A DNA stretch of 56,921 bases from assembly GCA_031287685.1 (NCBI GenBank), contig JAITSQ010000034.1, positions 1-56,921 on the forward strand. The letters run 5' to 3'. A program made the position numbers and the translations under genes. Below the pieces are notes generated by a model. It had not been told where the DNA came from. It searched no databases and saw only the letters and a program-made list of their open reading frames with translations. This document shows, in pieces, positions 1 through 56,921 of this stretch. The number at the start of each line of letters is the position of its first letter. Position 1 is the stretch's first letter. This DNA comes from Clostridiales bacterium. Its GTDB lineage: Bacteria > Bacillota > Clostridia > Lachnospirales > WQUN01.

Positions 1-186
1 GGGGCTTTTTGACGCGGTAGTAGGCGTCAAAAAACACCGATAAGAAGGTGGCTTTTTCGGGCGGCATTAAGCCCGAAAAAACACCGATTTTAAGCCGTTT
101 TTCGCGAACGTCGGCAGTCAAGGAGGGGGCTTTGAGCTTCTCTTGGAAGCTCAAAACACCGAGCCACGATTTTGAAAATTGCTATA
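1..186. repeat. Array of modular palindromic repeats (runs off left edge)
   Basis: Three tandem stem-loop units fill this stretch. Unit 1 (1-40) has arms GGGGCTTTTTGACGC and GCGTCAAAAAACACC. Unit 2 (42-87) has arms GGTGGCTTTTTCGGGC and GCCCGAAAAAACACC. Unit 3 (120-164) has arms GGGGGCTTTGAGCTTC and GAAGCTCAAAACACC. The outer arms are constant while the inner stem differs between units. The array ends with a terminal sequence ending AAAATTGCTATA (165-186) that recurs near 7737 and 35063. I see no gene in 1-519; the short reading frames there lie on the repeats. Confidence 0.8.
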
Positions 187-246
187 GTGTTTTTTAGCTT
201 ATTTTAGCATAGACCGCGAAAAAAGGCAACACGCGCCGGGAGTTTC

Positions 247-302
247 GTTCGGTGTTTGAGATTGCCTGAAAAGCTCCGGGCAAACCAAAGCCCCTTCTTT
301 AA
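247..302 (-). repeat. Single modular palindromic repeat unit, inverted
   Basis: Read on the reverse strand this is GAAGGGGCTTT, then a GGTTTGCC...GGCAATC stem, then AAACACCGA. It is the same arm pattern as the array at 1-186 but in the opposite orientation. The inner stem resembles the GGTTTGTCTGAA type seen again near 27680, 31400, 35450 and 54765. Confidence 0.65.
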
Positions 303-455
303 GATTACCTACTCTTGAAGTTTCTGGAAAATATCCGGGAAATATCTTTAACCGAAAAATCCGTAAAAATAAAAAATATTCGGGATTTAGCAAAGAATAA
401 TTGCGGCTTAGCCCCGATATTCGACGGCGTATTTTACATTTCGTCATTAAAAAAA

Positions 456-487
456 CTGTTGCAACAGTACAATTATTGTACTATACT
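456..487 (+). promoter_or_regulatory. spo0A promoter with two abutting perfect palindromes
   Basis: TTGCAA (459-464) and TATACT (482-487) are separated by 17 bases, a good sigma-A-type promoter. Two perfect inverted repeats overlay it. CTGTTGCAACAG (456-467) covers the -35. GTACAATTATTGTAC (467-481) fills the spacer up to the -10. Such placement is typical of an operator whose ligand blocks RNA polymerase. The protein that binds is unknown. I found no perfect 0A box (TGTCGAA) here. Confidence 0.7.
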
Positions 488-519
488 TAAATTACAAAAA
501 TTTACAGGAGGGCTTAAAA

Positions 520-1308
520 TTGAGTACCGTTAAAGAAAATTTTCCAAAAACAACCCTGAGCGTGGTTTTAGCGAACGACAGCGACAAGTTCTGTCAAACG
601 CTCTCAGGCTTCTTATCGTCGCGCGGCGATATAGAGGTGGCGGCGGTGGTTCACGACGGGCTTTCCGCGTATGAGGCCATTTTGTCGCTCCGCCCCGACA
701 TAGCCATATTAGACGGGATTTTGCCCAAGCTCGACGCGCTCGGAGTTTTGGAAAAATTCAGCGAAAACGCCTCTGAATATTTCCCCGCCTGCATAATTAT
801 GTCCTCCATAACGCAAGACGTGATTACAAAACGAGCCATAGAACTTGGCGCGAAATATTATATCGCCAAGCCGTTCGAACCGGAAATCCTTCTGAAACGC
901 ATACGTAATATAAAAGAAGCCGGAACGGGCAAACAAGCCCTCGCTGACGAAGCCCTCTCGCTCGAAAGCAAGGTAACGAAAATCCTGCACGAAATCGGCG
1001 TCCCCGCGCACATTCGCGGCTATCATTATATGCGGGAGGCCATAATGATGGCGGTGCTGAATATGGACGTTCTGAATTACATCACGAAAGAGCTTTACCC
1101 GTCCATCGCCAAAAAGTGCAACACTACGCCGAGTCGCGTCGAGCGGGCCATACGCCACGCCATAGAGGTGGCCTGGAGCCGGGGCAAGGTTGACGTTATA
1201 AACGACCTTTTCGGCTACACCATCAACAACGACAAGGGCAAGCCCACCAACAGCGAGTTTATCGCGCTTATTGCCGACAACCTGCGGATTGAGCTGAAAG
1301 CGGGCTGA
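520..1308 (+). CDS. spo0A: Sporulation master response regulator Spo0A
   Basis: Spo0A is the phosphorelay-controlled transcription factor that commits the cell to sporulation. The 262-residue product has an N-terminal receiver domain, with the phospho-acceptor Asp in the RPDIAILDG segment and a conserved Lys in YIAKPFEP. A linker leads to the C-terminal Spo0A DNA-binding domain (from about residue 148), including the [12 protein letters not shown] and [17 protein letters not shown] segments characteristic of this family. Length is normal. The start is TTG at 520, chosen because AGGAGG lies at 506-511. It is expressed from its own promoter at 456-487 and followed by a hairpin terminator at 1334, so it is monocistronic. 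Identity is certain from the C-terminal domain. Confidence 0.97.
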
Positions 1309-1333
1309 TAAAGCTATATTCCTTCCTTACATT

Positions 1334-1368
1334 AAAAAATGCCTCCGGAAACTTCGGGGGCATTTTTT
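1334..1368 (+). terminator. Rho-independent terminator of spo0A
   Basis: A 14-bp stem runs from AAAAAATGCCTCCG (1334-1347) to CGGGGGCATTTTTT (1355-1368), with one wobble pair and a 7-base loop. The T-tract directly follows the GC-rich part. Its last bases overlap the -35 of the tilS promoter. Confidence 0.9.
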
Positions 1369-1395
1369 GACTTTCCACGGATATTGTGCTATAAT
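1367..1395 (+). promoter_or_regulatory. tilS operon promoter
   Basis: TTGACT (1367-1372) and TATAAT (1390-1395) are separated by 17 bases, a near-consensus sigma-A promoter. It begins inside the T-tract of the spo0A terminator. Transcription should begin near 1402, only two to four bases before the ATG at 1405, so the first gene would be translated from an almost leaderless mRNA. Confidence 0.8.
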
Positions 1396-1404
1396 AAAAA
1401 AATT

Positions 1405-2727
1405 ATGGAGCCTAAGCCTAAGCATACGCCTATTTTCTTAAAATTTTCGCGCGCGCTGCTCGCGTCGCGGGGGCTGGAGCCGGGCCGCCCTGTTCTTGTC
1501 GGGCTTTCGGGCGGCGCGGACTCCGTGTGTCTCCTGCGGCTTTTTTTAGAATCCGCTGAAACGCGTCCGCTTTCCGCGCTGCATTGCGACCACGGCCTGC
1601 GCGGGGCGGAATCCGGGCGGGACGCGGCCTTTTGCGCGCGGCTTTGCGCGGAGCTGGGCGTGCCGCTTGAAACGGCGAAGCTCGACGTTTTGAATTTCGT
1701 CAAAGAGAGCAAACTCTCAGTAGAGGAAGCGGCGCGGATTCTCCGGCTTAAGGCCCTGCGCGCCGCCGCGCGGGAAAAAGGAGCGCTCGTGGCGCTGGCG
1801 CACAATATGAACGACGTCGCGGAAACAGTCCTGTTTAATATGGCGCGCGGCTGCGGTATGGCCGGCCTTTGCGGGATTTCTCCGGAAAAAGACGGCGTAA
1901 TCCGCCCTTTGCTCGGCGTTTCCCGCGCGGAGATAGAGGAGTATCTGGCGGAGCGCAATTATGATTACGTTACGGATTCGACCAACCTACAAAACGATTA
2001 CACGCGGAACAAAATACGCAACCTTATACTTCCGCTGATTTCGGGGGAGCTTAACCCGCGGGCCGTTTCGCACATTTCGCGGCTCGCCGCCGGGATGCGG
2101 GAGGAAAACGGGTTTCTGGACGCTCTGGCGGAGGAGGCTCTGGAGAATTGCGTTTTTGGCGAAAACGCGCTTGACATTGACCGCCTAAAGACGTATCATA
2201 ATGTCTTAAGGCGGCGCGCCGTTTTGAAATTTATTCAGAATTTCGCCGGGACGGCGAAGGATATAGCCGCGAACCACGTTGATTCCGCGCTGGGGCTTCT
2301 TTACGGCAATTCGGGCGGGCGAGTCTCCCTGCCGTATTCCGTGACGGCGCGGCGGGAATTCGGCAGGCTCCTTTTGGAAAAGACCCCGTCCGCGAGGGGA
2401 AGCCTTGATTTCGCGTATGACTTGAGCGGCGGCCCCGTCTTTATAAAAGAGCTTAACCTGACGGCGGCGGCCCGTCCGCCGAGGGGGCTCGTCGCGCGGA
2501 ACCCGCGGCGCGGCGACAGGATTTTTTTCAGAAGTATAAACGGCCACAAGAGCGTCAAAAAGCTCCTTATCGAAAAAAAAATCCCGGAGCGTGAGCGGGG
2601 CGGGGTTCTCATCATCGCCAGCGGGAGCGAGGTTTTTATGATTTATTATGGCGGAACGGCCATATATTCCGATTTTCCGGGTTTTTCGGATACGCGGGTT
2701 AAAGTGGAAAGAGAGGAAAACCAATGA
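1405..2727 (+). CDS. tilS: tRNA(Ile)-lysidine synthase TilS
   Basis: TilS uses ATP and lysine to convert C34 of the tRNA-Ile with anticodon CAU to lysidine, changing its decoding from AUG to AUA. The 440-residue product has the PP-loop SGGADS (residues 35-40), then HCDHGLRG and HNMNDVAET motifs typical of N-type ATP pyrophosphatases of this family. It also has the C-terminal TilS domain with GDRIFF and KSVKKLLIEKKIP. I place the start at ATG 1405: a longer frame from 1339 would begin inside the spo0A terminator and upstream of the promoter. No Shine-Dalgarno sequence precedes 1405, consistent with leaderless translation. The stop overlaps the ftsH start by four bases (ATGA). The hpt gene commonly found between tilS and ftsH is absent. 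Confidence 0.95.
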   Translation: MEPKPKHTPIFLKFSRALLASRGLEPGRPVLVGLSGGADSVCLLRLFLESAETRPLSALHCDHGLRGAESGRDAAFCARLCAELGVPLETAKLDVLNFVKESKLSVEEAARILRLKALRAAAREKGALVALAHNMNDVAETVLFNMARGCGMAGLCGISPEKDGVIRPLLGVSRAEIEEYLAERNYDYVTDSTNLQNDYTRNKIRNLILPLISGELNPRAVSHISRLAAGMREENGFLDALAEEALENCVFGENALDIDRLKTYHNVLRRRAVLKFIQNFAGTAKDIAANHVDSALGLLYGNSGGRVSLPYSVTARREFGRLLLEKTPSARGSLDFAYDLSGGPVFIKELNLTAAARPPRGLVARNPRRGDRIFFRSINGHKSVKKLLIEKKIPERERGGVLIIASGSEVFMIYYGGTAIYSDFPGFSDTRVKVEREENQ

Positions 2728-4604
2728 AAAATTTCGCCAAAGGCTTCGGGATTTACGTTTTAATGGTGGCGTTTCTGCTTGTGGTTTTTACCGCCCTTTA
2801 CGAGGGCGATAAGAACGCCCCCAAGCAGCCGTATATCTACAGCGGGCTTATTGACGACGTGAAGGCCGGGAACGTGCGACAGATTGAGATAACGGGAGAT
2901 TCGGAGGCGCCGAACGCCGGGCGCGTCCGCGTCTGGCTCAAGGAGGAGGACTCCCCCCGGGCGCTCGACGCGCTCGACATAAGCTCCGTCGTGGCGGAGG
3001 CCCAGAAGGCGGGCGTCCCCATTGATATGAAACGCGCGCCCAAAACCGGCCTGCTTACGCAGCTTCTGCCGATAATAATAATGGCGGGCGTGTTCATTGT
3101 GCTGATTTTTATAATCACGCAGCAGTCCCAGGGCGGCGGCCGGGTTATGTCCTTCGGCAGAATCCGCGTGAAGCAGGGCGTGAGCGGCAAACAAAACATA
3201 AATTTCGCTTCCGTGGCGGGGCTTGAGGAGGAAAAGCGCGAACTTACGGAAATCGTTGATTTCTTGAAAAACCCGAAAAAGTTTACGGAAATCGGCGCGC
3301 GTATCCCGAAGGGCGTGCTCCTTGTCGGCCCTCCGGGCACTGGCAAGACGATGCTGGCCAAAGCCGTGGCGGGTGAGGCGGGCGTGCCCTTTTTCTCCAT
3401 TTCCGGCTCGGATTTTGTTGAGATGTTCGTCGGCGTGGGCGCGAGCCGAGTGCGCGATTTGTTTGAGCAGGCCAAGCGGAACCTCCCCTCAATCGTCTTT
3501 ATCGACGAGATAGACGCGGTGGGGCGGCGGCGCGGCGCGGGCCTTGGCGGCGGGCACGACGAGCGGGAGCAGACGCTCAATCAGCTCCTTGTGGAAATGG
3601 ACGGTTTCGGCGTGAACGAGGGCGTTATAATAATGGCGGCGACAAACCGCCCGGACATTCTTGACCCGGCCCTGCTCCGGCCGGGCCGCTTCGACCGCCA
3701 GGTCGTGGTGGGCAAGCCCGACATCAACGAGCGGGAGCAAATACTCAAGGTCCACGCGCAGAACAAGAAAATGAGCGGGGACGCGGATTTGCGCATTGTG
3801 GCGCAGACGACCTCCGGCTTTACCGGCGCGGATTTGGAGAACCTGCTGAACGAGGCGGCGCTCCTCGCCGTGCGCGAGGAAAGCAAGGAAATCAGCCCGG
3901 AGCACCTCCGGAGGGCTTTCGTAAAGCTCGGCGTGGGGACGGAGAAAAAAAGCCGCGTAATCAAGCCCAGCGAAAAGAGAGTGACCGCTTATCACGAAGC
4001 CGGCCACGCCATAATTTTTGAAACCCAGGAACTGCTGGACCACGTGCATATCGTGTCGATTATCCCTACGGGTATGGCTCTGGGTTACGCTATGCCCCTC
4101 CCGACGGACGACAAAATGTCGATTTCAAAAAAATATATGGAACAGGAGGTGGTGTCGCTGCTTGGCGGGCGCGCCGCCGAATATATTGTTTTACAGGACA
4201 TTACGACCGGAGCGTCGAACGACATCGAGCGGGCCACGGCCATAGCCCGGAAAATGGTCACGAAATACGGCATGAGCGACAGGCTCGGCCCGATACAGTT
4301 CGGCGCGGACAACGAGGAGATTTTCATCGGGCGGGACCTGGCGCATACCCGCAACTATGGCGAGGAGGTGGCCGCGGCTATCGACGCGGAAATCAAGCGT
4401 ATCGTAGAGGAGGGCTATCAGCGCTCAATCGAGATATTGCGGGATAATTTAGACACGCTCCACGCCGCCGCCGCCCTTTTGATAGAAAAGGAAAAAATAA
4501 GCGGGGATGATTTCCGGAGCCTTTTCCCGGAGGGGAAGCTCCCGAAAAAAGAGATTCCCGCCGAGACCATTCTTAACGAAAAAAAGGAGGAAGAACAAAA
4601 GTGA
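2724..4604 (+). CDS. ftsH: ATP-dependent zinc metalloprotease FtsH
   Basis: FtsH is a hexameric, membrane-anchored AAA+ protease that degrades misassembled membrane proteins and selected regulators. The 626-residue product has an N-terminal membrane segment (residues 9-25), a short extracytoplasmic domain and a second membrane segment (about 112-133). The AAA module carries Walker A GPPGTGKT (near 202), Walker B IVFIDEID and the second region of homology ending RPGRFDR. The zinc-binding motif is HEAGH (near 424). All key residues are present and length is normal. Its ATG overlaps the tilS stop, and its own stop overlaps the argF GTG, so the three genes are probably translationally coupled. 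Confidence 0.97.
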
Positions 4605-5545
4605 ACAGCTTGAAGGACCGTGATTTTCTGACCCTGAGAGATTTTTCGCGGGAGGAGCTGCAGTATCTTATCGACCTGTCAATCCGCTTGAAGAAAGAAA
4701 AAAAGGACGGCGTTTACAGGGAGCGGCTCAAGCGAATGAACGCCGCGCTTATTTTTGAGAAACCCTCCACGCGCACGCGCTGCTCTTTCACCGTGGCTTG
4801 CGCGGACGAAGGCGCGCACCCGGAGTATCTTAACCGCGGCGATATTCAGCTGGGCGGCAAGGAGTCCGTGGCGGACACGGCGCGCGTGCTCTCCCGAATG
4901 TTCGATATTATAGAGTTTCGCGGCTTCGCCCACAGGACTATTGAGGAACTGGCCGAATATTCAAGCGTCCCGGTGATTAACGGCCTGACCGACGACGAGC
5001 ACCCGATTCAGATTCTGGCTGACTTTATGACGATTCAGGAGCGGTTCGGGCGGCTTCTTGGCCTGAAGCTCGTCTACGCGGGGGACGGGCGCAACAACAT
5101 GGCCAACAGCCTTATGCTCGGCTGCGCGAAAATGGGCATGGATTACGTGTGCGCCGCGCCACCGGAGCTTTCGCCCGATTCGGCGCTTACGGCGGAATGC
5201 GTGAAATACGCTGGGGAATCCGGCGGCTCTGTCCGGGTTGAGCGCTTCCCGCGGGAAGCCGTGAAAGGCGCGGATGTGGTGTATACCGACGTTTGGGCCT
5301 CAATGGGGGAGGAAGCCAAGGCCGCCGAGCGCCTTACGCTCCTTTCGCCCTATCAGGTGAACGCGGATTTGATGAGGCTCGCGGGGGAGGCGGCTGTTTT
5401 CCTGCACTGCCTGCCCGCCGTCAAGGGCAAGGAGGTCACGGAGGAGGTCTTTGAGGCCCCGTATTCCCTTGTGTTTGACGAAGCCGAAAACCGCGTGCAC
5501 ACCGCGAAGGCGGTAATGGTCGCGCTGAAGGGGAAAGACCTGTAA
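4601..5545 (+). CDS. argF: Ornithine carbamoyltransferase
   Basis: This enzyme joins carbamoyl phosphate and ornithine to give citrulline in arginine biosynthesis. The 314-residue product has the carbamoyl-phosphate loop FEKPSTRTRCSF (near residue 54), the HPIQ motif, and the ornithine-binding loop containing HCLP (near 270), all diagnostic for the OTCase family. The GTG start at 4601 is preceded by AAAGGAGG and overlaps the ftsH stop. No other arginine genes are nearby. The catabolic (deiminase pathway) form cannot be excluded from sequence alone, but no arcA or arcC is present. Confidence 0.93.
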   Translation: MNSLKDRDFLTLRDFSREELQYLIDLSIRLKKEKKDGVYRERLKRMNAALIFEKPSTRTRCSFTVACADEGAHPEYLNRGDIQLGGKESVADTARVLSRMFDIIEFRGFAHRTIEELAEYSSVPVINGLTDDEHPIQILADFMTIQERFGRLLGLKLVYAGDGRNNMANSLMLGCAKMGMDYVCAAPPELSPDSALTAECVKYAGESGGSVRVERFPREAVKGADVVYTDVWASMGEEAKAAERLTLLSPYQVNADLMRLAGEAAVFLHCLPAVKGKEVTEEVFEAPYSLVFDEAENRVHTAKAVMVALKGKDL

Positions 5546-5577
5546 TTTTTTCATCAATGTAAAAGCAGGGTGATTAT

Positions 5578-6873
5578 ATGCGAGAATACGCGTCTTTAAG
5601 CAAAAGTGAGCTTCAGCGGCTTCAGAGCGAACTGCGCGCCAGGTATGAGGAGCTGCGCGGCTTGAGGCTTTCGCTTGATATGTCCCGAGGGAAGCCCTCC
5701 GCCGGGCAGCTCGATTTGTCGAACAGCCTTATAGACGACCTTACCGCCGGCGACTATATGGCCGGAGAGGTCGATTGCCGGAACTACGGCGGGCTGGACG
5801 GCATAGCCGGTATGAAGCGGATTTTCGCCGATATTCTTGGCGTTTTGCCCGGACAGGTCATAGTCGGCGGCAACTCCAGCCTGGCGATGATGTTCGACAG
5901 CGTGGCGGCCAATATGACCCACGGAGTGCGCAACGGAGAGCCTTGGGCCGCCCAGGGGCGCGTCAAGTTTCTCTGCCCCGTCCCAGGCTATGACCGTCAT
6001 TTCTCAATATGCGAATATTTTCATATTGAGATGATACCCGTCCCTATGGATGAAAACGGCCCGAATATGGATATTGTTGAGAGCCTTGTCTCCCGGGACC
6101 ATATGATTAAGGGTATGTGGTGCGTTCCGAAGTATTCCAACCCGGAGGGCATTGTTTATTCGGACGAGGTGGTGCGGCGGATTGCCGCCCTGCGTCCGAA
6201 AGCCCGGGATTTCCGCGTGTATTGGGACGACGCGTATACCATACATCACCTTTACGGCGATTTGGCGAAAATTCCCAATATCCTTGAAGAATGTGAAAAA
6301 GCCGGCAACCCGGATATGTGCTACATATTCGCTTCCCTGTCAAAGGTGAGCTTCGGCGGGGCGGCGGTGTCCTGTATGTGTTCGTCAGACGGAAATGTAG
6401 GCTATATAAAAAAGCGTCTTTCGGTGCAGATGATAGGCCCGGATAAAATCAATCAGCTGCGCCACGTCCGCTTTTTCAAGGACGCCGCCGGGGTCAGGGC
6501 GCAAATGGACAGACACGCCGCTATTCTGCGCCCGAAGTTTGAGCTGGCGCTTGAGACCTTCGGAAGGGAGCTTGACGGCGTTGGCTGCCGCTGGACGCGT
6601 CCGCGCGGCGGCTATTTTATTTCGTTTTATTCTATACGGGGCTGCGCTGTGAAAATTGTCGGATATTGCGGGGAGTGCGGCCTTACGCTGACCGCCCCCG
6701 GCTCGACGTACCCCTACGGGAAAGATTACGACGACAGCAATATCCGCATAGCGCCGAGCTTCCCGGGAATTGAGGAGCTTCGCCGGGCGCTCGAGGTATT
6801 CTGCGTATGCGTCAAACTGGCGACGGTCGAAAAACTGCTGGCCGCCTCCGCGCCGCTTATCCCGCCGCGATAG
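5578..6873 (+). CDS. Class I aminotransferase, aspartate aminotransferase type (MocR-like family)
   Basis: This is a PLP-dependent fold-type I aminotransferase of the family Pfam calls Aminotran_MocR, which includes class Ic aspartate aminotransferases. The 431-residue product starts with a helical arm, then the substrate segment MSRGKPS (residues 36-42). NYGGLDG follows, and the CPVPGYDRHF and WDDAYTIHHL segments surround the cofactor. The PLP lysine is in SLSKVSFGG (near residue 259). There is no fused DNA-binding domain, so this is an enzyme rather than a MocR regulator. ATG 5578 is preceded by AGGGTGAT. It follows argF by 32 bases and may share its transcript. Aspartate is the likely amino donor, by family. 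Confidence 0.85.
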   Translation: MREYASLSKSELQRLQSELRARYEELRGLRLSLDMSRGKPSAGQLDLSNSLIDDLTAGDYMAGEVDCRNYGGLDGIAGMKRIFADILGVLPGQVIVGGNSSLAMMFDSVAANMTHGVRNGEPWAAQGRVKFLCPVPGYDRHFSICEYFHIEMIPVPMDENGPNMDIVESLVSRDHMIKGMWCVPKYSNPEGIVYSDEVVRRIAALRPKARDFRVYWDDAYTIHHLYGDLAKIPNILEECEKAGNPDMCYIFASLSKVSFGGAAVSCMCSSDGNVGYIKKRLSVQMIGPDKINQLRHVRFFKDAAGVRAQMDRHAAILRPKFELALETFGRELDGVGCRWTRPRGGYFISFYSIRGCAVKIVGYCGECGLTLTAPGSTYPYGKDYDDSNIRIAPSFPGIEELRRALEVFCVCVKLATVEKLLAASAPLIPPR

Positions 6874-6881
6874 GCGGTTTT

Positions 6882-7053
6882 CTGAGAACCTGTGTTTAAT
6901 AATGGGCCGCCCGGATTTGCGAGCCGGATTTTTCGCGGTTTAGGGCGCGTGTCCGCAGGCTTACTTGAAAAGCAAGTCAAGGACGCGCAACGCAAAAACG
7001 CGGAAGAATCCGCCGCAAAGACGGGTGGCAGCTTATTGAACACAGGTTCTCAG
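6882..7053. mobile_element. 172-bp MITE-like inverted-repeat element
   Basis: TGAGAACCTGTGTTTAATAA (6883-6902) is repeated in inverted form at 7033-7052 with one mismatch, and a C/G pair extends the arms by one base. The interior is itself an imperfect palindrome folding around ACTTG-AAAA-GCAAGT near 6964-6980. TTTT flanks both ends and may be a target duplication. It has no coding capacity and fills the gap between the aminotransferase and spoIIR. The right arm supplies the last codons and stop of spoIIR. No second copy is visible in this window. Confidence 0.65.
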
Positions 7054-7677
7054 TTTTAGCTTAATATTTTCCGCGAGTTCGACGACCTTAAACCGCACGG
7101 CGGCCGGCCGGGTTATAAGCTCGTAATTTTCGGCGAGCAAGGCGGATTTCAGTTTTTTTTCAGTCTCCTTCTCCGCCGCGCCGCGCTCCGCCGGCCCTTT
7201 GGCTATATCCGCGACGCACATCGGCGGGAACATAACGCACCAAAAGTTTTCGCCCCGCGCCGCGCCAAGCTCCACGCGGAGGGCTTCGTAGCGTCCGGCG
7301 GGCAGGGCCGTATCGCCGTAAAATTTCGTCGGGAACGCGCTTTCCGACAAGGTTGCGGACGCGCCGTAATCAGCGCCGGACTCAAGCAGGACCCGCGCCG
7401 CCGTCCGGCTTATGCCGTCGAGATTATCCGCCAGAAAGGTGCGCGCTTCCGCTAAATCCATACCGGAAAGGCGCTTGCCGTATTTTTCCAGAATAGCGTC
7501 CCGCGCTTTCATTTTAAGGCGCTGGTCGAAGGCGCCGTCGCTGTTGGCTATTATGTGAAACCGAAGGACCTCCCCCGCGAGCCGCTTTTGAGCCGCGTCC
7601 GCGTAAAAAAACGCCGCGCCCGAGGCGAACGCGAGGCTTATGGCTATGGAGGCCGCCGCGATAGCTGTATTTTTCAT
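7033..7677 (-). CDS. spoIIR: Stage II sporulation protein R
   Basis: SpoIIR is made in the forespore under sigma-F and secreted to the intermembrane space, where it triggers SpoIIGA to process pro-sigma-E in the mother cell. The 214-residue product has an N-terminal signal/anchor (residues 4-27), the LRFHIIANSDGAFDQ segment and the family-diagnostic FWCVMFPPMCVAD. The ATG at 7677 follows a purine-rich leader. The final residues LRTCVQ and the stop codon are encoded by the terminal inverted repeat of the 172-bp element, so the native C-terminus has probably been replaced. The change is at the extreme tail and the protein is likely functional. Confidence 0.92.
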   Translation of the reverse strand: MKNTAIAAASIAISLAFASGAAFFYADAAQKRLAGEVLRFHIIANSDGAFDQRLKMKARDAILEKYGKRLSGMDLAEARTFLADNLDGISRTAARVLLESGADYGASATLSESAFPTKFYGDTALPAGRYEALRVELGAARGENFWCVMFPPMCVADIAKGPAERGAAEKETEKKLKSALLAENYELITRPAAVRFKVVELAENIKLKLRTCVQ

Positions 7678-7736
7678 TAAAATCGTCCCCTTATTATTTT
7701 ATGGCATTGAACCGTCGGATTGAGGGTTCGCTTTTG

Positions 7737-7807
7737 TAGCAATTTTCAAAATCGCGGCTCGGTGGTTTTCCGCTCCGTGCCGGTTAACGTTTTGTAAAAT
7801 CGCTGTA
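7737..7807. repeat. Short palindromic repeat element
   Basis: The left end begins TAGCAATTTTCAAAATCG (from 7737) and the right end reads GTTTTGTAAAATCGCTGTA, roughly complementary to the left. The interior GGTTTTCCGCTCCGTGCCGG nearly matches 35527-35546. It lies in the 223-base gap between spoIIR and cbiM; I see no gene or cobalamin riboswitch in that gap. Confidence 0.65.
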
Positions 7808-7900
7808 TTACATAAAAAGCGCCAGACGGCGTAAAGCCCTGTTCGCGGCCGCGTGTGAAACCGCCGCTAATGTACATTATTTACCAAAGGAGAATTTTTT

Positions 7901-8707
7901 ATGCATATGTCAGACGCTCTTATCTCCCCGCCGGCGGCTTTGGCCGGGGCGCTCGTTTCGGCCTCGTGCCTCGGCTTCGCCGTAAACAAGCTCCGCGCCG
8001 CCTCTCGCGTCAATTCCGCGCCGCCCGACAAAAAAATCCCGCTGATGGCCGCTTCGGGCGCGTTCGTATTCGCGGGGCAGATGGTCAATTTCGCAATCCC
8101 CGGGACGGGGGCCAGCGGCCATATAATCGGTTCCGTTCTGCTCTGCGCGGTTCTCGGGCCGTGCGCCGCGCTCGTGACCATAGCGGCTGTGCTGACTATA
8201 CAATGCTTGTTTTTCGCGGACGGGGGGCTGCTCGCCCTAGGCTGTAATATCCTTAATATGGGCGTCATTCCGTGTTTCCTGGCGTATCCGCTTATTTTCC
8301 GGCCTCTCGCGCGAAGGGCTTCCAGAGGGAGGATTACCGCCGCCGCCGTCGCCTCGTGCGTCCTGGGACTTCAAATCGGCGCGTTAGGGGTGGTCATAGA
8401 AACCGTGGCTTCCGGCGTGACCGGCCTGCCGTTCGGGATGTTCGCCGCGCTTATGCTGCCCATACACCTGTGCATAGGCTTGGCGGAGGGCGCGCTGACC
8501 GCGCTCGCCCTGAATTATGTAAGCGCCTCCCGCCCGGAAATTCTGGAGTTTAAGAAGGAGGCGGAGGCTCCGCGCCGCGCCGTCACCGCGCGGTTCATAG
8601 CGGCTTTGGCGGCGTGCGCCGTGTTTGTCGGCGGCTTGTCCGTTTTCGCGTCGAAAAACCCTGACGGTCTGGAGTGGGCGCTTTCAAAATTCCATGCCGA
8701 AAAGTAA
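7901..8707 (+). CDS. cbiM: Co/Ni ECF transporter substrate-binding protein CbiM/NikM fused to a PDGLE domain
   Basis: This is the S component of an energy-coupling-factor transporter for cobalt or nickel. The protein begins MHMSDALISPP; the second-position His of CbiM/NikM proteins is a metal ligand, which fixes the start at ATG 7901 (AAAGGAG upstream). Several membrane segments follow, with conserved ASGHIIGS and NILNMG loops. After about residue 225 there is another membrane segment and the motif KNPDGLEWAL, the PDGLE domain that replaces a separate CbiN/NikN subunit. Length is 268. It is the first gene of a three-gene operon. Cobalt versus nickel cannot be decided, because no cobalamin or hydrogenase/urease genes are adjacent. 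Confidence 0.9.
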   Translation: MHMSDALISPPAALAGALVSASCLGFAVNKLRAASRVNSAPPDKKIPLMAASGAFVFAGQMVNFAIPGTGASGHIIGSVLLCAVLGPCAALVTIAAVLTIQCLFFADGGLLALGCNILNMGVIPCFLAYPLIFRPLARRASRGRITAAAVASCVLGLQIGALGVVIETVASGVTGLPFGMFAALMLPIHLCIGLAEGALTALALNYVSASRPEILEFKKEAEAPRRAVTARFIAALAACAVFVGGLSVFASKNPDGLEWALSKFHAEK

Positions 8708-9494
8708 AATTTTTAAGTCTATACTGGAGCTTTCCGAAATCGACGGGCTGTCGCTTGGAACTTCTTGGCTGCACCGGCTCCATTCGGGCGCGAAAATCGG
8801 CGTAACGCTGGCGTTTTTGGCGTGCGCCGCTTCATTTCCAAATGAGCCGCGGCGCTTGGCGGCGCTGTTTATATTCCCCGCCGTCAATATGTTTTTGGGG
8901 AAGCTCCCGCCAGCCGCCATTCTTTCGCGGCTTCTGGCCGTGCTGCCGTTCGCGGGGGCGGTCGCGGCGGGTTCTCTCGTCTCCGTCGGGGAGGGCGGGG
9001 GCGCGCTGTGCGCCTCCCTTATGCTGAAATCCGCCGTCACCGCGTCGGCGGCCCTTGTCCTGGCGGCGTCCACCCCATATCCGCTCCTAATAGCCCGGCT
9101 CGGGTCTTGGGGCGCTCCGAATGAGGTCTGCGCCGTTTTCCTCTTGACCTATCGGTATCTGTGGGTTCTGGCTGACGAAGCCGCCGCGATGTTTCATTCT
9201 TACATACTCCGCGCGGCTTCGGGGGAGGGGAGGGCGTTTGGCCTCCTTAATCCGTTCAGGCGGCCAAAAACGCCGAGCGGCGGCGTGCGCGCGCGGCATA
9301 TGGGCATATTTCTGGGCCAGCTCCTCCTGCGCTCTTTCGACCGCGCCGAGCGCGTGTACGACGCTATGCTCTCCCGCGGGTTCGACGGGAGCCTCCCCGT
9401 AAACGGCAGGGAAAACTGGAAATTTATGGATTCGTGTTATACGGTTATTTCCCTGGGGGGCTTGGCTTGCTTGAGATTTTGGACTTACGCGTAA
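8694..9494 (+). CDS. cbiQ: ECF transporter transmembrane (T) protein CbiQ
   Basis: This is the coupling membrane subunit that links the ATPase to CbiM. From ATG 8694 it has 266 residues, with several hydrophobic segments, a cytoplasmic stretch TYRYLWVLADEAAAMFHS and the DAMLSRGFDG motif typical of CbiQ coupling helices. I prefer 8694 (MPKSKIFK) because it gives the usual short cytoplasmic N-terminus and a 14-base overlap with cbiM. An in-frame start at 8625 would add 23 residues inside the cbiM coding sequence. It overlaps the cbiO gene. Confidence 0.85.
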   Translation: MPKSKIFKSILELSEIDGLSLGTSWLHRLHSGAKIGVTLAFLACAASFPNEPRRLAALFIFPAVNMFLGKLPPAAILSRLLAVLPFAGAVAAGSLVSVGEGGGALCASLMLKSAVTASAALVLAASTPYPLLIARLGSWGAPNEVCAVFLLTYRYLWVLADEAAAMFHSYILRAASGEGRAFGLLNPFRRPKTPSGGVRARHMGIFLGQLLLRSFDRAERVYDAMLSRGFDGSLPVNGRENWKFMDSCYTVISLGGLACLRFWTYA

Positions 9495-10156
9495 AATATG
9501 AGGCTATAGCCGCGCTCGACGGATTCCGCGCGAAAATCCCCTCCGGAGCCAAGACCGCCATAATAGGGCCGAACGGCGCGGGGAAATCCACACTGTTCAA
9601 GGCAATCGCGGGAGTGGCGCCGGCAAGCTCCGGCTCCGTCGCGATTGACGGCCTGACCGTCACGCCGAAAACCCTGCGGGCCGCGCGCAAAAAAATCGGG
9701 ATTCTTTTCCAGAACCCGGACGACCAGCTGTTTATGCCCGTTGTTTACGACGACATAGCTTTTTCGCTCCGCGCCGAAAATATGCCGGAATCAGAAGTTG
9801 AGGAAAAAGTGGGGGAGATCCTCCGGCGGTTCGGCGCGGAGCGGCTCGCCGAGCGGAGGACGCACAAGCTCTCCGGCGGGGAGAAGCGGCTCGTGGCGCT
9901 CGCGGGCGTGCTTGTGCGGCGGCCGAGCCTCCTGCTGCTCGACGAGCCGACAAGCGGCCTTGACCCCCGCGCCCGGCGGACGCTCGTTAAAACCCTGTCG
10001 GAGCTTTCGGAAACAATGCTCGTCGCCACGCACGATTTGGATATGGCGGCGGCCCTCTGCGGCTCGGTCATTTTTATCCGGGAGGGGAGGGCCGTCGCGT
10101 CCGGCGGCGCGGAGCTTCTGCGCGACGGGGAGCTTCTGGAGCGGTGCGGGCTGTAG
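9467..10156 (+). CDS. cbiO: ECF transporter ATP-binding protein CbiO
   Basis: This is the ATPase that powers cobalt/nickel uptake together with CbiQ and CbiM. It has Walker A GPNGAGKST, Q-loop FQNPDDQLF (an ECF-ATPase hallmark), signature LSGGEKRLVALAG, Walker B LLLLDEPTSGLDP and the switch His in ATHDLD. I choose TTG 9467 (MLEILDLRVKY, 229 residues) because GGGGGG lies seven bases upstream. A GTG at 9434 would add 11 residues deeper inside cbiQ. A single ATPase is encoded, as expected for the dedicated metal systems. Confidence 0.9.
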   Translation: MLEILDLRVKYEAIAALDGFRAKIPSGAKTAIIGPNGAGKSTLFKAIAGVAPASSGSVAIDGLTVTPKTLRAARKKIGILFQNPDDQLFMPVVYDDIAFSLRAENMPESEVEEKVGEILRRFGAERLAERRTHKLSGGEKRLVALAGVLVRRPSLLLLDEPTSGLDPRARRTLVKTLSELSETMLVATHDLDMAAALCGSVIFIREGRAVASGGAELLRDGELLERCGL

Positions 10157-10233
10157 GCGGGGAATACCCCAAAAGAGGAGCGGGAGCGCTTTACGCCCTT
10201 CCTCGAAGCGGCCGGAAAGGATTATTAAATTAA

Positions 10234-11112
10234 ATGGAAAATATTGACATAACAGAAAAAGACGGCGGCGTTATTTTGAGTAATTTCGACAGCTTCGACG
10301 TTGAGCAGACCTTAGAATGCGGGCAGTGCTTCCGCTTTACGCGGCTTGAGCCTAAGGATTATGAAATCGTGGCTATGGGGCGGCGGCTCCGCCTGACCCA
10401 GACGGACGGGGAAATCCGGCTTTTTCCGTGCTCGAGGGCCGAATTTTCGGAAGTCTGGGCGGATTATTTTGACCTTTCGAGGGATTACGCAGAAATCAAG
10501 AGGGCCTTAAGCGCCGACGACGAGGTTATGCGCCGCGCGGCGGAATTCGGCGGGGGGATACGCATACTCAACCAGGACAGGCTTGAGACGCTCGTTTCGT
10601 TCATAATATCGCAGAATAAGCAGATTCCGGGCATTAAGAAAATCATAAGCGATTTATCCGCAAAATACGGGCGGGAAATCGGAGGGGCGCACGCGTTCCC
10701 CTCTCTGGACGCACTCCGCGCGCTTACGGTGGAGGATTTTGCCGCGCTCAGGACCGGCTTCCGCGCGCGGTATCTTGCCGACGCGATAGCCAGGGCCGCC
10801 TCCGGGGAGGTCCGGCTGGACTACGGGCCGGAGGCGCCGGCGGAACTGATACGGGAGCGGCTCACAAGCATAAAGGGAGTTGGGCCGAAAGTGTCAGGCT
10901 GCGTCCTGCTTTTTTCGTTCGGCCGGCGCGAGAGCTTCCCGGTGGACGTTTGGGTGAGGCGCGTTGTGGAAACGCTGTATTTCGGCGGGGAATCAAAGCC
11001 GGAGGCGTACATAGAGCGGTGGGCGGCGGAGCGTTTCGGTTCTCTGGGCGGATATGCCCAGCAGTATCTGTTTTATTACGCGAGGAGCCTGCGAATCGGC
11101 GGAAAGCGGTGA
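10234..11112 (+). CDS. ogg: 8-oxoguanine DNA glycosylase (OGG1 family)
   Basis: This is a bifunctional base-excision repair glycosylase/AP lyase that removes 8-oxoguanine. The 292-residue product has the OGG N-terminal domain with TLECGQCFRF (residues 27-36). ISQNKQIPGIKKI lies in the helical core. The helix-hairpin-helix is IKGVGPKVSGC, followed by FPVDVWVRR. The Lys in GVGPK and the Asp in PVDVW match the Schiff-base Lys and catalytic Asp of the family. ATG 10234 is preceded by AAAGGATT. It is followed after three bases by a DUF554 gene. Confidence 0.88.
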   Translation: MENIDITEKDGGVILSNFDSFDVEQTLECGQCFRFTRLEPKDYEIVAMGRRLRLTQTDGEIRLFPCSRAEFSEVWADYFDLSRDYAEIKRALSADDEVMRRAAEFGGGIRILNQDRLETLVSFIISQNKQIPGIKKIISDLSAKYGREIGGAHAFPSLDALRALTVEDFAALRTGFRARYLADAIARAASGEVRLDYGPEAPAELIRERLTSIKGVGPKVSGCVLLFSFGRRESFPVDVWVRRVVETLYFGGESKPEAYIERWAAERFGSLGGYAQQYLFYYARSLRIGGKR

Positions 11113-11115
11113 AGT

Positions 11116-11811
11116 ATGCTTGGGACTGTTGTAAACGCGCTGGCCGTGGCGGCCGGCGGCATAGCCGGCTCGCTGATTAAAGGCGGCCTGCCGGAGCGCT
11201 TCCGCGTTATCGTTACGCAGGCGGTGGGGCTGTCCGTGCTGCTCATAGGCCTTTCCACCGCGGTTAAAAACCTGCTCGACCCGGCGGCGGAGCCTGTTTT
11301 ATTCATAATAAGCCTTGTGCTCGGAGGCGCGGCCGGCGAGCTTCTGGGCATAGAAGCGGCCCTGGAGCGGCTTGGGGAGCTTCTGCGGCGAAAATTCAGC
11401 AAGAACGACGAAGGCTTCGCTCGGGGGTTTGTGTCGGCGAGTATGCTTTTTTGCGTTGGCACAATGGCGATTATCGGTTCAATTCAAAGCGGCGCGAAAA
11501 GCGACGATACCGTGCTTTTCGCCAAATCCGCGCTGGATGGCGTGAGCGCGGTGATATTCGCGTCGTCAATGGGCCCGGGCGTGGTTTTCGCGGCTGTGCC
11601 CGTGTTCGTTTACCAAGGCGGGATAACGCTTCTGGCGCGGTTCGCCGCCCCGTACGCCACTCCGGACCTCCTCCGGGAGGTGTCGATTGCCGGCGGGGCG
11701 CTTATAGCCGCTCTTGGGCTGAATACCCTCGGGATTACGCGGATTAAGGCGGGGAACCTGCTCCCGGCGGTTTTTGTCCCGGTTTTATACTATTTGATTA
11801 TAAAGAGGTGA
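11116..11811 (+). CDS. DUF554 family membrane protein
   Basis: This 231-residue integral membrane protein has about six or seven hydrophobic segments. The opening LGTVVNALAVAAGGIAGS, the central CVGTMAIIGSIQSG and the GLNTLGITRIKAGNLLPA end all match the DUF554 (YdfK/YqgA) family. The molecular function of the family is not established; a transport role is often assumed. It starts three bases after the glycosylase stop, so it is probably co-transcribed. ATG 11116 is preceded by the purine-rich AAAGCGGTGA. Confidence 0.8.
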   Translation: MLGTVVNALAVAAGGIAGSLIKGGLPERFRVIVTQAVGLSVLLIGLSTAVKNLLDPAAEPVLFIISLVLGGAAGELLGIEAALERLGELLRRKFSKNDEGFARGFVSASMLFCVGTMAIIGSIQSGAKSDDTVLFAKSALDGVSAVIFASSMGPGVVFAAVPVFVYQGGITLLARFAAPYATPDLLREVSIAGGALIAALGLNTLGITRIKAGNLLPAVFVPVLYYLIIKR

Positions 11812-11836
11812 GCGGCAAAAAGCGCGCCGCGTAATA

Positions 11837-11861
11837 GTCAACGTTTTGTAAAATTGCTATA
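11837..11861. repeat. Solo terminal sequence of the repeat family
   Basis: TCAACGTTTTGTAAAATTGC recurs at 35547-35566, and with two changes at 7784-7803. Here it stands alone, without a palindromic partner, between a membrane-protein gene and the next promoter. Confidence 0.6.
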
Positions 11862-11876
11862 TACCTTAACTTATAA

Positions 11877-11906
11877 TTGCGCAAAAGTCAAGGATTAGTG
11901 TATAAT
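11877..11906 (+). promoter_or_regulatory. Promoter of the DUF5721-like gene
   Basis: TTGCGC (11877-11882) and TATAAT (11901-11906) are spaced by 18 bases. The start codon is 17 bases after the -10, so the leader is very short and contains AAGGGGTG. Confidence 0.65.
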
Positions 11907-11922
11907 GTAAGGGGTGATTTGT

Positions 11923-12396
11923 ATGGTGTCCTTGCGCGTGGCGGACGAAAACGTCAAGTCTTTAATGAACCTGATTTTCGCGGGCGGCGCGTTCGACGGC
12001 TTCGAGCTTCGGAGCGCGTCGGTTTTTTCGTTCGCCGGGTTTGAGTTTTCGGGCCTGCTTTCGCGGGCCGCGGTCAGCGCCCTGCCCGCTCCTCGGAAAT
12101 ACGCCCTCTGGAGCGAGCTTAAGCGGCACGTCTACGCCGCGGTTAAGGGCAAGGTCAAGCCGGAGCTTATGAAGTTTGTTTTCTGCGCCGGCGCCGCTTT
12201 CACGGCGGATTTTCATAAAAACGCCAAGGCCCTTTTTCTGAATATGTATTATGAAAACGGCGAAACGCGTTTCACCACGGCGACCGCCCAGAAAGCCTTC
12301 GAGCTTAGCAAAGAGCTTGACGAAAAGTGGGACGAATATATAAGGGATTTTTTTAGCGGGTTAGGGGTTGAAACGGAGGACCCTGATGAGGTATAA
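11923..12396 (+). CDS. Conserved hypothetical protein, DUF5721-like
   Basis: This 157-residue soluble protein opens MVSLRVADENVKSLMNLIF. A FELRSASVFSFAGFEFSG stretch and a C-terminal KAFELSKELDEKWDEYIRDFF helix follow. The pattern resembles an uncharacterised clostridial family (DUF5721), but I am working from memory and cannot verify it. ATG 11923 is favoured over GTG 11914 because AAGGGGTG then sits at proper distance. It has its own promoter and is followed after 35 bases by glyA, possibly on the same transcript. No function can be stated. Confidence 0.65.
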   Translation: MVSLRVADENVKSLMNLIFAGGAFDGFELRSASVFSFAGFEFSGLLSRAAVSALPAPRKYALWSELKRHVYAAVKGKVKPELMKFVFCAGAAFTADFHKNAKALFLNMYYENGETRFTTATAQKAFELSKELDEKWDEYIRDFFSGLGVETEDPDEV

Positions 12397-12431
12397 TTAA
12401 AGAAACTATTTTTTACTGAGGAGAAATTTGT

Positions 12432-13682
12432 GTGTTTTCTTTTGATGATGTTAAAAAGCGCGACCCGGAGCTTGCCTCCGCAATTTCAAAGGAGCTTGCC
12501 CGTCAGCGCGGCGGGATTGAGCTTATAGCCTCCGAAAATTTCGTTACCCCGGCCGTTATGGCGGCTATGGGCAGCGTCCTTACGAATAAATACGCGGAGG
12601 GTTATCCAGGCAAACGCTATTACGGCGGGTGCGAAGCCGTGGATATTGCCGAAAACCTGGCGCGCGACCGCGCTAAGGCTCTTTTCGGCGCGGCTCACGC
12701 CAATGTCCAGCCTCATTCCGGCGCGCAGGCCAACACCGCCGTTTATTTCGCCGCGCTTAACCCGGGAGACTCCATTCTCGGAATGAGCCTGGCCCACGGG
12801 GGGCACCTGACGCACGGCAGCCCCGTCAACATTTCGGGCAAATATTTTAACATAATCCCCTACGGAGTTTCGCGGGAAACGGGGTATATTGATTATGACG
12901 AAGTGCGCCGCCTGGCGGCGGAGCATAAGCCGAAAATGATTGTGGCGGGCGCGTCCGCCTACCCCCGCGCCATTGATTTTGAGAAATTCGGCTGTATCGC
13001 GCGGGAATGCGGCGCGTTTTTAATGGTGGATATGGCGCATATCGCGGGCCTCGCGGCCACGGGTTTTCACCAGAACCCCGTGCCTTACGCGGATTTTGTC
13101 ACCACGACGACGCATAAGACCCTGCGCGGACCGCGCGGCGGAATGATTCTTTGCGAACAGGAATGGGCGCAGAAAATCGACAAGGCGATATTCCCCGGCA
13201 TACAGGGCGGCCCGCTTATGCACGTTATCGCCGCGAAAGCCGTTTCTTTCAAGGAGGCGCTTGAACCGTCCTTTAAGACGTATATTGAAAACGTCGTTAA
13301 AAACGCGAAAGCCTTGGCGGACGCGCTGCTCTCCCATGGGTTTAACCTTGTTTCCGGCGGCACGGATAATCACCTTATCCTTATTGACCTGCAGAATATG
13401 AATATCACCGGCAAGGAGGCGGAGGCGCGGCTTGACTCCGCGGGCCTGACCTGCAATAAAAACGCCGTGCCGTTCGACCCGCAAAGCCCGTTTGTCACAA
13501 GCGGAATCCGCCTGGGCAGCGCGGCGGTAACGACGCGCGGCTTTACGGAGGACGATATGCGCGAAGTGGCGGACATTATCGCCTCCGTAATAAAAGACTT
13601 CCCCAATTCGGAAAAAACGTCCAGGGAACGCGCCGCCGCGCTTGCGGAAAAATACCCGCTGTACGGAGATTTTAAGGGTTAA
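12432..13682 (+). CDS. glyA: Serine hydroxymethyltransferase
   Basis: This PLP enzyme interconverts serine plus tetrahydrofolate with glycine plus 5,10-methylene-THF, the main source of one-carbon units. The 416-residue product has the usual length, [14 protein letters not shown] near the N-terminus, [23 protein letters not shown], and the PLP lysine in [13 protein letters not shown] (near 225). The GTG start at 12432 is preceded by AGGAG at spacing 9. The stop codon TAA abuts the repeat element at 13681-13822. Confidence 0.96.
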
Positions 13683-13822
13683 TACTAATTCCAATTCGAA
13701 CCCGCTGTTTGGCGCGGTCACGAGCGTTTGCAACAGCTTTTTGGCGGAGCTAAAACAGCCGAACGCAAACGCGGGGAAGCGCCAAAAAACGCTGAGCGTT
13801 GTGAAAATGGAATTAGTATAAG
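13681..13822. repeat. Palindromic repeat element after glyA
   Basis: Ends TACTAATTCCAATTCG (13683-13698) and ATGGAATTAGTATA (13807-13820) are inverted copies. The interior 13717-13776 is an inverted, near-identical copy of 35117-35175 (about 56 of 60 positions). It also contains AAGCGCCAAAAAACGCTGAGCG, the reverse form of the modular unit. The element begins in the glyA stop codon. Confidence 0.75.
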
Positions 13823-13874
13823 CCCGCTGCCCGCCCGGCGTTTTGAGACGCTGGGGGGGCCTCAAAGCCTCTCC

Positions 13875-13973
13875 TTACCAGTACCAGCGGTTGTAGCCGT
13901 ATCCCCACGGATAACCGAAGCCGCGGAAGCCGTATCCGCCATAAAACGGAAACCTGTAAAACGGATAAAACAT
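13875..13973 (-). CDS. 32-residue aromatic/glycine-rich peptide, candidate spore coat or cement peptide
   Basis: A small reading frame on the reverse strand runs from ATG (13973-13971) to TAA (13877-13875). A perfect AGGAGG (complement of 13983-13988) lies nine bases before the ATG. The product starts MFYPFYRFPFYGG and ends WGYGYNRWYW. It contains 8 Tyr, 7 Gly, 6 Phe, 3 Trp, 3 Arg and 3 Pro, with no acidic residue, Ser, Thr, Ala, Leu or Lys. Over half the residues are aromatic. This bias, with a strong ribosome-binding site, argues for a real gene. Tyr/Gly-rich small proteins are common in spore coats and cross-linked surface layers; that role is inference. I do not recognise a family. Confidence 0.6.
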   Translation of the reverse strand: MFYPFYRFPFYGGYGFRGFGYPWGYGYNRWYW

Positions 13974-14070
13974 AAGCGATAACCTCCTTTATCAATATTT
14001 AGTACAACATATGCGCAATCACCCGAGGCGGTGACAAGCCCGGAAATTCAGTTGTGGAGAGGTGTCCGAA

Positions 14071-15285
14071 TTGGCCAACATAATTATAAACCCGCCCGCC
14101 CGTTTTAAGGAAAAATATCTTGAGGATTCCGTGAAGCATAATTTTGACTTCCTATTTTTCGGCTCGCTCGCTATGGTGATTATGGAAGTGTTTATGATAA
14201 TAACCGCTTTCTGGGGGCAATACGGCGGGGCGGCCCTTGCCCGGAGCGGCCGCTTTTATTCCTACGAGATTTCGCTGGCGCTCTCGGCGGCGTTTTTCGG
14301 CGCGTTTCTTTATATACGACAGTCGGAGAGGATTTCAAACCTCGCCAAAATGCGGATTCAGCAGGCTTTTATAATCACCGTCCTCTGCCTCGCGGCGCTC
14401 AACGCCATAATCGACCTCCGTAACGGCGATTTTAATATGCTCCTGATGTACGTGCTGCTCGTAGGCTATCTGTCAACAAGCGTGGATATGCACTTCGTCT
14501 TTATCTTAACCTGCATCTGGGGGGCGTTTTTGGTCACGCTTTTCGGCGCGCCGACGGCGGTGATAAGCGCCGAAGTCGTCAACTGCATACTCTCCCTGCT
14601 TATAATCACCTGCATATTTACGCCCGTGGCCATATTGTCGCATAATTACCGGATACGCAACTTTATAAAAATCGCCCTGTCGGACGAGCGGGAGCAGCGC
14701 GTGTCTATGGCGAACCAGAAAATCAACGAGCTTATGCACCGGAACAACATCGCGTGGATAATCAATAAGCGCTCCCTGAACAACGACATAACCGACAATA
14801 TCGAGAGCGAGGTTGAGGTCCTGATCGACAGGCACCAGAAGCTGTATATCTCTATGATTCAGGTGGAGATAGACTGCTTCTCCGAATATATTGACTTTTA
14901 CGGCGCGGGCAAGGGGGAGGCGTGCGTCATTTCAGTATCAAAGGGCCTCTTTGACTCGATGAACCGGGATTCAGACGAGCTTTTTCGTTACGCCACGGGG
15001 CAGTTTTTCCTTTATATGCCCTCCACGAATATGGCCGGGGCGGTAAAAGTGGCCAACCGAATAATGGACAACGTGAGGTCTATGAAGATCCCGCACGAAT
15101 CGAGCCATGTAGCCAACAGCATTACGGTGAGCGCGGGCGTCGTGAGCTGCGAGTTTTTCGACCGTAAGTTCGACATTGAGCCGATTCTCAAATATACCGG
15201 CGAGGTTTTGGAAAAGGCCGTTAAGGCGGGCGGGAATTGTTTTAAGACCGCGGAGTATTATGACAATAAAACGGATAACTTATGA
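14071..15285 (+). CDS. Membrane protein with degenerate GGDEF domain
   Basis: From TTG 14071 the product has 404 residues. The N-terminal part holds about six membrane segments (roughly residues 30-210), then a helical linker. A GGDEF-type domain runs from about 255 to the end: IQVEIDCFSEYIDFYG matches the metal/substrate strand, and SITVSAGVVS matches the C-terminal strand. At the active-site loop the sequence is RYATGQFFLYMP where active enzymes have RYGGDEF or RYGGEEF, so cyclic-di-GMP synthesis is unlikely. A sensory or GTP-binding role is possible. TTG 14071 is chosen over GTG 14062 because GGAGAGG is at the right distance only for the former. Confidence 0.8.
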   Translation: MANIIINPPARFKEKYLEDSVKHNFDFLFFGSLAMVIMEVFMIITAFWGQYGGAALARSGRFYSYEISLALSAAFFGAFLYIRQSERISNLAKMRIQQAFIITVLCLAALNAIIDLRNGDFNMLLMYVLLVGYLSTSVDMHFVFILTCIWGAFLVTLFGAPTAVISAEVVNCILSLLIITCIFTPVAILSHNYRIRNFIKIALSDEREQRVSMANQKINELMHRNNIAWIINKRSLNNDITDNIESEVEVLIDRHQKLYISMIQVEIDCFSEYIDFYGAGKGEACVISVSKGLFDSMNRDSDELFRYATGQFFLYMPSTNMAGAVKVANRIMDNVRSMKIPHESSHVANSITVSAGVVSCEFFDRKFDIEPILKYTGEVLEKAVKAGGNCFKTAEYYDNKTDNL

Positions 15286-15306
15286 CCGGAAAATTCCAAA
15301 AAACGC

Positions 15307-15335
15307 TTGACTTCCCGGACGAGCCGGGTTATAAT
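15307..15335 (+). promoter_or_regulatory. Promoter of the TPP-riboswitch/thiT unit
   Basis: TTGACT (15307-15312) and TATAAT (15330-15335) are separated by 17 bases, a near-consensus promoter. The spacer holds an inverted repeat CCCGG-ACGAG-CCGGG. Confidence 0.85.
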
Positions 15336-15352
15336 ATAGATGTTGCGTGAAA

Positions 15353-15439
15353 CCGCAACGGTCGGGGGCGCCGCGGACAGCGGCTGAGAGGATACCCTTT
15401 GAACCTGATTCGGTTAATACCGGCGTAGGGAGACTTGCC
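15353..15439 (+). ncRNA. TPP riboswitch (THI element)
   Basis: The conserved thi-box cores are present in order: GGGGGCGCC, GGCTGAGAGGATACCC, TGAACCTGAT and TTAATACCGGCGTAGGGA. The closing helix can form between GCAA..GTC (15355-15363) and GACTTGC (15432-15438). Downstream, CCTCCTAA (15459-15466) can pair with TTAGGGGG (15480-15487), which contains the thiT ribosome-binding site. That arrangement suggests control of translation: with thiamine pyrophosphate bound, the start site would be masked. There is no T-tract terminator between aptamer and gene. Which competing helix frees the site is not obvious by eye. Confidence 0.95.
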
Positions 15440-15495
15440 AGATTTTACTTAGGCGCCTCCTCCTAATTTATAAAATTATTTAGGGGGTTATTTGT

Positions 15496-16050
15496 TTGAA
15501 CAGAGAAACTAAAGTTTTGGTGTATTCCGCGATGTGCTTGGCGGTCGGGACGGCGCTTTCGGCGATTCCGCTTTTTCACCTGCCTCAGGGCGGGACGGTC
15601 ACGCTCTGCTCCACGATGTTTCTTGTCGTCGTAAGCTACTGGTTCGGCGTGAGCACGGGGGTGCTCTGCGGCTTCGTGTTCGGGCTGCTGCAGATGATTT
15701 TTTCGGCCTCGCTGGTGCACCCCATTCAGATACTGCTGGATTATCCGCTTTCTTACGCGGCGTTCGGGCTTGGCGGCCTGTTCGCCGGCAAAAAACACGG
15801 ACTGCAAATAGGCTATGTGGTCGGCTGCCTGGGTCGGTTCGCCGCCAATTTCGCCTCCGGCGTTATCTTTTATTCCGATTACGCCCCGGAGGGCCAGAGC
15901 GCGGTGCTCTACTCCGCCGTATATAACGCCACTTACGTCGGGATAGAAATGGTTATGACGATAATCGTGCTTTCCCTGCCGCCCGTCCAGAACGCGATTA
16001 AAAGCGTCCGCGACGGCCTTGACATATCGCCTGAAGCGGTAAAAAAGTAA
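15496..16050 (+). CDS. thiT: Thiamine ECF transporter S component ThiT
   Basis: This is the membrane substrate-binding subunit that captures thiamine and docks to a shared ECF energizing module (EcfA/A'/T) encoded elsewhere. The 184-residue product has about six hydrophobic segments. It also has the family segments AMCLAVGTALSAIPLFHLPQGG, VHPIQILLDYPLSYAAFGLGG and a GxxGRF loop near residue 117. The TTG start at 15496 is preceded by AGGGGG, which lies inside the hairpin controlled by the TPP riboswitch. Riboswitch and family agree on thiamine as the ligand. Confidence 0.93.
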   Translation: MNRETKVLVYSAMCLAVGTALSAIPLFHLPQGGTVTLCSTMFLVVVSYWFGVSTGVLCGFVFGLLQMIFSASLVHPIQILLDYPLSYAAFGLGGLFAGKKHGLQIGYVVGCLGRFAANFASGVIFYSDYAPEGQSAVLYSAVYNATYVGIEMVMTIIVLSLPPVQNAIKSVRDGLDISPEAVKK

Positions 16051-16129
16051 TAATTTCCATATTTTTCCTGTAATGCCCCCGCCGCTTTGAGGAATAATAA
16101 GCGTATATTTATATTTGGGGGTATCGCAC

Positions 16130-16717
16130 TTGAAAAATATTCCGATTTTTCTGGCGGCGTTTCTTTTCGCGGGGTGCGCGGAGGGCTTTGCCGCTTATCC
16201 GATAGACGACGCGGCGAATTTGGTTTACGTCGCGCAGACCGTTCCGCCGGCTGGCGAAACCGCCGCCGCGCCCGTAATTCTGGGGGAATTTACCACAAAA
16301 TTCAATCCCGCGCTCAAAAACCGGGCGCATAATATCAAACTTGCGGCCGCGAAGCTCGATAATCTTGTCTTGCCGCCGTTTGAAACATTTTCCTGCAACG
16401 CCGCGCTTGGCGAGACGGGCCGGGCGCAGGGATACCGTATGGCGCGGATTTTTATTAAAGGAGAGGAATCGCGCGGGTATGGCGGCGGCGTGTGTCAAGT
16501 GGCCACGACGCTTTACAACGCCGCGCTTTCCGCCGGTTTTGACATAATCGAGCGCCACGCCCATTCCAAAGACGTGTCCTACGTCGGCGCGGGGCGGGAC
16601 GCGGCCGTCTCTTTCGGCGGGGTGGACCTGAAAATGGTAAATATTGGAGAGGTCCCCGCGATAATAAAAACCTATGTTACGGGCGACAGTATAACAATAA
16701 GGCTCCAGAGCCTGTAA
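16130..16717 (+). CDS. VanW family protein, secreted or lipoprotein
   Basis: This 195-residue protein has an N-terminal hydrophobic segment ending FLFAGC, a plausible but imperfect lipobox with Cys near residue 15. The rest is the VanW domain: TTKFNPALKNRAHNIKLAA, then LPPFETFSCNAALG and GYGGGVCQVATTLYNAAL, the strongest signature. The exact function of VanW proteins is unknown, although they are cell-envelope associated and named from vancomycin-resistance clusters. Nothing here links this copy to resistance. TTG 16130 is preferred to TTG 16115 because GGGGG sits eight bases before it. It converges on the SpoIID gene across a shared hairpin terminator. Confidence 0.85.
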   Translation: MKNIPIFLAAFLFAGCAEGFAAYPIDDAANLVYVAQTVPPAGETAAAPVILGEFTTKFNPALKNRAHNIKLAAAKLDNLVLPPFETFSCNAALGETGRAQGYRMARIFIKGEESRGYGGGVCQVATTLYNAALSAGFDIIERHAHSKDVSYVGAGRDAAVSFGGVDLKMVNIGEVPAIIKTYVTGDSITIRLQSL

Positions 16718-16719
16718 AG

Positions 16720-16755
16720 AAAGCCCCGCTTTTCCAAGGAGAAGCGGGGCTTTTA
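16720..16755. terminator. Terminator between convergent VanW and SpoIID genes
   Basis: A perfect stem AAAGCCCCGCTT (16720-16731) pairs with AAGCGGGGCTTT (16742-16753) around a 10-base loop. T-rich and A-rich flanks on the two sides allow it to serve both directions. Confidence 0.9.
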
Positions 16756-16799
16756 CAGCGCGTTTTTACTTTTGTCCAGACAAATCAAGGCTCCCGTCT

Positions 16800-19160
16800 T
16801 CAGGGTTTATGAAAAGTAAAAGCGCTGTATCGTAATTCCTTTATTTCCGCGCCGTCGTAATACTGCTTAAGAATATCCAGCGCGTTAAGCCCTTTGTCGG
16901 CAAGGGCCTTGGCCCCGTTCTGGCTCAAGCCAGCGCCGTGCCCGTAGCCGCCGCCGTAGAAGGCGAAGCCGTCAGCCGTCTTATCAACCGCGAAAAACGC
17001 GCTCGGCATCAAGGCGAAATTTTCCACGAAACTGCCGTCCCGCCGCTCAATCTGCCCGGGGCGCAGGAGCGCGCGGACATTGTACTCGGTGTACACAATC
17101 ACGGTGCGCTTAGTGCCGGTGATTTTAAGCTCCATAATGTTTCCGCCCTGCCCGCGCCGCAGAACTTCTAAATTAAGCACGTCGCCGACGCTGTCCGCCG
17201 GCAGGCTCCGGTATGACCCGTCAGAGGCGAGAGTTTTTATGAGCGCGGGGTTAACCGCGCTCCGCGCCGCTATAGAGGCGTTGACCGACCGAGTGACCTC
17301 CGCCGCGCTCATCGCGGCGCGCCAGCGGAACCACGGGAAATCTCGCTCGAAGCTGTTCACGTCCCAGTCCTTGAAAAATTTCCGCGCGTTTTCCTCGGCG
17401 GATAAATCGCCGAAATCGCCGCCCGCGTACTGTTTGGAGGCGGTCGTGCCGCCGGAGGCGGGAAAAACCGCCCCGTCGGCCCAGACTTCGCCTGAAGCCG
17501 CCGTATAGCCCGCCGACGTTGAAAAAAAATACGCCGGTATAACCCCGCCCTGGCGGAAAAGGCACAGGCCCCGCGTCGCGGCCACCGCCGCGTCCGTTTG
17601 CGCGGTTTCCGGCGCGTTGTTGTATACCTGGCATTGCGTCGTGTCGTCTACATTAGCGCCATACTCGTGGTATCTATTGGCGTAATATTGACTGTAGGCG
17701 AAGCTCCGCGCCGCGACCGCCTGAGCTTTCAGCGCCTCGGCGCCGTAGCCCGCGGGCATCTCCGAAGGCAGAACCCCGCGCAGATAGTCCTCCATTGGCA
17801 GCTCATTTACAAGGACGAACTTACCGCCGCGCCGGGAAACCTCAATTTTCCCGCGATAGGCTATTTCTTCGGCCTTACCGGCGCTCAGAAGCTTGAACCG
17901 GACCCCGTCCGCCGGGGAAAGCCGGAAAAAGGCGTCGCCGCCCAAAGGGGAGAAAATCTCGCCTTTTTTGTAGGTCTGGGAATACGCCGCCTTGCCTTCG
18001 CCAGATTCCACAAGGAAATCGCCGTCCCCCTGGATTTTCACCGAGTCGTGGAGGTACGCGCCGCCGGAGCCGCTTATGAGCACGCGGATATTGCCGAGCT
18101 CCGGAGCTTTGTCAACGACGGCGGCGAAAACTTCCCCGTTTCGCTCGTAAAACCGGGCCACGTCCGTCCCCACGAGCAGGGCCTGTCTTGGCGCTATTGA
18201 GGCTGACCCGTCTTTTTCGGCGTAAACCGCGAAATTTTCCGAAGTTTTATATACGCCGTGGTTTTTGAAAGAAAACTCGCCGTTGAACGAGATTATTTCA
18301 TCGCGGAACGGCTCCGCGTAAGCGTCGGCGGAGACGGCCTCCCCGTTTTTGATTTTGACGTCGGAGACTGAGCCGGGCGTGAGCGCGAGTCTCGTTTTGT
18401 ATTGACGAAACGCGCCGCCGGAGAAAAGCGTCACGCTGCCGCCGGAGCATTTGGTTATGTAGCAGTTTTTCAGCGAGGGCTCGTCGGAGGTTACCGCGCA
18501 GACCGCCGCCACCTCGTCGTTTTTCATCAGGACGCTTATTTCCCTGTCTATGTACGGGTCGGTGACGAAGCCCGAAAACATAACGCCGCCCTTATCCGTC
18601 ACGGCGAAAAAGGAGGGAAGCTCGGGATTCTGCGCCTTCCCGGCCAGTACGACGAGCCGCTTTTCGAGGATATTGGCGTCGCCTTTTTCCTTCAGAAAGT
18701 TTTTGTACGCCTCAAGCCAGAGAGCGTAGGACACGGCCTTATCGCCGTTCCCGCCGTCTACGAGGAAATCGGCGCGGCTCCCGATTTTTTCCAGGATGGA
18801 TTGCGCCTCGGCGAGAGAAAGCGGTTTTTCCGGGCGGAACTCGTCGCCGTAACCGCTCAGGATTTTAAGGCTGACCGCCGCGTTTATGAACTTATAATAC
18901 CATTTGTCGGGCGGCGTGTCGGTAAAAGATATAACGGAGGGCATATTGTTTATCTCGTTTATGTCGGCGAAAGCCAGGGCGAGCATTTTCGCCGTGAGCG
19001 CGCGGGAAACGGGCAGGTCGTCGCCCAGAGGGGGCGCGGCGGCTTCCCGCGCCCCGGCGAAGACCGCCGGGTCGTCGAAGGCGCCGTTTGTTCTGCTGTA
19101 CGCGGCGAGCGCGATTATAAAGACGACGCACAGGGCGGCGGATATTCGTTTCTTTAACAA
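16800..19160 (-). CDS. SLH-domain SpoIID/LytB-family protein
   Basis: SpoIID proteins are lytic transglycosylase-like murein enzymes that drive engulfment; LytB homologues modify amidases. From TTG 19160 the product has 786 residues. It has an N-terminal membrane segment (LCVVFIIALAAY), an S-layer-homology-like region (FTDTPPDKWYYKFINAA to LSLAEAQSILEK) and a long unassigned middle. The SpoIID domain contains ELPMEDYLRGVLPSEMPAGY, AQAVAARSFA, the DDTTQCQVY and YFFSTSAGYT segments, and ends GGGYGHGAGLSQNGA. TTG 19199 would extend the N-terminus, but that codon lies inside a repeat. The SLH region suggests wall attachment, so it may be a vegetative wall enzyme rather than the engulfment SpoIID. 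Confidence 0.85.
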   Translation of the reverse strand: MLKKRISAALCVVFIIALAAYSRTNGAFDDPAVFAGAREAAAPPLGDDLPVSRALTAKMLALAFADINEINNMPSVISFTDTPPDKWYYKFINAAVSLKILSGYGDEFRPEKPLSLAEAQSILEKIGSRADFLVDGGNGDKAVSYALWLEAYKNFLKEKGDANILEKRLVVLAGKAQNPELPSFFAVTDKGGVMFSGFVTDPYIDREISVLMKNDEVAAVCAVTSDEPSLKNCYITKCSGGSVTLFSGGAFRQYKTRLALTPGSVSDVKIKNGEAVSADAYAEPFRDEIISFNGEFSFKNHGVYKTSENFAVYAEKDGSASIAPRQALLVGTDVARFYERNGEVFAAVVDKAPELGNIRVLISGSGGAYLHDSVKIQGDGDFLVESGEGKAAYSQTYKKGEIFSPLGGDAFFRLSPADGVRFKLLSAGKAEEIAYRGKIEVSRRGGKFVLVNELPMEDYLRGVLPSEMPAGYGAEALKAQAVAARSFAYSQYYANRYHEYGANVDDTTQCQVYNNAPETAQTDAAVAATRGLCLFRQGGVIPAYFFSTSAGYTAASGEVWADGAVFPASGGTTASKQYAGGDFGDLSAEENARKFFKDWDVNSFERDFPWFRWRAAMSAAEVTRSVNASIAARSAVNPALIKTLASDGSYRSLPADSVGDVLNLEVLRRGQGGNIMELKITGTKRTVIVYTEYNVRALLRPGQIERRDGSFVENFALMPSAFFAVDKTADGFAFYGGGYGHGAGLSQNGAKALADKGLNALDILKQYYDGAEIKELRYSAFTFHKP

Positions 19161-19192
19161 GGCGTTCACCCGATTCGCTAAGGTTTTGTGAT

Positions 19193-19236
19193 ACGGCAAT
19201 TCCAGGTTTTTCCGTATATAAAACGGAATTGCTATA
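19193..19236. repeat. Minimal palindromic repeat
   Basis: GGCAATTCCAGG and AAAACGGAATTGCTATA face each other around TTTTTCCGTATAT. This is the terminal sequence of the AGCAATTCC type closing directly on itself, with no modular unit inside. It lies in the leader of the SpoIID-family gene. Confidence 0.65.
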
Positions 19237-19276
19237 TCTTATTCAGACGGCCTCCGGCATAGAACCTGTACGTTTC

Positions 19277-20527
19277 TTATTCCCGAATCTGGCCGCCGCC
19301 ATAGATAACGTACTTTGTCGTGGTCATCTCGCGCAGGCCCATGGGGCCCCTGGCGTGGAGTTTCTGCGTGCTTATCCCGATTTCCGCGCCAAGGCCGAAG
19401 CAGCCGCCGTCCGTAAAGCGCGTGCTGGCGTTTACGTAAACCGCCGCCGAGTCCACTTCGTTAAGAAACTTTTGGGCCGCCGCGTAGTTTTCCGTTATAA
19501 TCGCCTCCGAATGGCGCGTGGAGTATTTTTCTATGTGCGCGATCGCGTCGTCGAGTCCGGCGGCGGTTTTCACGGCGATTATGAGGTCGTTGTATTCCTT
19601 GTAAAAATCCTCCTCCGACGCGGGGAGGAGGCCCCCGCAGGCGGCGCGCGCCGCTTCGTCCGCGCGGATTTCAACGCCGCGTTCCATAAGCGCGCCCGCG
19701 ATGAACGGCATAAATTTTTCGAGGATTCCTTTGTGGATTATGAGGGTTTCCGCCGCGTTGCAGACGCTTGGCCGCTGAGTTTTGGCGTTTATAATAATGT
19801 CCCGCGCCATAGTAAAATCGGCGGATTCGTCAACATAAACGTGGCAGTTGCCCGCGCCCGTCTCAATTACGGGGACGGTGGCGTTCTGAAGGACCGCGTT
19901 TATAAGCCCCGCGCCCCCGCGCGGAATCACCACGTCAATCAGGCCGTTAAGGCGGGTCAGCGCGACCGCGCTTTCCCGGCTTAAATCCGTAACGACCTGA
20001 ACGGCGTCGGGGTTTTTGCCGTGTTTTTCAATAACGGCGCGGAATAGTTCAACGATTATTTTCGAGGTTAAAAAGGCGTCGCCGCCGCCGCGCAGGACGC
20101 ACGCGTTGCCGGTTTTGAGGCATATGCCGAAAACGTCGCTCGTGACGTTAGGCCGGGCTTCATAGATAACCGCCGCCACCCCGATAGGCACGCGCTTTTT
20201 GGAGATAATCAAGCCGTTGGGGAGCGTGCGGCCCTCCGTTTCGCCGAGCGGGTCGGGCAGGGCGGACAGCCCGCGCAGGCCTTCGGCCATATCCCGGATT
20301 CTGGCTTCGGTCAGCCGGAGGCGGTCTAAAAACGCGGGTTTAACGCCGGAAGCCTCCGCTTTTTCCATATCCCGCGCGTTTTCCCGCGTTATGTCGGCAG
20401 CCGCCGAAAGAAGCGCCTCAGCCGAGGCTTCGAGAATCGCGTTCCGCTCTCCGGGCCCAAGCGCGCGAAGCTCCCGCGCGGCGGCCTTGGCGCGGACGCC
20501 AAGGTTGGTCAGATATTCGTTTGACAC
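19277..20527 (-). CDS. proA: Gamma-glutamyl phosphate reductase
   Basis: ProA reduces gamma-glutamyl phosphate to glutamate semialdehyde with NADPH, the second step of proline synthesis. The 416-residue product shows the aldehyde-dehydrogenase-like fold with IGVAAVIYEARPNVTSD, the nucleotide-binding LRGGGDAFLTSK and the catalytic Cys in RPSVCNAAETLI (near 256). GTG 20527 is preceded by AGGAGG at spacing 7. It lies 11 bases downstream of the thioredoxin-reductase-like gene on the same strand. proB is not adjacent, which is unusual but not rare. Confidence 0.95.
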   Translation of the reverse strand: MSNEYLTNLGVRAKAAARELRALGPGERNAILEASAEALLSAAADITRENARDMEKAEASGVKPAFLDRLRLTEARIRDMAEGLRGLSALPDPLGETEGRTLPNGLIISKKRVPIGVAAVIYEARPNVTSDVFGICLKTGNACVLRGGGDAFLTSKIIVELFRAVIEKHGKNPDAVQVVTDLSRESAVALTRLNGLIDVVIPRGGAGLINAVLQNATVPVIETGAGNCHVYVDESADFTMARDIIINAKTQRPSVCNAAETLIIHKGILEKFMPFIAGALMERGVEIRADEAARAACGGLLPASEEDFYKEYNDLIIAVKTAAGLDDAIAHIEKYSTRHSEAIITENYAAAQKFLNEVDSAAVYVNASTRFTDGGCFGLGAEIGISTQKLHARGPMGLREMTTTKYVIYGGGQIRE

Positions 20528-20538
20528 ATAATCCCTCC

Positions 20539-21444
20539 TTATTTAAGCGAAGAAGCCGCGAAGCTTCCCGCCGCCGCTCCGTCCGCCGCCGCCGTCACAA
20601 TCTGGCGAAGCGGGGTTTTCCGCGCGTCTCCCGCCGCGTAAACCCCTGAAACTTCGGTCTCCATACGCTCGTTAGTGAGAAGCTGGCCGTTTTCCGTCAT
20701 CGCCAGGGAGCCGCGCAGGAATCGCGTGGCCGGCTCCGTCCCTACCGCGACGAAGACGCACGACACGGGCAGCTCCGCCGTTTCGCCGGTTTCGGCGTGT
20801 TTCAGTTTTATGGACTCGACCGCCTCCCCGCCCGAAATTTCAAGCGGCAGAAAGGGCGTGGTTATCGCTATATTCGGCGCGCCGCATACGGAGTTTCCGC
20901 GAAATTCCCGCCGGCGGTGGATTAGGTATACTTTTTCGCACAGCCGGGATAAGTACGCGGCGTCGTGCAGGGCGGTTTCGCCGCCGCCCACGACCGCGAC
21001 GGTTTTCCCTCGGTAAAACGCGCCGTCGCAAACCGCGCAGGAGGATACGCCGCGTCCGGCAAACTCCGCTTCGCCGGGAACGCCGAGCTTCCTCGGCTTC
21101 GCGCCGGCGGCCAGGATTACCCGCCGCGCCGCGTGCTCTTTGTCTTTCGTCCTGAGAAGCTTTAAGTCGCCGTTTAATTCAACACTTATAATTTCGGCGT
21201 TAACGACTCGGTGCGGGAAAAGCTTCAAGTGAGCCGAGAAGGCCTGAATCAGCTCGAACGCGCCGATTTTGCCAAGGCCGGGGTAGTTCTCAACCTCGGA
21301 GGTTTGGGCGATTTGCCCGCCGACGAAAGTTTTCTCGAAAATCACGGGAACGAAGCCCGCGCGCGCCGCGTAAATCGCCGCAGAAACTCCCGCCGGCCCC
21401 CCGCCGATTATGGCTATATCGATTATTTCTTGAGTATCAGCCAA
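20539..21444 (-). CDS. trxB: Thioredoxin reductase-like flavoprotein
   Basis: This FAD- and NAD(P)-dependent disulfide reductase has 301 residues. FAD-binding GGGPAG (near residue 16) is followed by FEKTFVGGQIAQTSEVENYPG. The redox pair is CAVC, preceded by GVSS. The second nucleotide-binding site is VVGGGETALHDA, and the C-terminal FAD motif is YAAGDARKTPLRQIVTAAADG. All are typical of TrxB. TTG 21444 is chosen because the longer frame adds an Arg/Trp-rich stretch that is the antisense of the malic enzyme end, while GGGTGG precedes 21444. It overlaps the malic enzyme stop by eight bases, so the genes are coupled. Confidence 0.9.
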   Translation of the reverse strand: MADTQEIIDIAIIGGGPAGVSAAIYAARAGFVPVIFEKTFVGGQIAQTSEVENYPGLGKIGAFELIQAFSAHLKLFPHRVVNAEIISVELNGDLKLLRTKDKEHAARRVILAAGAKPRKLGVPGEAEFAGRGVSSCAVCDGAFYRGKTVAVVGGGETALHDAAYLSRLCEKVYLIHRRREFRGNSVCGAPNIAITTPFLPLEISGGEAVESIKLKHAETGETAELPVSCVFVAVGTEPATRFLRGSLAMTENGQLLTNERMETEVSGVYAAGDARKTPLRQIVTAAADGAAAGSFAASSLK

Positions 21445-22612
21445 TCCGAGCCACCCCGCTTTCCCGCGCCGCCGCCGCCACCGCCCGCGCCACCGCTTCG
21501 CCCACGCGCGGGTCAAACGGCGGCGGCAGGATATAATCGGGCCGCGCTTCCCCGCTTACAAGTTCCGATATGGCCAGCGCCGCCGCCATTTTCATTTCTT
21601 CGTTTATGTCGAGCGCGCGGCAGTCGAGCGCGCCGCGCATAATTCCCGGAAACGCCAGGACGTTGTTAATCTGGTTCGGGAAGTCGCTCCGGCCCGTGCC
21701 GACGATGAACGCCCCGGCCGCAGCCGCCGCGTCCGGCATAATCTCCGGGACGGGGTTCGCCATCGGGAACAGAATCGGGTTAGAAGCCATACTCCGCGCC
21801 ATTTCCGGCGAAACAAGCCCCCCCGCCGACACGCCGATAAAAACATTCGCGCCGCGCAGGGCCGCCGCCAAATCCCCGGATAGGTTATCGGGGTTGGTGA
21901 TTTTCGCCAGTTCCTCGTGCGCTTCGCTCAAATTATCGCCGCGCCGGATTACGCCGGATTTATCACACATAATTATACGCGTGAACCCGGCTTTTATCAG
22001 CAGTTTGGCAATGGCCGTCCCCGCCGCGCCCGCGCCGGAAATTACGATTTTAAGCTCGCCGCGCCCCGCGTCTTTGGGAAGCAGAAGGCGGGCGTTAAGC
22101 AGCGCCGCCAGGACGACGACCGCCGTTCCGTGCTGGTCGTCGTGAAAAATCGGAATGTCGCAGGTTTGTTTGAGCCGCCGCTCAATTTCAAAACAGCGCG
22201 GAGCGGAAATATCTTCCAAATTTATCCCGCCGAACGACGGCGCGAGCAGCGTGACAGTCCGCACGATTTCGTCCGCGCTTTTAGTATTAAGACAAATCGG
22301 CACCGCGTCTATGCCGCCGAAGGCCTTAAAAAGAACGCACTTCCCCTCCATAACGGGCATCGCGGCAAGCGGGCCTATATCGCCCAGGCCCAGAACCGCC
22401 GTCCCGTCCGTCACGACCGCGACGGTGTTGCCCCGGCCCGTAAGCTCCCAAGACATTTCGGGGTTTTTGGCGATTTCCGCGCAAGGCCGCGCCACCCCCG
22501 GCGTGTACGCGAGGGCCAGCGAACGTTTGTCCGCCACCGGGGCCTTCGGGGTTATGGAGAGCTTTCCGCGCCACTCCTTATGGAGTTTTAACGATTCCTC
22601 AAGATAGTCCAT
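21437..22612 (-). CDS. NAD(P)-dependent malic enzyme
   Basis: This enzyme oxidatively decarboxylates malate to pyruvate. The 391-residue product has YTPGVARPCAEI at the N-terminus, the catalytic region VTDGTAVLGLGDIGPLAAMPVMEGK, metal-binding segment IPIFHDDQHGTA and the Rossmann motif ISGAGAAGTAIAKLL. PVPEIMPDAA and TGRSDFPNQINNVLAFPG complete the family pattern. Length matches the short bacterial form without a phosphotransacetylase domain. Cofactor preference cannot be read reliably. It is the first of maeA-trxB-proA on the reverse strand, an order that could link NADPH supply with NADPH users. Confidence 0.93.
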   Translation of the reverse strand: MDYLEESLKLHKEWRGKLSITPKAPVADKRSLALAYTPGVARPCAEIAKNPEMSWELTGRGNTVAVVTDGTAVLGLGDIGPLAAMPVMEGKCVLFKAFGGIDAVPICLNTKSADEIVRTVTLLAPSFGGINLEDISAPRCFEIERRLKQTCDIPIFHDDQHGTAVVVLAALLNARLLLPKDAGRGELKIVISGAGAAGTAIAKLLIKAGFTRIIMCDKSGVIRRGDNLSEAHEELAKITNPDNLSGDLAAALRGANVFIGVSAGGLVSPEMARSMASNPILFPMANPVPEIMPDAAAAAGAFIVGTGRSDFPNQINNVLAFPGIMRGALDCRALDINEEMKMAAALAISELVSGEARPDYILPPPFDPRVGEAVARAVAAAARESGVARIG

Positions 22613-22627
22613 AATTCACCTTTTCAT

Positions 22628-22694
22628 AGAGCGATTCTATGTTTGACTGGCTTGTTTCGAGCCGAAAGAAGCCTATGTCAAACGGAATTGCTAT
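22628..22694. repeat. Compact palindromic repeat element
   Basis: AGCGATTCTATGTTTGAC and GTCAAACGGAATTGCT form the two ends around GGCTTGTTTCGAGCC, a small inner hairpin. The same ends and centre recur in the larger element at 31114. The remainder of the 243-base gap up to alaS (22695-22855) has no gene I can support. Confidence 0.75.
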
Positions 22695-22855
22695 TAGCAT
22701 ATTATTCAAACGGCGCGCCGGGCGTTCCGTATGCTCCCGGAATAACCCGCGGCCGCCAGTTCCCTATTTTGCCGCCTTGCGATAGATGCAGGGTTTCGGC
22801 GAAATTCAAGCGTTCGGCAGAGCGTTGCTCACGCCGCCGGGGTTATACGCGCGTT

Positions 22856-25507
22856 TCAGCCAAGCGCCTTCGCCGCCGCGTTTACCGCCGCGTCAACCGC
22901 TTCGCCGAGCCTGCCGGCGTCCTTAATTCCGGCCTGCGCCATATTCGGCTTGCCGCCGCCGCTTCCTCCGGCCGCCCGCGCGCCCTCGCGGACCAGCGCG
23001 CCGGCGTTCAGGCCGCGCTCCACCGCGGTTTTGTCCGCGGAGACGAGCAGCGTGCCCTTGCCGTCGCAGACCGCCGCGAGTATCACGACGCACCCCCCGC
23101 CGATTTTAGCCGCGATTTTGTCGGACAGCTCGCGCAGCTGATTCGCCGAAAGCCCCTCGCCCGCGTTCCCGCTGGCTATTTTTACGCCGCCCTCGTTTTT
23201 CGCCTCCCTTATAATATCGTCGATTACGTTTTGCGCCGACGCGCTCTTGATTTTCGCAAGCTCGGCTTTTAGGGCCTTCGCCTCGTCCGCCAGGGCCTTC
23301 GCCTTTTGCGGGGCGGCGGCGGGTTCGGCTTTCAGCGCCGCGCAGACCTCGCGCAGGCGCGCCTCCCGCTCCCGGTAATAATCAAGGGCCGCGGCGCCCG
23401 TCAGGGCTTCTATGCGGCGCGTGCCCGCCGAAACGCCCGTTTCCGAAATAATCTTGAAAAGCCCGGCCTGCGACGTGTTATCAAGATGTGTCCCGCCGCA
23501 AAGCTCCGTACTGAAGCCCGCGATTTCCACGACGCGCACTATGTCGCCGTATTTTTCGCCAAAGAGGGCCATAGCGCCTTTTTTCCGCGCTTCCTCAATC
23601 GGAAGGTTTTCGACGGAAACCCGCAGGCCCTCAAGGATTTTCTCATTTACCAGCGCCTCCGCCCTTGCCGCCTCCTCCGCCGAAAGCGGCGCGAAATGGG
23701 TAAAGTCAAACCTTAAGCGCCCCGCCGACACCTGGGAGCCGGCCTGTTCGATATGGCTGCCGCAGACAAGGCGCAGGGCCGCCTGGAGCAGGTGCGTGGC
23801 GGTATGGTTGCGCGAGGCGGCAAGGCGGTTCTTTATGTCGATATTTGCCGTGACTTCCTGCCCGGTTTTAAGCGTGCCCTGAAGAACCCTGCCGATATGG
23901 GCGAATTTTCCGCCGCCGCCCGCCTTCACGCAGTCCGCCGCCTCGAATTTTCCGCCGTCCCATTCAATAACGCCTATATCGCCCTTTTGGCCGCCGCTTT
24001 CGGCGTAAAACGGCGTAACGTCAAGGATTACGGAGCCTTCGCCGGAGGCGGGGGAAAGCTCGCCCACGACCGAATCCCCCTCCGTAAGAGCCAGAACCCG
24101 CGCGGAGGCGCTTTTTTGAGCGTATCCCGCGAAAACGCTCGTCATATCGGGCGGAAGAGAGTCGTAGACGGTTTCCTTGCTCCCCATATATGTCGAAGCC
24201 TCGCGCGACGCGCGGGAGCGCTCTTTCTGGCGGGTCATCTCCCGCTCGAAGCCCTCCTCGTCCACCGAAAGGCCGCGCTCGTCCAAAATCTCCTTAAGCA
24301 AGTCCGGAGGGAAGCCGAAGGTGTCGTAAAGCCTGAAAGCGTCCGCGCCGCTCATAAGGGCCTCTCCGCGCTCCTTGAGCCGGCCGGCGGTTTCGTTCAG
24401 CAGGGCCAGGCCCGCGTCGAGCGTTTGATAAAACCGCTCCTCCTCTACGGAAATCAGCTTCAGGATGTACTCGCGCTTTTCCTCAAGCTCAGGGTACGCG
24501 CCCTTAGACTGCTCTATGGCGGTCTCGGCGATTTTGCTAAGGAACAGCTCGTTCATACCCAGAAGCCTGCCGTGCATCGCGGCGCGGCGCAGCAGACGGC
24601 GCAGGACGTAGCCGCGCCCTTCGTTGCCGGGGATAACGCCGTCCCCCGTTAAAAAAGTAACGGAGCGGCTATGGTCGGTGATTATGCGTATGGAAACGTC
24701 TTTTTTGGGGTCGGAGTTATAGGTCGCGCCGCATTCCCGGCAGACCGCGTCGCGTATGGCCTTAATCGTGTCCACGTCAAAAATAGAGGACGCGCCCTGC
24801 ATTATGGCGGCAATGCGCTCAAGGCCCATTCCCGTGTCTATATTTGGGTTTTTAAGGCGCGGGTACGAGCCGTCCTCCTGCCGGTCAAACTGAGTGAACA
24901 CAAGATTCCAAATTTCGACGAACCTGTCGCAGTCGCACCCGACGGCGCAGTCCGGGCGGCCGCAGCCGTTCTCCGCCCCGCGGTCGAAGTAAATCTCCGA
25001 GCACGGGCCGCACGGGCCCGCGCCCACTTCCCAAAAGTTGTCCTCCCGCCCTAATTTGCGTATTTTGGATTCCGGCAGGCCCGCTTTATCCCGCCATATG
25101 GCGAGGGCTTCGTCGTCCTCTTCATAAACGGAGACGTACAGCCTCTCCTCCGGGATGCCCATCGTCGCCGTCATAAATTCCCACGCCCACGGGATAATCT
25201 CTTCCTTAAAATAGTCGCCGAAAGAAAAATTGCCCAGCATCTCGAAAAAAGTACCGTGGCGGGCGGTCTGGCCCACATTGGCTATGTCTATGGTGCGTAC
25301 GCATTTCTGGCAGGTTGTGACGCGCTTTCGCGGCGGAGCCTCCCGCCCCGTAAAATACGGCTTGAGCGGCGCCATGCCCGAATTTATAAGAAGCAGGCTG
25401 ACGTCGTTTTTCGGTACGAGCGGAAAGCTCTCAAGCCGCAGGTGCCCCCTGCTCTCGAAAAAGGAAAGAAATCTCTCGCGTATTTCGTTAAGACCGATAA
25501 AATCCAA
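22856..25507 (-). CDS. alaS: Alanyl-tRNA synthetase
   Basis: This class II enzyme charges tRNA-Ala and edits misactivated serine and glycine. The 883-residue product has the expected full length. It starts with the catalytic core (LNEIRERFLSFFESRGH, NSGMAPLKPYFTG, GMGLERI). The editing domain carries HTATHLLQAALR and CGGTH zinc/editing motifs. A coiled region and a C-terminal glycine-rich C-Ala domain (GGSGGGKPNMAQAG) follow. TTG 25507 is preceded by GGAGTG. Its promoter is TTGAAA-17-TATACT on the reverse strand (25627-25599). I searched its leader for a T-box (GGGTGGNACC) and found none. Confidence 0.97.
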   Translation of the reverse strand: MDFIGLNEIRERFLSFFESRGHLRLESFPLVPKNDVSLLLINSGMAPLKPYFTGREAPPRKRVTTCQKCVRTIDIANVGQTARHGTFFEMLGNFSFGDYFKEEIIPWAWEFMTATMGIPEERLYVSVYEEDDEALAIWRDKAGLPESKIRKLGREDNFWEVGAGPCGPCSEIYFDRGAENGCGRPDCAVGCDCDRFVEIWNLVFTQFDRQEDGSYPRLKNPNIDTGMGLERIAAIMQGASSIFDVDTIKAIRDAVCRECGATYNSDPKKDVSIRIITDHSRSVTFLTGDGVIPGNEGRGYVLRRLLRRAAMHGRLLGMNELFLSKIAETAIEQSKGAYPELEEKREYILKLISVEEERFYQTLDAGLALLNETAGRLKERGEALMSGADAFRLYDTFGFPPDLLKEILDERGLSVDEEGFEREMTRQKERSRASREASTYMGSKETVYDSLPPDMTSVFAGYAQKSASARVLALTEGDSVVGELSPASGEGSVILDVTPFYAESGGQKGDIGVIEWDGGKFEAADCVKAGGGGKFAHIGRVLQGTLKTGQEVTANIDIKNRLAASRNHTATHLLQAALRLVCGSHIEQAGSQVSAGRLRFDFTHFAPLSAEEAARAEALVNEKILEGLRVSVENLPIEEARKKGAMALFGEKYGDIVRVVEIAGFSTELCGGTHLDNTSQAGLFKIISETGVSAGTRRIEALTGAAALDYYREREARLREVCAALKAEPAAAPQKAKALADEAKALKAELAKIKSASAQNVIDDIIREAKNEGGVKIASGNAGEGLSANQLRELSDKIAAKIGGGCVVILAAVCDGKGTLLVSADKTAVERGLNAGALVREGARAAGGSGGGKPNMAQAGIKDAGRLGEAVDAAVNAAAKALG

Positions 25508-25598
25508 CTGCTATCACTCCGATATATTATAGTTACTGCAGCCGGTTCTACTTAGAAAACTTGAATTTGAAAGTATTTTAAGTTAAACGGCTATATAG

Positions 25599-25627
25599 AG
25601 TATATCAAACTTTTCAAATTTTTTCAA
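25599..25627 (-). promoter_or_regulatory. alaS promoter
   Basis: On the reverse strand TTGAAA (25627-25622) and TATACT (25604-25599) are 17 bases apart. The surrounding AT-rich stretch has repeated TTTTCAAAT motifs. It is divergent from the sigma factor promoter. Confidence 0.65.
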
Positions 25628-25632
25628 ATAAT

Positions 25633-25659
25633 CCAAACTTTTTTGAAAAATATAACGTC
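25633..25659 (+). promoter_or_regulatory. Candidate ECF-sigma autoregulatory promoter
   Basis: CCAAAC (25633-25638) and CGTC (25656-25659) are separated by 17 bases. The AAC-type -35 and CGTC -10 pattern resembles promoters used by SigV/SigM-like ECF factors. It lies just upstream of the ECF gene, consistent with autoregulation. This is a weak match based on short motifs. Confidence 0.4.
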
Positions 25660-25703
25660 TATATAAACAGAACAGTAAAACGCCGGGAAGGAGAGAAAAA
25701 GGT

Positions 25704-26201
25704 ATGCTCAACCGGATTGAAAAGTATTGCGTGGAGAACCGAACGGTTATGTACAGGTTGGCATACGGATACACGAAAAATCGTGACGACGCTCTTGACG
25801 TCGTATCGGACGCCGTTTTGCGCGCTCTGACGACAAAAAGCGCCCCGCGCGGGGAGGAGCTGAAGCCTTGGTTTTACGGCATTGTTGTCAGCGCCGCGCT
25901 TGATTTTCTAAGGAAACGAAAAGACCGCGCGAATATTGAAGGAGGCGACGCGCTTATGAATATACCGGCCAGCGGCGATAACGCGCCGGACGAAGACCTG
26001 ATGGAGGCTGTAAACCGCCTGCCCGAACCCGACAGGACGATAATTATGCTGAGGTTTTTCGAGGATTTGAAGATAGAGGACGTGGCGAAGGCGACGAATC
26101 TGCGCGTGAGCACGACGAAAACGCGGCTTTACGCCGCCCTCAAAAAAATGAGGGGCTTCAGCCAGCTTGCGGAATACGCGAAGAATACGGCGACGATGTG
26201 A
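25704..26201 (+). CDS. sigV: ECF sigma factor, SigV-like
   Basis: This 165-residue alternative sigma factor has region 2 with RLAYGYTKNRDDALDVVSDAVLRAL (residues 18-42), including the conserved DALDVVSD core-binding segment. Region 4 is LPEPDRTIIMLRFFEDLKIEDVA plus the recognition helix LRVSTTKTRLYAALKKM. ATG 25704 is preceded by GGAGAG. The next gene encodes an RsiV-like anti-sigma, which points to the SigV group. In Bacillus subtilis and Clostridioides difficile this group responds to lysozyme. That assignment depends on the partner and is inference here. Confidence 0.85.
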   Translation: MLNRIEKYCVENRTVMYRLAYGYTKNRDDALDVVSDAVLRALTTKSAPRGEELKPWFYGIVVSAALDFLRKRKDRANIEGGDALMNIPASGDNAPDEDLMEAVNRLPEPDRTIIMLRFFEDLKIEDVAKATNLRVSTTKTRLYAALKKMRGFSQLAEYAKNTATM

Positions 26202-26222
26202 AAAATTCAAGGAGGAAATATT

Positions 26223-27107
26223 ATGGACAGTCTTGAGAAAGCCATAAACGAATATAAATCCATTGAGATTCCAAAGGAGGAGCTTGAAGCGCGGGTGCGC
26301 GGCGCGATTAAAAAGGCGCGGGCCATACGGGCCAAAGCGGCGCCGGTATGGGCGGCAAGGGGAGCCGCGGCGGCCTCCGGCCTTATTATAACCCTTAACG
26401 CCGCGCCGTCCGTGGCTATGGCCGCGGCGGAAGCCCCCGGGCTTCGCGGGGTCGTGAACGCCCTGACGTTCAACCGGTTTAACCTTACGGACGGAAAGCG
26501 ACGGGCGGAGGTTTCCTTAGAAACGCCGCAAATAGCCGAGGGAGCCGCGCCGGAGGCGATAGTAAGCTCTCTCAACGCGAAATATCTTAAGGAACAGCGG
26601 GAGGCGTATGAGAAATTTATCGCCGACGCGGGGCTTGACAAGCCGGATTCCGACGAGATTATAAACCGCTCGCTTAGCGCCGGCGCGGAGGTCGTGAAAA
26701 ACGACGGCGGCCTGCTCGTAATCAAGCACTGGACGCTCGAAACAGCCGGTTCTTCGCTCGAAACCCGGCGCTTTGACAATATAGACGTTGAAAACGGCGT
26801 TATTCTGTCTCTGCCGGCGCTGTTTAAGGACGACGGCTATATCGGCGCGATAAACGCGGAAATATCGCGCCAAATGGCGGAGCAGGAGGCAAGCGGCGAA
26901 AAAACGTACTTCCACGACGACGGATACTTCGGCGAGTTCTTTGAGACAATTTCGCCGGACGCTAAGTTCTATATAAACTCCGGCAATAAGCTGGTGATTG
27001 TGTTCGACAAGTACGAGATCGCTCCCGGCTCGGCGGGCCTCCCGGAGTTTATAATACCCACCGACGTAATCTCCTCCCATCTCGCGGGAGATTTATATAT
27101 AAATTAA
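26223..27107 (+). CDS. rsiV: Membrane anti-sigma factor, RsiV-like
   Basis: This 294-residue protein has a short cytoplasmic N-terminus (KAINEYKSIEIPKEELEARVRGAIKKA) that fits an anti-sigma helix. A membrane segment lies around residues 46-66. The large extracytoplasmic part has a DUF4163-like first half and a DUF3298-like second half (FDNIDVENGVILSLPALFKDDGY, DGYFGEFFETISPDAKFYI, GNKLVIVFDKYEIAPGSAG). In known RsiV proteins this domain binds lysozyme directly, which triggers site-1 cleavage and release of SigV. ATG 26223 is preceded by AAGGAGG. It follows sigV by 21 bases in the same operon. Confidence 0.85.
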   Translation: MDSLEKAINEYKSIEIPKEELEARVRGAIKKARAIRAKAAPVWAARGAAAASGLIITLNAAPSVAMAAAEAPGLRGVVNALTFNRFNLTDGKRRAEVSLETPQIAEGAAPEAIVSSLNAKYLKEQREAYEKFIADAGLDKPDSDEIINRSLSAGAEVVKNDGGLLVIKHWTLETAGSSLETRRFDNIDVENGVILSLPALFKDDGYIGAINAEISRQMAEQEASGEKTYFHDDGYFGEFFETISPDAKFYINSGNKLVIVFDKYEIAPGSAGLPEFIIPTDVISSHLAGDLYIN

Positions 27108-27235
27108 CATAAGAAGCGACGCCCTGAAGAACAAAAGAATTACAAACTAAAAACAAAAGCGAAGTTCTGAAACACGGCAGCGACACGTTCCTTCAAAGAA
27201 CTTCCCTAAGGCCCGATTAGCGGGAAGCGGACCGC

Positions 27236-27263
27236 GCCGGCTCCATTTGGAAATGGGGCCGGC
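27236..27263 (+). other. Strong hairpin in a 300-base gene-free gap
   Basis: The gap 27108-27407 holds no convincing gene. GCCGGCTCCATTT and AAATGGGGCCGGC form a 13-bp stem (one wobble) at 27236-27263. A second pairing GAAGTTCT (27159-27166) with AGAACTTC lies just upstream. No T-tract follows the main stem, so a simple terminator is doubtful. It may be a structured 3' end of rsiV mRNA or a small RNA. I recognise no known RNA family. Confidence 0.45.
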
Positions 27264-27322
27264 AGAAGGAAGTTGTAAGAAATCACTAAAAAATATACAT
27301 AAAATTTGTGAAACATTACATA

Positions 27323-27351
27323 TTTACAAGGGGCAAGAGTTACAGTATAAT
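27323..27351 (+). promoter_or_regulatory. Promoter of the 83-residue hypothetical gene
   Basis: TTTACA (27323-27328) and TATAAT (27346-27351) are 17 bases apart. The resulting leader is about 50 bases. Confidence 0.65.
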
Positions 27352-27407
27352 TACAATACGATAACAAACAATGAAGTGTTCGGTTAGCATAAAAAGGAGG
27401 ATTCATT

Positions 27408-27659
27408 ATGACTGATTTAATGGAAGCTTTGCCCCAGGAAAATGACTTTAATGAAATTGGGTTTATGGACATCGCCGGATATGTGGCCGTCGGTTGGCAC
27501 AGCGGTACTTGGGGTTGGGATCAAATCGGAGAGGGCGCGCGCGCCACGCGCCGCCGCTGGGGCAAAAGCCGCTTTGACGCGGAGCTTCTTAAAATCGTGA
27601 AAAACCCCACCGAAAGCGAGAAAGAACATATGACTGTGGTATATATGATTTCGGATTGA
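27408..27659 (+). CDS. Hypothetical small protein (83 residues)
   Basis: I do not recognise this protein. It starts at ATG 27408 with a strong AAAAAGGAGG ribosome-binding site and its own promoter. Visible features are an acidic N-terminus, the Gly/Trp-rich GYVAVGWHSGTWGWDQIGEGA, a basic RATRRRWGKSR patch and an acidic/polar C-terminus ending VVYMISD. No signal peptide or membrane segment is seen. It is monocistronic and ends before a partial repeat and a terminator. A small regulatory or stress protein is possible, but nothing in the sequence proves it. Confidence 0.7.
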   Translation: MTDLMEALPQENDFNEIGFMDIAGYVAVGWHSGTWGWDQIGEGARATRRRWGKSRFDAELLKIVKNPTESEKEHMTVVYMISD

Positions 27660-27669
27660 ACGGGGCGGA

Positions 27670-27726
27670 TTAAGAAGGGGGCTTTGGTTTGTCTGAATCT
27701 TTTCAGGCGGCTCGAAACGCCTGATT
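27670..27726. repeat. Partial modular repeat unit
   Basis: AAGAAGGGGGCTTTGGTTTG followed by TCTGAATCTTTTCAGGC matches the left arm and stem of the modular family. The right AAACACC arm is missing; CGGCTCGAAACGCC follows instead. It is a decayed or truncated unit. Confidence 0.55.
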
Positions 27727-27762
27727 AAAAAAGCGCGGGGCAAGGAGGGGCCGCGCTTTTTT
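27727..27762. terminator. Bidirectional terminator
   Basis: AAAAAAGCGCGG (27727-27738) pairs perfectly with CCGCGCTTTTTT (27751-27762) around a 12-base loop. It separates the small hypothetical gene from the convergent hxlR gene and even includes the last hxlR bases. Confidence 0.9.
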
Positions 27763-28114
27763 ATTTGTTCATGGAGCAGGATATTTTGAGGCCCCTGTCC
27801 TTCATATAGCCCGCGCCCCAATCATACATCGCCGCCAGGAGCGGCTCGAGGCTTCCGCCCAGTTCCGTCAGGGAATACTCGACTTTCGGCGGCACGACGG
27901 GAAAAACCTCGCGTTTTATCAGCTTATCCGCCTCAAGCTCCCGGAGCTGCTGAGTCAGCATTTTGGGCGTGGCCCGGGGGACAAGCCGGTGAAGCTCCCC
28001 ATGGCGGAGAGCGCCGCTTTTCAGGTGCCATAGGAGCAAGGCCTTGTATTTACCGCCAATCAGGCGCAGGGTAGCGTCAACAGGGCAGTTTATTTCGGAA
28101 AAATCGCTGTTCAT
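27761..28114 (-). CDS. HxlR family transcriptional regulator
   Basis: This 117-residue winged-helix regulator has the family pattern: NCPVDATLRLIGGKYKALLLWHL (residues 9-31, with a conserved Cys), then LRHGELHRLVPRATPKMLTQQLRELEADKLI and the wing VEYSLTELG. HxlR proteins often sense thiols, electrophiles or aldehydes through that Cys. ATG 28114 is chosen over an upstream ATG because GAAGGGAAG precedes it and the shorter form fits the family. It is divergent from copA and overlaps it at the promoter, so it probably controls copA, itself, or both. Confidence 0.88.
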   Translation of the reverse strand: MNSDFSEINCPVDATLRLIGGKYKALLLWHLKSGALRHGELHRLVPRATPKMLTQQLRELEADKLIKREVFPVVPPKVEYSLTELGGSLEPLLAAMYDWGAGYMKDRGLKISCSMNK

Positions 28115-28161
28115 TAGCTGCTTCCCTTCGTAATTGAGACGGCTGCAGTGTCTTTTTGGAT

Positions 28162-28214
28162 AGTATATCACAATAAAGTGCGTACTTGCAACAGTAAAAC
28201 TTACGGGTTAAAAT
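28162..28214. promoter_or_regulatory. Divergent hxlR/copA promoters sharing one -35 hexamer, with TACT-N6-AGTA operator
   Basis: The self-complementary TTGCAA (28186-28191) acts as -35 on both strands. Forward: spacer 17, then TAAAAT (28209-28214) toward copA. Reverse: spacer 18, then TATACT (28167-28162) toward hxlR. The inverted repeat TACT (28183-28186), six bases, AGTA (28193-28196) is centred on this hexamer. It resembles TACT...AGTA sites bound by HxlR-family regulators such as YodB, as I recall them. Confidence 0.7.
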
Positions 28215-28236
28215 CATAGCAAGAGGTGATTCGTAA

Positions 28237-30456
28237 ATGGCAAATCAGGTTCTTGATATACGCGGTATGACCTGCGCGGCCTGCGCGGCGCGGATTGAGC
28301 GGGCGCTTAATAAAATGGACGGCGTGGAAACCGCTTCCGTGAATTTCGCGGCGGAGAAAGCCTCCGTGTCATTTGACCCGGGGACGGTGCGCTTTTCCGC
28401 CGTTAAGGCGGCTGTTGAAAAATTGGGCTACAAGGCCCTTGACGACAGGCGGACCCGCGCGCAGGACGAGGAGGGGGAGCGCAAACGGCGCGAAATCAAA
28501 GGTATGTGGAGCAGGCTGATTGTCGCGGCGGCCTTCGCCGTGCCGTTGCTTTATATCGCTATGGTTCCTATGATTAAGACCGGGGCCGCGCGGCTTCCCT
28601 TCCCGGCGGGGCTTGACCCTATGCGCTGGCCGCTGGTTTACGCGTTGGCCGAGCTTGCGCTCGTATTGCCGGTAATCGTCGTGGGGTACAGGTTTTACAC
28701 GGCGGGCTTCAAAGCGCTCTTTCAGCGAAGCCCGAATATGGACAGCCTCATAGCCATAGGCACGTCCGCCGCCGTCGCGTACAGCGTTTATAACGCGTTT
28801 CAGATTGCGGCCGGCCATTTTCAGGCGGTTGAAGCGCTGTATTTCGAGACGGCGGGCGTTATAATCACGCTGATTATGCTGGGCAAGACGCTTGAGGCCG
28901 TGTCAAAAGGCAAAACGGGCGAGGCGATTAAAAAACTTATGGGGCTGGCTCCGAAAACGGCGGTTATCATACAAAACGGCGAGGAGAGGGAAATCCCCAT
29001 AGACGAGGTTGAAATCGGCGATATTATCGTAATAAAGCCCGGCGCGAAAATCCCCGTGGACGGCGTTGTTACGGAAGGGCGCACGGCGGTTGACGAGTCT
29101 ATGCTGACGGGGGAGAGCTTGCCGGCGGACAAGAAAGCGGGCGACCCGGTCTTTGCCGCCACCATTAACACGACCGGGGCGGCGCGCTTCCGCGCGGAGA
29201 AAATCGGCGCGGATACGGCGCTGGCGCAGATTATTAAACTCGTTGAGGACGCGCAGGGTTCCAAGGCCCCGATAGCGAAAACGGCCGACGTCGTGTCGGG
29301 ATATTTTGTCCCGGCGGTATGCGCGGTCGCGCTTCTGGCGGGCGTCGCGTGGTTTGCCGGCACGGGGGGGGATTTGAAATTCGCGCTGACCATATTTATT
29401 TCCGTACTCGTAATAGCCTGCCCGTGCGCCTTGGGTTTGGCCACGCCCGCCGCGATAATGGCCGGCACGGGCAAAGGCGCGGAAAACGGTATTTTGATTA
29501 AAAGCGGCGAAGCGCTTGAAACGGCGCACAAAATCAACACTGTCGTGTTCGACAAAACCGGCACGATAACGGAAGGCAAGCCGACAGTCACCGATGTTTC
29601 GGGCGACGGCGCGATTCTGAAATACGCCGCTTCGGTCGAGAAATTGTCCGAGCATCCGCTGGGGCAGGCGGTGGCGGCCGCCGCGGGCGAGGTTTTCCCG
29701 GCGGAGGATTTTCAGTCCGTGACGGGAAGGGGAGTGCAGGCGCTCGTGGACGGGAAGCTCGTCAGGGTGGGCCGAGCGGAGTTCGCGGGCGCGGAGGCGG
29801 AGGAGGGCGGACGCTTCGCCGAGCAGGGCAAAACGCCGCTGTTTGTATCAATAGACGGCGTATATTCGGGGATTATCGCCGTGGCCGACGAGGTGAAGCC
29901 GGGAAGCCGCGCCGCGATAGAGACCCTGCGCGAGATGGGCGTCGAGGTGGTTATGATTACCGGGGACAACCGAAAAACCGCCGCCGCCGTGGCCGCGCGG
30001 GTCGGCATCGACCAGGTGCTGGCGGAGGTATTGCCGCGGGACAAAGCGGGCGAGGTTAAGAAATTACAAGCGGAGGGGCGGAAAGTAGCCATGGTGGGCG
30101 ACGGCATAAACGACGCGCCGGCGCTGGCGCAGGCGGACGTGGGCATCGCCATAGGGAGCGGCACGGACGTGGCTATGGAGAGCGCGGACATAGTGCTTAT
30201 GCGGAGCGAGCTTCGGGGCGTGCCCGACGCCATAACCTTAAGCCGGGCCACAATCCGCAATATAAAACAAAATTTATTCTGGGCGTTTGGCTATAACGTA
30301 ATCGGGATACCCATTGCGGCGGGGGCGCTGCGCCTGTTCGGCGGGCCGCTTCTAAACCCGATTTTCGCGGCGGCGGCGATGAGTTTAAGCTCGGTTTCGG
30401 TGCTGACGAACGCGCTTCGGCTGCGGCGGTTTAAGCTGACGGAAAGGAGGGCGTAA
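28237..30456 (+). CDS. copA: Copper-translocating P-type ATPase
   Basis: CopA exports Cu(I) from the cytoplasm using ATP. The 739-residue product has one N-terminal heavy-metal domain with GMTCAAC (residues 10-16), eight membrane segments and the TGES actuator loop. The metal-site motif is CPC in [14 protein letters not shown] (near 394), and the phosphorylated Asp lies in DKTGT (near 439). The His-Pro dipeptide in SEHPLG is present, as is [16 protein letters not shown]. All catalytic residues are in place. ATG 28237 follows AAGAGGTG. copZ and csoR are absent; the divergent HxlR gene is the likely local regulator. A secreted-protein gene follows two bases later. Confidence 0.95.
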
Positions 30457-30458
30457 TT

Positions 30459-31118
30459 ATGAAAAAGGCCGTAATAACGGGATTCATTATAGCTGCCGCG
30501 CTCTTTTCGTCAATACTCGCGGCGGCGGGCGGGGAGCTTGACGTGGTGGGCGCGGACTCGGCGCGGGCGTTCGGAGAGGTTTTGGGCGCCGCCGCTCCTT
30601 ATGAAACCGCCACCTGCTGGGGAATAGGCGGCTCGGAGGCTCTCGGCGGTTCCGCGCGCTTCCTCTGGAACGGCGGGGCGGCATACGTTCAGGTAAGCGC
30701 CGAGCCGTTCCTCGAAGCTGGGCTTGACCCGGAGAAGTTTGAAGTTTATGGCGGCGTGATTGTATTCGGGCGGGATTTCAGCAAAGGGCAGGGAATAAAA
30801 CAGAAAATAAACATAAAAAAAGACCCCCTTGCCGATTATTCAAACATCGTGAAAACCTCTCCGGATTCCATAAATTACCACGCCGCCCTTGACCATTACG
30901 GCGTGAAACTCGGCGGCGGCAATATGTTCGAGTGGGCGCGGGATATGGCTGGGAACGACAAGGACGTGGTGTTCGTTCTAAACCCGGAACCGCTCATAAG
31001 CGCTGGGGCCGACCCGGAAAAGGTCAAGGGCGGCTGGGTGTACACGCAGGTTCCTGTTGAGGAAAACGGCAGGACGGAGTTAGTATGGAAATTTTTGCAA
31101 GCGTATGACTTAGAGTAA
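30459..31118 (+). CDS. Secreted hypothetical protein with internal duplication, copA-linked
   Basis: I recognise no family. The 219-residue product has a clear signal peptide (KKAVITGFIIAAALFSSILAAAGG). The mature part seems to contain two related halves: AYVQVSAEPFLEAGLDPEKFE and VVFVLNPEPLISAGADPEKV share a xxEPxxxAGxDPEK core, each followed by a Gly-rich turn and a hydrophobic strand. ATG 30459 lies two bases after the copA stop with AAAGGAGG inside the copA end, so the genes are translated together. A periplasm-side copper-binding role would suit the context, but there is no Met/His/Cys cluster to support it. The stop codon TAA lies within the following repeat end. Confidence 0.75.
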   Translation: MKKAVITGFIIAAALFSSILAAAGGELDVVGADSARAFGEVLGAAAPYETATCWGIGGSEALGGSARFLWNGGAAYVQVSAEPFLEAGLDPEKFEVYGGVIVFGRDFSKGQGIKQKINIKKDPLADYSNIVKTSPDSINYHAALDHYGVKLGGGNMFEWARDMAGNDKDVVFVLNPEPLISAGADPEKVKGGWVYTQVPVEENGRTELVWKFLQAYDLE

Positions 31119-31286
31119 TTCCAGGTTTGACGGGCTTGTTTCGAGCCGGAAAGCGCGGGCAAGAAGGGGGCTTTTTCGCGGGGCGGTAACCGCGAAAAAA
31201 CACCGGGCAAGAAGGGGGCTTTTTCGGCGGGGCAGTAACCGCGAAAAAACACCGAGCGAAACCTATGTCAAACGGAATCGCCATAA
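31114..31286. repeat. Palindromic element with two modular units
   Basis: Ends AGTAATTCCAGGTTTGAC (31114-31131) and GTCAAACGGAATCGCCATA (31269-31287) are inverted copies. Inside, two tandem units GGGCAAGAAGGGGGCTTTTT ... CGCGAAAAAACACC lie between GGCTTGTTTCGAGCC-like sequences, the same frame as the compact element at 22628. The left end contains the stop codon of the preceding gene. Confidence 0.8.
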
Positions 31287-31339
31287 CGGTATGAGAGCGG
31301 CGGAGGTAATGCGAAAAAACAAGGCGCGGACAGCTTTTA

Positions 31340-31492
31340 TTCGGTGTTGCTAGGTGCTTTCATTTGTCTAAGAGGATTTAGACAAATGAAAGCACCCTTA
31401 TTTTGGTTTGCCTGAAAAGATTCAGACAAACCAAAGCCCCCTTCTTTGAGGTTGTCTAAAAAGATTCAGACAAACCAAAGCCCCCTTCTTAA
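31340..31492. repeat. Three further stem-loop units
   Basis: AGGTGCTTTCATTTGTCTAA pairs with TTTAGACAAATGAAAGCACC. Two related units (TTTGGTTTGCCTGAA or GTTGTCTAA, each closing on TTCAGACAAACCAAAGCCCC) follow in inverted orientation, each ending CCTTCTT. The array ends exactly at the stop codon of the reverse-strand gene at 31489. The whole gap 31119-31488 is repeat sequence, with no gene seen. Confidence 0.7.
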
Positions 31493-31995
31493 TACGCGCC
31501 TTGTTCATTATTGCCCTTGTTTTTACCGCTCATAAGCTCCGACAATATGAGCAGATTCACCATTTTGTCCGCTTGAGCGCCGCCAGCCGCCTGTTTGCGC
31601 TGTTTGAGGCAATCGTCGTCCATATCGTAAACGCCGTCGTTATGCACGGAATTGTCTTTACGCGCGGAGGCGTCTTTCTCGCTTTCGATTTTTACGCGTT
31701 CGCCGTATTCGCCTTTTATGCTGCTCAGCGTCCCCGCCAGGAGGAAAGCGTCAATCATTTTGTCTAGCGCCGCGTGGCGCTCCGGCGGCGTGAAGGCCTT
31801 AAACGCCGATATAAGGCCGACCTCTTTCGGCGGGCGTTCCATAATTTTCCTGTTATGTTCGTCGATAACGCCGCGCAGCCGCGATAGATATTTATCGTGA
31901 AAAAAGCCGCACACCATACCGGCCGCCTCCTCCATATCGCTTAAAAGCGCGGCGCGGTTGCTCATAATCCGCGCTATTTCGTAAATATTACTCAT
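31489..31995 (-). CDS. Hypothetical protein linked to subtilisin-like protease (168 residues)
   Basis: I do not recognise this family. The protein is soluble and mostly helical. It opens MSNIYEIARIMSNRAALLSDMEEAAGMV, has FFHDKYLSRLRGVIDEHNRKIMERPP, then a charged Asp/Lys-rich linker (ESEKDASARKDN, GVYDMDDDCLKQRKQ) and a C-terminal helix NLLILSELMSG. ATG 31995 is four bases after the protease stop, and its GGAGGG ribosome-binding site lies in the last protease codons. The two are therefore co-translated, and a partner, substrate or inhibitor relation is plausible inference. Its stop TAA is the first base triplet of the AAGAAGGGGG repeat arm. Confidence 0.7.
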   Translation of the reverse strand: MSNIYEIARIMSNRAALLSDMEEAAGMVCGFFHDKYLSRLRGVIDEHNRKIMERPPKEVGLISAFKAFTPPERHAALDKMIDAFLLAGTLSSIKGEYGERVKIESEKDASARKDNSVHNDGVYDMDDDCLKQRKQAAGGAQADKMVNLLILSELMSGKNKGNNEQGAY

Positions 31996-31999
31996 CGTT

Positions 32000-33148
32000 T
32001 TAACCCTCCGACAGCAATTTAGATATATCGATAAGCCCCCACCCCTGTTGATTTTTGGGGTATTTCATATCCCGCGCGCAGCTTTTAAGCCGCCGCTTGA
32101 CCTCGTTCGGGGTTAGCCTCGGGCGCTGCTGAAGAAGCAGGGCCGCCGCACCCGTGACGATAGGGGTAGACATAGAGGTGCCGCTCATGCGCGTATAATT
32201 TTCGGGCAAGCCCGCGGCGGCCGCCTGAAATTCGCCGTGCCTGCCGCTATTCCTGCAGGAGGAGGACAGGCACGACACTATATTCGAGCCGGGGGCCACC
32301 AAGTCCGGCTTGACCACGCAGGACGAAGTCGGCCCGCGCCCGGAGAAGTTTACCAAAGGGCTGCCCCAGATACGCACGGGGTTAGCGTCGTCGCTCGCGC
32401 CCACGGTTATTACCTTGCGGCTGACGCCGGGCGCGGTGACGCTGCCGCCGCGCGGACCGTTGTTGCCGGCCGCCGTCACCACCACAATGCCCATATCCCA
32501 CAGGGCGGACACCGCCGCTATGAGCGGGTCGCCCTCTCCGCAGTCCGCCGTGCCGATAGACAAGTTGCACACGCGGATATTATATTTCGCATGGTTATCC
32601 GCAACCCACTGCAGGCCGGCCAGAACCTCCGCCGACGAGCCGCGCCCTTTTTTATCCAGGATTTTCACGGCGGCGATTTCCGCTTCCGGAGCGATGCCCA
32701 TATATCGCCCTAAGGACGAAACCCCGTTTCCCGCCGCTATCCCCGCGACGTGCGTTCCGTGGCCGTTGTCGTCGAAGGGGCGGGAAGCGCCGCTCACGAA
32801 GTCTTTAAACGCGACTATGCGGTTGCGCGGCGTGACCAAATCATCCGCCGGGTCAACGCCGGTGTCAAGAAAGGCGACGCAGACCCCCCTGCCCGTATAG
32901 CCCGCGTTCGCGGCGCAGTCGGCGTTTACGGTCTGACGCGCGGAGTTCATCTGCGCGGTTATGCGCGCCGTCCGGTGAACCGTCCGCACCCCCGAAAGCC
33001 CGTCGAGCTTCGCCAGGTCGCTTTCCGCGATTTCAAGGACGACGCTTTTTATTATAGGCAAGATATATTTTATTTTTCCTATTTTTTCCATGTATTCGCG
33101 GTCTGAAGCCGCCGTACACTCAATTATAAGGCTGACAGCGCCGCTCAT
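32000..33148 (-). CDS. Subtilisin-like serine protease (S8), probably intracellular
   Basis: This 382-residue S8 peptidase has the catalytic triad Asp95 (AFLDTGVD), His130 (DNGHGTHVAG) and Ser325 (SGTSMSTPIVTGA), with the oxyanion Asn in TAAGNNGPRG. Residues 1-70 form an I9-like propeptide-type domain. No signal peptide is seen, which suggests a cytoplasmic enzyme of the Isp/AprX kind. ATG 33148 (MSGAVSLI) is chosen because GGGGGGAG precedes it at spacing six; the longer frame from 33238 has a basic, unlikely N-terminus. It is followed by a tightly linked 168-residue gene and is divergent from the M23 peptidase unit. Targets are unknown. Confidence 0.88.
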   Translation of the reverse strand: MSGAVSLIIECTAASDREYMEKIGKIKYILPIIKSVVLEIAESDLAKLDGLSGVRTVHRTARITAQMNSARQTVNADCAANAGYTGRGVCVAFLDTGVDPADDLVTPRNRIVAFKDFVSGASRPFDDNGHGTHVAGIAAGNGVSSLGRYMGIAPEAEIAAVKILDKKGRGSSAEVLAGLQWVADNHAKYNIRVCNLSIGTADCGEGDPLIAAVSALWDMGIVVVTAAGNNGPRGGSVTAPGVSRKVITVGASDDANPVRIWGSPLVNFSGRGPTSSCVVKPDLVAPGSNIVSCLSSSCRNSGRHGEFQAAAAGLPENYTRMSGTSMSTPIVTGAAALLLQQRPRLTPNEVKRRLKSCARDMKYPKNQQGWGLIDISKLLSEG

Positions 33149-33263
33149 TTGCCGCTCCCCCCTTCTGTAATCATAGTTTATTTTATGAGTTCGCCTCGGC
33201 TTGCGTGCAAGCATATTCGGGGTTTTGGGTACATACATTAAAGAAGCGAGGGGGGTATTGTCT

Positions 33264-33593
33264 ATGGAAAATTATGGAAATTACAGGCGAAGGAGATATT
33301 ACGGGGCGCGGCGGAGCTTACCGAGAGCAAAGGCTGAGCCGAATCTGGAGCCGTCTTTTTTCGGGGCTTTTTGCGCGAGGTGCGCGGCGACGGCGCTAAT
33401 ACTTTTGGTCTTATTTATTATTTGCTTAATCAGAACGGATTTCACGGAGAATTTGCGTACAAGCGTTAAGCGCGCCATAACCGAGCGGGACGATTTCTCG
33501 GCGTGGATTTCTGTATTTACGCAAACGGGTTCGGAGGATTTTGACGTTGACCCGGCGGTGAAAGAAGAGTTTTCGGACAGCTCAAAAAAATAA
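33264..33593 (+). CDS. Membrane-anchored N-terminal part of an M23 peptidase (frame 0 product)
   Basis: This 109-residue frame encodes an Arg/Tyr-rich cytoplasmic tail (MENYGNYRRRRYYGARR), one membrane segment (AATALILLVLFIICLI, residues 42-57) and an extracytoplasmic stretch ending SDSSKK. It stops at TAA 33591. On its own it lacks any enzymatic domain. The downstream frame, one base back, continues directly into an M23 peptidase, and the seven-A run at the join is a classic slippery heptamer. The topology of the fused protein (257 residues) resembles SpoIIQ or SpoIVFA. ATG 33264 is preceded by GAGGGGGG. It is divergent from the S8 protease. Confidence 0.8.
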   Translation: MENYGNYRRRRYYGARRSLPRAKAEPNLEPSFFGAFCARCAATALILLVLFIICLIRTDFTENLRTSVKRAITERDDFSAWISVFTQTGSEDFDVDPAVKEEFSDSSKK

Positions 33594-33633
33594 AAAGTTT
33601 CAGTGAAAATACCCGCGGTATCACTGAAACTTT
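33584..33633 (+). other. Candidate programmed -1 frameshift site
   Basis: The heptamer A AAA AAA (33584-33590) is read as TCA AAA AAA in frame 0, and a UAA stop follows immediately. A perfect 13-bp stem AAAGTTTCAGTGA (33594-33606) with TCACTGAAACTTT (33621-33633) and a 14-base loop begins three bases later. Slippage by -1 gives AAA AAA ATA AAA AGT and enters the M23 frame. A homopolymer sequencing error or a true disabling mutation would look the same. Confidence 0.55.
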
Positions 33634-34036
33634 CGAGGGATTTGCTCCGCCGGTTTCCGGGGAGGAGACTTCGCCTTTCGGCTGGCGCGAAAGCCCCGTA
33701 ACGGGGTTGTGGGAATTTCACGACGGCGTGGACATAGCCGTGCCGGAAAACACGGAGGTGCGGGCGGCGGCGGACGGCGTCGTGACTGAGGCGCGGGAAA
33801 GCGCCACGTGGGGAAAACTGCTTAAATTCCGCGCGGCGGGCCGCGAGGGCGAGTACGAAGTTATGTACGCCCACCTGAACAAGGTTCTGGTCGGAGCGGG
33901 GGAGGAGGTAAAAAAAGGGCAGGCAGTCGCCCTTTCGGGCAGGACGGGCTTAGCGACCGGAGCGCACCTGCACTTCGGCGTGTACAAAAACGGGGAGGCG
34001 GTGGACCCGGCGGCTTTTTTGAAGATACAGGGGTAG
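33590..34036 (+). CDS. M23 metallopeptidase domain, reached only by frameshift
   Basis: This 148-codon frame has no usable start. Upstream it is closed by a TGA, and no ATG, GTG or TTG occurs until TTG 33707, which is inside the peptidase fold. It encodes FAPPVSGEETSPFGWRE, then the LytM/M23 domain with zinc ligands in FHDGVDIA and GAHLHFGV and the intervening YAHLN. The catalytic HxxxD and HxH motifs are intact, so the domain is under selection or very recently lost. Joined to the upstream frame it makes a bitopic wall-active peptidase like clostridial SpoIIQ, which acts at the engulfing membrane. The stop TAG overlaps the tRNA-Trp gene on the other strand. Confidence 0.75.
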   Translation: MKSFSENTRGITETFEGFAPPVSGEETSPFGWRESPVTGLWEFHDGVDIAVPENTEVRAAADGVVTEARESATWGKLLKFRAAGREGEYEVMYAHLNKVLVGAGEEVKKGQAVALSGRTGLATGAHLHFGVYKNGEAVDPAAFLKIQG

Positions 34037-34098
34037 AGGGATTCGAACCCCCAAAGACGGTTTTGGAGACCGGCGTGATGCCATTTCACTATACCCCT
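34029..34098 (-). tRNA. tRNA-Trp (anticodon CCA)
   Basis: Read on the reverse strand, acceptor AGGGGTA pairs with TACCCCT, the D-arm is GTGA...TCAC, the anticodon loop is CTCCAAA (CCA, Trp), and the T-arm is GGGGG-TTCGAAT-CCCTC. The outermost anticodon-stem pair is a C-U mismatch. The variable loop is short and the 3' CCA is not encoded. It overlaps the stop of the convergent M23 frame by eight bases. Confidence 0.92.
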
Positions 34099-34183
34099 AT
34101 CGCTTGCGCGGCGGTTATGCTATAATATTCTAACAGACTTGCGCCGGAGTGTCAAGTTAAATTTAAGGGGAGGGGATAGAATT

Positions 34184-35083
34184 ATGAACCAGCTTATCGA
34201 GTGCGTGCCGAATTTCAGCGAGGGAAGGGACGGGCGCGTGGCGGACGCTCTGGCGGAGCAGGCCGGGCGCGTGCCGGGTTTGCTCCTGCTTGACGCTACC
34301 GCGGACGCGCACCACAACCGGAGCGTGCTGACCCTCGCCGGGGACGAAAGAGCCGTGGCGGAGGCGGCGTTTTTGCTGTGCCGCCGGGCCGCCGAGCTTA
34401 TTGATTTAAGAAAGCATACAGGGGAGCACCCGCGTATGGGCGCGTGCGACGTGATTCCGTTCGTGCCGCTGTCCGGCGCGGCTATGGAGGACTGCGCCGA
34501 CATAGCCAGGAGCGTCGGCCAAAGGATATGGGAGGAGCTTAAAATCCCCGTTTATCTTTACGAGCGCGCCGCCGCCGGGCCGGAGCGGGCTAACCTTGCG
34601 GACATTCGGCGGGGCGGCTTCGAGGGTTTGGCCGAGAAAATGCGCCTGCCGGAAGGGAAACCGGATTTCGGAGACGCGCCGCACCCGAGCGCGGGAGCCG
34701 TGGCCGTCGGCGCGCGCGCGCCGCTTATCGCTTTTAACGTCAACCTGGACACGAGGGACGTGTCCGTCGCGGAGAAAATCGCGAAAATTATCCGCGCCTC
34801 CGGCGGAGGCTGGGCGGGCTGCAAGGCGATAGGCGTCCGGCTCGGCGATAAAGTTCAGGTTTCGATGAATATTACGGATTATGAAAAAACGCCGCTTTAC
34901 CGCGTTTTTGAGACAATCCGCTTCGAGGCCGCGCGGTACGGCGCGGCCGTCCTGGAAAGCGAGGTTGTGGGCCTGCTTCCCGCGAAGGCTCTGGCGGACT
35001 CGGCGGCGTATTATATGCGGACGGCGGGCTATGAGTTCGGAAAAACGATAGAAGGCTCCTTATCGCGATTTTCAAAATCGTAG
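34184..35083 (+). CDS. ftcD: Glutamate formimidoyltransferase
   Basis: This enzyme transfers the formimino group from formiminoglutamate to tetrahydrofolate, linking histidine degradation to one-carbon metabolism. The 299-residue product matches the monofunctional transferase: IECVPNFSEGRD at the start, ADAHHNRSVLTLAGD, HTGEHPRMGACDVIPFVP with the catalytic His region, and FNVNLDTRDVSVAEKIA. The cyclodeaminase half is not fused or adjacent. ATG 34184 is preceded by AAGGGGAGGGG. The last residues LSRFSKS and the TAG stop are encoded by the end of a repeat element. Confidence 0.92.
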   Translation: MNQLIECVPNFSEGRDGRVADALAEQAGRVPGLLLLDATADAHHNRSVLTLAGDERAVAEAAFLLCRRAAELIDLRKHTGEHPRMGACDVIPFVPLSGAAMEDCADIARSVGQRIWEELKIPVYLYERAAAGPERANLADIRRGGFEGLAEKMRLPEGKPDFGDAPHPSAGAVAVGARAPLIAFNVNLDTRDVSVAEKIAKIIRASGGGWAGCKAIGVRLGDKVQVSMNITDYEKTPLYRVFETIRFEAARYGAAVLESEVVGLLPAKALADSAAYYMRTAGYEFGKTIEGSLSRFSKS

Positions 35084-35570
35084 ACTGCCGGCGTTGCTCG
35101 GTGTTTTTTCGGGCCTCCCCGCGTTTGCGTTCGCTATTTTGGCTCCGCCAAAAAGCTGTTGCAAACGCTCGTGACCCTCTCGCAAGCTTCGCTTGCTGGC
35201 CCTTCGACGCAGGTTTTGTGCTTGAGGCCGCACAAAACCTAAACGCGTCTCCGGGTTAAAAACCCTCCGGCACAGTGTTCGCGCCTCCCCACATTTGCTC
35301 GGCGTTTTTTGGCGCTTGGTGCCGCGCCAAAAAGCCACCTTCTTGCTCTCGCTATTTTCGCTTTGCGAAAAAGCCGCCGCAAATGCTCGCGCCCGCAAAA
35401 AACCTAAACGCGTCTCCGGGTTAAACCCGGGCGGGCAAGAAGGGGGCTTTGGATTGTCTGAATCTTTTTAGACAATCCAAAACACCGAGCAAGTTGGCCT
35501 GCCGAAAAAGCCGCCTTCTCGCCGCTGATTTTCCGCTCCGCGCCAGTCAACGTTTTGTAAAATTGCTGTA
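35059..35570. repeat. Large composite palindromic repeat block
   Basis: This 510-base block joins several modules. CGATTTTCAAAATCG (35066-35080) opens it. 35117-35175 is an inverted copy of 13717-13776, and 35175-35264 is a direct copy of 40823-40912. A reversed modular unit GGCGTTTTTTGGCGC...GCGCCAAAAAGCC lies near 35307-35340. A forward unit GAAGGGGGCTTTGGATTG...CAATCCAAAACACC lies at 35439-35487. The end 35547-35570 has the GTTTTGTAAAATTGC terminal sequence. It spans from inside ftcD to inside comEC. No gene is seen in 35084-35546. Confidence 0.8.
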
Positions 35571-37121
35571 TTCCCCGGTTTCCTCAAGCCAACCGACCGC
35601 GCCCTCCGCCCTTAGCCCCGCGAACCACCGGCAGAGCGCCGCCCACATCGCGTAATACGCAGCGATTACGTAAACAGGCCAATATCCCCTGTAAACAAGC
35701 GCGAAAGGCAGACGGGAGACGAGCCGGAGAGCGTTTTCGTAGAGCGCGAGCAGGGCGTTCGCGCCGGCCGCGAACGGCACGGCCAGCGCCGGCGAGAACA
35801 GCCCCAGGACGCCCATAAGCGCCCCGCAGATGATTGTCGCGGCAAATGTGGGCGAAAGCAGGACGTTCACCGGCACGGAATAAAGCGGAAGGTACGGCAG
35901 GGCTTCGCCGCCGATGGGCAAGGTGGCCCAGAACGCGGCGAAAGCCGCCCCCGCGGAGACGCGAAGCCCCTTCGGCAGGCTCCGCCGGGCCGCCCGCGCC
36001 GCGCAGAAAGCAAGCGCGTCCTCAATAGGGCCGGTCATAAGTATCAGGCCGAGGACGGCCGAAAAAGACAGTAAAAAGCCTAAGTCCCACAAGGAATAAG
36101 GCCGGGCGGCCAGCAAAATCAGCGCGGCCGCGGAGCAGGTCGTCAAGTGGTCGCGCTTCGCGCCGACGAGCGGCGCCAGGCCAGTCACGCCGAAAAAGAC
36201 GACCGCGCGGGCGCAGCTTTTCTGAAATCCGGTGAAAACCCAATACGACAGCAGGAACGCTATTGTCGCGGCGTAAACCACGGCTTTTACGCGCTTCGCC
36301 CGTTTGGACTTTTCGGGCGGCTTTCCGAAGGCCGCGCTCAGAACCGCCGTCAGGAGCCAGTTCGCCGCGAACGCCATTATTGTCACGTGCAGGCCGGAAA
36401 CAGCCAGAACGTGGTAAATTCCGCCGGTCTTGTAAAGGTCGGCCAGGTAGCCGGGCAAATCGGCGCGGTCGCCCAGGAGCATGGCCTTGAGCGCGGCGGC
36501 GCGGTCCGGCGGGAGCAGGCTGTCGTAAAGAGAGGAGACGCGGCCGCGAAGCTCCGCCATAGACGAGAACAAGCCGCCTTTGTGAGATACAAAGTATATA
36601 GTTTTACAATTCATTTTGTAACGCATACCGCGCGAGCCGTAATAAATTTTTTCGTTGAAGCCGAACGCCTCTGAGGGCGGCGCGAGTTCCGAAACCTGCC
36701 CGCGCGCGGTAAGCTCGTCCCCGATTCGGACTTTGAAGCGCGGCCGGGCGCGGACAAGCAGCTTGCCGTGGTCCGTCCGCATAAGGAGCAGCTTCCGGCC
36801 GAAGGAGTCCTCTGACAAGTCGCGAACCACGCCTGAAAAAGAGACGGGCTGTCCGGTTTTCGCGGCTTCCGCCAAGGGTCCGGAGGGGTTTTCCCAAGCG
36901 CGGGTATCGCAAAAGCCCAGAACGGCCGCCAAAGCGTAGATTAGAAAAAACGCGGCGAAGCCTTTTCCGCGAAGCCCGCTCGAAAAACAGCCGGCCAGGT
37001 TGAAAACGAGCGCCGCGAAAGCGAAAAACAGCGCGGCGCCGGGCGGCGCGGCCCCGGTAACGACTCCGAAAACAAAGAAAACCGTAAACGTGAAAACGAC
37101 GCGGGTTGAGTGAAATTTCAA
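35547..37121 (-). CDS. comEC: ComEC/Rec2-type DNA uptake channel, without metallo-beta-lactamase domain
   Basis: ComEC forms the inner-membrane channel for single-stranded DNA in natural transformation. The 524-residue product has an N-terminal pair of membrane segments, an OB-like region (VSFSGVVRDLSEDSFGRKLLLM), and then the competence core LLGDRADLPGYLADLYKTGGIYHVLAVSGLHVTIMA. Many membrane segments with YWVFTGFQKSCARAVVFF follow. The C-terminal nuclease-like metallo-beta-lactamase domain found in many homologues is missing. The last residues YSNFTKR and the stop come from a repeat end. TTG 37121 is preceded by GGGAGAAAA; a promoter TTGAGG-18-TATAAT lies at 37182-37153. It may be a short natural form or a truncation. 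Confidence 0.88.
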   Translation of the reverse strand: MKFHSTRVVFTFTVFFVFGVVTGAAPPGAALFFAFAALVFNLAGCFSSGLRGKGFAAFFLIYALAAVLGFCDTRAWENPSGPLAEAAKTGQPVSFSGVVRDLSEDSFGRKLLLMRTDHGKLLVRARPRFKVRIGDELTARGQVSELAPPSEAFGFNEKIYYGSRGMRYKMNCKTIYFVSHKGGLFSSMAELRGRVSSLYDSLLPPDRAAALKAMLLGDRADLPGYLADLYKTGGIYHVLAVSGLHVTIMAFAANWLLTAVLSAAFGKPPEKSKRAKRVKAVVYAATIAFLLSYWVFTGFQKSCARAVVFFGVTGLAPLVGAKRDHLTTCSAAALILLAARPYSLWDLGFLLSFSAVLGLILMTGPIEDALAFCAARAARRSLPKGLRVSAGAAFAAFWATLPIGGEALPYLPLYSVPVNVLLSPTFAATIICGALMGVLGLFSPALAVPFAAGANALLALYENALRLVSRLPFALVYRGYWPVYVIAAYYAMWAALCRWFAGLRAEGAVGWLEETGEYSNFTKR

Positions 37122-37204
37122 CGCTTTTCTCCCGGCAAAATGGATTTTTATAATTATACCATATATTTCCCGCCGGCCTCAACAAAGTTCAAATGTTTTT
37201 CCAG

Positions 37205-39715
37205 TTACCGCTTATGAAACGTAATCAGAGCGCCCTCCGAACGCGCCTCGACCGTATCGCCCTCCGTAATCTCGCCTTTCAGCGCCATTTCCGCCAGAGC
37301 GTCCTCGATTTTCGTTTGTATGGCCCGGCGGAGCGGCCGCGCGCCGAAGGAAGCGTCGAAGTCATTGGCGCAAATCAAGTCCGTCACCTCGTCGGTTACG
37401 TTCACGGTTATGTTCATAGCCGCTTTTATCCGCCCGGTCATCTCGTCGGTCATTATAGATATGATTTGCTTTACGTGCTCCCTTGAGAGGGCGTGGAACA
37501 CGATTATATCGTCAATCCGGTTTATGAATTCCGGGCGGAAAACGTGCTTCACCTCTTCCATAACGGCTTTTTTCATATCGTCGTAGTTGCGGCTTTCGTC
37601 GGCGGAGCCGGTGAAGCCAAGCTTTTTGGGAGATATAATCCTTTGCGCGCCCGCGTTTGAAGTCATTATGATAACCGTGTTTTTAAAATCTATTCTGCGG
37701 CCCTGCGCGTCGGTTATGTGGCCGTCGTCCATCATCTGCAGGAGCAGGTTGAAAATGTCGGGATGCGCCTTTTCTATTTCGTCGAAAAGCACGACGGAAT
37801 AGGGCTTGCGCCGGATTTTCTCCGTCAGCTGGCCGCCCTCCTCAAAGCCGACGTATCCGGGGGGGGAGCCTATCAGCTTCGACAGGCTGTGCTTTTCCAT
37901 ATATTCGGACATATCCACGCGGATAATCATGTCGTCGCGCCCGAAAAGCGCGCCCGCCAGCGCCTTTGAAAGCTCCGTCTTGCCCACGCCGGTCGGCCCG
38001 AGGAACAGGAAAGAGCCTATGGGGCGCTTAGGGTTCTTGAAGCCCACGCGCCCGCGCCGGATGGCCCGCGCTACGGAGGACACGGCCTCGTCCTGGCCTA
38101 TGACGCGCTCGTGCAGGATTCGCTCAAGATTTATGAGGCGCTCGCTCTCCTGCTGCCGGAGCTTTTTGACGGGTATGCCCGTCCAAATGGCGGCGGCCTC
38201 CGCGACGGAATCCTCGTCAACTATGTGCGTTGAGGAAGCCGCGCTGCTGGTCCATTCGGCTTTAGCCGTTTTCAGCTCCTCCGTGAGCTGCTTGTGGAGT
38301 TTGTTGATACGCGCCGCTTCCTCGTAGGCCTGGGTTTTGACGGCTTCCTCCTTTTCCTGGTCGAGCCGCTTCAGCTCGTCTTCAAGTTTTTTTACGCAGT
38401 CCGGCGCTGTGTGAGTCAGCAGGCGCACTTTCGACGCGGCCTCGTCGAGCAGGTCCACGGCCTTATCCGGCAGAAATCGGTCGTTTATATACCGCGCGGA
38501 GAGCTTAACGGCCGCTTCGATGGCCTTGTCGGTGATTTTGACGTTATGGTGAGCCTCGTATTTGTCGCGCAGGCCGCGCAGCATCTCCGCGGCGGCCTCC
38601 TCGTCCGGCTCCCGCACCGTCACGGGCTGAAAGCGCCGCTCGAGGGCCGCGTCTTTTTCGATATATTTGCGGTATTCGGAGAGCGTCGTGGCCCCCACGA
38701 CCTGCATTTCCCCGCGCGCCAGGGAGGGCTTCAGGATATTCGACGCGTCGAGGGAACCCTCCGCGCCGCCCGCGCCGATAATCGTGTGAAGCTCGTCAAT
38801 AAAGAGGATAACCGCTCCGTTTGAGTTTTTGACCTCCGCGACGACTTTTTTAATGCGTTCCTCAAACTCCCCGCGGTATTTCGTCCCCGCGACCAAGAGC
38901 GAGAGGTCAAGCGCTATGACGCGCTTGTTTTTAAGTATTTCGGGCACGTCCCCCTCGGCTATTTTTGCGGCCAGGCCCTCCACTATGGCGGTTTTGCCCA
39001 CGCCGGGGTCTCCGACAAGGCAGGGGTTGTTTTTTGTCCGGCGGCAGAGGATTTGTATTATGCGGGCGATTTCCTCGTCCCGCCCGGTTATCGGGTCAAA
39101 TTTGCCCTCCGCCGCCATTCGCGTAAAGTCCCGCCCGAAATTCTGCAGAGTGGGGAACGCGCCGGAGGTCTTATCGTAATTATTTTTTTTATTATGGGAA
39201 TGAGAGAAAGGCGCGCCCGCCGCCAGACCAAAAGGCGGAGGGGGGCTTTGCGGGGCTTGACCGCCGCCGCTTCCGCCGGACGCGTCCCCGAGCATTTCCA
39301 TCATATCGCTGTAGAGCTTGCCTATGGACACGCCAAGGCTAGCCAGAATACTGACGGCGACGCTCTCCCCGTCTCGGATTATGCCAAGGAGCAGGTGCTC
39401 CGTGCCGATATAGCCGCTGCCCATTTTCAGCGCTTCCTGATAGCTAAGCTCCAAAACGCGTTTGGTGCGCGGCGTATAGTCCAGAATCTGGGGGGAGCCG
39501 CCGCCGTCTCCCGAAATAAGCTCCGCCAGGCGCTCACGGATGTTGTTTTCGTAAACGCCGGAAAGGGACAGCGCCTTGGCCGCCACGCAGTCCGACACGA
39601 GCGCGAGCCCCAGCAGCAGGTGCTCCGTGCCGATATAGTCGTGCCCGAAGCGCAGGGCTTCGTTCTGCGCGCCGGAAAGCGCCTGGCGGGCGCGTTCGGT
39701 AAATTTAGCGTTCAT
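37205..39715 (-). CDS. clpC: Clp protease ATP-binding subunit ClpC
   Basis: ClpC is the AAA+ unfoldase that feeds proteins, including McsB-phosphoarginine-tagged ones, to ClpP. The 836-residue product has the two-repeat Clp N-domain (residues 1-140), an AAA-1 module with GDPGVGKT and a middle domain containing a UVR-like [18 protein letters not shown]-2 follows with [16 protein letters not shown] and [13 protein letters not shown]. It ends with the short D2 small domain. ATG 39715 is preceded by AAGGAGGA. It is the last gene of mcsA-mcsB-clpC; neither ctsR nor radA flanks it. Confidence 0.96.
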
Positions 39716-39729
39716 ATGAGTCCTCCTTC

Positions 39730-40761
39730 TTATATTGAGAAACTGTTTCTTATGAACTCCGCGCGCAGGGCGTCGGCCTCCGCCTCCCGCAAGGAGCGGC
39801 CGCAGTTATGCTGCATAAGCGCGTTCTGGATATTCATCATTATGGCGTAAATATTGTTTTTCGGGCGCTTTTCTTTAAGCGCGCCGGAAACGTAGCCGAA
39901 GCGCACTTCCGAAAGCAGCGCCACCGCTTCCTTGAGGCTGATTTTGCGGCAGTGGGTCAGAATACCGTAGGCGCGGTAAACCTTGTCGGCGGTTTCTATA
40001 TTAGTGACGGCTTTCTGGGCGATGGCGCGCTCTTTTTCGATGATTTGCGCGGTCACGGTGTTCAGCGCGAGTATTATATCCTCCTCGGACTTGCCGATGG
40101 TCACTTGATTGGAAATCTGGTAAATACTGCCCATAGGCTCCGTACCCTCGCCGTAAATGCCGCGTATGGTCATACCGAGCTTGCCGACGGCCTGGGCCAC
40201 GCTGCCGATTTCCCCGACGAACTCAAGCATAGGCAGGTGCGCCATATACGACGCCCGCAGGCCCGTGCCGGTGTTTGTCGGGCAGGAGGTCAGGAAGCCG
40301 AAATCTTTGTCGAAAGCGTAGTCGATGCTTTCCTCTATGAGGTCGTCGAGCCGGCTTATCCGCTCCCAGGCCTTTTCCATATTATTCCCAGGAAAGATGG
40401 CTTGCAGACGCAGGTGGTCCTCCTCGTTGACCATAACGCTGAGCTGCTCGTCTAGCGTCAGAAAGAGGCCCTTTGGCCCGCGCCGCTTGAAAAATTCGGG
40501 GCTTATGGCGTGTTTGTTGACATAGGAATATTTTTCGATGTCCTTTTTTTCGTCAATATTGATTTTTATAAAGTTATTCCAGAAATCCTCCCCGCCGCGC
40601 ATAAGGGCGTTTTCCGCTTCAGTTATGACGGACTGGGCGGTCTGGTCCGTCTGCATAAGCGTAAAAGGATATTTCCGCAGGTTGCGGGCCAAACGCACGC
40701 GGCTTGACATATAGATTCCCGAGTCGTCGATTTCGTCGTACCATTTTCTGGCGTTGTTCAT
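39730..40761 (-). CDS. mcsB: Protein arginine kinase McsB
   Basis: McsB phosphorylates arginine residues on damaged or regulatory proteins, marking them for ClpCP. The 343-residue product belongs to the ATP:guanido phosphotransferases. [10 protein letters not shown] lies near residue 18, the catalytic Cys in [14 protein letters not shown], and [18 protein letters not shown] near 220. ATG 40761 ([10 protein letters not shown]) is preceded by AAGGAG at spacing nine; upstream in-frame starts fall in the leader next to the repeat. It is separated from mcsA by an inverted-repeat element and from clpC by 14 bases. Confidence 0.94.
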
Positions 40762-40790
40762 AACTCTGCGCTCCTTCATTAATATTCGCC

Positions 40791-40982
40791 ATAGCAATTT
40801 CGTTTGATATTGGCGCTAATAGCCCTCTCGCAAGCTTCGCTTGCCGGCCCTCCGACGCAAGTTTCGCGCCTAAAGCCGCGCAAAACCTAAACGCGTCTCC
40901 GGGTTAAAAACCGGGCGGCCGTGTCTGCCGCCCGAAAAAGCCGCCTTCTTGAACAACGCCAATCAAATATGGAATTGCTCTA
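40791..40982. repeat. Inverted-repeat element inserted between mcsA and mcsB
   Basis: Ends AGCAATTTCGTTTGATATTG (from 40793) and CCAATCAAATATGGAATTGC (to 40978) are inverted copies with a few changes. 40823-40912 is a 90-base direct copy of 35175-35264. The rest ends with a CGGGCGG...CCGCCCGAAAAAGCCGCC hairpin and CCTTCTTG arm. The element starts immediately after the mcsA stop codon (reverse strand), so the operon is interrupted but both genes are intact. Confidence 0.85.
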
Positions 40983-41480
40983 GTCGCCTAATTTTTTTAT
41001 TTCGTCGCGCAGGCGGGCGGCTTCTTCAAACTCCTCCCGCTCGACGGCTCGTTTAAGACGGAGCTTGAGCTTCTCGGCCTCTCGCACGGCAAGGGCGCTT
41101 TTCGCGCAGCGCGAAGGGAATTTCCCTTCGTGGATATTGCCGCCCTGAATGTTTTTTATGACCTGCGCAAGCTCGCTCCTGAAATGGCTGTAACACTTGG
41201 CGCAGCCGAGCTTGCCGGTTTTTTTGAAGCTCTCGAAGCGCAGACCGCATTCCCCGCAGGCAAGCCCGGCCAGCGCCTCCCGCCGGGGGGAGGCTGAATC
41301 GCCGGAGGGGGGCGCGCCGTATAAGGAGTTCAGAAACCCGTGCAGGAGGTTGTTGAAAGTAAGGGATATATTATTTTCCGAGGCGCAGTCGTTGCACAGG
41401 TATATGTCGGTTTTTTCGCCGTTCACCAGCTGAGTCAGGTGGACGGAGGCGGGCTGAAGGTTGCATTTTTCGCACAGCAT
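40980..41480 (-). CDS. mcsA: McsA, zinc-binding activator of McsB
   Basis: McsA stimulates the McsB arginine kinase and helps deliver clients to ClpC. The 166-residue product has two N-terminal Cys pairs (MLCEKC, LCNDC) and two central ones (CGEC, CAKC), fitting its treble zinc-finger pattern. A C-terminal UVR motif KRAVEREEFEEAARLRDEIKKL follows. ATG 41480 is preceded by AGAGGTGA. A promoter with TATAAT lies around 41530 on the reverse strand. I searched 41481-41657 for a CtsR heptad pair (GGTCAAA repeats) and saw none, and no ctsR gene precedes mcsA. Confidence 0.92.
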   Translation of the reverse strand: MLCEKCNLQPASVHLTQLVNGEKTDIYLCNDCASENNISLTFNNLLHGFLNSLYGAPPSGDSASPRREALAGLACGECGLRFESFKKTGKLGCAKCYSHFRSELAQVIKNIQGGNIHEGKFPSRCAKSALAVREAEKLKLRLKRAVEREEFEEAARLRDEIKKLGD

Positions 41481-41657
41481 TAAATCACCTCTTCGTTTTC
41501 GTCTGTATCCGTTTATAGTTAATGTTATTATAACACAAACGAAACAAAAATTGAAAGCTAAGCTTAAGATATATTAAAATAGGGATACACCCTTCCGGCT
41601 CCGTGAGCATAACTTATAATTATAACACGAAACACAAAATTTGTCAAGAGGTGCGAA

Positions 41658-41894
41658 ATGGAACAATTATCACAAAAGCCGTACAACGAGGGCTTTTCGG
41701 GCGGGACGGCCGCTTTTTCGGCGGCGCGCCATACGGAGCGCGCGGACCGACGCCCCGAGCGTCACGCGGGGTATGAGCTTGCGCGGGCGTATGTGCCGCT
41801 TCAGCAGGCGCGGGAATATTACTGCCCGGAGCGGTCGCTGGCCGAGGGGACCGTTTACCCGGAGCTTGCGCGCCCGTACGCGCCGGGGAATTAG
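41658..41894 (+). CDS. cotJA: Spore coat-associated protein CotJA
   Basis: CotJA is a small spore coat component made in the mother cell. The 78-residue product has a variable N-terminus and the family core ELARAYVPLQQAREYY with PERSLAEGTVYPELARPY. ATG 41658 follows AAGAGGTG. It is the first gene of cotJA-cotJB-cotJC, which in other spore-formers is driven by sigma-E. I could not pick out a convincing sigma-E promoter here. It is divergent from mcsA. Confidence 0.9.
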   Translation: MEQLSQKPYNEGFSGGTAAFSAARHTERADRRPERHAGYELARAYVPLQQAREYYCPERSLAEGTVYPELARPYAPGN

Positions 41895-41905
41895 GGGGTA
41901 TTCGT

Positions 41906-42196
41906 ATGGACAGACGGCAGGTGTTGTTGAAAAAACTGACAATTCTTGACTTTATGGCGACTGACATAGGGCTTTATCTTAACACGCACCCGGACGACTA
42001 CGCGTCCGTGCAAAAGTACAACGCGATTGTCGAGGAAGCCAAAGCGGCGCGGCGCGAGTATGAGGCGGCCGCGGGTCCGCTGACGTCTTGGCGGTGTCCC
42101 GTGAATAAAGAAATTTTCGAGGGGGACTGCTATTTCCCGTGGGAAAAGGAATTTAACTGCGGACTGACTGAAAAGCCGCCAAAGGAGGGCTTTTAA
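41906..42196 (+). CDS. cotJB: Spore coat protein CotJB
   Basis: CotJB is the second product of the coat operon and interacts with CotJC in known systems. The 96-residue product opens RRQVLLKKLTILDFMATDIGLYLNTHPDD, a strong CotJB signature, followed by YNAIVEEAKAARREYE, PLTSW and WPW-like DCYFPWEKEFNC. ATG 41906 is preceded by GGGGGTA. Its stop TAA shares a base with the ATG of cotJC, so translation is coupled. Confidence 0.93.
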   Translation: MDRRQVLLKKLTILDFMATDIGLYLNTHPDDYASVQKYNAIVEEAKAARREYEAAAGPLTSWRCPVNKEIFEGDCYFPWEKEFNCGLTEKPPKEGF

Positions 42197-42444
42197 TGTG
42201 GGTTTATGAGAAAAAGCTGGAGTATCCCGTGAAAATCAAGCGGTGCGACCCGAAGCTGGCTAAGGTGATTATTACGCAGTACGGAGGGCCGGACGGGGAA
42301 CTCGGCGCGGCGCTCCGCTACCTTTCGCAGCGGTTCACGATGATAACGCCGGAGGCCAAGGCCACGCTGAACGATATAGGCACCGAGGAATTAGAACCGA
42401 TAGGTTATCGATTAACAAAGGTTAAAACGCCTACGGGCTTTTAA
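42196..42444 (+). pseudogene. cotJC: 5' part of cotJC, interrupted by the mobile element
   Basis: CotJC is a manganese-catalase-like coat protein of about 190 residues. Here the frame has only 82. Residues 1-66 (MWVYEKKLEYPVKIKRCDPK to DIGTEEL) match the family closely. The family then continues AHLEMI, carrying metal ligands, whereas this frame reads EPIGYRLTKVKTPTGF and stops. Codon and base usage change at the same point. The simplest reading is that the integrative element beginning near 42391 entered cotJC, and the remaining two thirds lie beyond its right end, outside the window. The hybrid 82-residue product would lack most of the di-metal site. Confidence 0.85.
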
Positions 42445-42470
42445 CGGCACGACATAGCTGTACACTATGC

Positions 42471-42505
42471 AAGGCGGGGTTTATCCATTCCTCCCCCGCC
42501 TTTTT
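42471..42505 (+). terminator. Terminator at the left end of the element
   Basis: AAGGCGGGG (42471-42479) pairs with CCCCGCCTT (42494-42502) and runs into TTTTT. It would stop transcription entering from the cotJ operon before parA. Two more inverted repeats precede it: GTTAAAA/TTTTAAC (42421-42445) and CATAG/CTATG (42453-42469). Confidence 0.8.
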
Positions 42506-42561
42506 CGCGCCTATATATAAAGTAGGAAAGGAATGGAAAAATAAAAATCCGAAAGGAATGG
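42485..42561. promoter_or_regulatory. Iterated GGAATGG sites before parA
   Basis: GAAAGGAATGG occurs at 42526-42536 and again at 42551-42561, exactly 25 bases apart. An inverted CCATTCCT lies at 42485-42492 in the terminator loop. Iterated sites just before parA are often operators or centromere sites bound by ParA or ParB. The second copy also overlaps the ribosome-binding site. Confidence 0.45.
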
Positions 42562-42566
42562 TATCT

Positions 42567-43307
42567 ATGACAACATTAGCGTTTTACAACAACAAAGGCG
42601 GCGTGGGCAAGACCACGGCAACAATCAACATCGCATACGCGCTTGCCGAAATTGGCAAGCACATTTTAGTTATCGACTGCGACAGTCAGCGCAATACTTC
42701 ACGGTTTTTCGGCGGCGGCGAAGCGGCGGGCGTGATTGAGGGGATAATTGACCGCATAGCGGATAAATTTTCGGACGGGAGCCCCATATCACGAACGCGA
42801 TACCCGAACATTGACGTGATGTTACTTGACGATGTTCATATTCTCGAGGAGAAAACCGTTCGCGAGCTTTATGACTTCGCCGTGCTCGACCTGCCGCCCG
42901 CGATGAACGAATACACGAGCGATATATTACGCCTTTGCGACTTCGTACTCGTGCCGATTGAACTTGAAAGTTTTTCCATACAAGGCTTGTCGAACGTGTC
43001 CGAAACTCTGAGCGCGGTCGGCAAGCCGTTCTGTTGCTTTGTAAATAAATACAACAAAAGCGTAAAGGCGCACGAAGCTATGTTTACCCTCGCCCGCGAA
43101 AATTTGGGCGATATTCTGCTGAATACGCCGCTTCCCTACTCTCCCGCGATAATTAACAGCATAACCGCAGACAAGACCGTCGCGGAATATTGGCGGTTTT
43201 CGCCCGTGCTGTATTCGCTCGGCGGATTGGTCGAGGAAATCCTTCAAAATGTTGAGAAATTAGACAAATTAGACAAGTTTGACGAACTCGGAAAGGCGGT
43301 CGGTTGA
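42567..43307 (+). CDS. parA: ParA family partition ATPase
   Basis: ParA is a deviant-Walker ATPase that, with ParB, segregates or stabilises a replicon or excised element. The 246-residue product begins MTTLAFYNNKGGVGKTTATINIAYAL (P-loop residues 9-17). It has VIDCDSQRNTSRFF and the Walker B-like segment FAVLDLPPAMNEY, then VLVPIELESFSIQG. ATG 42567 is used because AAAGGA precedes it and the P-loop position fits the short ParA/Soj type without an N-terminal DNA-binding domain. It overlaps or abuts parB. Confidence 0.93.
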   Translation: MTTLAFYNNKGGVGKTTATINIAYALAEIGKHILVIDCDSQRNTSRFFGGGEAAGVIEGIIDRIADKFSDGSPISRTRYPNIDVMLLDDVHILEEKTVRELYDFAVLDLPPAMNEYTSDILRLCDFVLVPIELESFSIQGLSNVSETLSAVGKPFCCFVNKYNKSVKAHEAMFTLARENLGDILLNTPLPYSPAIINSITADKTVAEYWRFSPVLYSLGGLVEEILQNVEKLDKLDKFDELGKAVG

Positions 43308-43308
43308 T

Positions 43309-44757
43309 ATGGGCGCGTTTCAAGTGGGCGGCAACGCCTTTAACAGCTTCAAAAAAACACAGCAATCCGACGCGGCGGGGCGCGTTCAGATGATTGAAAT
43401 TGACAAACTTGTCCCGCACGAGGAAAATTTTTACAGTATGAACGATATAGAGCTTCTCGCGGAGGATATTGAACGACAGGGATTAAGGCATAATCTCGTT
43501 GTAACTCCGCTCGAAGGCGACAAGTACAAAATTATTTCTGGACACCGCAGATACAGGGCGGTTATTTTTTTGCGGGAGCAGGGGCGGTACCTTTCCGCCC
43601 TTGTCCCCTGCTCCGTGGGGACTATGAAAACAGACGACGAAGAAATGTTCGACCTCATAATGATGAACGCCACCGGGCGGGAGCTGACGGACGCGGAGCG
43701 CGTGAAGCAGTATGAACATTTGAAAAGGATACTGGAAGCGCGGAAAGCGGACGGTGAAAAATTCGGGCGTATAAGGGATAAAATAGCGGAAACGCTGAAT
43801 GTTTCTATCGGCCAAATATCAAAAATAGAACATATTGAGAATAACGCCGTGGAGGAAGTTAAGGAAGCCATTAACGCGGGAAGCCTTTCAATATCGACCG
43901 CAAATGAAATAGCGAAACTTGGCGCGGAAGAACAGCGAGAAATCCTTGAAAGTAAGCCTGCGCGAGAAATAAGCTATAAGGAAGCCAAGGCAAAGGTCTC
44001 CGGAGCCAAAGAAAAAAATGTGACACATGTGTCACAAAACTCCGGCGAGGATTCCAACGAAGCTGACAGCGAGAACGCCGCCATAACCGCCGCCGAGATT
44101 GACAACTTCCTCACGCGGCAATACAAACTTTACGACGTTAAATCCAACGTTGTGTCCTACTTTTCGGGCGAATTGAGCAACTCCAAACGCGCTGAATTTC
44201 TTAAAAAAGAAAAAGGATACAGCGGCGGCATTTATGAGGATTTTCCCGAGGGCTACTACAACTTTATTCCCGGAAAAGGGATAGAGCTATCAAAAAACCA
44301 TGGCAGAGCTGACAAAATTTTGGTTACGCTGACTTGGAGCGAAGCGGCGCGGCGGATTGGCAAGCTGATTGACGAGGGGCGGTATATGTCCTCCGCAGAG
44401 GATTCCGAAGCCCCGGACAAAGCCAAGGAAACGGCGGAGGGCGAAACGAAAACGCCAAGCGAAACAACAACTGGCGAAGCAACGGAAACTGACGACGCGG
44501 GCAACACCGAATCTGACGACACAGATAAAGCCGACATCTCGCCCTCCGCGCACGACGACGAGAGACACGAAACCTTGTCCGCGTGGCTCGGCTACGCGGT
44601 GCAGTCTTGCGAATCGTTAAACCTTTCATTTCAGCAAACCGAGGATTTTTTGTATTTTTTTAAGGAGTTTTTCCGCGAACAATCTTTCGAGGAAGCCGCG
44701 AAAACGTACAAAGAAAGCAAGTATTACGCGCAAAATCCGCAAGCCGAGCAATTATGA
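43309..44757 (+). CDS. parB: ParB/RepB/Spo0J family partition protein
   Basis: ParB proteins are CTP-dependent DNA clamps that load at parS. The 482-residue product has the ParB N-domain (IDKLVPHEENFYSM, LAEDIERQGLRHNLVVTPL, ISGHRRYRAVIFLRE) and the HTH region with ELTDAERVKQYEHLKRI and LNVSIGQISKIEHIEN. A long acidic, Thr/Ser-rich linker (about residues 360-410) leads to a C-terminal domain. ATG 43309 follows the parA stop directly. Inside the gene, TGTGACACATGTGTCACA (44019-44036) is a perfect 18-base palindrome encoding VTHVSQ, a candidate binding site. The stop overlaps the next gene (ATGA). Confidence 0.92.
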   Translation: MGAFQVGGNAFNSFKKTQQSDAAGRVQMIEIDKLVPHEENFYSMNDIELLAEDIERQGLRHNLVVTPLEGDKYKIISGHRRYRAVIFLREQGRYLSALVPCSVGTMKTDDEEMFDLIMMNATGRELTDAERVKQYEHLKRILEARKADGEKFGRIRDKIAETLNVSIGQISKIEHIENNAVEEVKEAINAGSLSISTANEIAKLGAEEQREILESKPAREISYKEAKAKVSGAKEKNVTHVSQNSGEDSNEADSENAAITAAEIDNFLTRQYKLYDVKSNVVSYFSGELSNSKRAEFLKKEKGYSGGIYEDFPEGYYNFIPGKGIELSKNHGRADKILVTLTWSEAARRIGKLIDEGRYMSSAEDSEAPDKAKETAEGETKTPSETTTGEATETDDAGNTESDDTDKADISPSAHDDERHETLSAWLGYAVQSCESLNLSFQQTEDFLYFFKEFFREQSFEEAAKTYKESKYYAQNPQAEQL

Positions 44758-45362
44758 CAAAGAAAGAGGCCGTGGCAAATATGTCTATCGGAGAACGAAT
44801 TGCCCTTGCGCTTGAACGTTCCGGCAAAAGCAAGGCGGATTTAGCCCGTTATTTAGCGACACGGTCCAGTACGGTGGAAAACTGGATTAAATGCGGCAGC
44901 GTTCCAGCCGCCACAGCAATAATGCCTATTTGCGAATTTACGGGAGTATCGCTTGAATGGATTTTGTCGGAAGATAATGAAACGGTGCAAACCCGGCAAA
45001 AAACCGCTGAAAATAAACCGTCGGTTGAGCGTTGCGGACGAAATCTTTCGCTGAAAATTGCTGAATTGCGTAAAAAACACAACGTAACATTATCTCAGTT
45101 AGGACGAGAATTAGGAATAAAACCTCAGTCGGTAAGCCTTTTGGAAAAGGGCGTAAACGCGCCAAGTTTTGAAACCTTAATCCTGCTTGCTGACTTTTTT
45201 GACGTATCAATCGACTGGCTTGTCGGGGAAGGCGGCGAAATTGACAAAAATGAGCGGCTTGTGCTGAAATCCGACGAACGCGAACTGCTTGCCGAATACA
45301 AACGGTTGGACGAAAAAAGCAAAGCGCGGGTTTCGGAACGAGTTAAGGTTTTGTTGGAATAG
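44754..45362 (+). CDS. Regulator with two XRE-type HTH domains
   Basis: The 202-residue protein carries two Cro/C1-type helix-turn-helix domains. The first covers residues 10-70 (SIGERIALALERSGKSKADLARYL, STVENWIKCGSVPAA, LEWILSED). The second covers about 96-158 (LSLKIAELRKKHNVTLSQLGRELGIKPQSVSLLEKG, SIDWLVGEGG). A C-terminal helix follows. Tandem XRE domains in one chain are uncommon and would allow binding to two half-sites. ATG 44754 overlaps the parB stop, so it is the third gene of the par operon and probably its regulator. Confidence 0.85.
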   Translation: MTKKEAVANMSIGERIALALERSGKSKADLARYLATRSSTVENWIKCGSVPAATAIMPICEFTGVSLEWILSEDNETVQTRQKTAENKPSVERCGRNLSLKIAELRKKHNVTLSQLGRELGIKPQSVSLLEKGVNAPSFETLILLADFFDVSIDWLVGEGGEIDKNERLVLKSDERELLAEYKRLDEKSKARVSERVKVLLE

Positions 45363-45411
45363 AGCGGCGAAAACGCTTGTTGAAGCCGTCCTATTGGGAG
45401 TGCGGTTTTTG

Positions 45412-45720
45412 ATGATAAAAAATGCTTCGGCGGGGAGGTGTGTTATTCTGAATATTGAAAATGAAAACGATATTTGCAACGACATCGGCGGAGTTCCGCA
45501 AAAACCGCAAGAATATCCAAAGTTCTTGTATGTGGTTGATTGCATGGACAAAACCGTCAGAATTATGGCGGGGTTTGCCGCCATTCTCACAGCGTTTTAT
45601 GTAACCGCCATATGCATTAGCGTGACAATCATTTTTATTCAATACTATATAATCCCAACTATAAATAATCCCGACTATATACTGCCTTTTCGAGAGAATC
45701 AGAGGTGTTCAATACGATAA
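45412..45720 (+). CDS. Small single-span membrane protein, hypothetical
   Basis: The 102-residue frame from ATG 45412 has a hydrophilic N-terminus (ICNDIGGVPQKPQEYPKFLYVV) and one long hydrophobic segment (IMAGFAAILTAFYVTAICISVTIIFIQ). A short tail ends FRENQRCSIR. GGGAG precedes the ATG at spacing 11. It overlaps the next HTH gene by 16 bases. I recognise no family. Small membrane proteins are common in conjugation regions, for example as entry-exclusion factors, but nothing here shows that. Start choice is uncertain. Confidence 0.5.
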   Translation: MIKNASAGRCVILNIENENDICNDIGGVPQKPQEYPKFLYVVDCMDKTVRIMAGFAAILTAFYVTAICISVTIIFIQYYIIPTINNPDYILPFRENQRCSIR

Positions 45721-45980
45721 AATGCAGGCTGAAATCATTGCAGACGGAACGAGGCTTTCTCAAAAAAGATGTCGCGGAAGCGGTCGGCATTTCAAGCGTT
45801 GCGTATTACCGATATGAAACTGGGGCACGGAAACCCGATATTGACACACTTATACGGTTATGCGCCTACTTCAATGTTTCATCGGATTATCTTTTAGGAT
45901 TATCTGACGAATCTAAGCCGCATTCGCCGGATTTGCAAGAACGCGCAAAAATGCTTTTGAATGAAAAACGAGAGGTGTAA
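45705..45980 (+). CDS. XRE family HTH regulator
   Basis: The 91-residue protein is a single Cro/C1-type HTH: IKCRLKSLQTERGFLKKDVAEAVGISSVAYYRYETGARKPDIDTLIRLCAYFNVSSDYLLGLS covers the whole domain, with a short C-terminal helix. GTG 45705 is preceded by CAGAG with poor spacing, so the start could be slightly different. It lies just before the VirB4 look-alike and the conjugation genes, and may repress them. Confidence 0.85.
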   Translation: MFNTIKCRLKSLQTERGFLKKDVAEAVGISSVAYYRYETGARKPDIDTLIRLCAYFNVSSDYLLGLSDESKPHSPDLQERAKMLLNEKREV

Positions 45981-45982
45981 AA

Positions 45983-46153
45983 ATGTCTGCCGGAGGAACT
46001 GAACCACGTGAAATAACGCCGGGGAGCGGAATGTCATTCAGCGCGAAGCTCGAAATTTGCAAAAAGTTTTTAGAATTGTCCGAGCAAGATGAATCCGTAA
46101 TTGTCATAGACCCGGAACGCGACTATGCCAATAAAAACAAAGAAAGTTGGTGA
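45983..46153 (+). CDS. 56-residue mini-protein resembling the VirB4 P-loop segment
   Basis: ATG 45983 is preceded by GAGAGGTG and the frame ends at TGA 46153, overlapping the next gene's upstream region. Residues 12-48 line up with residues about 491-523 of the VirB4 ATPase encoded 6 kb downstream: TPGSGMSFSAKLEI against SPGGGKSFFAKREI, then VIVIDPERDY against ILIIDPEREY, with a short insertion between. About 20 positions are identical. The Walker A lysine is replaced by Met17, so it should not bind ATP normally. It could be a decayed duplicate or a small protein that joins or poisons VirB4 hexamers. The good ribosome-binding site argues that it is translated. Confidence 0.65.
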   Translation: MSAGGTEPREITPGSGMSFSAKLEICKKFLELSEQDESVIVIDPERDYANKNKESW

Positions 46154-46160
46154 TTATTTT

Positions 46161-47585
46161 ATGAGTGATATGAACGGCGTTGACGACTTGGCAAGCGCGG
46201 CTGTGCGCAGTATTCAGCTTGCCCGTGAATTGCTGGAGCTTCTGCTGAAAACAGGGCAAATAGCGGCGGCGATAACCAAAGGGACCGCGCAAATCGGCGT
46301 TGGCGTTGTCGGGTTGGGCGTCGCGGCGGGCAAGGCGATTTACGACCACGCTTCGCCGACGGGGCGCGTTTTAGCCGAATCGCGGCGCACGGGACAGCCG
46401 ATAATTGAACAAAAAGCGATGCCAATTGACGCTATGGACAAATTAAAGCAAATGTGCGCGGAGCGCAATATTCCCGTGGCGTTCAAGACTGCCAAAAACT
46501 CAAAATTTGTAACGGCGATGTTCGCGGGCGGCGACAAAGATATTTTCAAGGACACGCTGACGGAACTGACGACCGACAGACTCAAAGCGAAACCGCAGGA
46601 TTTCGCTTTTTTTAATGTCAAGCCGGGCGCGGTTTCCGGGCTTAAAGGCTTGTGCGAACAAAACGGAATAGAAGTCAATTTTGTTCAAACGAGCAGTGAC
46701 AAAGTGGCCGTTGTTTATAAAATAAAAGACCAAGCCACCCTTGACATCATCAAAAATGATTTCAAAAAAGCCGCCGAAAATGTGTCAAAAGAGTTTGCTT
46801 TTGAGCATAAGCCGAATGGCAAATTTTCTTTCAGACAAGGCAATTCGTTATCAAAGGACGCGCCCGAATTTACGACGAAACGGCTTCCGACACGCGCCAA
46901 GCTCGAGCAAATTTTGCAAGATAGATTTGGCTATGACAGTGTGTCGTCAAAACTGGCGGCTGACAAATTCGCCAAAAGTTTGTCAGATGAACAACGGCGT
47001 TATTTCGGGCAGGACACACGGCAAGTCGAGCTTATAAAAAACCTTGACCGTGATATAAAATTGCCGGGCGACCCGATAACTCTGCGTGATTACAGCTTTA
47101 CGCGGCTGAGGTTCAGCGACGACGACGTTGACAGATTTAACGTGATGAACGACGGGGATAAGGCTGTGACACTCGCGCCGTCACAAATGACAAGAATGCA
47201 AATGGAAGATTTAGTCAAACAGCACTTCGGAGTGACCGACCCCGAAGTCGTCAAGCATATCTGCGACAAAACGGAAGCCTTGTCAAAAATGATGAGCGAA
47301 CAAAAACAGCGCGGATTTGTTGAAGTTGACAAAATTTCAAAAGACAAGGCGACCGCAGTTGTCGACGGCAAAAAACTTACGTTTTCACTCGCGCCGAGCG
47401 ACAAATTAAACTCAATACGGCGTATTTCAAAAGCCTTCGGTATACCGCTGAAAGACGCGCAAGCGGTTTTCAAAGCCGCCGAGAAACAAAGCGTTTTGGC
47501 AAATAAAATTAAACTTGCCGTCGAAAAAGTCAAAAACGCCGCGACGCCGATTAAAGACAAAAAGGCGAAAAAAGGCGCGATATGA
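46161..47585 (+). CDS. PcfB-like (DUF3801) conjugation accessory protein
   Basis: This 474-residue protein begins SDMNGVDDLASAAVRSIQLARELLELLLKTGQIAAAI. A Gly-rich stretch and the DUF3801/PcfB-type segments MDKLKQMCAERNIPVAFK with FVTAMFAGGDKDIFKDTL follow. A related fold may repeat at VSGLKGLCEQNGIEVNFVQ. The C-terminus is Lys-rich (KVKNAATPIKDKKAKKG). PcfB-type genes lie directly before the coupling protein gene in pCF10-like systems, as here, and help the relaxosome dock. It is longer than PcfB, so the C-terminal half is unassigned. ATG 46161 is preceded by GGTGATT. Confidence 0.65.
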   Translation: MSDMNGVDDLASAAVRSIQLARELLELLLKTGQIAAAITKGTAQIGVGVVGLGVAAGKAIYDHASPTGRVLAESRRTGQPIIEQKAMPIDAMDKLKQMCAERNIPVAFKTAKNSKFVTAMFAGGDKDIFKDTLTELTTDRLKAKPQDFAFFNVKPGAVSGLKGLCEQNGIEVNFVQTSSDKVAVVYKIKDQATLDIIKNDFKKAAENVSKEFAFEHKPNGKFSFRQGNSLSKDAPEFTTKRLPTRAKLEQILQDRFGYDSVSSKLAADKFAKSLSDEQRRYFGQDTRQVELIKNLDRDIKLPGDPITLRDYSFTRLRFSDDDVDRFNVMNDGDKAVTLAPSQMTRMQMEDLVKQHFGVTDPEVVKHICDKTEALSKMMSEQKQRGFVEVDKISKDKATAVVDGKKLTFSLAPSDKLNSIRRISKAFGIPLKDAQAVFKAAEKQSVLANKIKLAVEKVKNAATPIKDKKAKKGAI

Positions 47586-47598
47586 AAGGCGTGATTTG

Positions 47599-49665
47599 TT
47601 GGCAAAGATGAAGAAAAAAACGGGCGCGGCGGGGTATGTAGTCTATGGTTTACTGATTGTCGCCGCGCTTTATTTCGCGGCGGCGCTCGGAACCGCCGCT
47701 GATTTGTCAAAAGGCGAGGAGGGAAAAATTGATTTTGATAAAATTGACATTGAAGCCGCCTTGAAAGAGCCTAAACTGGTGTTTTCAGAGTGGACTCGCA
47801 AGAAAAGCACCGCCGGGCAATTCGCGTTTTTTACCGCGTTTGGCATTGGCATTTACGCTCTTGTCAAAATCACGGATAAAAAAGCCTGTCACCGCAGATT
47901 CGAGGAGCACGGCTCGGCGAGGTGGGGGACAAAAGGCGAAGCGAAAAAACTGCTTGACAAAGATAAATCTTGCAATATAATTTTGACAAATGATGTGAAA
48001 ATGTCGCTGAACACCCGGATGCACCGGGAAAACTTGAATATTCTTGTCATAGGCGGCGCGGGAAGCGGTAAATCACTGTTTTTTGCCAAACCCAATATTA
48101 TGCAGATGAACACATCAGTTGTCGCGACCGACCCGAAAGGCGAACTGCTGTCCTCGACGGGGAAAATGCTCGAAAAAAACGGCTATAAAGTGCGGGTTTT
48201 CAACCTTATCGATATGAAGCACAGTCATAATTATAACCCGTTTAATTATGTTTATGATGAAAAAATGGCAGATGAGGAAATCGTGAAAACGCTAAACCCC
48301 GCAAGCGTAATTAAAATGGTCAATGTGTTTATGAAAAACACAAAAGACAAAAACGCGACGGGCGGCGACCAGTTTTGGGACGACGCGACGAGGAGCCTTT
48401 TGTCCGCGTTGTCATTTTATTTGCTCGAAACCGAGCCGGAAAGGGCAAATTTCGGCAAGGTGACGGAGCTTTTGAAACTTGCCAAAGTAAGCGAGGACGC
48501 GGAAGTGAAGTCCGAGCTTGACGAACTTTTTGACGAGTTGGAGGAAAATGACAAGTCGTCGCTGGCAGTCTCGTATTACAAAGATTTCAAAATGGCGGCG
48601 GGCGACACCATGAAATCCATTTTGATTTCTTGCGCGGCGCGGCTTCAATTTTTCAATTTGCCCGAAGTTAAGGATTTGACACATACTGACAATTTGGAAC
48701 TTGACAAATTAGGCGACACGAAAAACGCTTTATTTGTCATAATTCCCGCAAGCGACAGAACTTTTAACTTTCTCGCGGCGATGATGTACACGCAGATGTT
48801 TGACTGCTTGTATAACCGCGCTAATTTCGTCCACGGCGGACGGCTTAAAGTCCACGCCCGGTGCATACTTGACGAGTTCGCCAATATCGGTCAAATTCCG
48901 GATTTTGACAGCCTTATAACGACAATGCGAAGTATGGAAATTTCCGCGAATGTCATTATACAAAATTTGGCGCAATTAAAGGCGATGTACAAGGACACTT
49001 GGGAGTCAATTGTCGGCAATTGCGACAGCTTGTTGTTTCTCGGCGGACAGGAGGAAAGCACGTTAAAACTGCTGTCCGAGAAACTCGGCAAGGAAACAAT
49101 TGACATAAAAAGCCGTAATCGGACAAGAGGCATGAAAAACAATTCCTCCTCCGAAAACAATAGTATTTCCGGGCGTGAGCTTATGACAATTGACGAAATT
49201 TCAACGATGCCAATGAGCGATTGCTTGTTATTCATCCGCGCGTATCACCCGTTTTACGGCAAGAAGTTTGACACTTTCAAGCACGAGAGTTATGAACTTT
49301 CAGGCGATTTTGACAAGTCAAATATTTACAGCGTAGAGGAAATAGCGACCGCCAAAACGCCGCCGGAGGAGGACGGCGCGAATAAAGTCGAGGCGGAATT
49401 GCCGGTAGTTGACCCGGATATTAAAGCCGTGATTGAAAACCTTGCCGAGCTGAAAAAGAATACGGGCGCGGAATTTACAACCGAATTGCCGGACGAAGCC
49501 GACGATATTGTCGAAGTTGACGAAAGCGGTTTTGACGGCTCGGAGGGCGGGTTAGTCAATGAATTTGACAGAGAGGAGGAACCTGCCGAAGATGAAAAGT
49601 TGTCATATGTGTCAACTGAAAGTCCGGCAGAAGCCGATGACGACCTTGAAAGCCAATATATTTAA
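47599..49665 (+). CDS. VirD4/TraG-type coupling protein
   Basis: This ATPase couples the relaxase-DNA complex to the conjugative secretion channel. The 688-residue product has two N-terminal membrane segments (YVVYGLLIVAALYFAAALG and FAFFTAFGIGIYALV). Walker A GGAGSGKSLFFAKPNI lies near 152, ATDPKGELLSSTGKML follows, and Walker B is ARCILDEFANIGQIPDF (near 421). An acidic C-terminal tail ends the protein. TTG 47599 is chosen for its AAAGG at good spacing; ATG 47608 is also possible. It follows the PcfB-like gene by 13 bases. Confidence 0.92.
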   Translation: MAKMKKKTGAAGYVVYGLLIVAALYFAAALGTAADLSKGEEGKIDFDKIDIEAALKEPKLVFSEWTRKKSTAGQFAFFTAFGIGIYALVKITDKKACHRRFEEHGSARWGTKGEAKKLLDKDKSCNIILTNDVKMSLNTRMHRENLNILVIGGAGSGKSLFFAKPNIMQMNTSVVATDPKGELLSSTGKMLEKNGYKVRVFNLIDMKHSHNYNPFNYVYDEKMADEEIVKTLNPASVIKMVNVFMKNTKDKNATGGDQFWDDATRSLLSALSFYLLETEPERANFGKVTELLKLAKVSEDAEVKSELDELFDELEENDKSSLAVSYYKDFKMAAGDTMKSILISCAARLQFFNLPEVKDLTHTDNLELDKLGDTKNALFVIIPASDRTFNFLAAMMYTQMFDCLYNRANFVHGGRLKVHARCILDEFANIGQIPDFDSLITTMRSMEISANVIIQNLAQLKAMYKDTWESIVGNCDSLLFLGGQEESTLKLLSEKLGKETIDIKSRNRTRGMKNNSSSENNSISGRELMTIDEISTMPMSDCLLFIRAYHPFYGKKFDTFKHESYELSGDFDKSNIYSVEEIATAKTPPEEDGANKVEAELPVVDPDIKAVIENLAELKKNTGAEFTTELPDEADDIVEVDESGFDGSEGGLVNEFDREEEPAEDEKLSYVSTESPAEADDDLESQYI

Positions 49666-49685
49666 CAAAAATGAAGGTGGTGCTT

Positions 49686-49886
49686 ATGAAAAATTTGCTT
49701 GGTGAGGAAGCTGTATTTCCAACGTTTGCGGAAACAGATTTGCTTTGGGACGGTCACGTTCCAACGGACGAGGAATGGGCGACACAGCCGCTGACCTCAG
49801 AAAATTTGAACGACGTTTTAAGCGGCGCGTTGCTCGACACGACGGAGCCGCTTGTAATGCGGCGCGACGAGGTTCTTATTGAGTAA
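49686..49886 (+). CDS. Small acidic hypothetical protein in the conjugation operon
   Basis: The 66-residue frame from ATG 49686 begins MKNLLGEEAVFPTFAETDLLWDG and ends MRRDEVLIE. It is acidic, soluble and unrelated to anything I recognise. AAGGTGGTG precedes the ATG at good spacing. It lies between the coupling protein and the VirB2-like gene on the same strand, so it is co-transcribed. Confidence 0.6.
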   Translation: MKNLLGEEAVFPTFAETDLLWDGHVPTDEEWATQPLTSENLNDVLSGALLDTTEPLVMRRDEVLIE

Positions 49887-49958
49887 AAAGCTGCCGCGTA
49901 TGGCGTGGCGACGAAAAAATAACAACAAATACAAAAATTATATAAGGGAGAGATTTTT

Positions 49959-50300
49959 GTGCGTAAATTCAAGGAAGTCGTCAAGAAATTTGTTTTGTCG
50001 AAACAGAGCGTTGACCAAAAGATTTTGCAAGCGGGAATTACCGTTTTTATGAGCCTTATGGGCTATTCCATAGCCTACGCGGACGGCCCGGATATGAGCA
50101 AATTTGACGAGCTGATGGGATTCTTTGCCGCCGGAATTCAAAAAGTCGGTCTCGCCGTCGGTTTCTGCGGCGGGGTTATGTTCGCTCTTGCCATAAAAAA
50201 CGACGACGCGGACGCCAAACAGCGCGGATTGTTGACCTTGGCGGCAGGGTTCATCACATTTGCCTTAGCTCAAGCGTACACAACTTATTTTTCAGCATAA
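49959..50300 (+). CDS. VirB2/Maff2-like small membrane protein
   Basis: The 113-residue protein has an N-terminal helix (VKKFVLSKQSVDQKILQ) and three hydrophobic segments: AGITVFMSLMGYSIAYA, IQKVGLAVGFCGGVMFALAI and GLLTLAAGFITFALAQAY. A short loop DDADAKQRG lies between the last two. Position before the VirB6-like gene and this topology fit a pilin-like or Maff2-type channel component of Gram-positive conjugation systems. GTG 49959 is preceded by GGGAGAG. Confidence 0.7.
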   Translation: MRKFKEVVKKFVLSKQSVDQKILQAGITVFMSLMGYSIAYADGPDMSKFDELMGFFAAGIQKVGLAVGFCGGVMFALAIKNDDADAKQRGLLTLAAGFITFALAQAYTTYFSA

Positions 50301-50315
50301 AAAGAAGGTGTTCAA

Positions 50316-51152
50316 GTGAATTATGACGGGCTTTTCGAAACAATCCATGGGAACATTGACTTAATGCAGCAAATTTATATTTTCGCAAGCGGGCTTTTAT
50401 CAAAAAGCCCCTCCGACCTTCATTTAGAAGGTGTTACAGACGGGATAGGAATTGTTGCTATGTCGCTTGCCGCCACGCTTTTCCTTATGGATTTTTTCCA
50501 AAAAACCCTTGACTTTGAGTGGGTAAAATGGGAAAATGTCTTGGTTTTATGTATGAAATGCGTTTTTGTCAAGTGGATTGTTGGTCACACGAACTATTTT
50601 ATGGAGCTTATGTCGGGTGCGTTCGGGCAATTTGCGGCAAGCGTTTCGGGCGGCAACGCTACCGTGTTCGCAAATGAGGGTGATAATTTGACCTACGCAT
50701 TTTTAGGCGGTGAAGTGGCGGCGCACATCTTAGAATTCGACCCCGGCATACTTAACGGAAACATATTGCTTAGGTATTTGTATCTATTGCCATCATTTTT
50801 TATCATTTATTTAGCGCTTCTCGGCGTTGTGCTTATGATTGTAAGCAGATTTTTGGAACTTATAGTATACACAATGCTTGCGCCGATTCCGCTTGCCACG
50901 TTCGCCTCGTCTCATACTGCGGAAATAGGCAAAAGTTTTTTGAAAAATTACGTAGCGGTTATACTACAGGCATTCGTTATTGCGGTAATGTTTCTATCAT
51001 ATCAAACGCTTATTGAATTTATGATGGGGACAGGCACTGAGTCCAAGTTAACGCTTCAAGACGGGTTGGGAGTAGTGCTTGCTTCGTTTGCTCTGTTCGG
51101 CGCGGTCAAAAAATCGGACGATTGGGCTAAAAAAGTCTGCGGCGCGATGTAA
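50316..51152 (+). CDS. VirB6/TrbL-like polytopic channel protein
   Basis: The 278-residue protein has at least five membrane segments, among them IGIVAMSLAATLFLMDFF, LRYLYLLPSFFIIYLALLGVVLMIV and FLKNYVAVILQAFVIAVMFLSY. The polar loop LAPIPLATFASSHTAEIGKSFLKN is typical of VirB6/TrbL-like subunits in integrative elements of Bacillota. It should form part of the inner membrane channel with VirB4 and VirB2-like proteins. GTG 50316 is preceded by AGAAGGTG. Confidence 0.8.
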   Translation: MNYDGLFETIHGNIDLMQQIYIFASGLLSKSPSDLHLEGVTDGIGIVAMSLAATLFLMDFFQKTLDFEWVKWENVLVLCMKCVFVKWIVGHTNYFMELMSGAFGQFAASVSGGNATVFANEGDNLTYAFLGGEVAAHILEFDPGILNGNILLRYLYLLPSFFIIYLALLGVVLMIVSRFLELIVYTMLAPIPLATFASSHTAEIGKSFLKNYVAVILQAFVIAVMFLSYQTLIEFMMGTGTESKLTLQDGLGVVLASFALFGAVKKSDDWAKKVCGAM

Positions 51153-51214
51153 CTTTATTTTCAGAAAAGCAGTCATTTATTGGGCTGTCTTTTTTACAAA
51201 GCATATAAAAACTC

Positions 51215-51244
51215 TTGACATTTCGCTATCGTATATGCTATCAT
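51215..51244 (+). promoter_or_regulatory. Toxin-antitoxin promoter with inverted repeats
   Basis: TTGACA (51215-51220) and TATCAT (51239-51244) are 18 bases apart. The start region contains CTATCGTATATGCTATCAT and ATGAGATAG, giving repeated CTATC and TCATATGA inverted elements that could be the operator for the antitoxin-toxin complex. Confidence 0.6.
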
Positions 51245-51263
51245 ATGAGATAGAGGTGTTCCT

Positions 51264-51521
51264 ATGAAAATAAGCAAGCGGAAACAACCCATAAAATACC
51301 TCAAGGCGGCAGACAAAAACACCCGCGTCAAACTCAACAAAGCGATTGACGGGCTTTTGGAATGGAGAGGGGATATTGTCAAGATAAAAGGTACTGATAT
51401 GTTTAGACTAAAAATTGGCCATTATCGAATAGGATTCAAGGTTGACGCGCAAAATGGCATAATATCCGTAGAAATAGTATTGCCGCGCGGAGAATTTTAT
51501 AAAAATGCCGAGAGGAAATGA
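51264..51521 (+). CDS. RelE/ParE family toxin
   Basis: The 85-residue protein has the compact RelE/ParE fold pattern: KYLKAADKNTRVKLNKAIDGLLEWRGDIVKIKG, then MFRLKIGHYRIGFKVDAQNGIISVEIVLPRGEFYKN. The RLKIGHYRIGF strand pair is the hallmark. RelE-type members cleave ribosome-bound mRNA and ParE-type members inhibit gyrase; the sequence does not settle which. ATG 51264 is preceded by AGAGGTG. It is the first gene of a two-gene unit with its own promoter within the conjugation cluster. Confidence 0.85.
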   Translation: MKISKRKQPIKYLKAADKNTRVKLNKAIDGLLEWRGDIVKIKGTDMFRLKIGHYRIGFKVDAQNGIISVEIVLPRGEFYKNAERK

Positions 51522-51524
51522 CGT

Positions 51525-51752
51525 ATGACGCAAACTGAATTTCTGAAAAAAATGGAAGAAACGCCGGAAGCCGAGCCTGATGAATATGATTTTACATTGC
51601 TTAAAATGGCAAAGCTACAAGACAAAACCGAGAAAAGCGGGAAAATAGTTCTTAGGCTCCCGAAATCCCTCCACAGCGAATTGGCTGACGAAGCAAAACG
51701 CGAGGGCATAAGCCTAAATCAATATTGTCTTTACAGACTCGCGAGGAAATGA
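51525..51752 (+). CDS. Antitoxin with ribbon-helix-helix (Arc/HicB-like) C-terminus
   Basis: The 75-residue protein has an acidic N-terminal half (EETPEAEPDEYDF) that should bind the toxin. The C-terminal SGKIVLRLPKSLHSELADEAKREGISLNQYCLYRLARK is the ribbon-helix-helix pattern also found at HicB C-termini. It begins three bases after the toxin stop, and GAGGAAATGACG gives the ribosome-binding site. Toxin-first order is the reverse of the usual one but is known for RelE/HigB types. Confidence 0.85.
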   Translation: MTQTEFLKKMEETPEAEPDEYDFTLLKMAKLQDKTEKSGKIVLRLPKSLHSELADEAKREGISLNQYCLYRLARK

Positions 51753-51763
51753 GATTAAGCCGT

Positions 51764-51780
51764 CCGCCAGGGCGGTTTTT
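51764..51780 (+). terminator. Short terminator after the RelE-type pair
   Basis: CCGCC-AG-GGCGG followed by TTTTTG (51764-51781). The stem is only five pairs with a tight loop, so it may be partial, allowing some read-through from the conjugation operon into prgI. Confidence 0.5.
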
Positions 51781-51813
51781 GTTTGCGAAAAATTCAAGAA
51801 AGGAGTGATAGCT

Positions 51814-52254
51814 TTGCTTGAAATAAAAATACCGAAAGAAATAGAGGATTACGAACCGAAACTCGCTTGGGGGCTGACGACGAAAAACATCATTTCCGTC
51901 GCGGTGATTGCGATTACAGCGATTCCTTTGTATGTTTTTGGCAGACAATACTTGAGCGCTGACGAACTGCAATGGATTATAATGCTCATTGTCGCGCCCA
52001 TCGCGGCGTTGGGCTTCTTTCCGAAGTGGAACGGGATCAAGCTCGAAAGCCTTTTGAAAAACTGGTGGAACATGAATTGGAACCCGCAAAGGCGCAGATA
52101 CGGCGAGATTTCGGTGTTTTGGCTTGCCCGCGCCGAGATTATAGAAGACGATTTGAACATTCAGCGAGTGCAAGCGAGGATTGACAAAAAATCAGCCAAA
52201 CTCGCTAAAAAGAACGTTAAAAAGTCAAAGAAAACTCAAAAGACAAAAAAATAA
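51814..52254 (+). CDS. PrgI family conjugation membrane protein
   Basis: The 146-residue protein begins MLEIKIPKEIEDYEPKLAWGLTTKN. Two membrane segments (IISVAVIAITAIPLYVFG and WIIMLIVAPIAALGFF) follow, then KWNGIKLESLLKNWWNMNWNPQRRRY and a Lys-rich tail. This order matches PrgI, the VirB3-like partner always found next to VirB4 in Gram-positive systems. TTG 51814 has AAAGGAG at good spacing, whereas GTG 51805 does not. Confidence 0.85.
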   Translation: MLEIKIPKEIEDYEPKLAWGLTTKNIISVAVIAITAIPLYVFGRQYLSADELQWIIMLIVAPIAALGFFPKWNGIKLESLLKNWWNMNWNPQRRRYGEISVFWLARAEIIEDDLNIQRVQARIDKKSAKLAKKNVKKSKKTQKTKK

Positions 52255-52271
52255 GAACGGGGGAATTTAAC

Positions 52272-54743
52272 TTGAAAAAAGAAGAAATTGAAGTTGTAAC
52301 CGAGAAAACCAAAGTATCAACCGCGACGGAAAAAGACCGTAAACGCCTTGCCAAAATTGACGACAAAAAGCGTGTGCAGGCGCAGAAAGACCGCGAGCGC
52401 ATCGTCAAAAAAGCCGCCAAGCCCAAGAGTAAGCTGCAAAAGAAATTCAGCGGCGGCAAGCGCAAAGTGGCAAAAACGGTGCAGGAAACTATGCCTTACA
52501 TCAAGGTTTGCGACAATTTTATTTTTCAAGTTGACAAAGAAAAATACAGTAAGACTTACATTTTTGACGATATAAATTATACCTCCGCCGACACGGACGA
52601 GGAGGAGCGTATAATGCTTGCTTACGGGGCTTTGCTCAAAGGATTTGACAGCACTTTTGACATACAAATAACAATTCACAATAACCGAATTAACGAGAAA
52701 AGTTTTCGTGAGCGCGTGTTTATCAAGCCGTCAAACGACGGCTATGACAAATACCGCAACGAGTACAATGGTATGCTCAAAAGTCAAGTGGTTGACGAGC
52801 AAAACGGCGGCAAGGGCATAATCTGCCGGAAATATCTGACAATCACGGCAAACGCAATCAGCGTCGAAACGGCGCGGCAAAAATTCAAGTCCGCTGAAAC
52901 GCATATAAGAATGGCGTTTCAGAAAATCGGAACTCGCGTCGAGACGCTGAACGCCAACGAGCGCGTCCGGATTTTGGCGGATATTTTTCGCGGCGCTGAC
53001 AAGGAAATTTTTGAGATTTCCGAGAGCGAATTTTTGCGCAGGGCTGAAAAAAATTTGTGCTGTCCCGATTATTTTGAGTTTCGGAATGACTATTTTATGT
53101 ATGACGACAAATATGCCCGCGCTATTTTTGTTCGGCAGCTGCCCGCGTCTATGAGCGATTTAATTTTGACGGAAATTCAAAGCACAAATTTGGAACTTGT
53201 GTTATCGCTGAATATCGCGCCTGTGGAGCCGGAGGAAGCTATTAAAAAAGTGGGACGGCAAATAACGTCAATTAAACAGGAGCGATTGGCAAAAGAGAAA
53301 AAAGCGTCCGAACGCGGCATTTTCAGCGATGTTTTAAGTGACGAATTGAAGCGCAGCTTGTCCGAAGCGGAGGAGCTTTTGAGCGATTTGCAATCAAAAG
53401 ACCAAAAAATGCTGCTTGTCAATATTGTCGTTATGGTCGTCGCCGAGAATTACGAGGAATTGGAATTAAACAGCGAAAAAGTGTATGGCGTTTTCCGAAA
53501 ATATATGTGCACGGCGGGCGCGGCGTTCCTCAATCAAGAGGAATGTATGGCTTCGGCTCTGCCCTTGGGCAATTGCCGCCTGTCCGTCCGGAGGACGCTG
53601 ACGACCGAGTCAACCATTGCGTTTATGCCGTTTAACGCTACGGAAATGTCGCAGGACAAAGGTGTTTATTACGGGCTGAATCAAACGACGGGCAATTTAA
53701 TTTTGTTCAACAGAAAAAGTTTGATTAACCCAAACGGCTTTATATTGGGCAGTCCGGGCGGCGGCAAGTCATTTTTCGCGAAGCGAGAAATAGTCAATGT
53801 GTTTTTGTCAACTGACGACGAAATTCTGATTATTGACCCCGAACGCGAGTATACAAAGCTCGGCAAAGCCCTTGGCGGCGAGGTTATTTACATTTCCGAA
53901 AACGCGCTCACTCATTTTAATCCGCTTGAAATTGTCGTCACCGACGACGACACGGACGACCCGATACGCTCAAAATACAATTTTTTCTTGTCGTTTTTTG
54001 AAACAATTATGGGCGGCGAGGTTTCGCCGGAGCAAAAGACAATTATTGACAACTGTTTGCACAAAGTTTACGCCGAATTTATGGCGGGGACGGCTCCGAT
54101 GCCGACCCTTGAAGATTACTATAACGTGCTGACGGAACACCCCGACCCCGGCGCGAAAACGCTCTATACCTCGCTTGACCTCTATGTTCACGGTTCGATG
54201 AACGTGTTCAGCCACGCTTCAAATGTGAACGCGGACAACAGAATTGTCATTTATGACATAAAGGATTTGGGCAAGCAGTTAAAGCCGCTTGGAATGATGA
54301 TTGTCCTTGAAAATTTGTGGGGCAAAATTGTCAAAAATCGTCAGCGCGGCAAAAACACGTGGATTTACATTGACGAAATTTATTTGCTTTTCCGAAGCGA
54401 GGAAAACGCCAACTTTTTGTATGAATTATACAAACGGGCGCGGAAATGGGGCGGCGTACCGACCGGAATTACGCAGAATGTCGAGGATTTATTGCGGAGC
54501 GAAACCGCGCGGGCAATGTTGTCAAATACCGAGTTTGTCGTTATGCTTCGACAAGCCGCCAGCGACCGGGAGGAGTTGGCGCGGCTGCTCAAAATCCCCG
54601 AGGCGATTATGGAATTTGTGGTGGGAAGCCCGGCGGGAAGCGGTTTGCTGTACGCGGGCGGGTACGGTTGTATACCGTTTCGGGATTATTTCCCGAAAAA
54701 TACCGAGTTATATAAGCTGATGACGACAAAGTTCGGGGAATAA
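52272..54743 (+). CDS. VirB4/TraE-type conjugation ATPase
   Basis: This is the conserved ATPase of the secretion channel. The 823-residue product has a Lys-rich N-terminus, a VirB4 N-domain (CRKYLTITANAISVETARQKF, ARAIFVRQLP) and the ATPase core. Walker A GSPGGGKSFFAKREI lies near 494, DDEILIIDPEREYTKLGKAL follows, and Walker B is TWIYIDEIYLLF (near 697). The C-terminus SGLLYAGGYGCIPFRDYFPKN is typical. TTG 52272 is preceded by GGGGGAA. The P-loop region is the source or relative of the mini-protein at 45983. A palindromic repeat begins right after the stop. Confidence 0.95.
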   Translation: MKKEEIEVVTEKTKVSTATEKDRKRLAKIDDKKRVQAQKDRERIVKKAAKPKSKLQKKFSGGKRKVAKTVQETMPYIKVCDNFIFQVDKEKYSKTYIFDDINYTSADTDEEERIMLAYGALLKGFDSTFDIQITIHNNRINEKSFRERVFIKPSNDGYDKYRNEYNGMLKSQVVDEQNGGKGIICRKYLTITANAISVETARQKFKSAETHIRMAFQKIGTRVETLNANERVRILADIFRGADKEIFEISESEFLRRAEKNLCCPDYFEFRNDYFMYDDKYARAIFVRQLPASMSDLILTEIQSTNLELVLSLNIAPVEPEEAIKKVGRQITSIKQERLAKEKKASERGIFSDVLSDELKRSLSEAEELLSDLQSKDQKMLLVNIVVMVVAENYEELELNSEKVYGVFRKYMCTAGAAFLNQEECMASALPLGNCRLSVRRTLTTESTIAFMPFNATEMSQDKGVYYGLNQTTGNLILFNRKSLINPNGFILGSPGGGKSFFAKREIVNVFLSTDDEILIIDPEREYTKLGKALGGEVIYISENALTHFNPLEIVVTDDDTDDPIRSKYNFFLSFFETIMGGEVSPEQKTIIDNCLHKVYAEFMAGTAPMPTLEDYYNVLTEHPDPGAKTLYTSLDLYVHGSMNVFSHASNVNADNRIVIYDIKDLGKQLKPLGMMIVLENLWGKIVKNRQRGKNTWIYIDEIYLLFRSEENANFLYELYKRARKWGGVPTGITQNVEDLLRSETARAMLSNTEFVVMLRQAASDREELARLLKIPEAIMEFVVGSPAGSGLLYAGGYGCIPFRDYFPKNTELYKLMTTKFGE

Positions 54744-54807
54744 TTTGAGCTTGCTCGGTGTTTGGGTTTGTCTAAAAAAATTTAGACAAACCCAAGCCCC
54801 CTCCTTG
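54744..54807. repeat. Modular palindromic repeat inside the mobile element
   Basis: A perfect 15-bp stem TTGGGTTTGTCTAAA (54762-54776) and TTTAGACAAACCCAA (54781-54795) sits between GCTCGGTG on the left and GCCCCCTCCTTG on the right. Read on the reverse strand it has the family arms GGGGGCTT and CACCGAGC. It is the only unit in the element part and begins directly after the virB4 stop. Confidence 0.8.
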
Positions 54808-54833
54808 ATAAAACGCGGCGAGTGTGGTATAAT
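54805..54833 (+). promoter_or_regulatory. Promoter of the PIN toxin-antitoxin unit
   Basis: TTGATA (54805-54810) and TATAAT (54828-54833) are separated by 17 bases. The -35 starts within the last bases of the repeat, so insertion of the repeat may have formed or altered this promoter. Confidence 0.75.
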
Positions 54834-54857
54834 GTGTTTGAAAGCGAGGAATTTGCC

Positions 54858-55334
54858 ATGAGAACGCCAAAAATTTACATTGAAACGTCGGTTTTCAATT
54901 TTTACTTCGCCGACGACGCGCCGGACAAGCGAGAGGATACAATAAAATTGTTCGAGGAGATACGGCAAGGGAAGTATGAGCCGTATACATCTCTTTTTGC
55001 TATTAAAGAATTGCAAGACGCCGAAGAACCTAAGCGGAGCCAAATGCTTGACCTCGTTACGCGATATGGTGTTGCCACACTGCTCGGCAATGATGAAACG
55101 CAGCTATTAGCGGATATCTACGTCACCGAAGGCATTATACCTTTGAAGTATCTTACAGACGCGCTCCATATCGCGGCGGCAACGGTAAGCTATTTAGATT
55201 ATGTTGTAAGTTACAATTTTAGGCACATAGTTAAGCTGAAAACTATCGCTATGACTGAAATAGTTAACTTGCGGGAACATTACAAAAAAATAGGAATACT
55301 TTCTCCAACGGAGGTGATTGAAGATGTTGAATGA
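54858..55334 (+). CDS. PIN-domain ribonuclease, VapC-like toxin
   Basis: The 158-residue protein starts KIYIETSVFNFYFADD, where the first acidic residue of the PIN site is Glu. It contains YTSLFAIKELQDAEEP, and LKYLTDALHIAAATVSYLDYVVSYNFRHI, with the conserved acidic residue in TDALH. PIN toxins cleave RNA. ATG 54858 is chosen because AGGAATTT precedes it and the promoter at 54805-54833 starts transcription after the longer frame's start. It overlaps the small downstream gene by 11 bases, as in toxin-antitoxin operons. Confidence 0.8.
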   Translation: MRTPKIYIETSVFNFYFADDAPDKREDTIKLFEEIRQGKYEPYTSLFAIKELQDAEEPKRSQMLDLVTRYGVATLLGNDETQLLADIYVTEGIIPLKYLTDALHIAAATVSYLDYVVSYNFRHIVKLKTIAMTEIVNLREHYKKIGILSPTEVIEDVE

Positions 55335-55509
55335 ACCGAAAGCAATGAGAGAAATTCACTCAATACGCGTGGAAATCTACGAAAAAATTAAAGACATGTC
55401 GCCAGAGGAGCGTACAGCGTATTTCATTGAATCCACGAAAGAAACAGTTGACAAGTATGGAATCAAAGTTGAAACGCCGCGATCAGCCGTCGCTTTTGCG
55501 AGGCGGTGA
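55324..55509 (+). CDS. Putative antitoxin paired with the PIN protein
   Basis: The 61-residue protein begins MLNEPKAMREIHSIRVEIYEKIKDMSPEERTAYFIESTKETVDKYG and ends AVAFARR. It has a short hydrophilic start and helical core. Similar short proteins accompany PIN toxins in Bacillota. ATG 55324 has GGAGGTGATT upstream and overlaps the toxin stop. The antitoxin role is inferred from context; I do not see an obvious DNA-binding motif. A strong terminator follows. Confidence 0.7.
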   Translation: MLNEPKAMREIHSIRVEIYEKIKDMSPEERTAYFIESTKETVDKYGIKVETPRSAVAFARR

Positions 55510-55542
55510 TTGAAAAGTTATATAACCTTAAATTAACCGCGA

Positions 55543-55569
55543 GGAACGCGCTTACCGCGTTCCTTTTTA
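55543..55569 (+). terminator. Rho-independent terminator after the PIN pair
   Basis: GGAACGCG (55543-55550) and CGCGTTCC (55556-55563) form a perfect stem with a five-base loop, followed by TTTTTATTT. Confidence 0.9.
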
Positions 55570-55586
55570 TTTACAGAGGTGATGGA

Positions 55587-56921
55587 ATGTCAAAGCCGCG
55601 TTTTAACGCAAACAGCCTAAAAATAACAAGCACAGGCTCACCGACGCTCCAAAAAATGTTGTCGCCGGAAGCCGCGAAACATTTAAGTTACTCATTTTCG
55701 CGGAAAAGACTTGAAACAGCGTTACAGCCCGAAAACCGAGCCGCGCAAGGCACCTTATCTGAGCAGGAGCAACGAGGAAAAGCTGCCAAACGCAAATTGA
55801 TACAGCTTTACCGGACGGCGGGGGATGTTCGGGAAAACGCCGACAAATACGCCCGTCGAGCCCTCGGAGAGGGCGGCGGGAGCGGCGGCAAACAAAAATT
55901 AGACCTTTTGCGAGACGAACGCAAAACAGGCAACGCGTCACTTGGTTCGGACGGCTTCGAGGTTCTGAAAACAACGGTGACAAACATCAGAATAACGCCC
56001 AAGAAACCTGCTAAACCCGCAAAAATTAAGCCGAAAGCGCGGTTGAATCGGCAATTATCGCGGGAGCTTTCGCGAAAAAGATTCCGATTGAAAAGCCTAA
56101 AAAGGGGAATCTCGCTTAACATAGTCAAAACAACCATCGCGAAGCGCGATAAATCTCTGCGGACAAACGGCGGATTTGTGCGGAAACTGAAAATAACAAG
56201 GTATAGCAAGCGGCTTAAAAATGGCAAAAAATACGCCGGCAAAAGGCATATACTGTGGCGGAGTTTGACAACGCGATTTCAGCGGCGAAAATTTCAACGG
56301 CGAAGAACGATTGAAAAATTTGTCAATAAAAAACGCAAGCGGGATTTAACAAAAATAGCCGCGCGGGAGGCCGTCCAAGCGGGCGCGAGCGGGCTTTTCG
56401 CTCAAACGGGCAAAAATTTTAACGATATGCCGGAATCGCACGACGACGGCACGGGAAGTATGCAAACTCTGCGTTCGGCGAAAGAATTTTATAACAACGC
56501 GCAGAGCAAAATTGACGTGACCAAGGTTGTTTATGGGGACGTTAAACAAACCTCAATTGACGCGAAAAACGCCGCGCAAAAAGTCAATGATTTCAGCCAA
56601 AAGTTGTTCAAGAGAACGGATTTAGGACTTAAAACCCGCGTAAATCGCTCATTGACAAAAAGGAAGGTAAGAACAGTCAAGACTGTCAATGTCAAAAAGT
56701 CATATCAAACCCGCCAATACGTCGCAAAAACGCAAAAAGCGGCGGAAAAGGCTAAGTACGCCGCCGCAAAAGCTGCGGAAACAATACGCAAAATAGCCCT
56801 TGCCGCCAAATCAGCGGCGGCGGCGCCCGCCGTAATGGTCGGGGCGCTTGTAATCGTGCTTCTTTGCGTGGTCGTCGCGTCCGCAAACGCCTTGTTCAGC
56901 GGAAATCAGACTACTGTAATC
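55587..56921 (+). CDS. N-terminal part of a conjugation cell-wall hydrolase-type protein (runs off window)
   Basis: An uninterrupted frame runs from ATG 55587 (AGAGGTG upstream) to the last base, 445 codons without a stop. The N-terminal 400 residues are extremely basic, with many Lys/Arg clusters (KRFRLKSLKRGISL, RRKFQRRRTIEKF). An Ala/Lys-rich helix (EKAKYAAAKAAETIRKIALAAKSAAAA) and one membrane segment (VMVGALVIVLLCVVVASA) follow near the window edge. In related elements a protein with this layout, placed after virB4, continues into extracellular lysozyme and NlpC/P60 or CHAP domains that open the wall for DNA transfer. Those domains would be beyond the window, so the product name is inferred from layout. 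Confidence 0.75.
   Translation, partial: MSKPRFNANSLKITSTGSPTLQKMLSPEAAKHLSYSFSRKRLETALQPENRAAQGTLSEQEQRGKAAKRKLIQLYRTAGDVRENADKYARRALGEGGGSGGKQKLDLLRDERKTGNASLGSDGFEVLKTTVTNIRITPKKPAKPAKIKPKARLNRQLSRELSRKRFRLKSLKRGISLNIVKTTIAKRDKSLRTNGGFVRKLKITRYSKRLKNGKKYAGKRHILWRSLTTRFQRRKFQRRRTIEKFVNKKRKRDLTKIAAREAVQAGASGLFAQTGKNFNDMPESHDDGTGSMQTLRSAKEFYNNAQSKIDVTKVVYGDVKQTSIDAKNAAQKVNDFSQKLFKRTDLGLKTRVNRSLTKRKVRTVKTVNVKKSYQTRQYVAKTQKAAEKAKYAAAKAAETIRKIALAAKSAAAAPAVMVGALVIVLLCVVVASANALFSGNQTTVI

Follow-up and report, generated by a model that had tools for sequence, protein, structure and literature searches.

The stretch of DNA analysed here (hereafter, the window) is a whole contig of 56,921 nucleotides (C5; JAITSQ010000034.1) from the genome of a Clostridiales bacterium (GCA_031287685.1). 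It carries three adjacent spore coat genes on the + strand. The genes cotJA (41658..41894; PF11007, E 4e-13) and cotJB (41906..42196; PF12652, E 7.7e-16) are intact, whereas cotJC, which starts at 42196, matches the Mn_catalase family only over residues 1-66 (42196..42393; PF05067, E 2.2e-21). Its frame then runs into 16 unrelated, element-encoded residues and stops at 42444. An earlier note had proposed that a conjugative element is inserted in cotJC and could be excised precisely during sporulation, and had predicted that the missing 3' part, a site-specific recombinase gene and a short direct repeat would be found. In a profile search of the genome, the missing 3' half was located on the minus strand of a second contig, C18 (C18:69331-69702; PF05067 positions 62-198, E 1.6e-31), directly behind a serine recombinase gene (PF00239 and PF07508). 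Both joints share the 14-nt core TAGGCACCGAGGAA (42377..42390, + strand in the window), and rejoining there restores a full-length CotJC in frame. The last 12 nt of this core occur once on the + strand of C5 and once on the strand read of the C18 stretch, the other strands not having been searched. Thus, the checkable predictions of the note came out positive, except that the 3' part reads AHLEII instead of the predicted AHLEMI. The end of the window is only the contig end. No third PF05067 match was found in the genome.

The left 14.5 kb of the element (42391..56921) differ in composition from the host sequence on C5, with 46% GC as compared with 57% left of the joint. The C18 part of the element has 47% GC and the host flank read on C18 has 52%, so the contrast is smaller there. 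Downstream of the joint we found, all on the + strand, genes for a ParA-type ATPase (42585..43307, start codon not settled; PF13614, E 1.3e-28), a ParB-type protein (43279..44757; PF02195, E 1.5e-6), a helix-turn-helix regulator (44754..45362; PF01381, E 1.9e-20), a VirD4/TraG coupling protein (47515..49665, start codon not settled; PF02534, E 2.1e-68), a TrbL/VirB6-type membrane protein (50316..51152; PF04610, E 6.4e-8), a PrgI-family protein (51805..52254; PF12666, E 9.5e-18) and a VirB4-type ATPase (52272..54743; PF19044, E 1.6e-18). The last gene (55506..56921) encodes the N-terminal part of an NlpC/P60 protein; this part has no Pfam match, but the remainder on C18 does (PF00877, E 1.7e-7). 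The element goes on in C18 from 95785 down to about 69700, that is for 26.1 kb to the other joint. The two contig ends share a 15-nt overlap with one mismatch, detected by visual inspection, and one continuous frame spans the joint in three relatives. The element therefore appears complete, as an integrative and conjugative element (ICE) of about 40.6 kb, and it also encodes a relaxase (Mob_Pre, E 2.4e-20).

As the genome is in 37 contigs and the element is broken across two of them, we considered whether the split could result from an assembly or binning artefact. We regard this as very unlikely, since the gene halves complement each other exactly at the shared core, the contig ends overlap in frame, and relatives carry the same protein unbroken. 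In addition, split genes were also found in genomes represented by one contig (genomes G062, G184, G240, G257 and G331 of our set) or two contigs (G202).

The host encodes Spo0A (C-terminal domain at 973..1284, + strand; PF08769, E 6.7e-47), SpoIIID, and sigma F, E, G and K, and its sigK is one open frame.

cotJC is a recurrent insertion target

To determine whether this insertion is an isolated case, we examined cotJC across the order. At least 60 of 233 cotJC-bearing genomes contain it only in pieces, broken at recurrent sites on metal-ligand motifs, with up to three insertions per gene and elements that span 1.6-53 kb. This count is a lower bound, because the 69 genomes inspected in detail were selected for weak or multiple matches. 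In contrast, no listed match of the neighbouring cotJB is split. Of 80 relatives of the recombinase that were kept, 53 lie at broken cotJC, 7 at an asparagine synthase gene and 6 at a SleL-like gene, while 14 have no assigned target; these labels cluster on the recombinase tree. Joins between pieces were required to be in frame by construction, and 17 of 38 cores are only 4-5 nt long. Seven joins (labelled G344 A, G257 D, G331 C, G062 B, G053 B, G346 B and G127 B) do not read like the family at the joint, indicating that the true core was not found there. We also searched for a site-B-like core behind phage integrases. It was found once, in a Paenibacillus phage stretch (L282), 17 nt behind the integrase gene, but not in a Dorea phage stretch (L283). 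Of 33 viral contigs without a cotJC piece only one (L231) showed GARGAR within 200 nt, although many of these contigs end right after the gene.

Split cotJC remains under purifying selection, with pN<pS in 81 of 81 pairs, although these pairs share members and are not independent. The signal was also observed where recombinase and gene seem to have diverged together, for instance in the genome pair G240/G290 (omega 0.026), and omega was low at dS of about 0.7-1.4 with recombinases of similar dS. However, some insertions are recent (pairs L132/L133, with a recombinase dS of 0.033 against 0.551 for cotJC, and L171/L176), so part of the selection signal predates them. Of 34 cases with both end pieces, 33 cover 190 of 190 profile columns without a stop, and in two genomes with three insertions in one gene (G053 and G249) the pieces all stay open. 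These data make it very improbable that cotJC is a dead gene that looks intact only because the insertion is young, even if, without a second copy or expression data, this cannot be excluded for this single genome.

The recombinase and a candidate directionality factor

At E <= 1e-5, the only PDB matches of the recombinase are the SPbeta integrase YokA, alone and fused to YotN (E 2.5e-47, similar over residues 10-517), which probably correspond to SprA and SprB. The best NCBIfam match is XisF (NF041201, E 2.2e-24), but its 86.2 bits are far below the curated cut-off of 375.

A gene of 65 codons that ends just before the recombinase gene is a candidate for the directionality factor. Its family was found in 56 of 86 clade-I loci and in 1 of 23 others, although the search was seeded with the gene of this genome and membership is thus partly by construction. 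Of four members, one had weak Pfam hits (best E 0.057), and PHROGs gave at best E 0.0046. PDB profile hits to NADH dehydrogenase cover 25 residues at E 7e-4 and were judged spurious. An AlphaFold model of one member (pLDDT 83, pTM 0.40) gave nothing in Foldseek at E <= 0.001; the SPbeta RDF chain 9dxd_D appears only at rank 14 (E 9.6), which is no evidence of a relationship.

We next searched for sporulation-type promoters, with start codons picked by a simple ribosome-site rule. Upstream of the recombinase genes, sigma-E and sigma-K consensus patterns were not enriched (two E patterns in 6 and 5 of 76 loci against 3.1 and 3.0 shuffled, maximum 8; K 0 against 1.2). Upstream of the candidate factor, six patterns were tried in 89 distinct regions. 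The loose two-box sigma-E pattern was not enriched (8 against 7.2 shuffled), and counts for the others were 5 against 1.7 (maximum 5) for strict two-box sigma-E, 42 against 11.4 (maximum 18) for CATA-N2/3-AT, 4 against 0.9 (maximum 5) for sigma-K, 1 against 0.5 for sigma-A, and 18 against 8.7 (maximum 15) for a SpoIIID-like pattern. The latter was present in 14 of 53 genome loci (5.5 shuffled, maximum 12) and in 5 of 36 viral ones (4.7). A mother-cell-type -10 element (CATA) at -42 to -19 was found in 59 of 89 regions (shuffled mean 10.1, maximum 20), although this interval was chosen after the positions had been seen. The element was strongly enriched before the candidate factor (32 of 53, shuffled maximum 12), only marginally before recombinases (18 of 80, maximum 17) and not before other genes (31 of 200, maximum 34). 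Notably, it is not in its place in this genome, whose candidate-factor gene has GATATTATACT where the nearest relative has CATATGCTGTAT, so its control is unknown.

Discussion

We propose that an ICE of about 40.6 kb is integrated by its own SprA-type large serine recombinase at a fixed site in cotJC, on the codons of the Glu-x-x-His metal-ligand motif. In this model, which we consider likely, a small directionality factor, possibly the 65-aa candidate, turns the recombinase to excision in the mother cell, and cotJC, which is probably a mother-cell gene, is rebuilt in a cell that will die while the spore keeps the element. The same site, with related recombinases, is used by predicted phages and by small elements in other Clostridia, and other recombinase clades use two or three further sites in the same gene. 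Selection on split cotJC, its recurrence in the order, the match to the SPbeta integrase and the promoter motif before the candidate factor in relatives favour such a skin-like switch, although no excised form or empty site was seen for this genome. Moreover, the B. subtilis CotJC mutant is reported as without apparent defect (PMC12122855).

Alternatively, the ICE might use cotJC only as a conserved, dispensable landing site, with excision occurring for transfer or by stress and rejoining of cotJC as a by-product. Many diverse large serine recombinases share single conserved target genes, such as a magnesium chelatase/protease and a prolyl isomerase gene (PMC10083194), and both the recent transfers and the lack of the CATA element at its place in this genome would fit this view. 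Nevertheless, we consider it unlikely given the low omega in pairs with similarly diverged recombinases, the complete open frames, the genes with three insertions and the enrichment of a sporulation-type -10 element before the candidate factor.

In the literature consulted, skin-like switches are described for seven genes (sigK, spsM, spoVFB, spoVR, gerE, yabG and kamA). The SPbeta prophage of B. subtilis, with integrase SprA (YokA) and RDF SprB (YotN), is also inserted by a large serine recombinase in the coding sequence of a sporulation gene, spsM (PMC4191935), but there the carrier is a phage, the target differs, and we could show no similarity between our candidate factor and SprB. The skin elements of B. 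subtilis and C. difficile split the mother-cell gene sigK and also carry a serine recombinase. In C. difficile the RDF is under sigma-E and SpoIIID (PMC5025042), as the CATA motif suggests here for relatives, and in B. subtilis the RDF gene skr overlaps the start of the recombinase gene (PMC6957869), as here the candidate ends just before it. These elements are prophage-like, and we found no report of several elements in one sigK in the parts read. Other intervening elements include gin in gerE of B. cereus, which carries no phage genes and is 28.6 kb, vfbin in spoVFB, vrin in spoVR, yin in yabG and phi3T in kamA (PMC5595907; PMC4191935; PMC10747680; PMC6957869). In the parts read, none is reported as an ICE, none is in cotJC and none shows several elements in one gene, and related ICEs with distinct recombination units were stated not to have been found in databases (PMC6957869). 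Heterocyst excision elements such as the fdxN element, with XisF, belong to another phylum and other genes. Finally, phage phi027 of C. difficile lies next to a CotJC-like gene, cotG/ORF1465, but this 678-bp gene is downstream of attR and is described as a bacterial gene, not as split (PMC11222575; PMC12122855).

Here, one spore coat gene is in pieces in about a quarter of the sampled genomes that carry it in one order, cut by several recombinase clades, with one carrier shown to have the genes of a conjugative element. The recombinases with natural cores are also a set of site-specific integrases. These observations make it possible to ask why mobile DNA gathers in mother-cell genes, whether such insertions are neutral parking or regulation, and how several excisions are co-ordinated in one cell. 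A broader reading, which we consider somewhat more probable than not, is that cotJC is a gene with removable DNA intervening sequences across an order of Clostridia. In this view, distinct recombinase clades keep largely to one site each, the main sites sit on the codons of the dimanganese ligands, one gene may hold three elements at once, and carriers range from a recombinase plus one small gene (1.6 kb) through predicted phages to a 40-kb ICE, all of which must be removed in the mother cell to make the enzyme. Conjugative elements and phages would thereby share a niche, namely a gene needed only in a cell that will die.

Anatomy of the split cotJC locus

Contig C5 (56,921 b) belongs to a 1.88-Mb genome assembled in 37 contigs and 97% complete. 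On this contig, cotJA, cotJB, and the first 66 codons of cotJC stand in order at 41658–42393, after which the cotJC frame runs 16 residues into foreign DNA. A genome-wide search with the Mn-catalase family returned only two matches, namely this 5′ piece and a 3′ piece located on a second contig, C18, at 69331–69702 on the minus strand. On C18, the 3′ piece is immediately preceded by a large serine recombinase gene, whose stop codon lies in the attachment core. Both joints share TAGGCACCGAGGAA, and when the two pieces are joined there, the gene encodes a full-length CotJC (126 and 202 bits for the parts, and 330 bits for the whole). A further serine recombinase, together with the cut end of another, was found near the start of C18 (1–1571), outside this element.

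C5 and C18 end in the same gene. By visual inspection, their ends overlap by 15 nt with one mismatch and stay in frame. To examine this joint, we searched with a peptide spanning it and found matches to single unbroken frames, at 28–38% identity, in 3 of the 37 other genomes of the family that were searched (G001, G017, and G011), whereas the other 34 had no match. We therefore take the element to be complete, with a size of about 40.6 kb (14,543 + 26,086 − 15). It encodes ParA, ParB, VirD4, TrbL, PrgI, and VirB4, as well as NlpC/P60, a topoisomerase, a 2,503-aa helicase-domain protein, a Mob_Pre relaxase, and a DUF3991/Toprim protein, which identifies it as an ICE. By eye, two small gene pairs at 51264–51752 and 54822–55509 on C5 look like toxin–antitoxin modules, although the one protein tested (54822–55331) has no Pfam match. 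The GC content of the element is 46–47%, as compared to 57% left of the joint on C5 and 52% in the host flank read on C18. The circular form would carry the core between inverted half-sites GATAACCT and AGGTTATC, an arrangement that was also seen behind the integrase in viral contigs such as L215.

Regarding the host, Spo0A (encoded on C5), SpoIIID, and sigma F, E, G, and K are encoded in the genome. SigF and SigK score below their equivalog cut-offs (TIGR02885 and TIGR02846) but over those of their subfamily models. The sigK gene is one open frame matching positions 20–226 of 227.

cotJC is found in pieces in many genomes of the order

In the family, 17 of 38 genomes have the gene. Of these, seven have a 5′ and a 3′ piece only, three more are partial or at a contig edge (G026, G030, and G024), six are intact, and one (G006) is a single frame with a gap. 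In a sample of the order, 233 of 392 genomes have a match. We looked more closely at 69 genomes selected for weak or multiple matches, and found that 53 have a 5′ and a 3′ piece and no full copy, one has a full copy, and 15 are partial. With the seven genomes of the family, this makes at least 60 of 233. In 56 of the 60, the pieces leave no gap over 20 profile positions, whereas in G127, G215, G216, and G298 a middle part is not matched. In addition, genomes G115 (contig C3) and G215 (contig C70) show several C-terminal-like Mn-catalase pieces (114–196) in a row on one contig, which may be paralogues or reflect repeated breakage.

The breaks fall on the PF05067 profile at about 30–35 (site A), 60–70 (site B), about 150 (site C) and, rarely, 94–114 (site D). 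Judged by match ends, the patterns among the 53 genomes are B in 16, A in 15, C in 9, A+B+C in 6, and others in 7. Five of the genomes (G062, G184, G240, G257, and G331) consist of one contig and another (G202) of two, so fragmentation of assemblies does not explain the splits. As a control, we examined cotJB of the same operon, which matches in 219 of 385 genomes, and every match in the part of these that we examined spans its short profile of 76 positions. From alignment to solved Mn catalases we infer that sites A, B, and C lie on the ligand motifs Glu35, Glu66-x-x-His69, and Glu148, respectively, assuming that this ligand numbering holds.

Content of the elements and grouping of their recombinases

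Of 38 joints examined, 21 have a shared core of 6 nt or more and 17 have a core of only 4–5 nt. Seven of the joins are not family-like, and the core there is unknown. All 19 elements that were recovered whole on one contig contain a serine-recombinase frame. Their sizes run from 1,591 to 16,487 b, and match coordinates give about 24, 37, and 53 kb for the elements of G331, G240, and G062, respectively. The cargo of the small elements varies. Recombinase frames of only 278–344 aa that lack the C-terminal part recur in small elements (loci L082, L083, L089, L091, L095, and L113), and these are possibly reduced to excision or decaying. In genome G099, contigs C104, C34, and C45 (loci L111, L112, and L113) begin or end within a few bases of cotJC joints, as expected if integrated and excised forms coexist in the sequenced population, or from other assembly branching.

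The recombinases group by site, with a clade of 14 at B, one of 10 at A, a second B clade of three, a C clade, and a small clade with two A rows and the D row. In this grouping, the rows labelled G053_Cq and G249_Cq sit by coordinates on the B side of their piece, and G249_Bq sits inside the C element.

We next searched for relatives of the recombinase of this ICE among 84,980 species genomes. Out of 141 relatives found, the best 80 were kept (45–62% identity). Of these, 53 have a cotJC piece broken at site B in the fetched flank, seven lie at an asparagine synthase gene, six lie at a LysM-GH18, SleL-like gene, and 14 are unassigned. The asparagine synthase gene (L155, L165, L183, L192, L194, L196, and L202) is broken near its GECADE/IFGGYPW stretch. 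In the case of the LysM-GH18 (SleL/YaaH-like) gene (L151, L180, L195, L197, L198, and L208), the adjoining pieces that were scanned (L151, L180, and L198) stop within the GH18 domain. On a quick tree, the cotJC label needs 8 changes, against 24.7 for shuffled labels (0 of 500 as low), and the other two targets lie among cotJC rows. Of 67 viral contigs with such an integrase, 16 carry a cotJC piece broken at site B and one carries an asparagine synthase piece. The Paenibacillus phage phiIBB_Pl23 has a site-B-like core 17 nt behind its integrase gene, whereas a Dorea phage has none. The only solved structures matched at E ≤ 1e-5 are the SPbeta integrase YokA, alone and fused to YotN (E 2.5e-47).

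Selection on split cotJC

Among 81 pairs of split cotJC whose recombinases are at least 60% identical, pN < pS in all 81, with a highest ratio of 0.48, although the pairs share members and are not independent. In some pairs the element came recently, as in loci L132/L133 (dS of 0.033 for the recombinase and 0.551 for cotJC). In others, gene and recombinase have similar dS, as if they had diverged together while split. These include G240/G290 (1.40 and 1.85, omega 0.026), L188/L206 (0.94 and 0.87, omega 0.096), and L158/L172 (0.68 and 0.85, omega 0.22). Out of 81 genomes or loci, both end pieces were available for 34. Of these, 33 cover all 190 profile columns with open frames, and the other (G127) covers 172.

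A candidate directionality factor and its upstream region

A family of roughly 60-aa proteins, seeded with the gene before this recombinase and with one in G202, occurs in the fetched stretch of 56 of 86 clade-I loci and 1 of 23 others, and in that of 43 of 67 viral contigs. In this genome, it is the 65-aa gene ending a few bases before the recombinase gene (5500–5303, minus strand, of the fetched stretch L005). In locus L130 (1616–5461), two near-identical cassettes of candidate factor plus recombinase face each other on one contig.

Upstream of these genes, CATA occurs at −42 to −19 in 59 of 89 distinct regions (shuffled mean 10.1, maximum 20 in 200 shuffles), although this range was set after seeing the positions. 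CATA-N2/3-AT within 130 nt occurs in 32 of 53 genome loci (shuffled 7.8, maximum 12) and in 10 of 36 viral ones (3.9, maximum 11), against 18 of 80 before recombinases (10.7, maximum 17, a marginal excess) and 31 of 200 before other genes (23.3, maximum 34). GGACAA or GTACAA often stands 14–17 nt before CATA. This resembles the C. difficile skin RDF promoter under sigma-E and SpoIIID (PMC5025042), CATA being presumably the −10 of these sigma factors and GGACAA probably a SpoIIID-type box. In contrast, this genome has GATATTATACT at that place, where its nearest relative L130 has CATATGCTGTAT, and the protein is not shown to be a directionality factor.

Proposed mechanism and relation to previous work

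In the literature examined, which included no preprints and lacked most subscription papers, we found no split cotJC and no natural ICE as a sporulation intervening element, although the LSR survey PMC10083194 may list such targets in its supplement.

Integration at attB in cotJC by the recombinase is well supported by the anatomy of the locus. The main alternative is that cotJC is a landing site with incidental rejoining, which we consider unlikely but possible. By analogy with SPbeta/spsM and skin, and by the selection and promoter evidence, the most likely working, which we regard as probable, is excision by the recombinase plus a directionality factor in the mother cell, rebuilding cotJC while the spore keeps the element.
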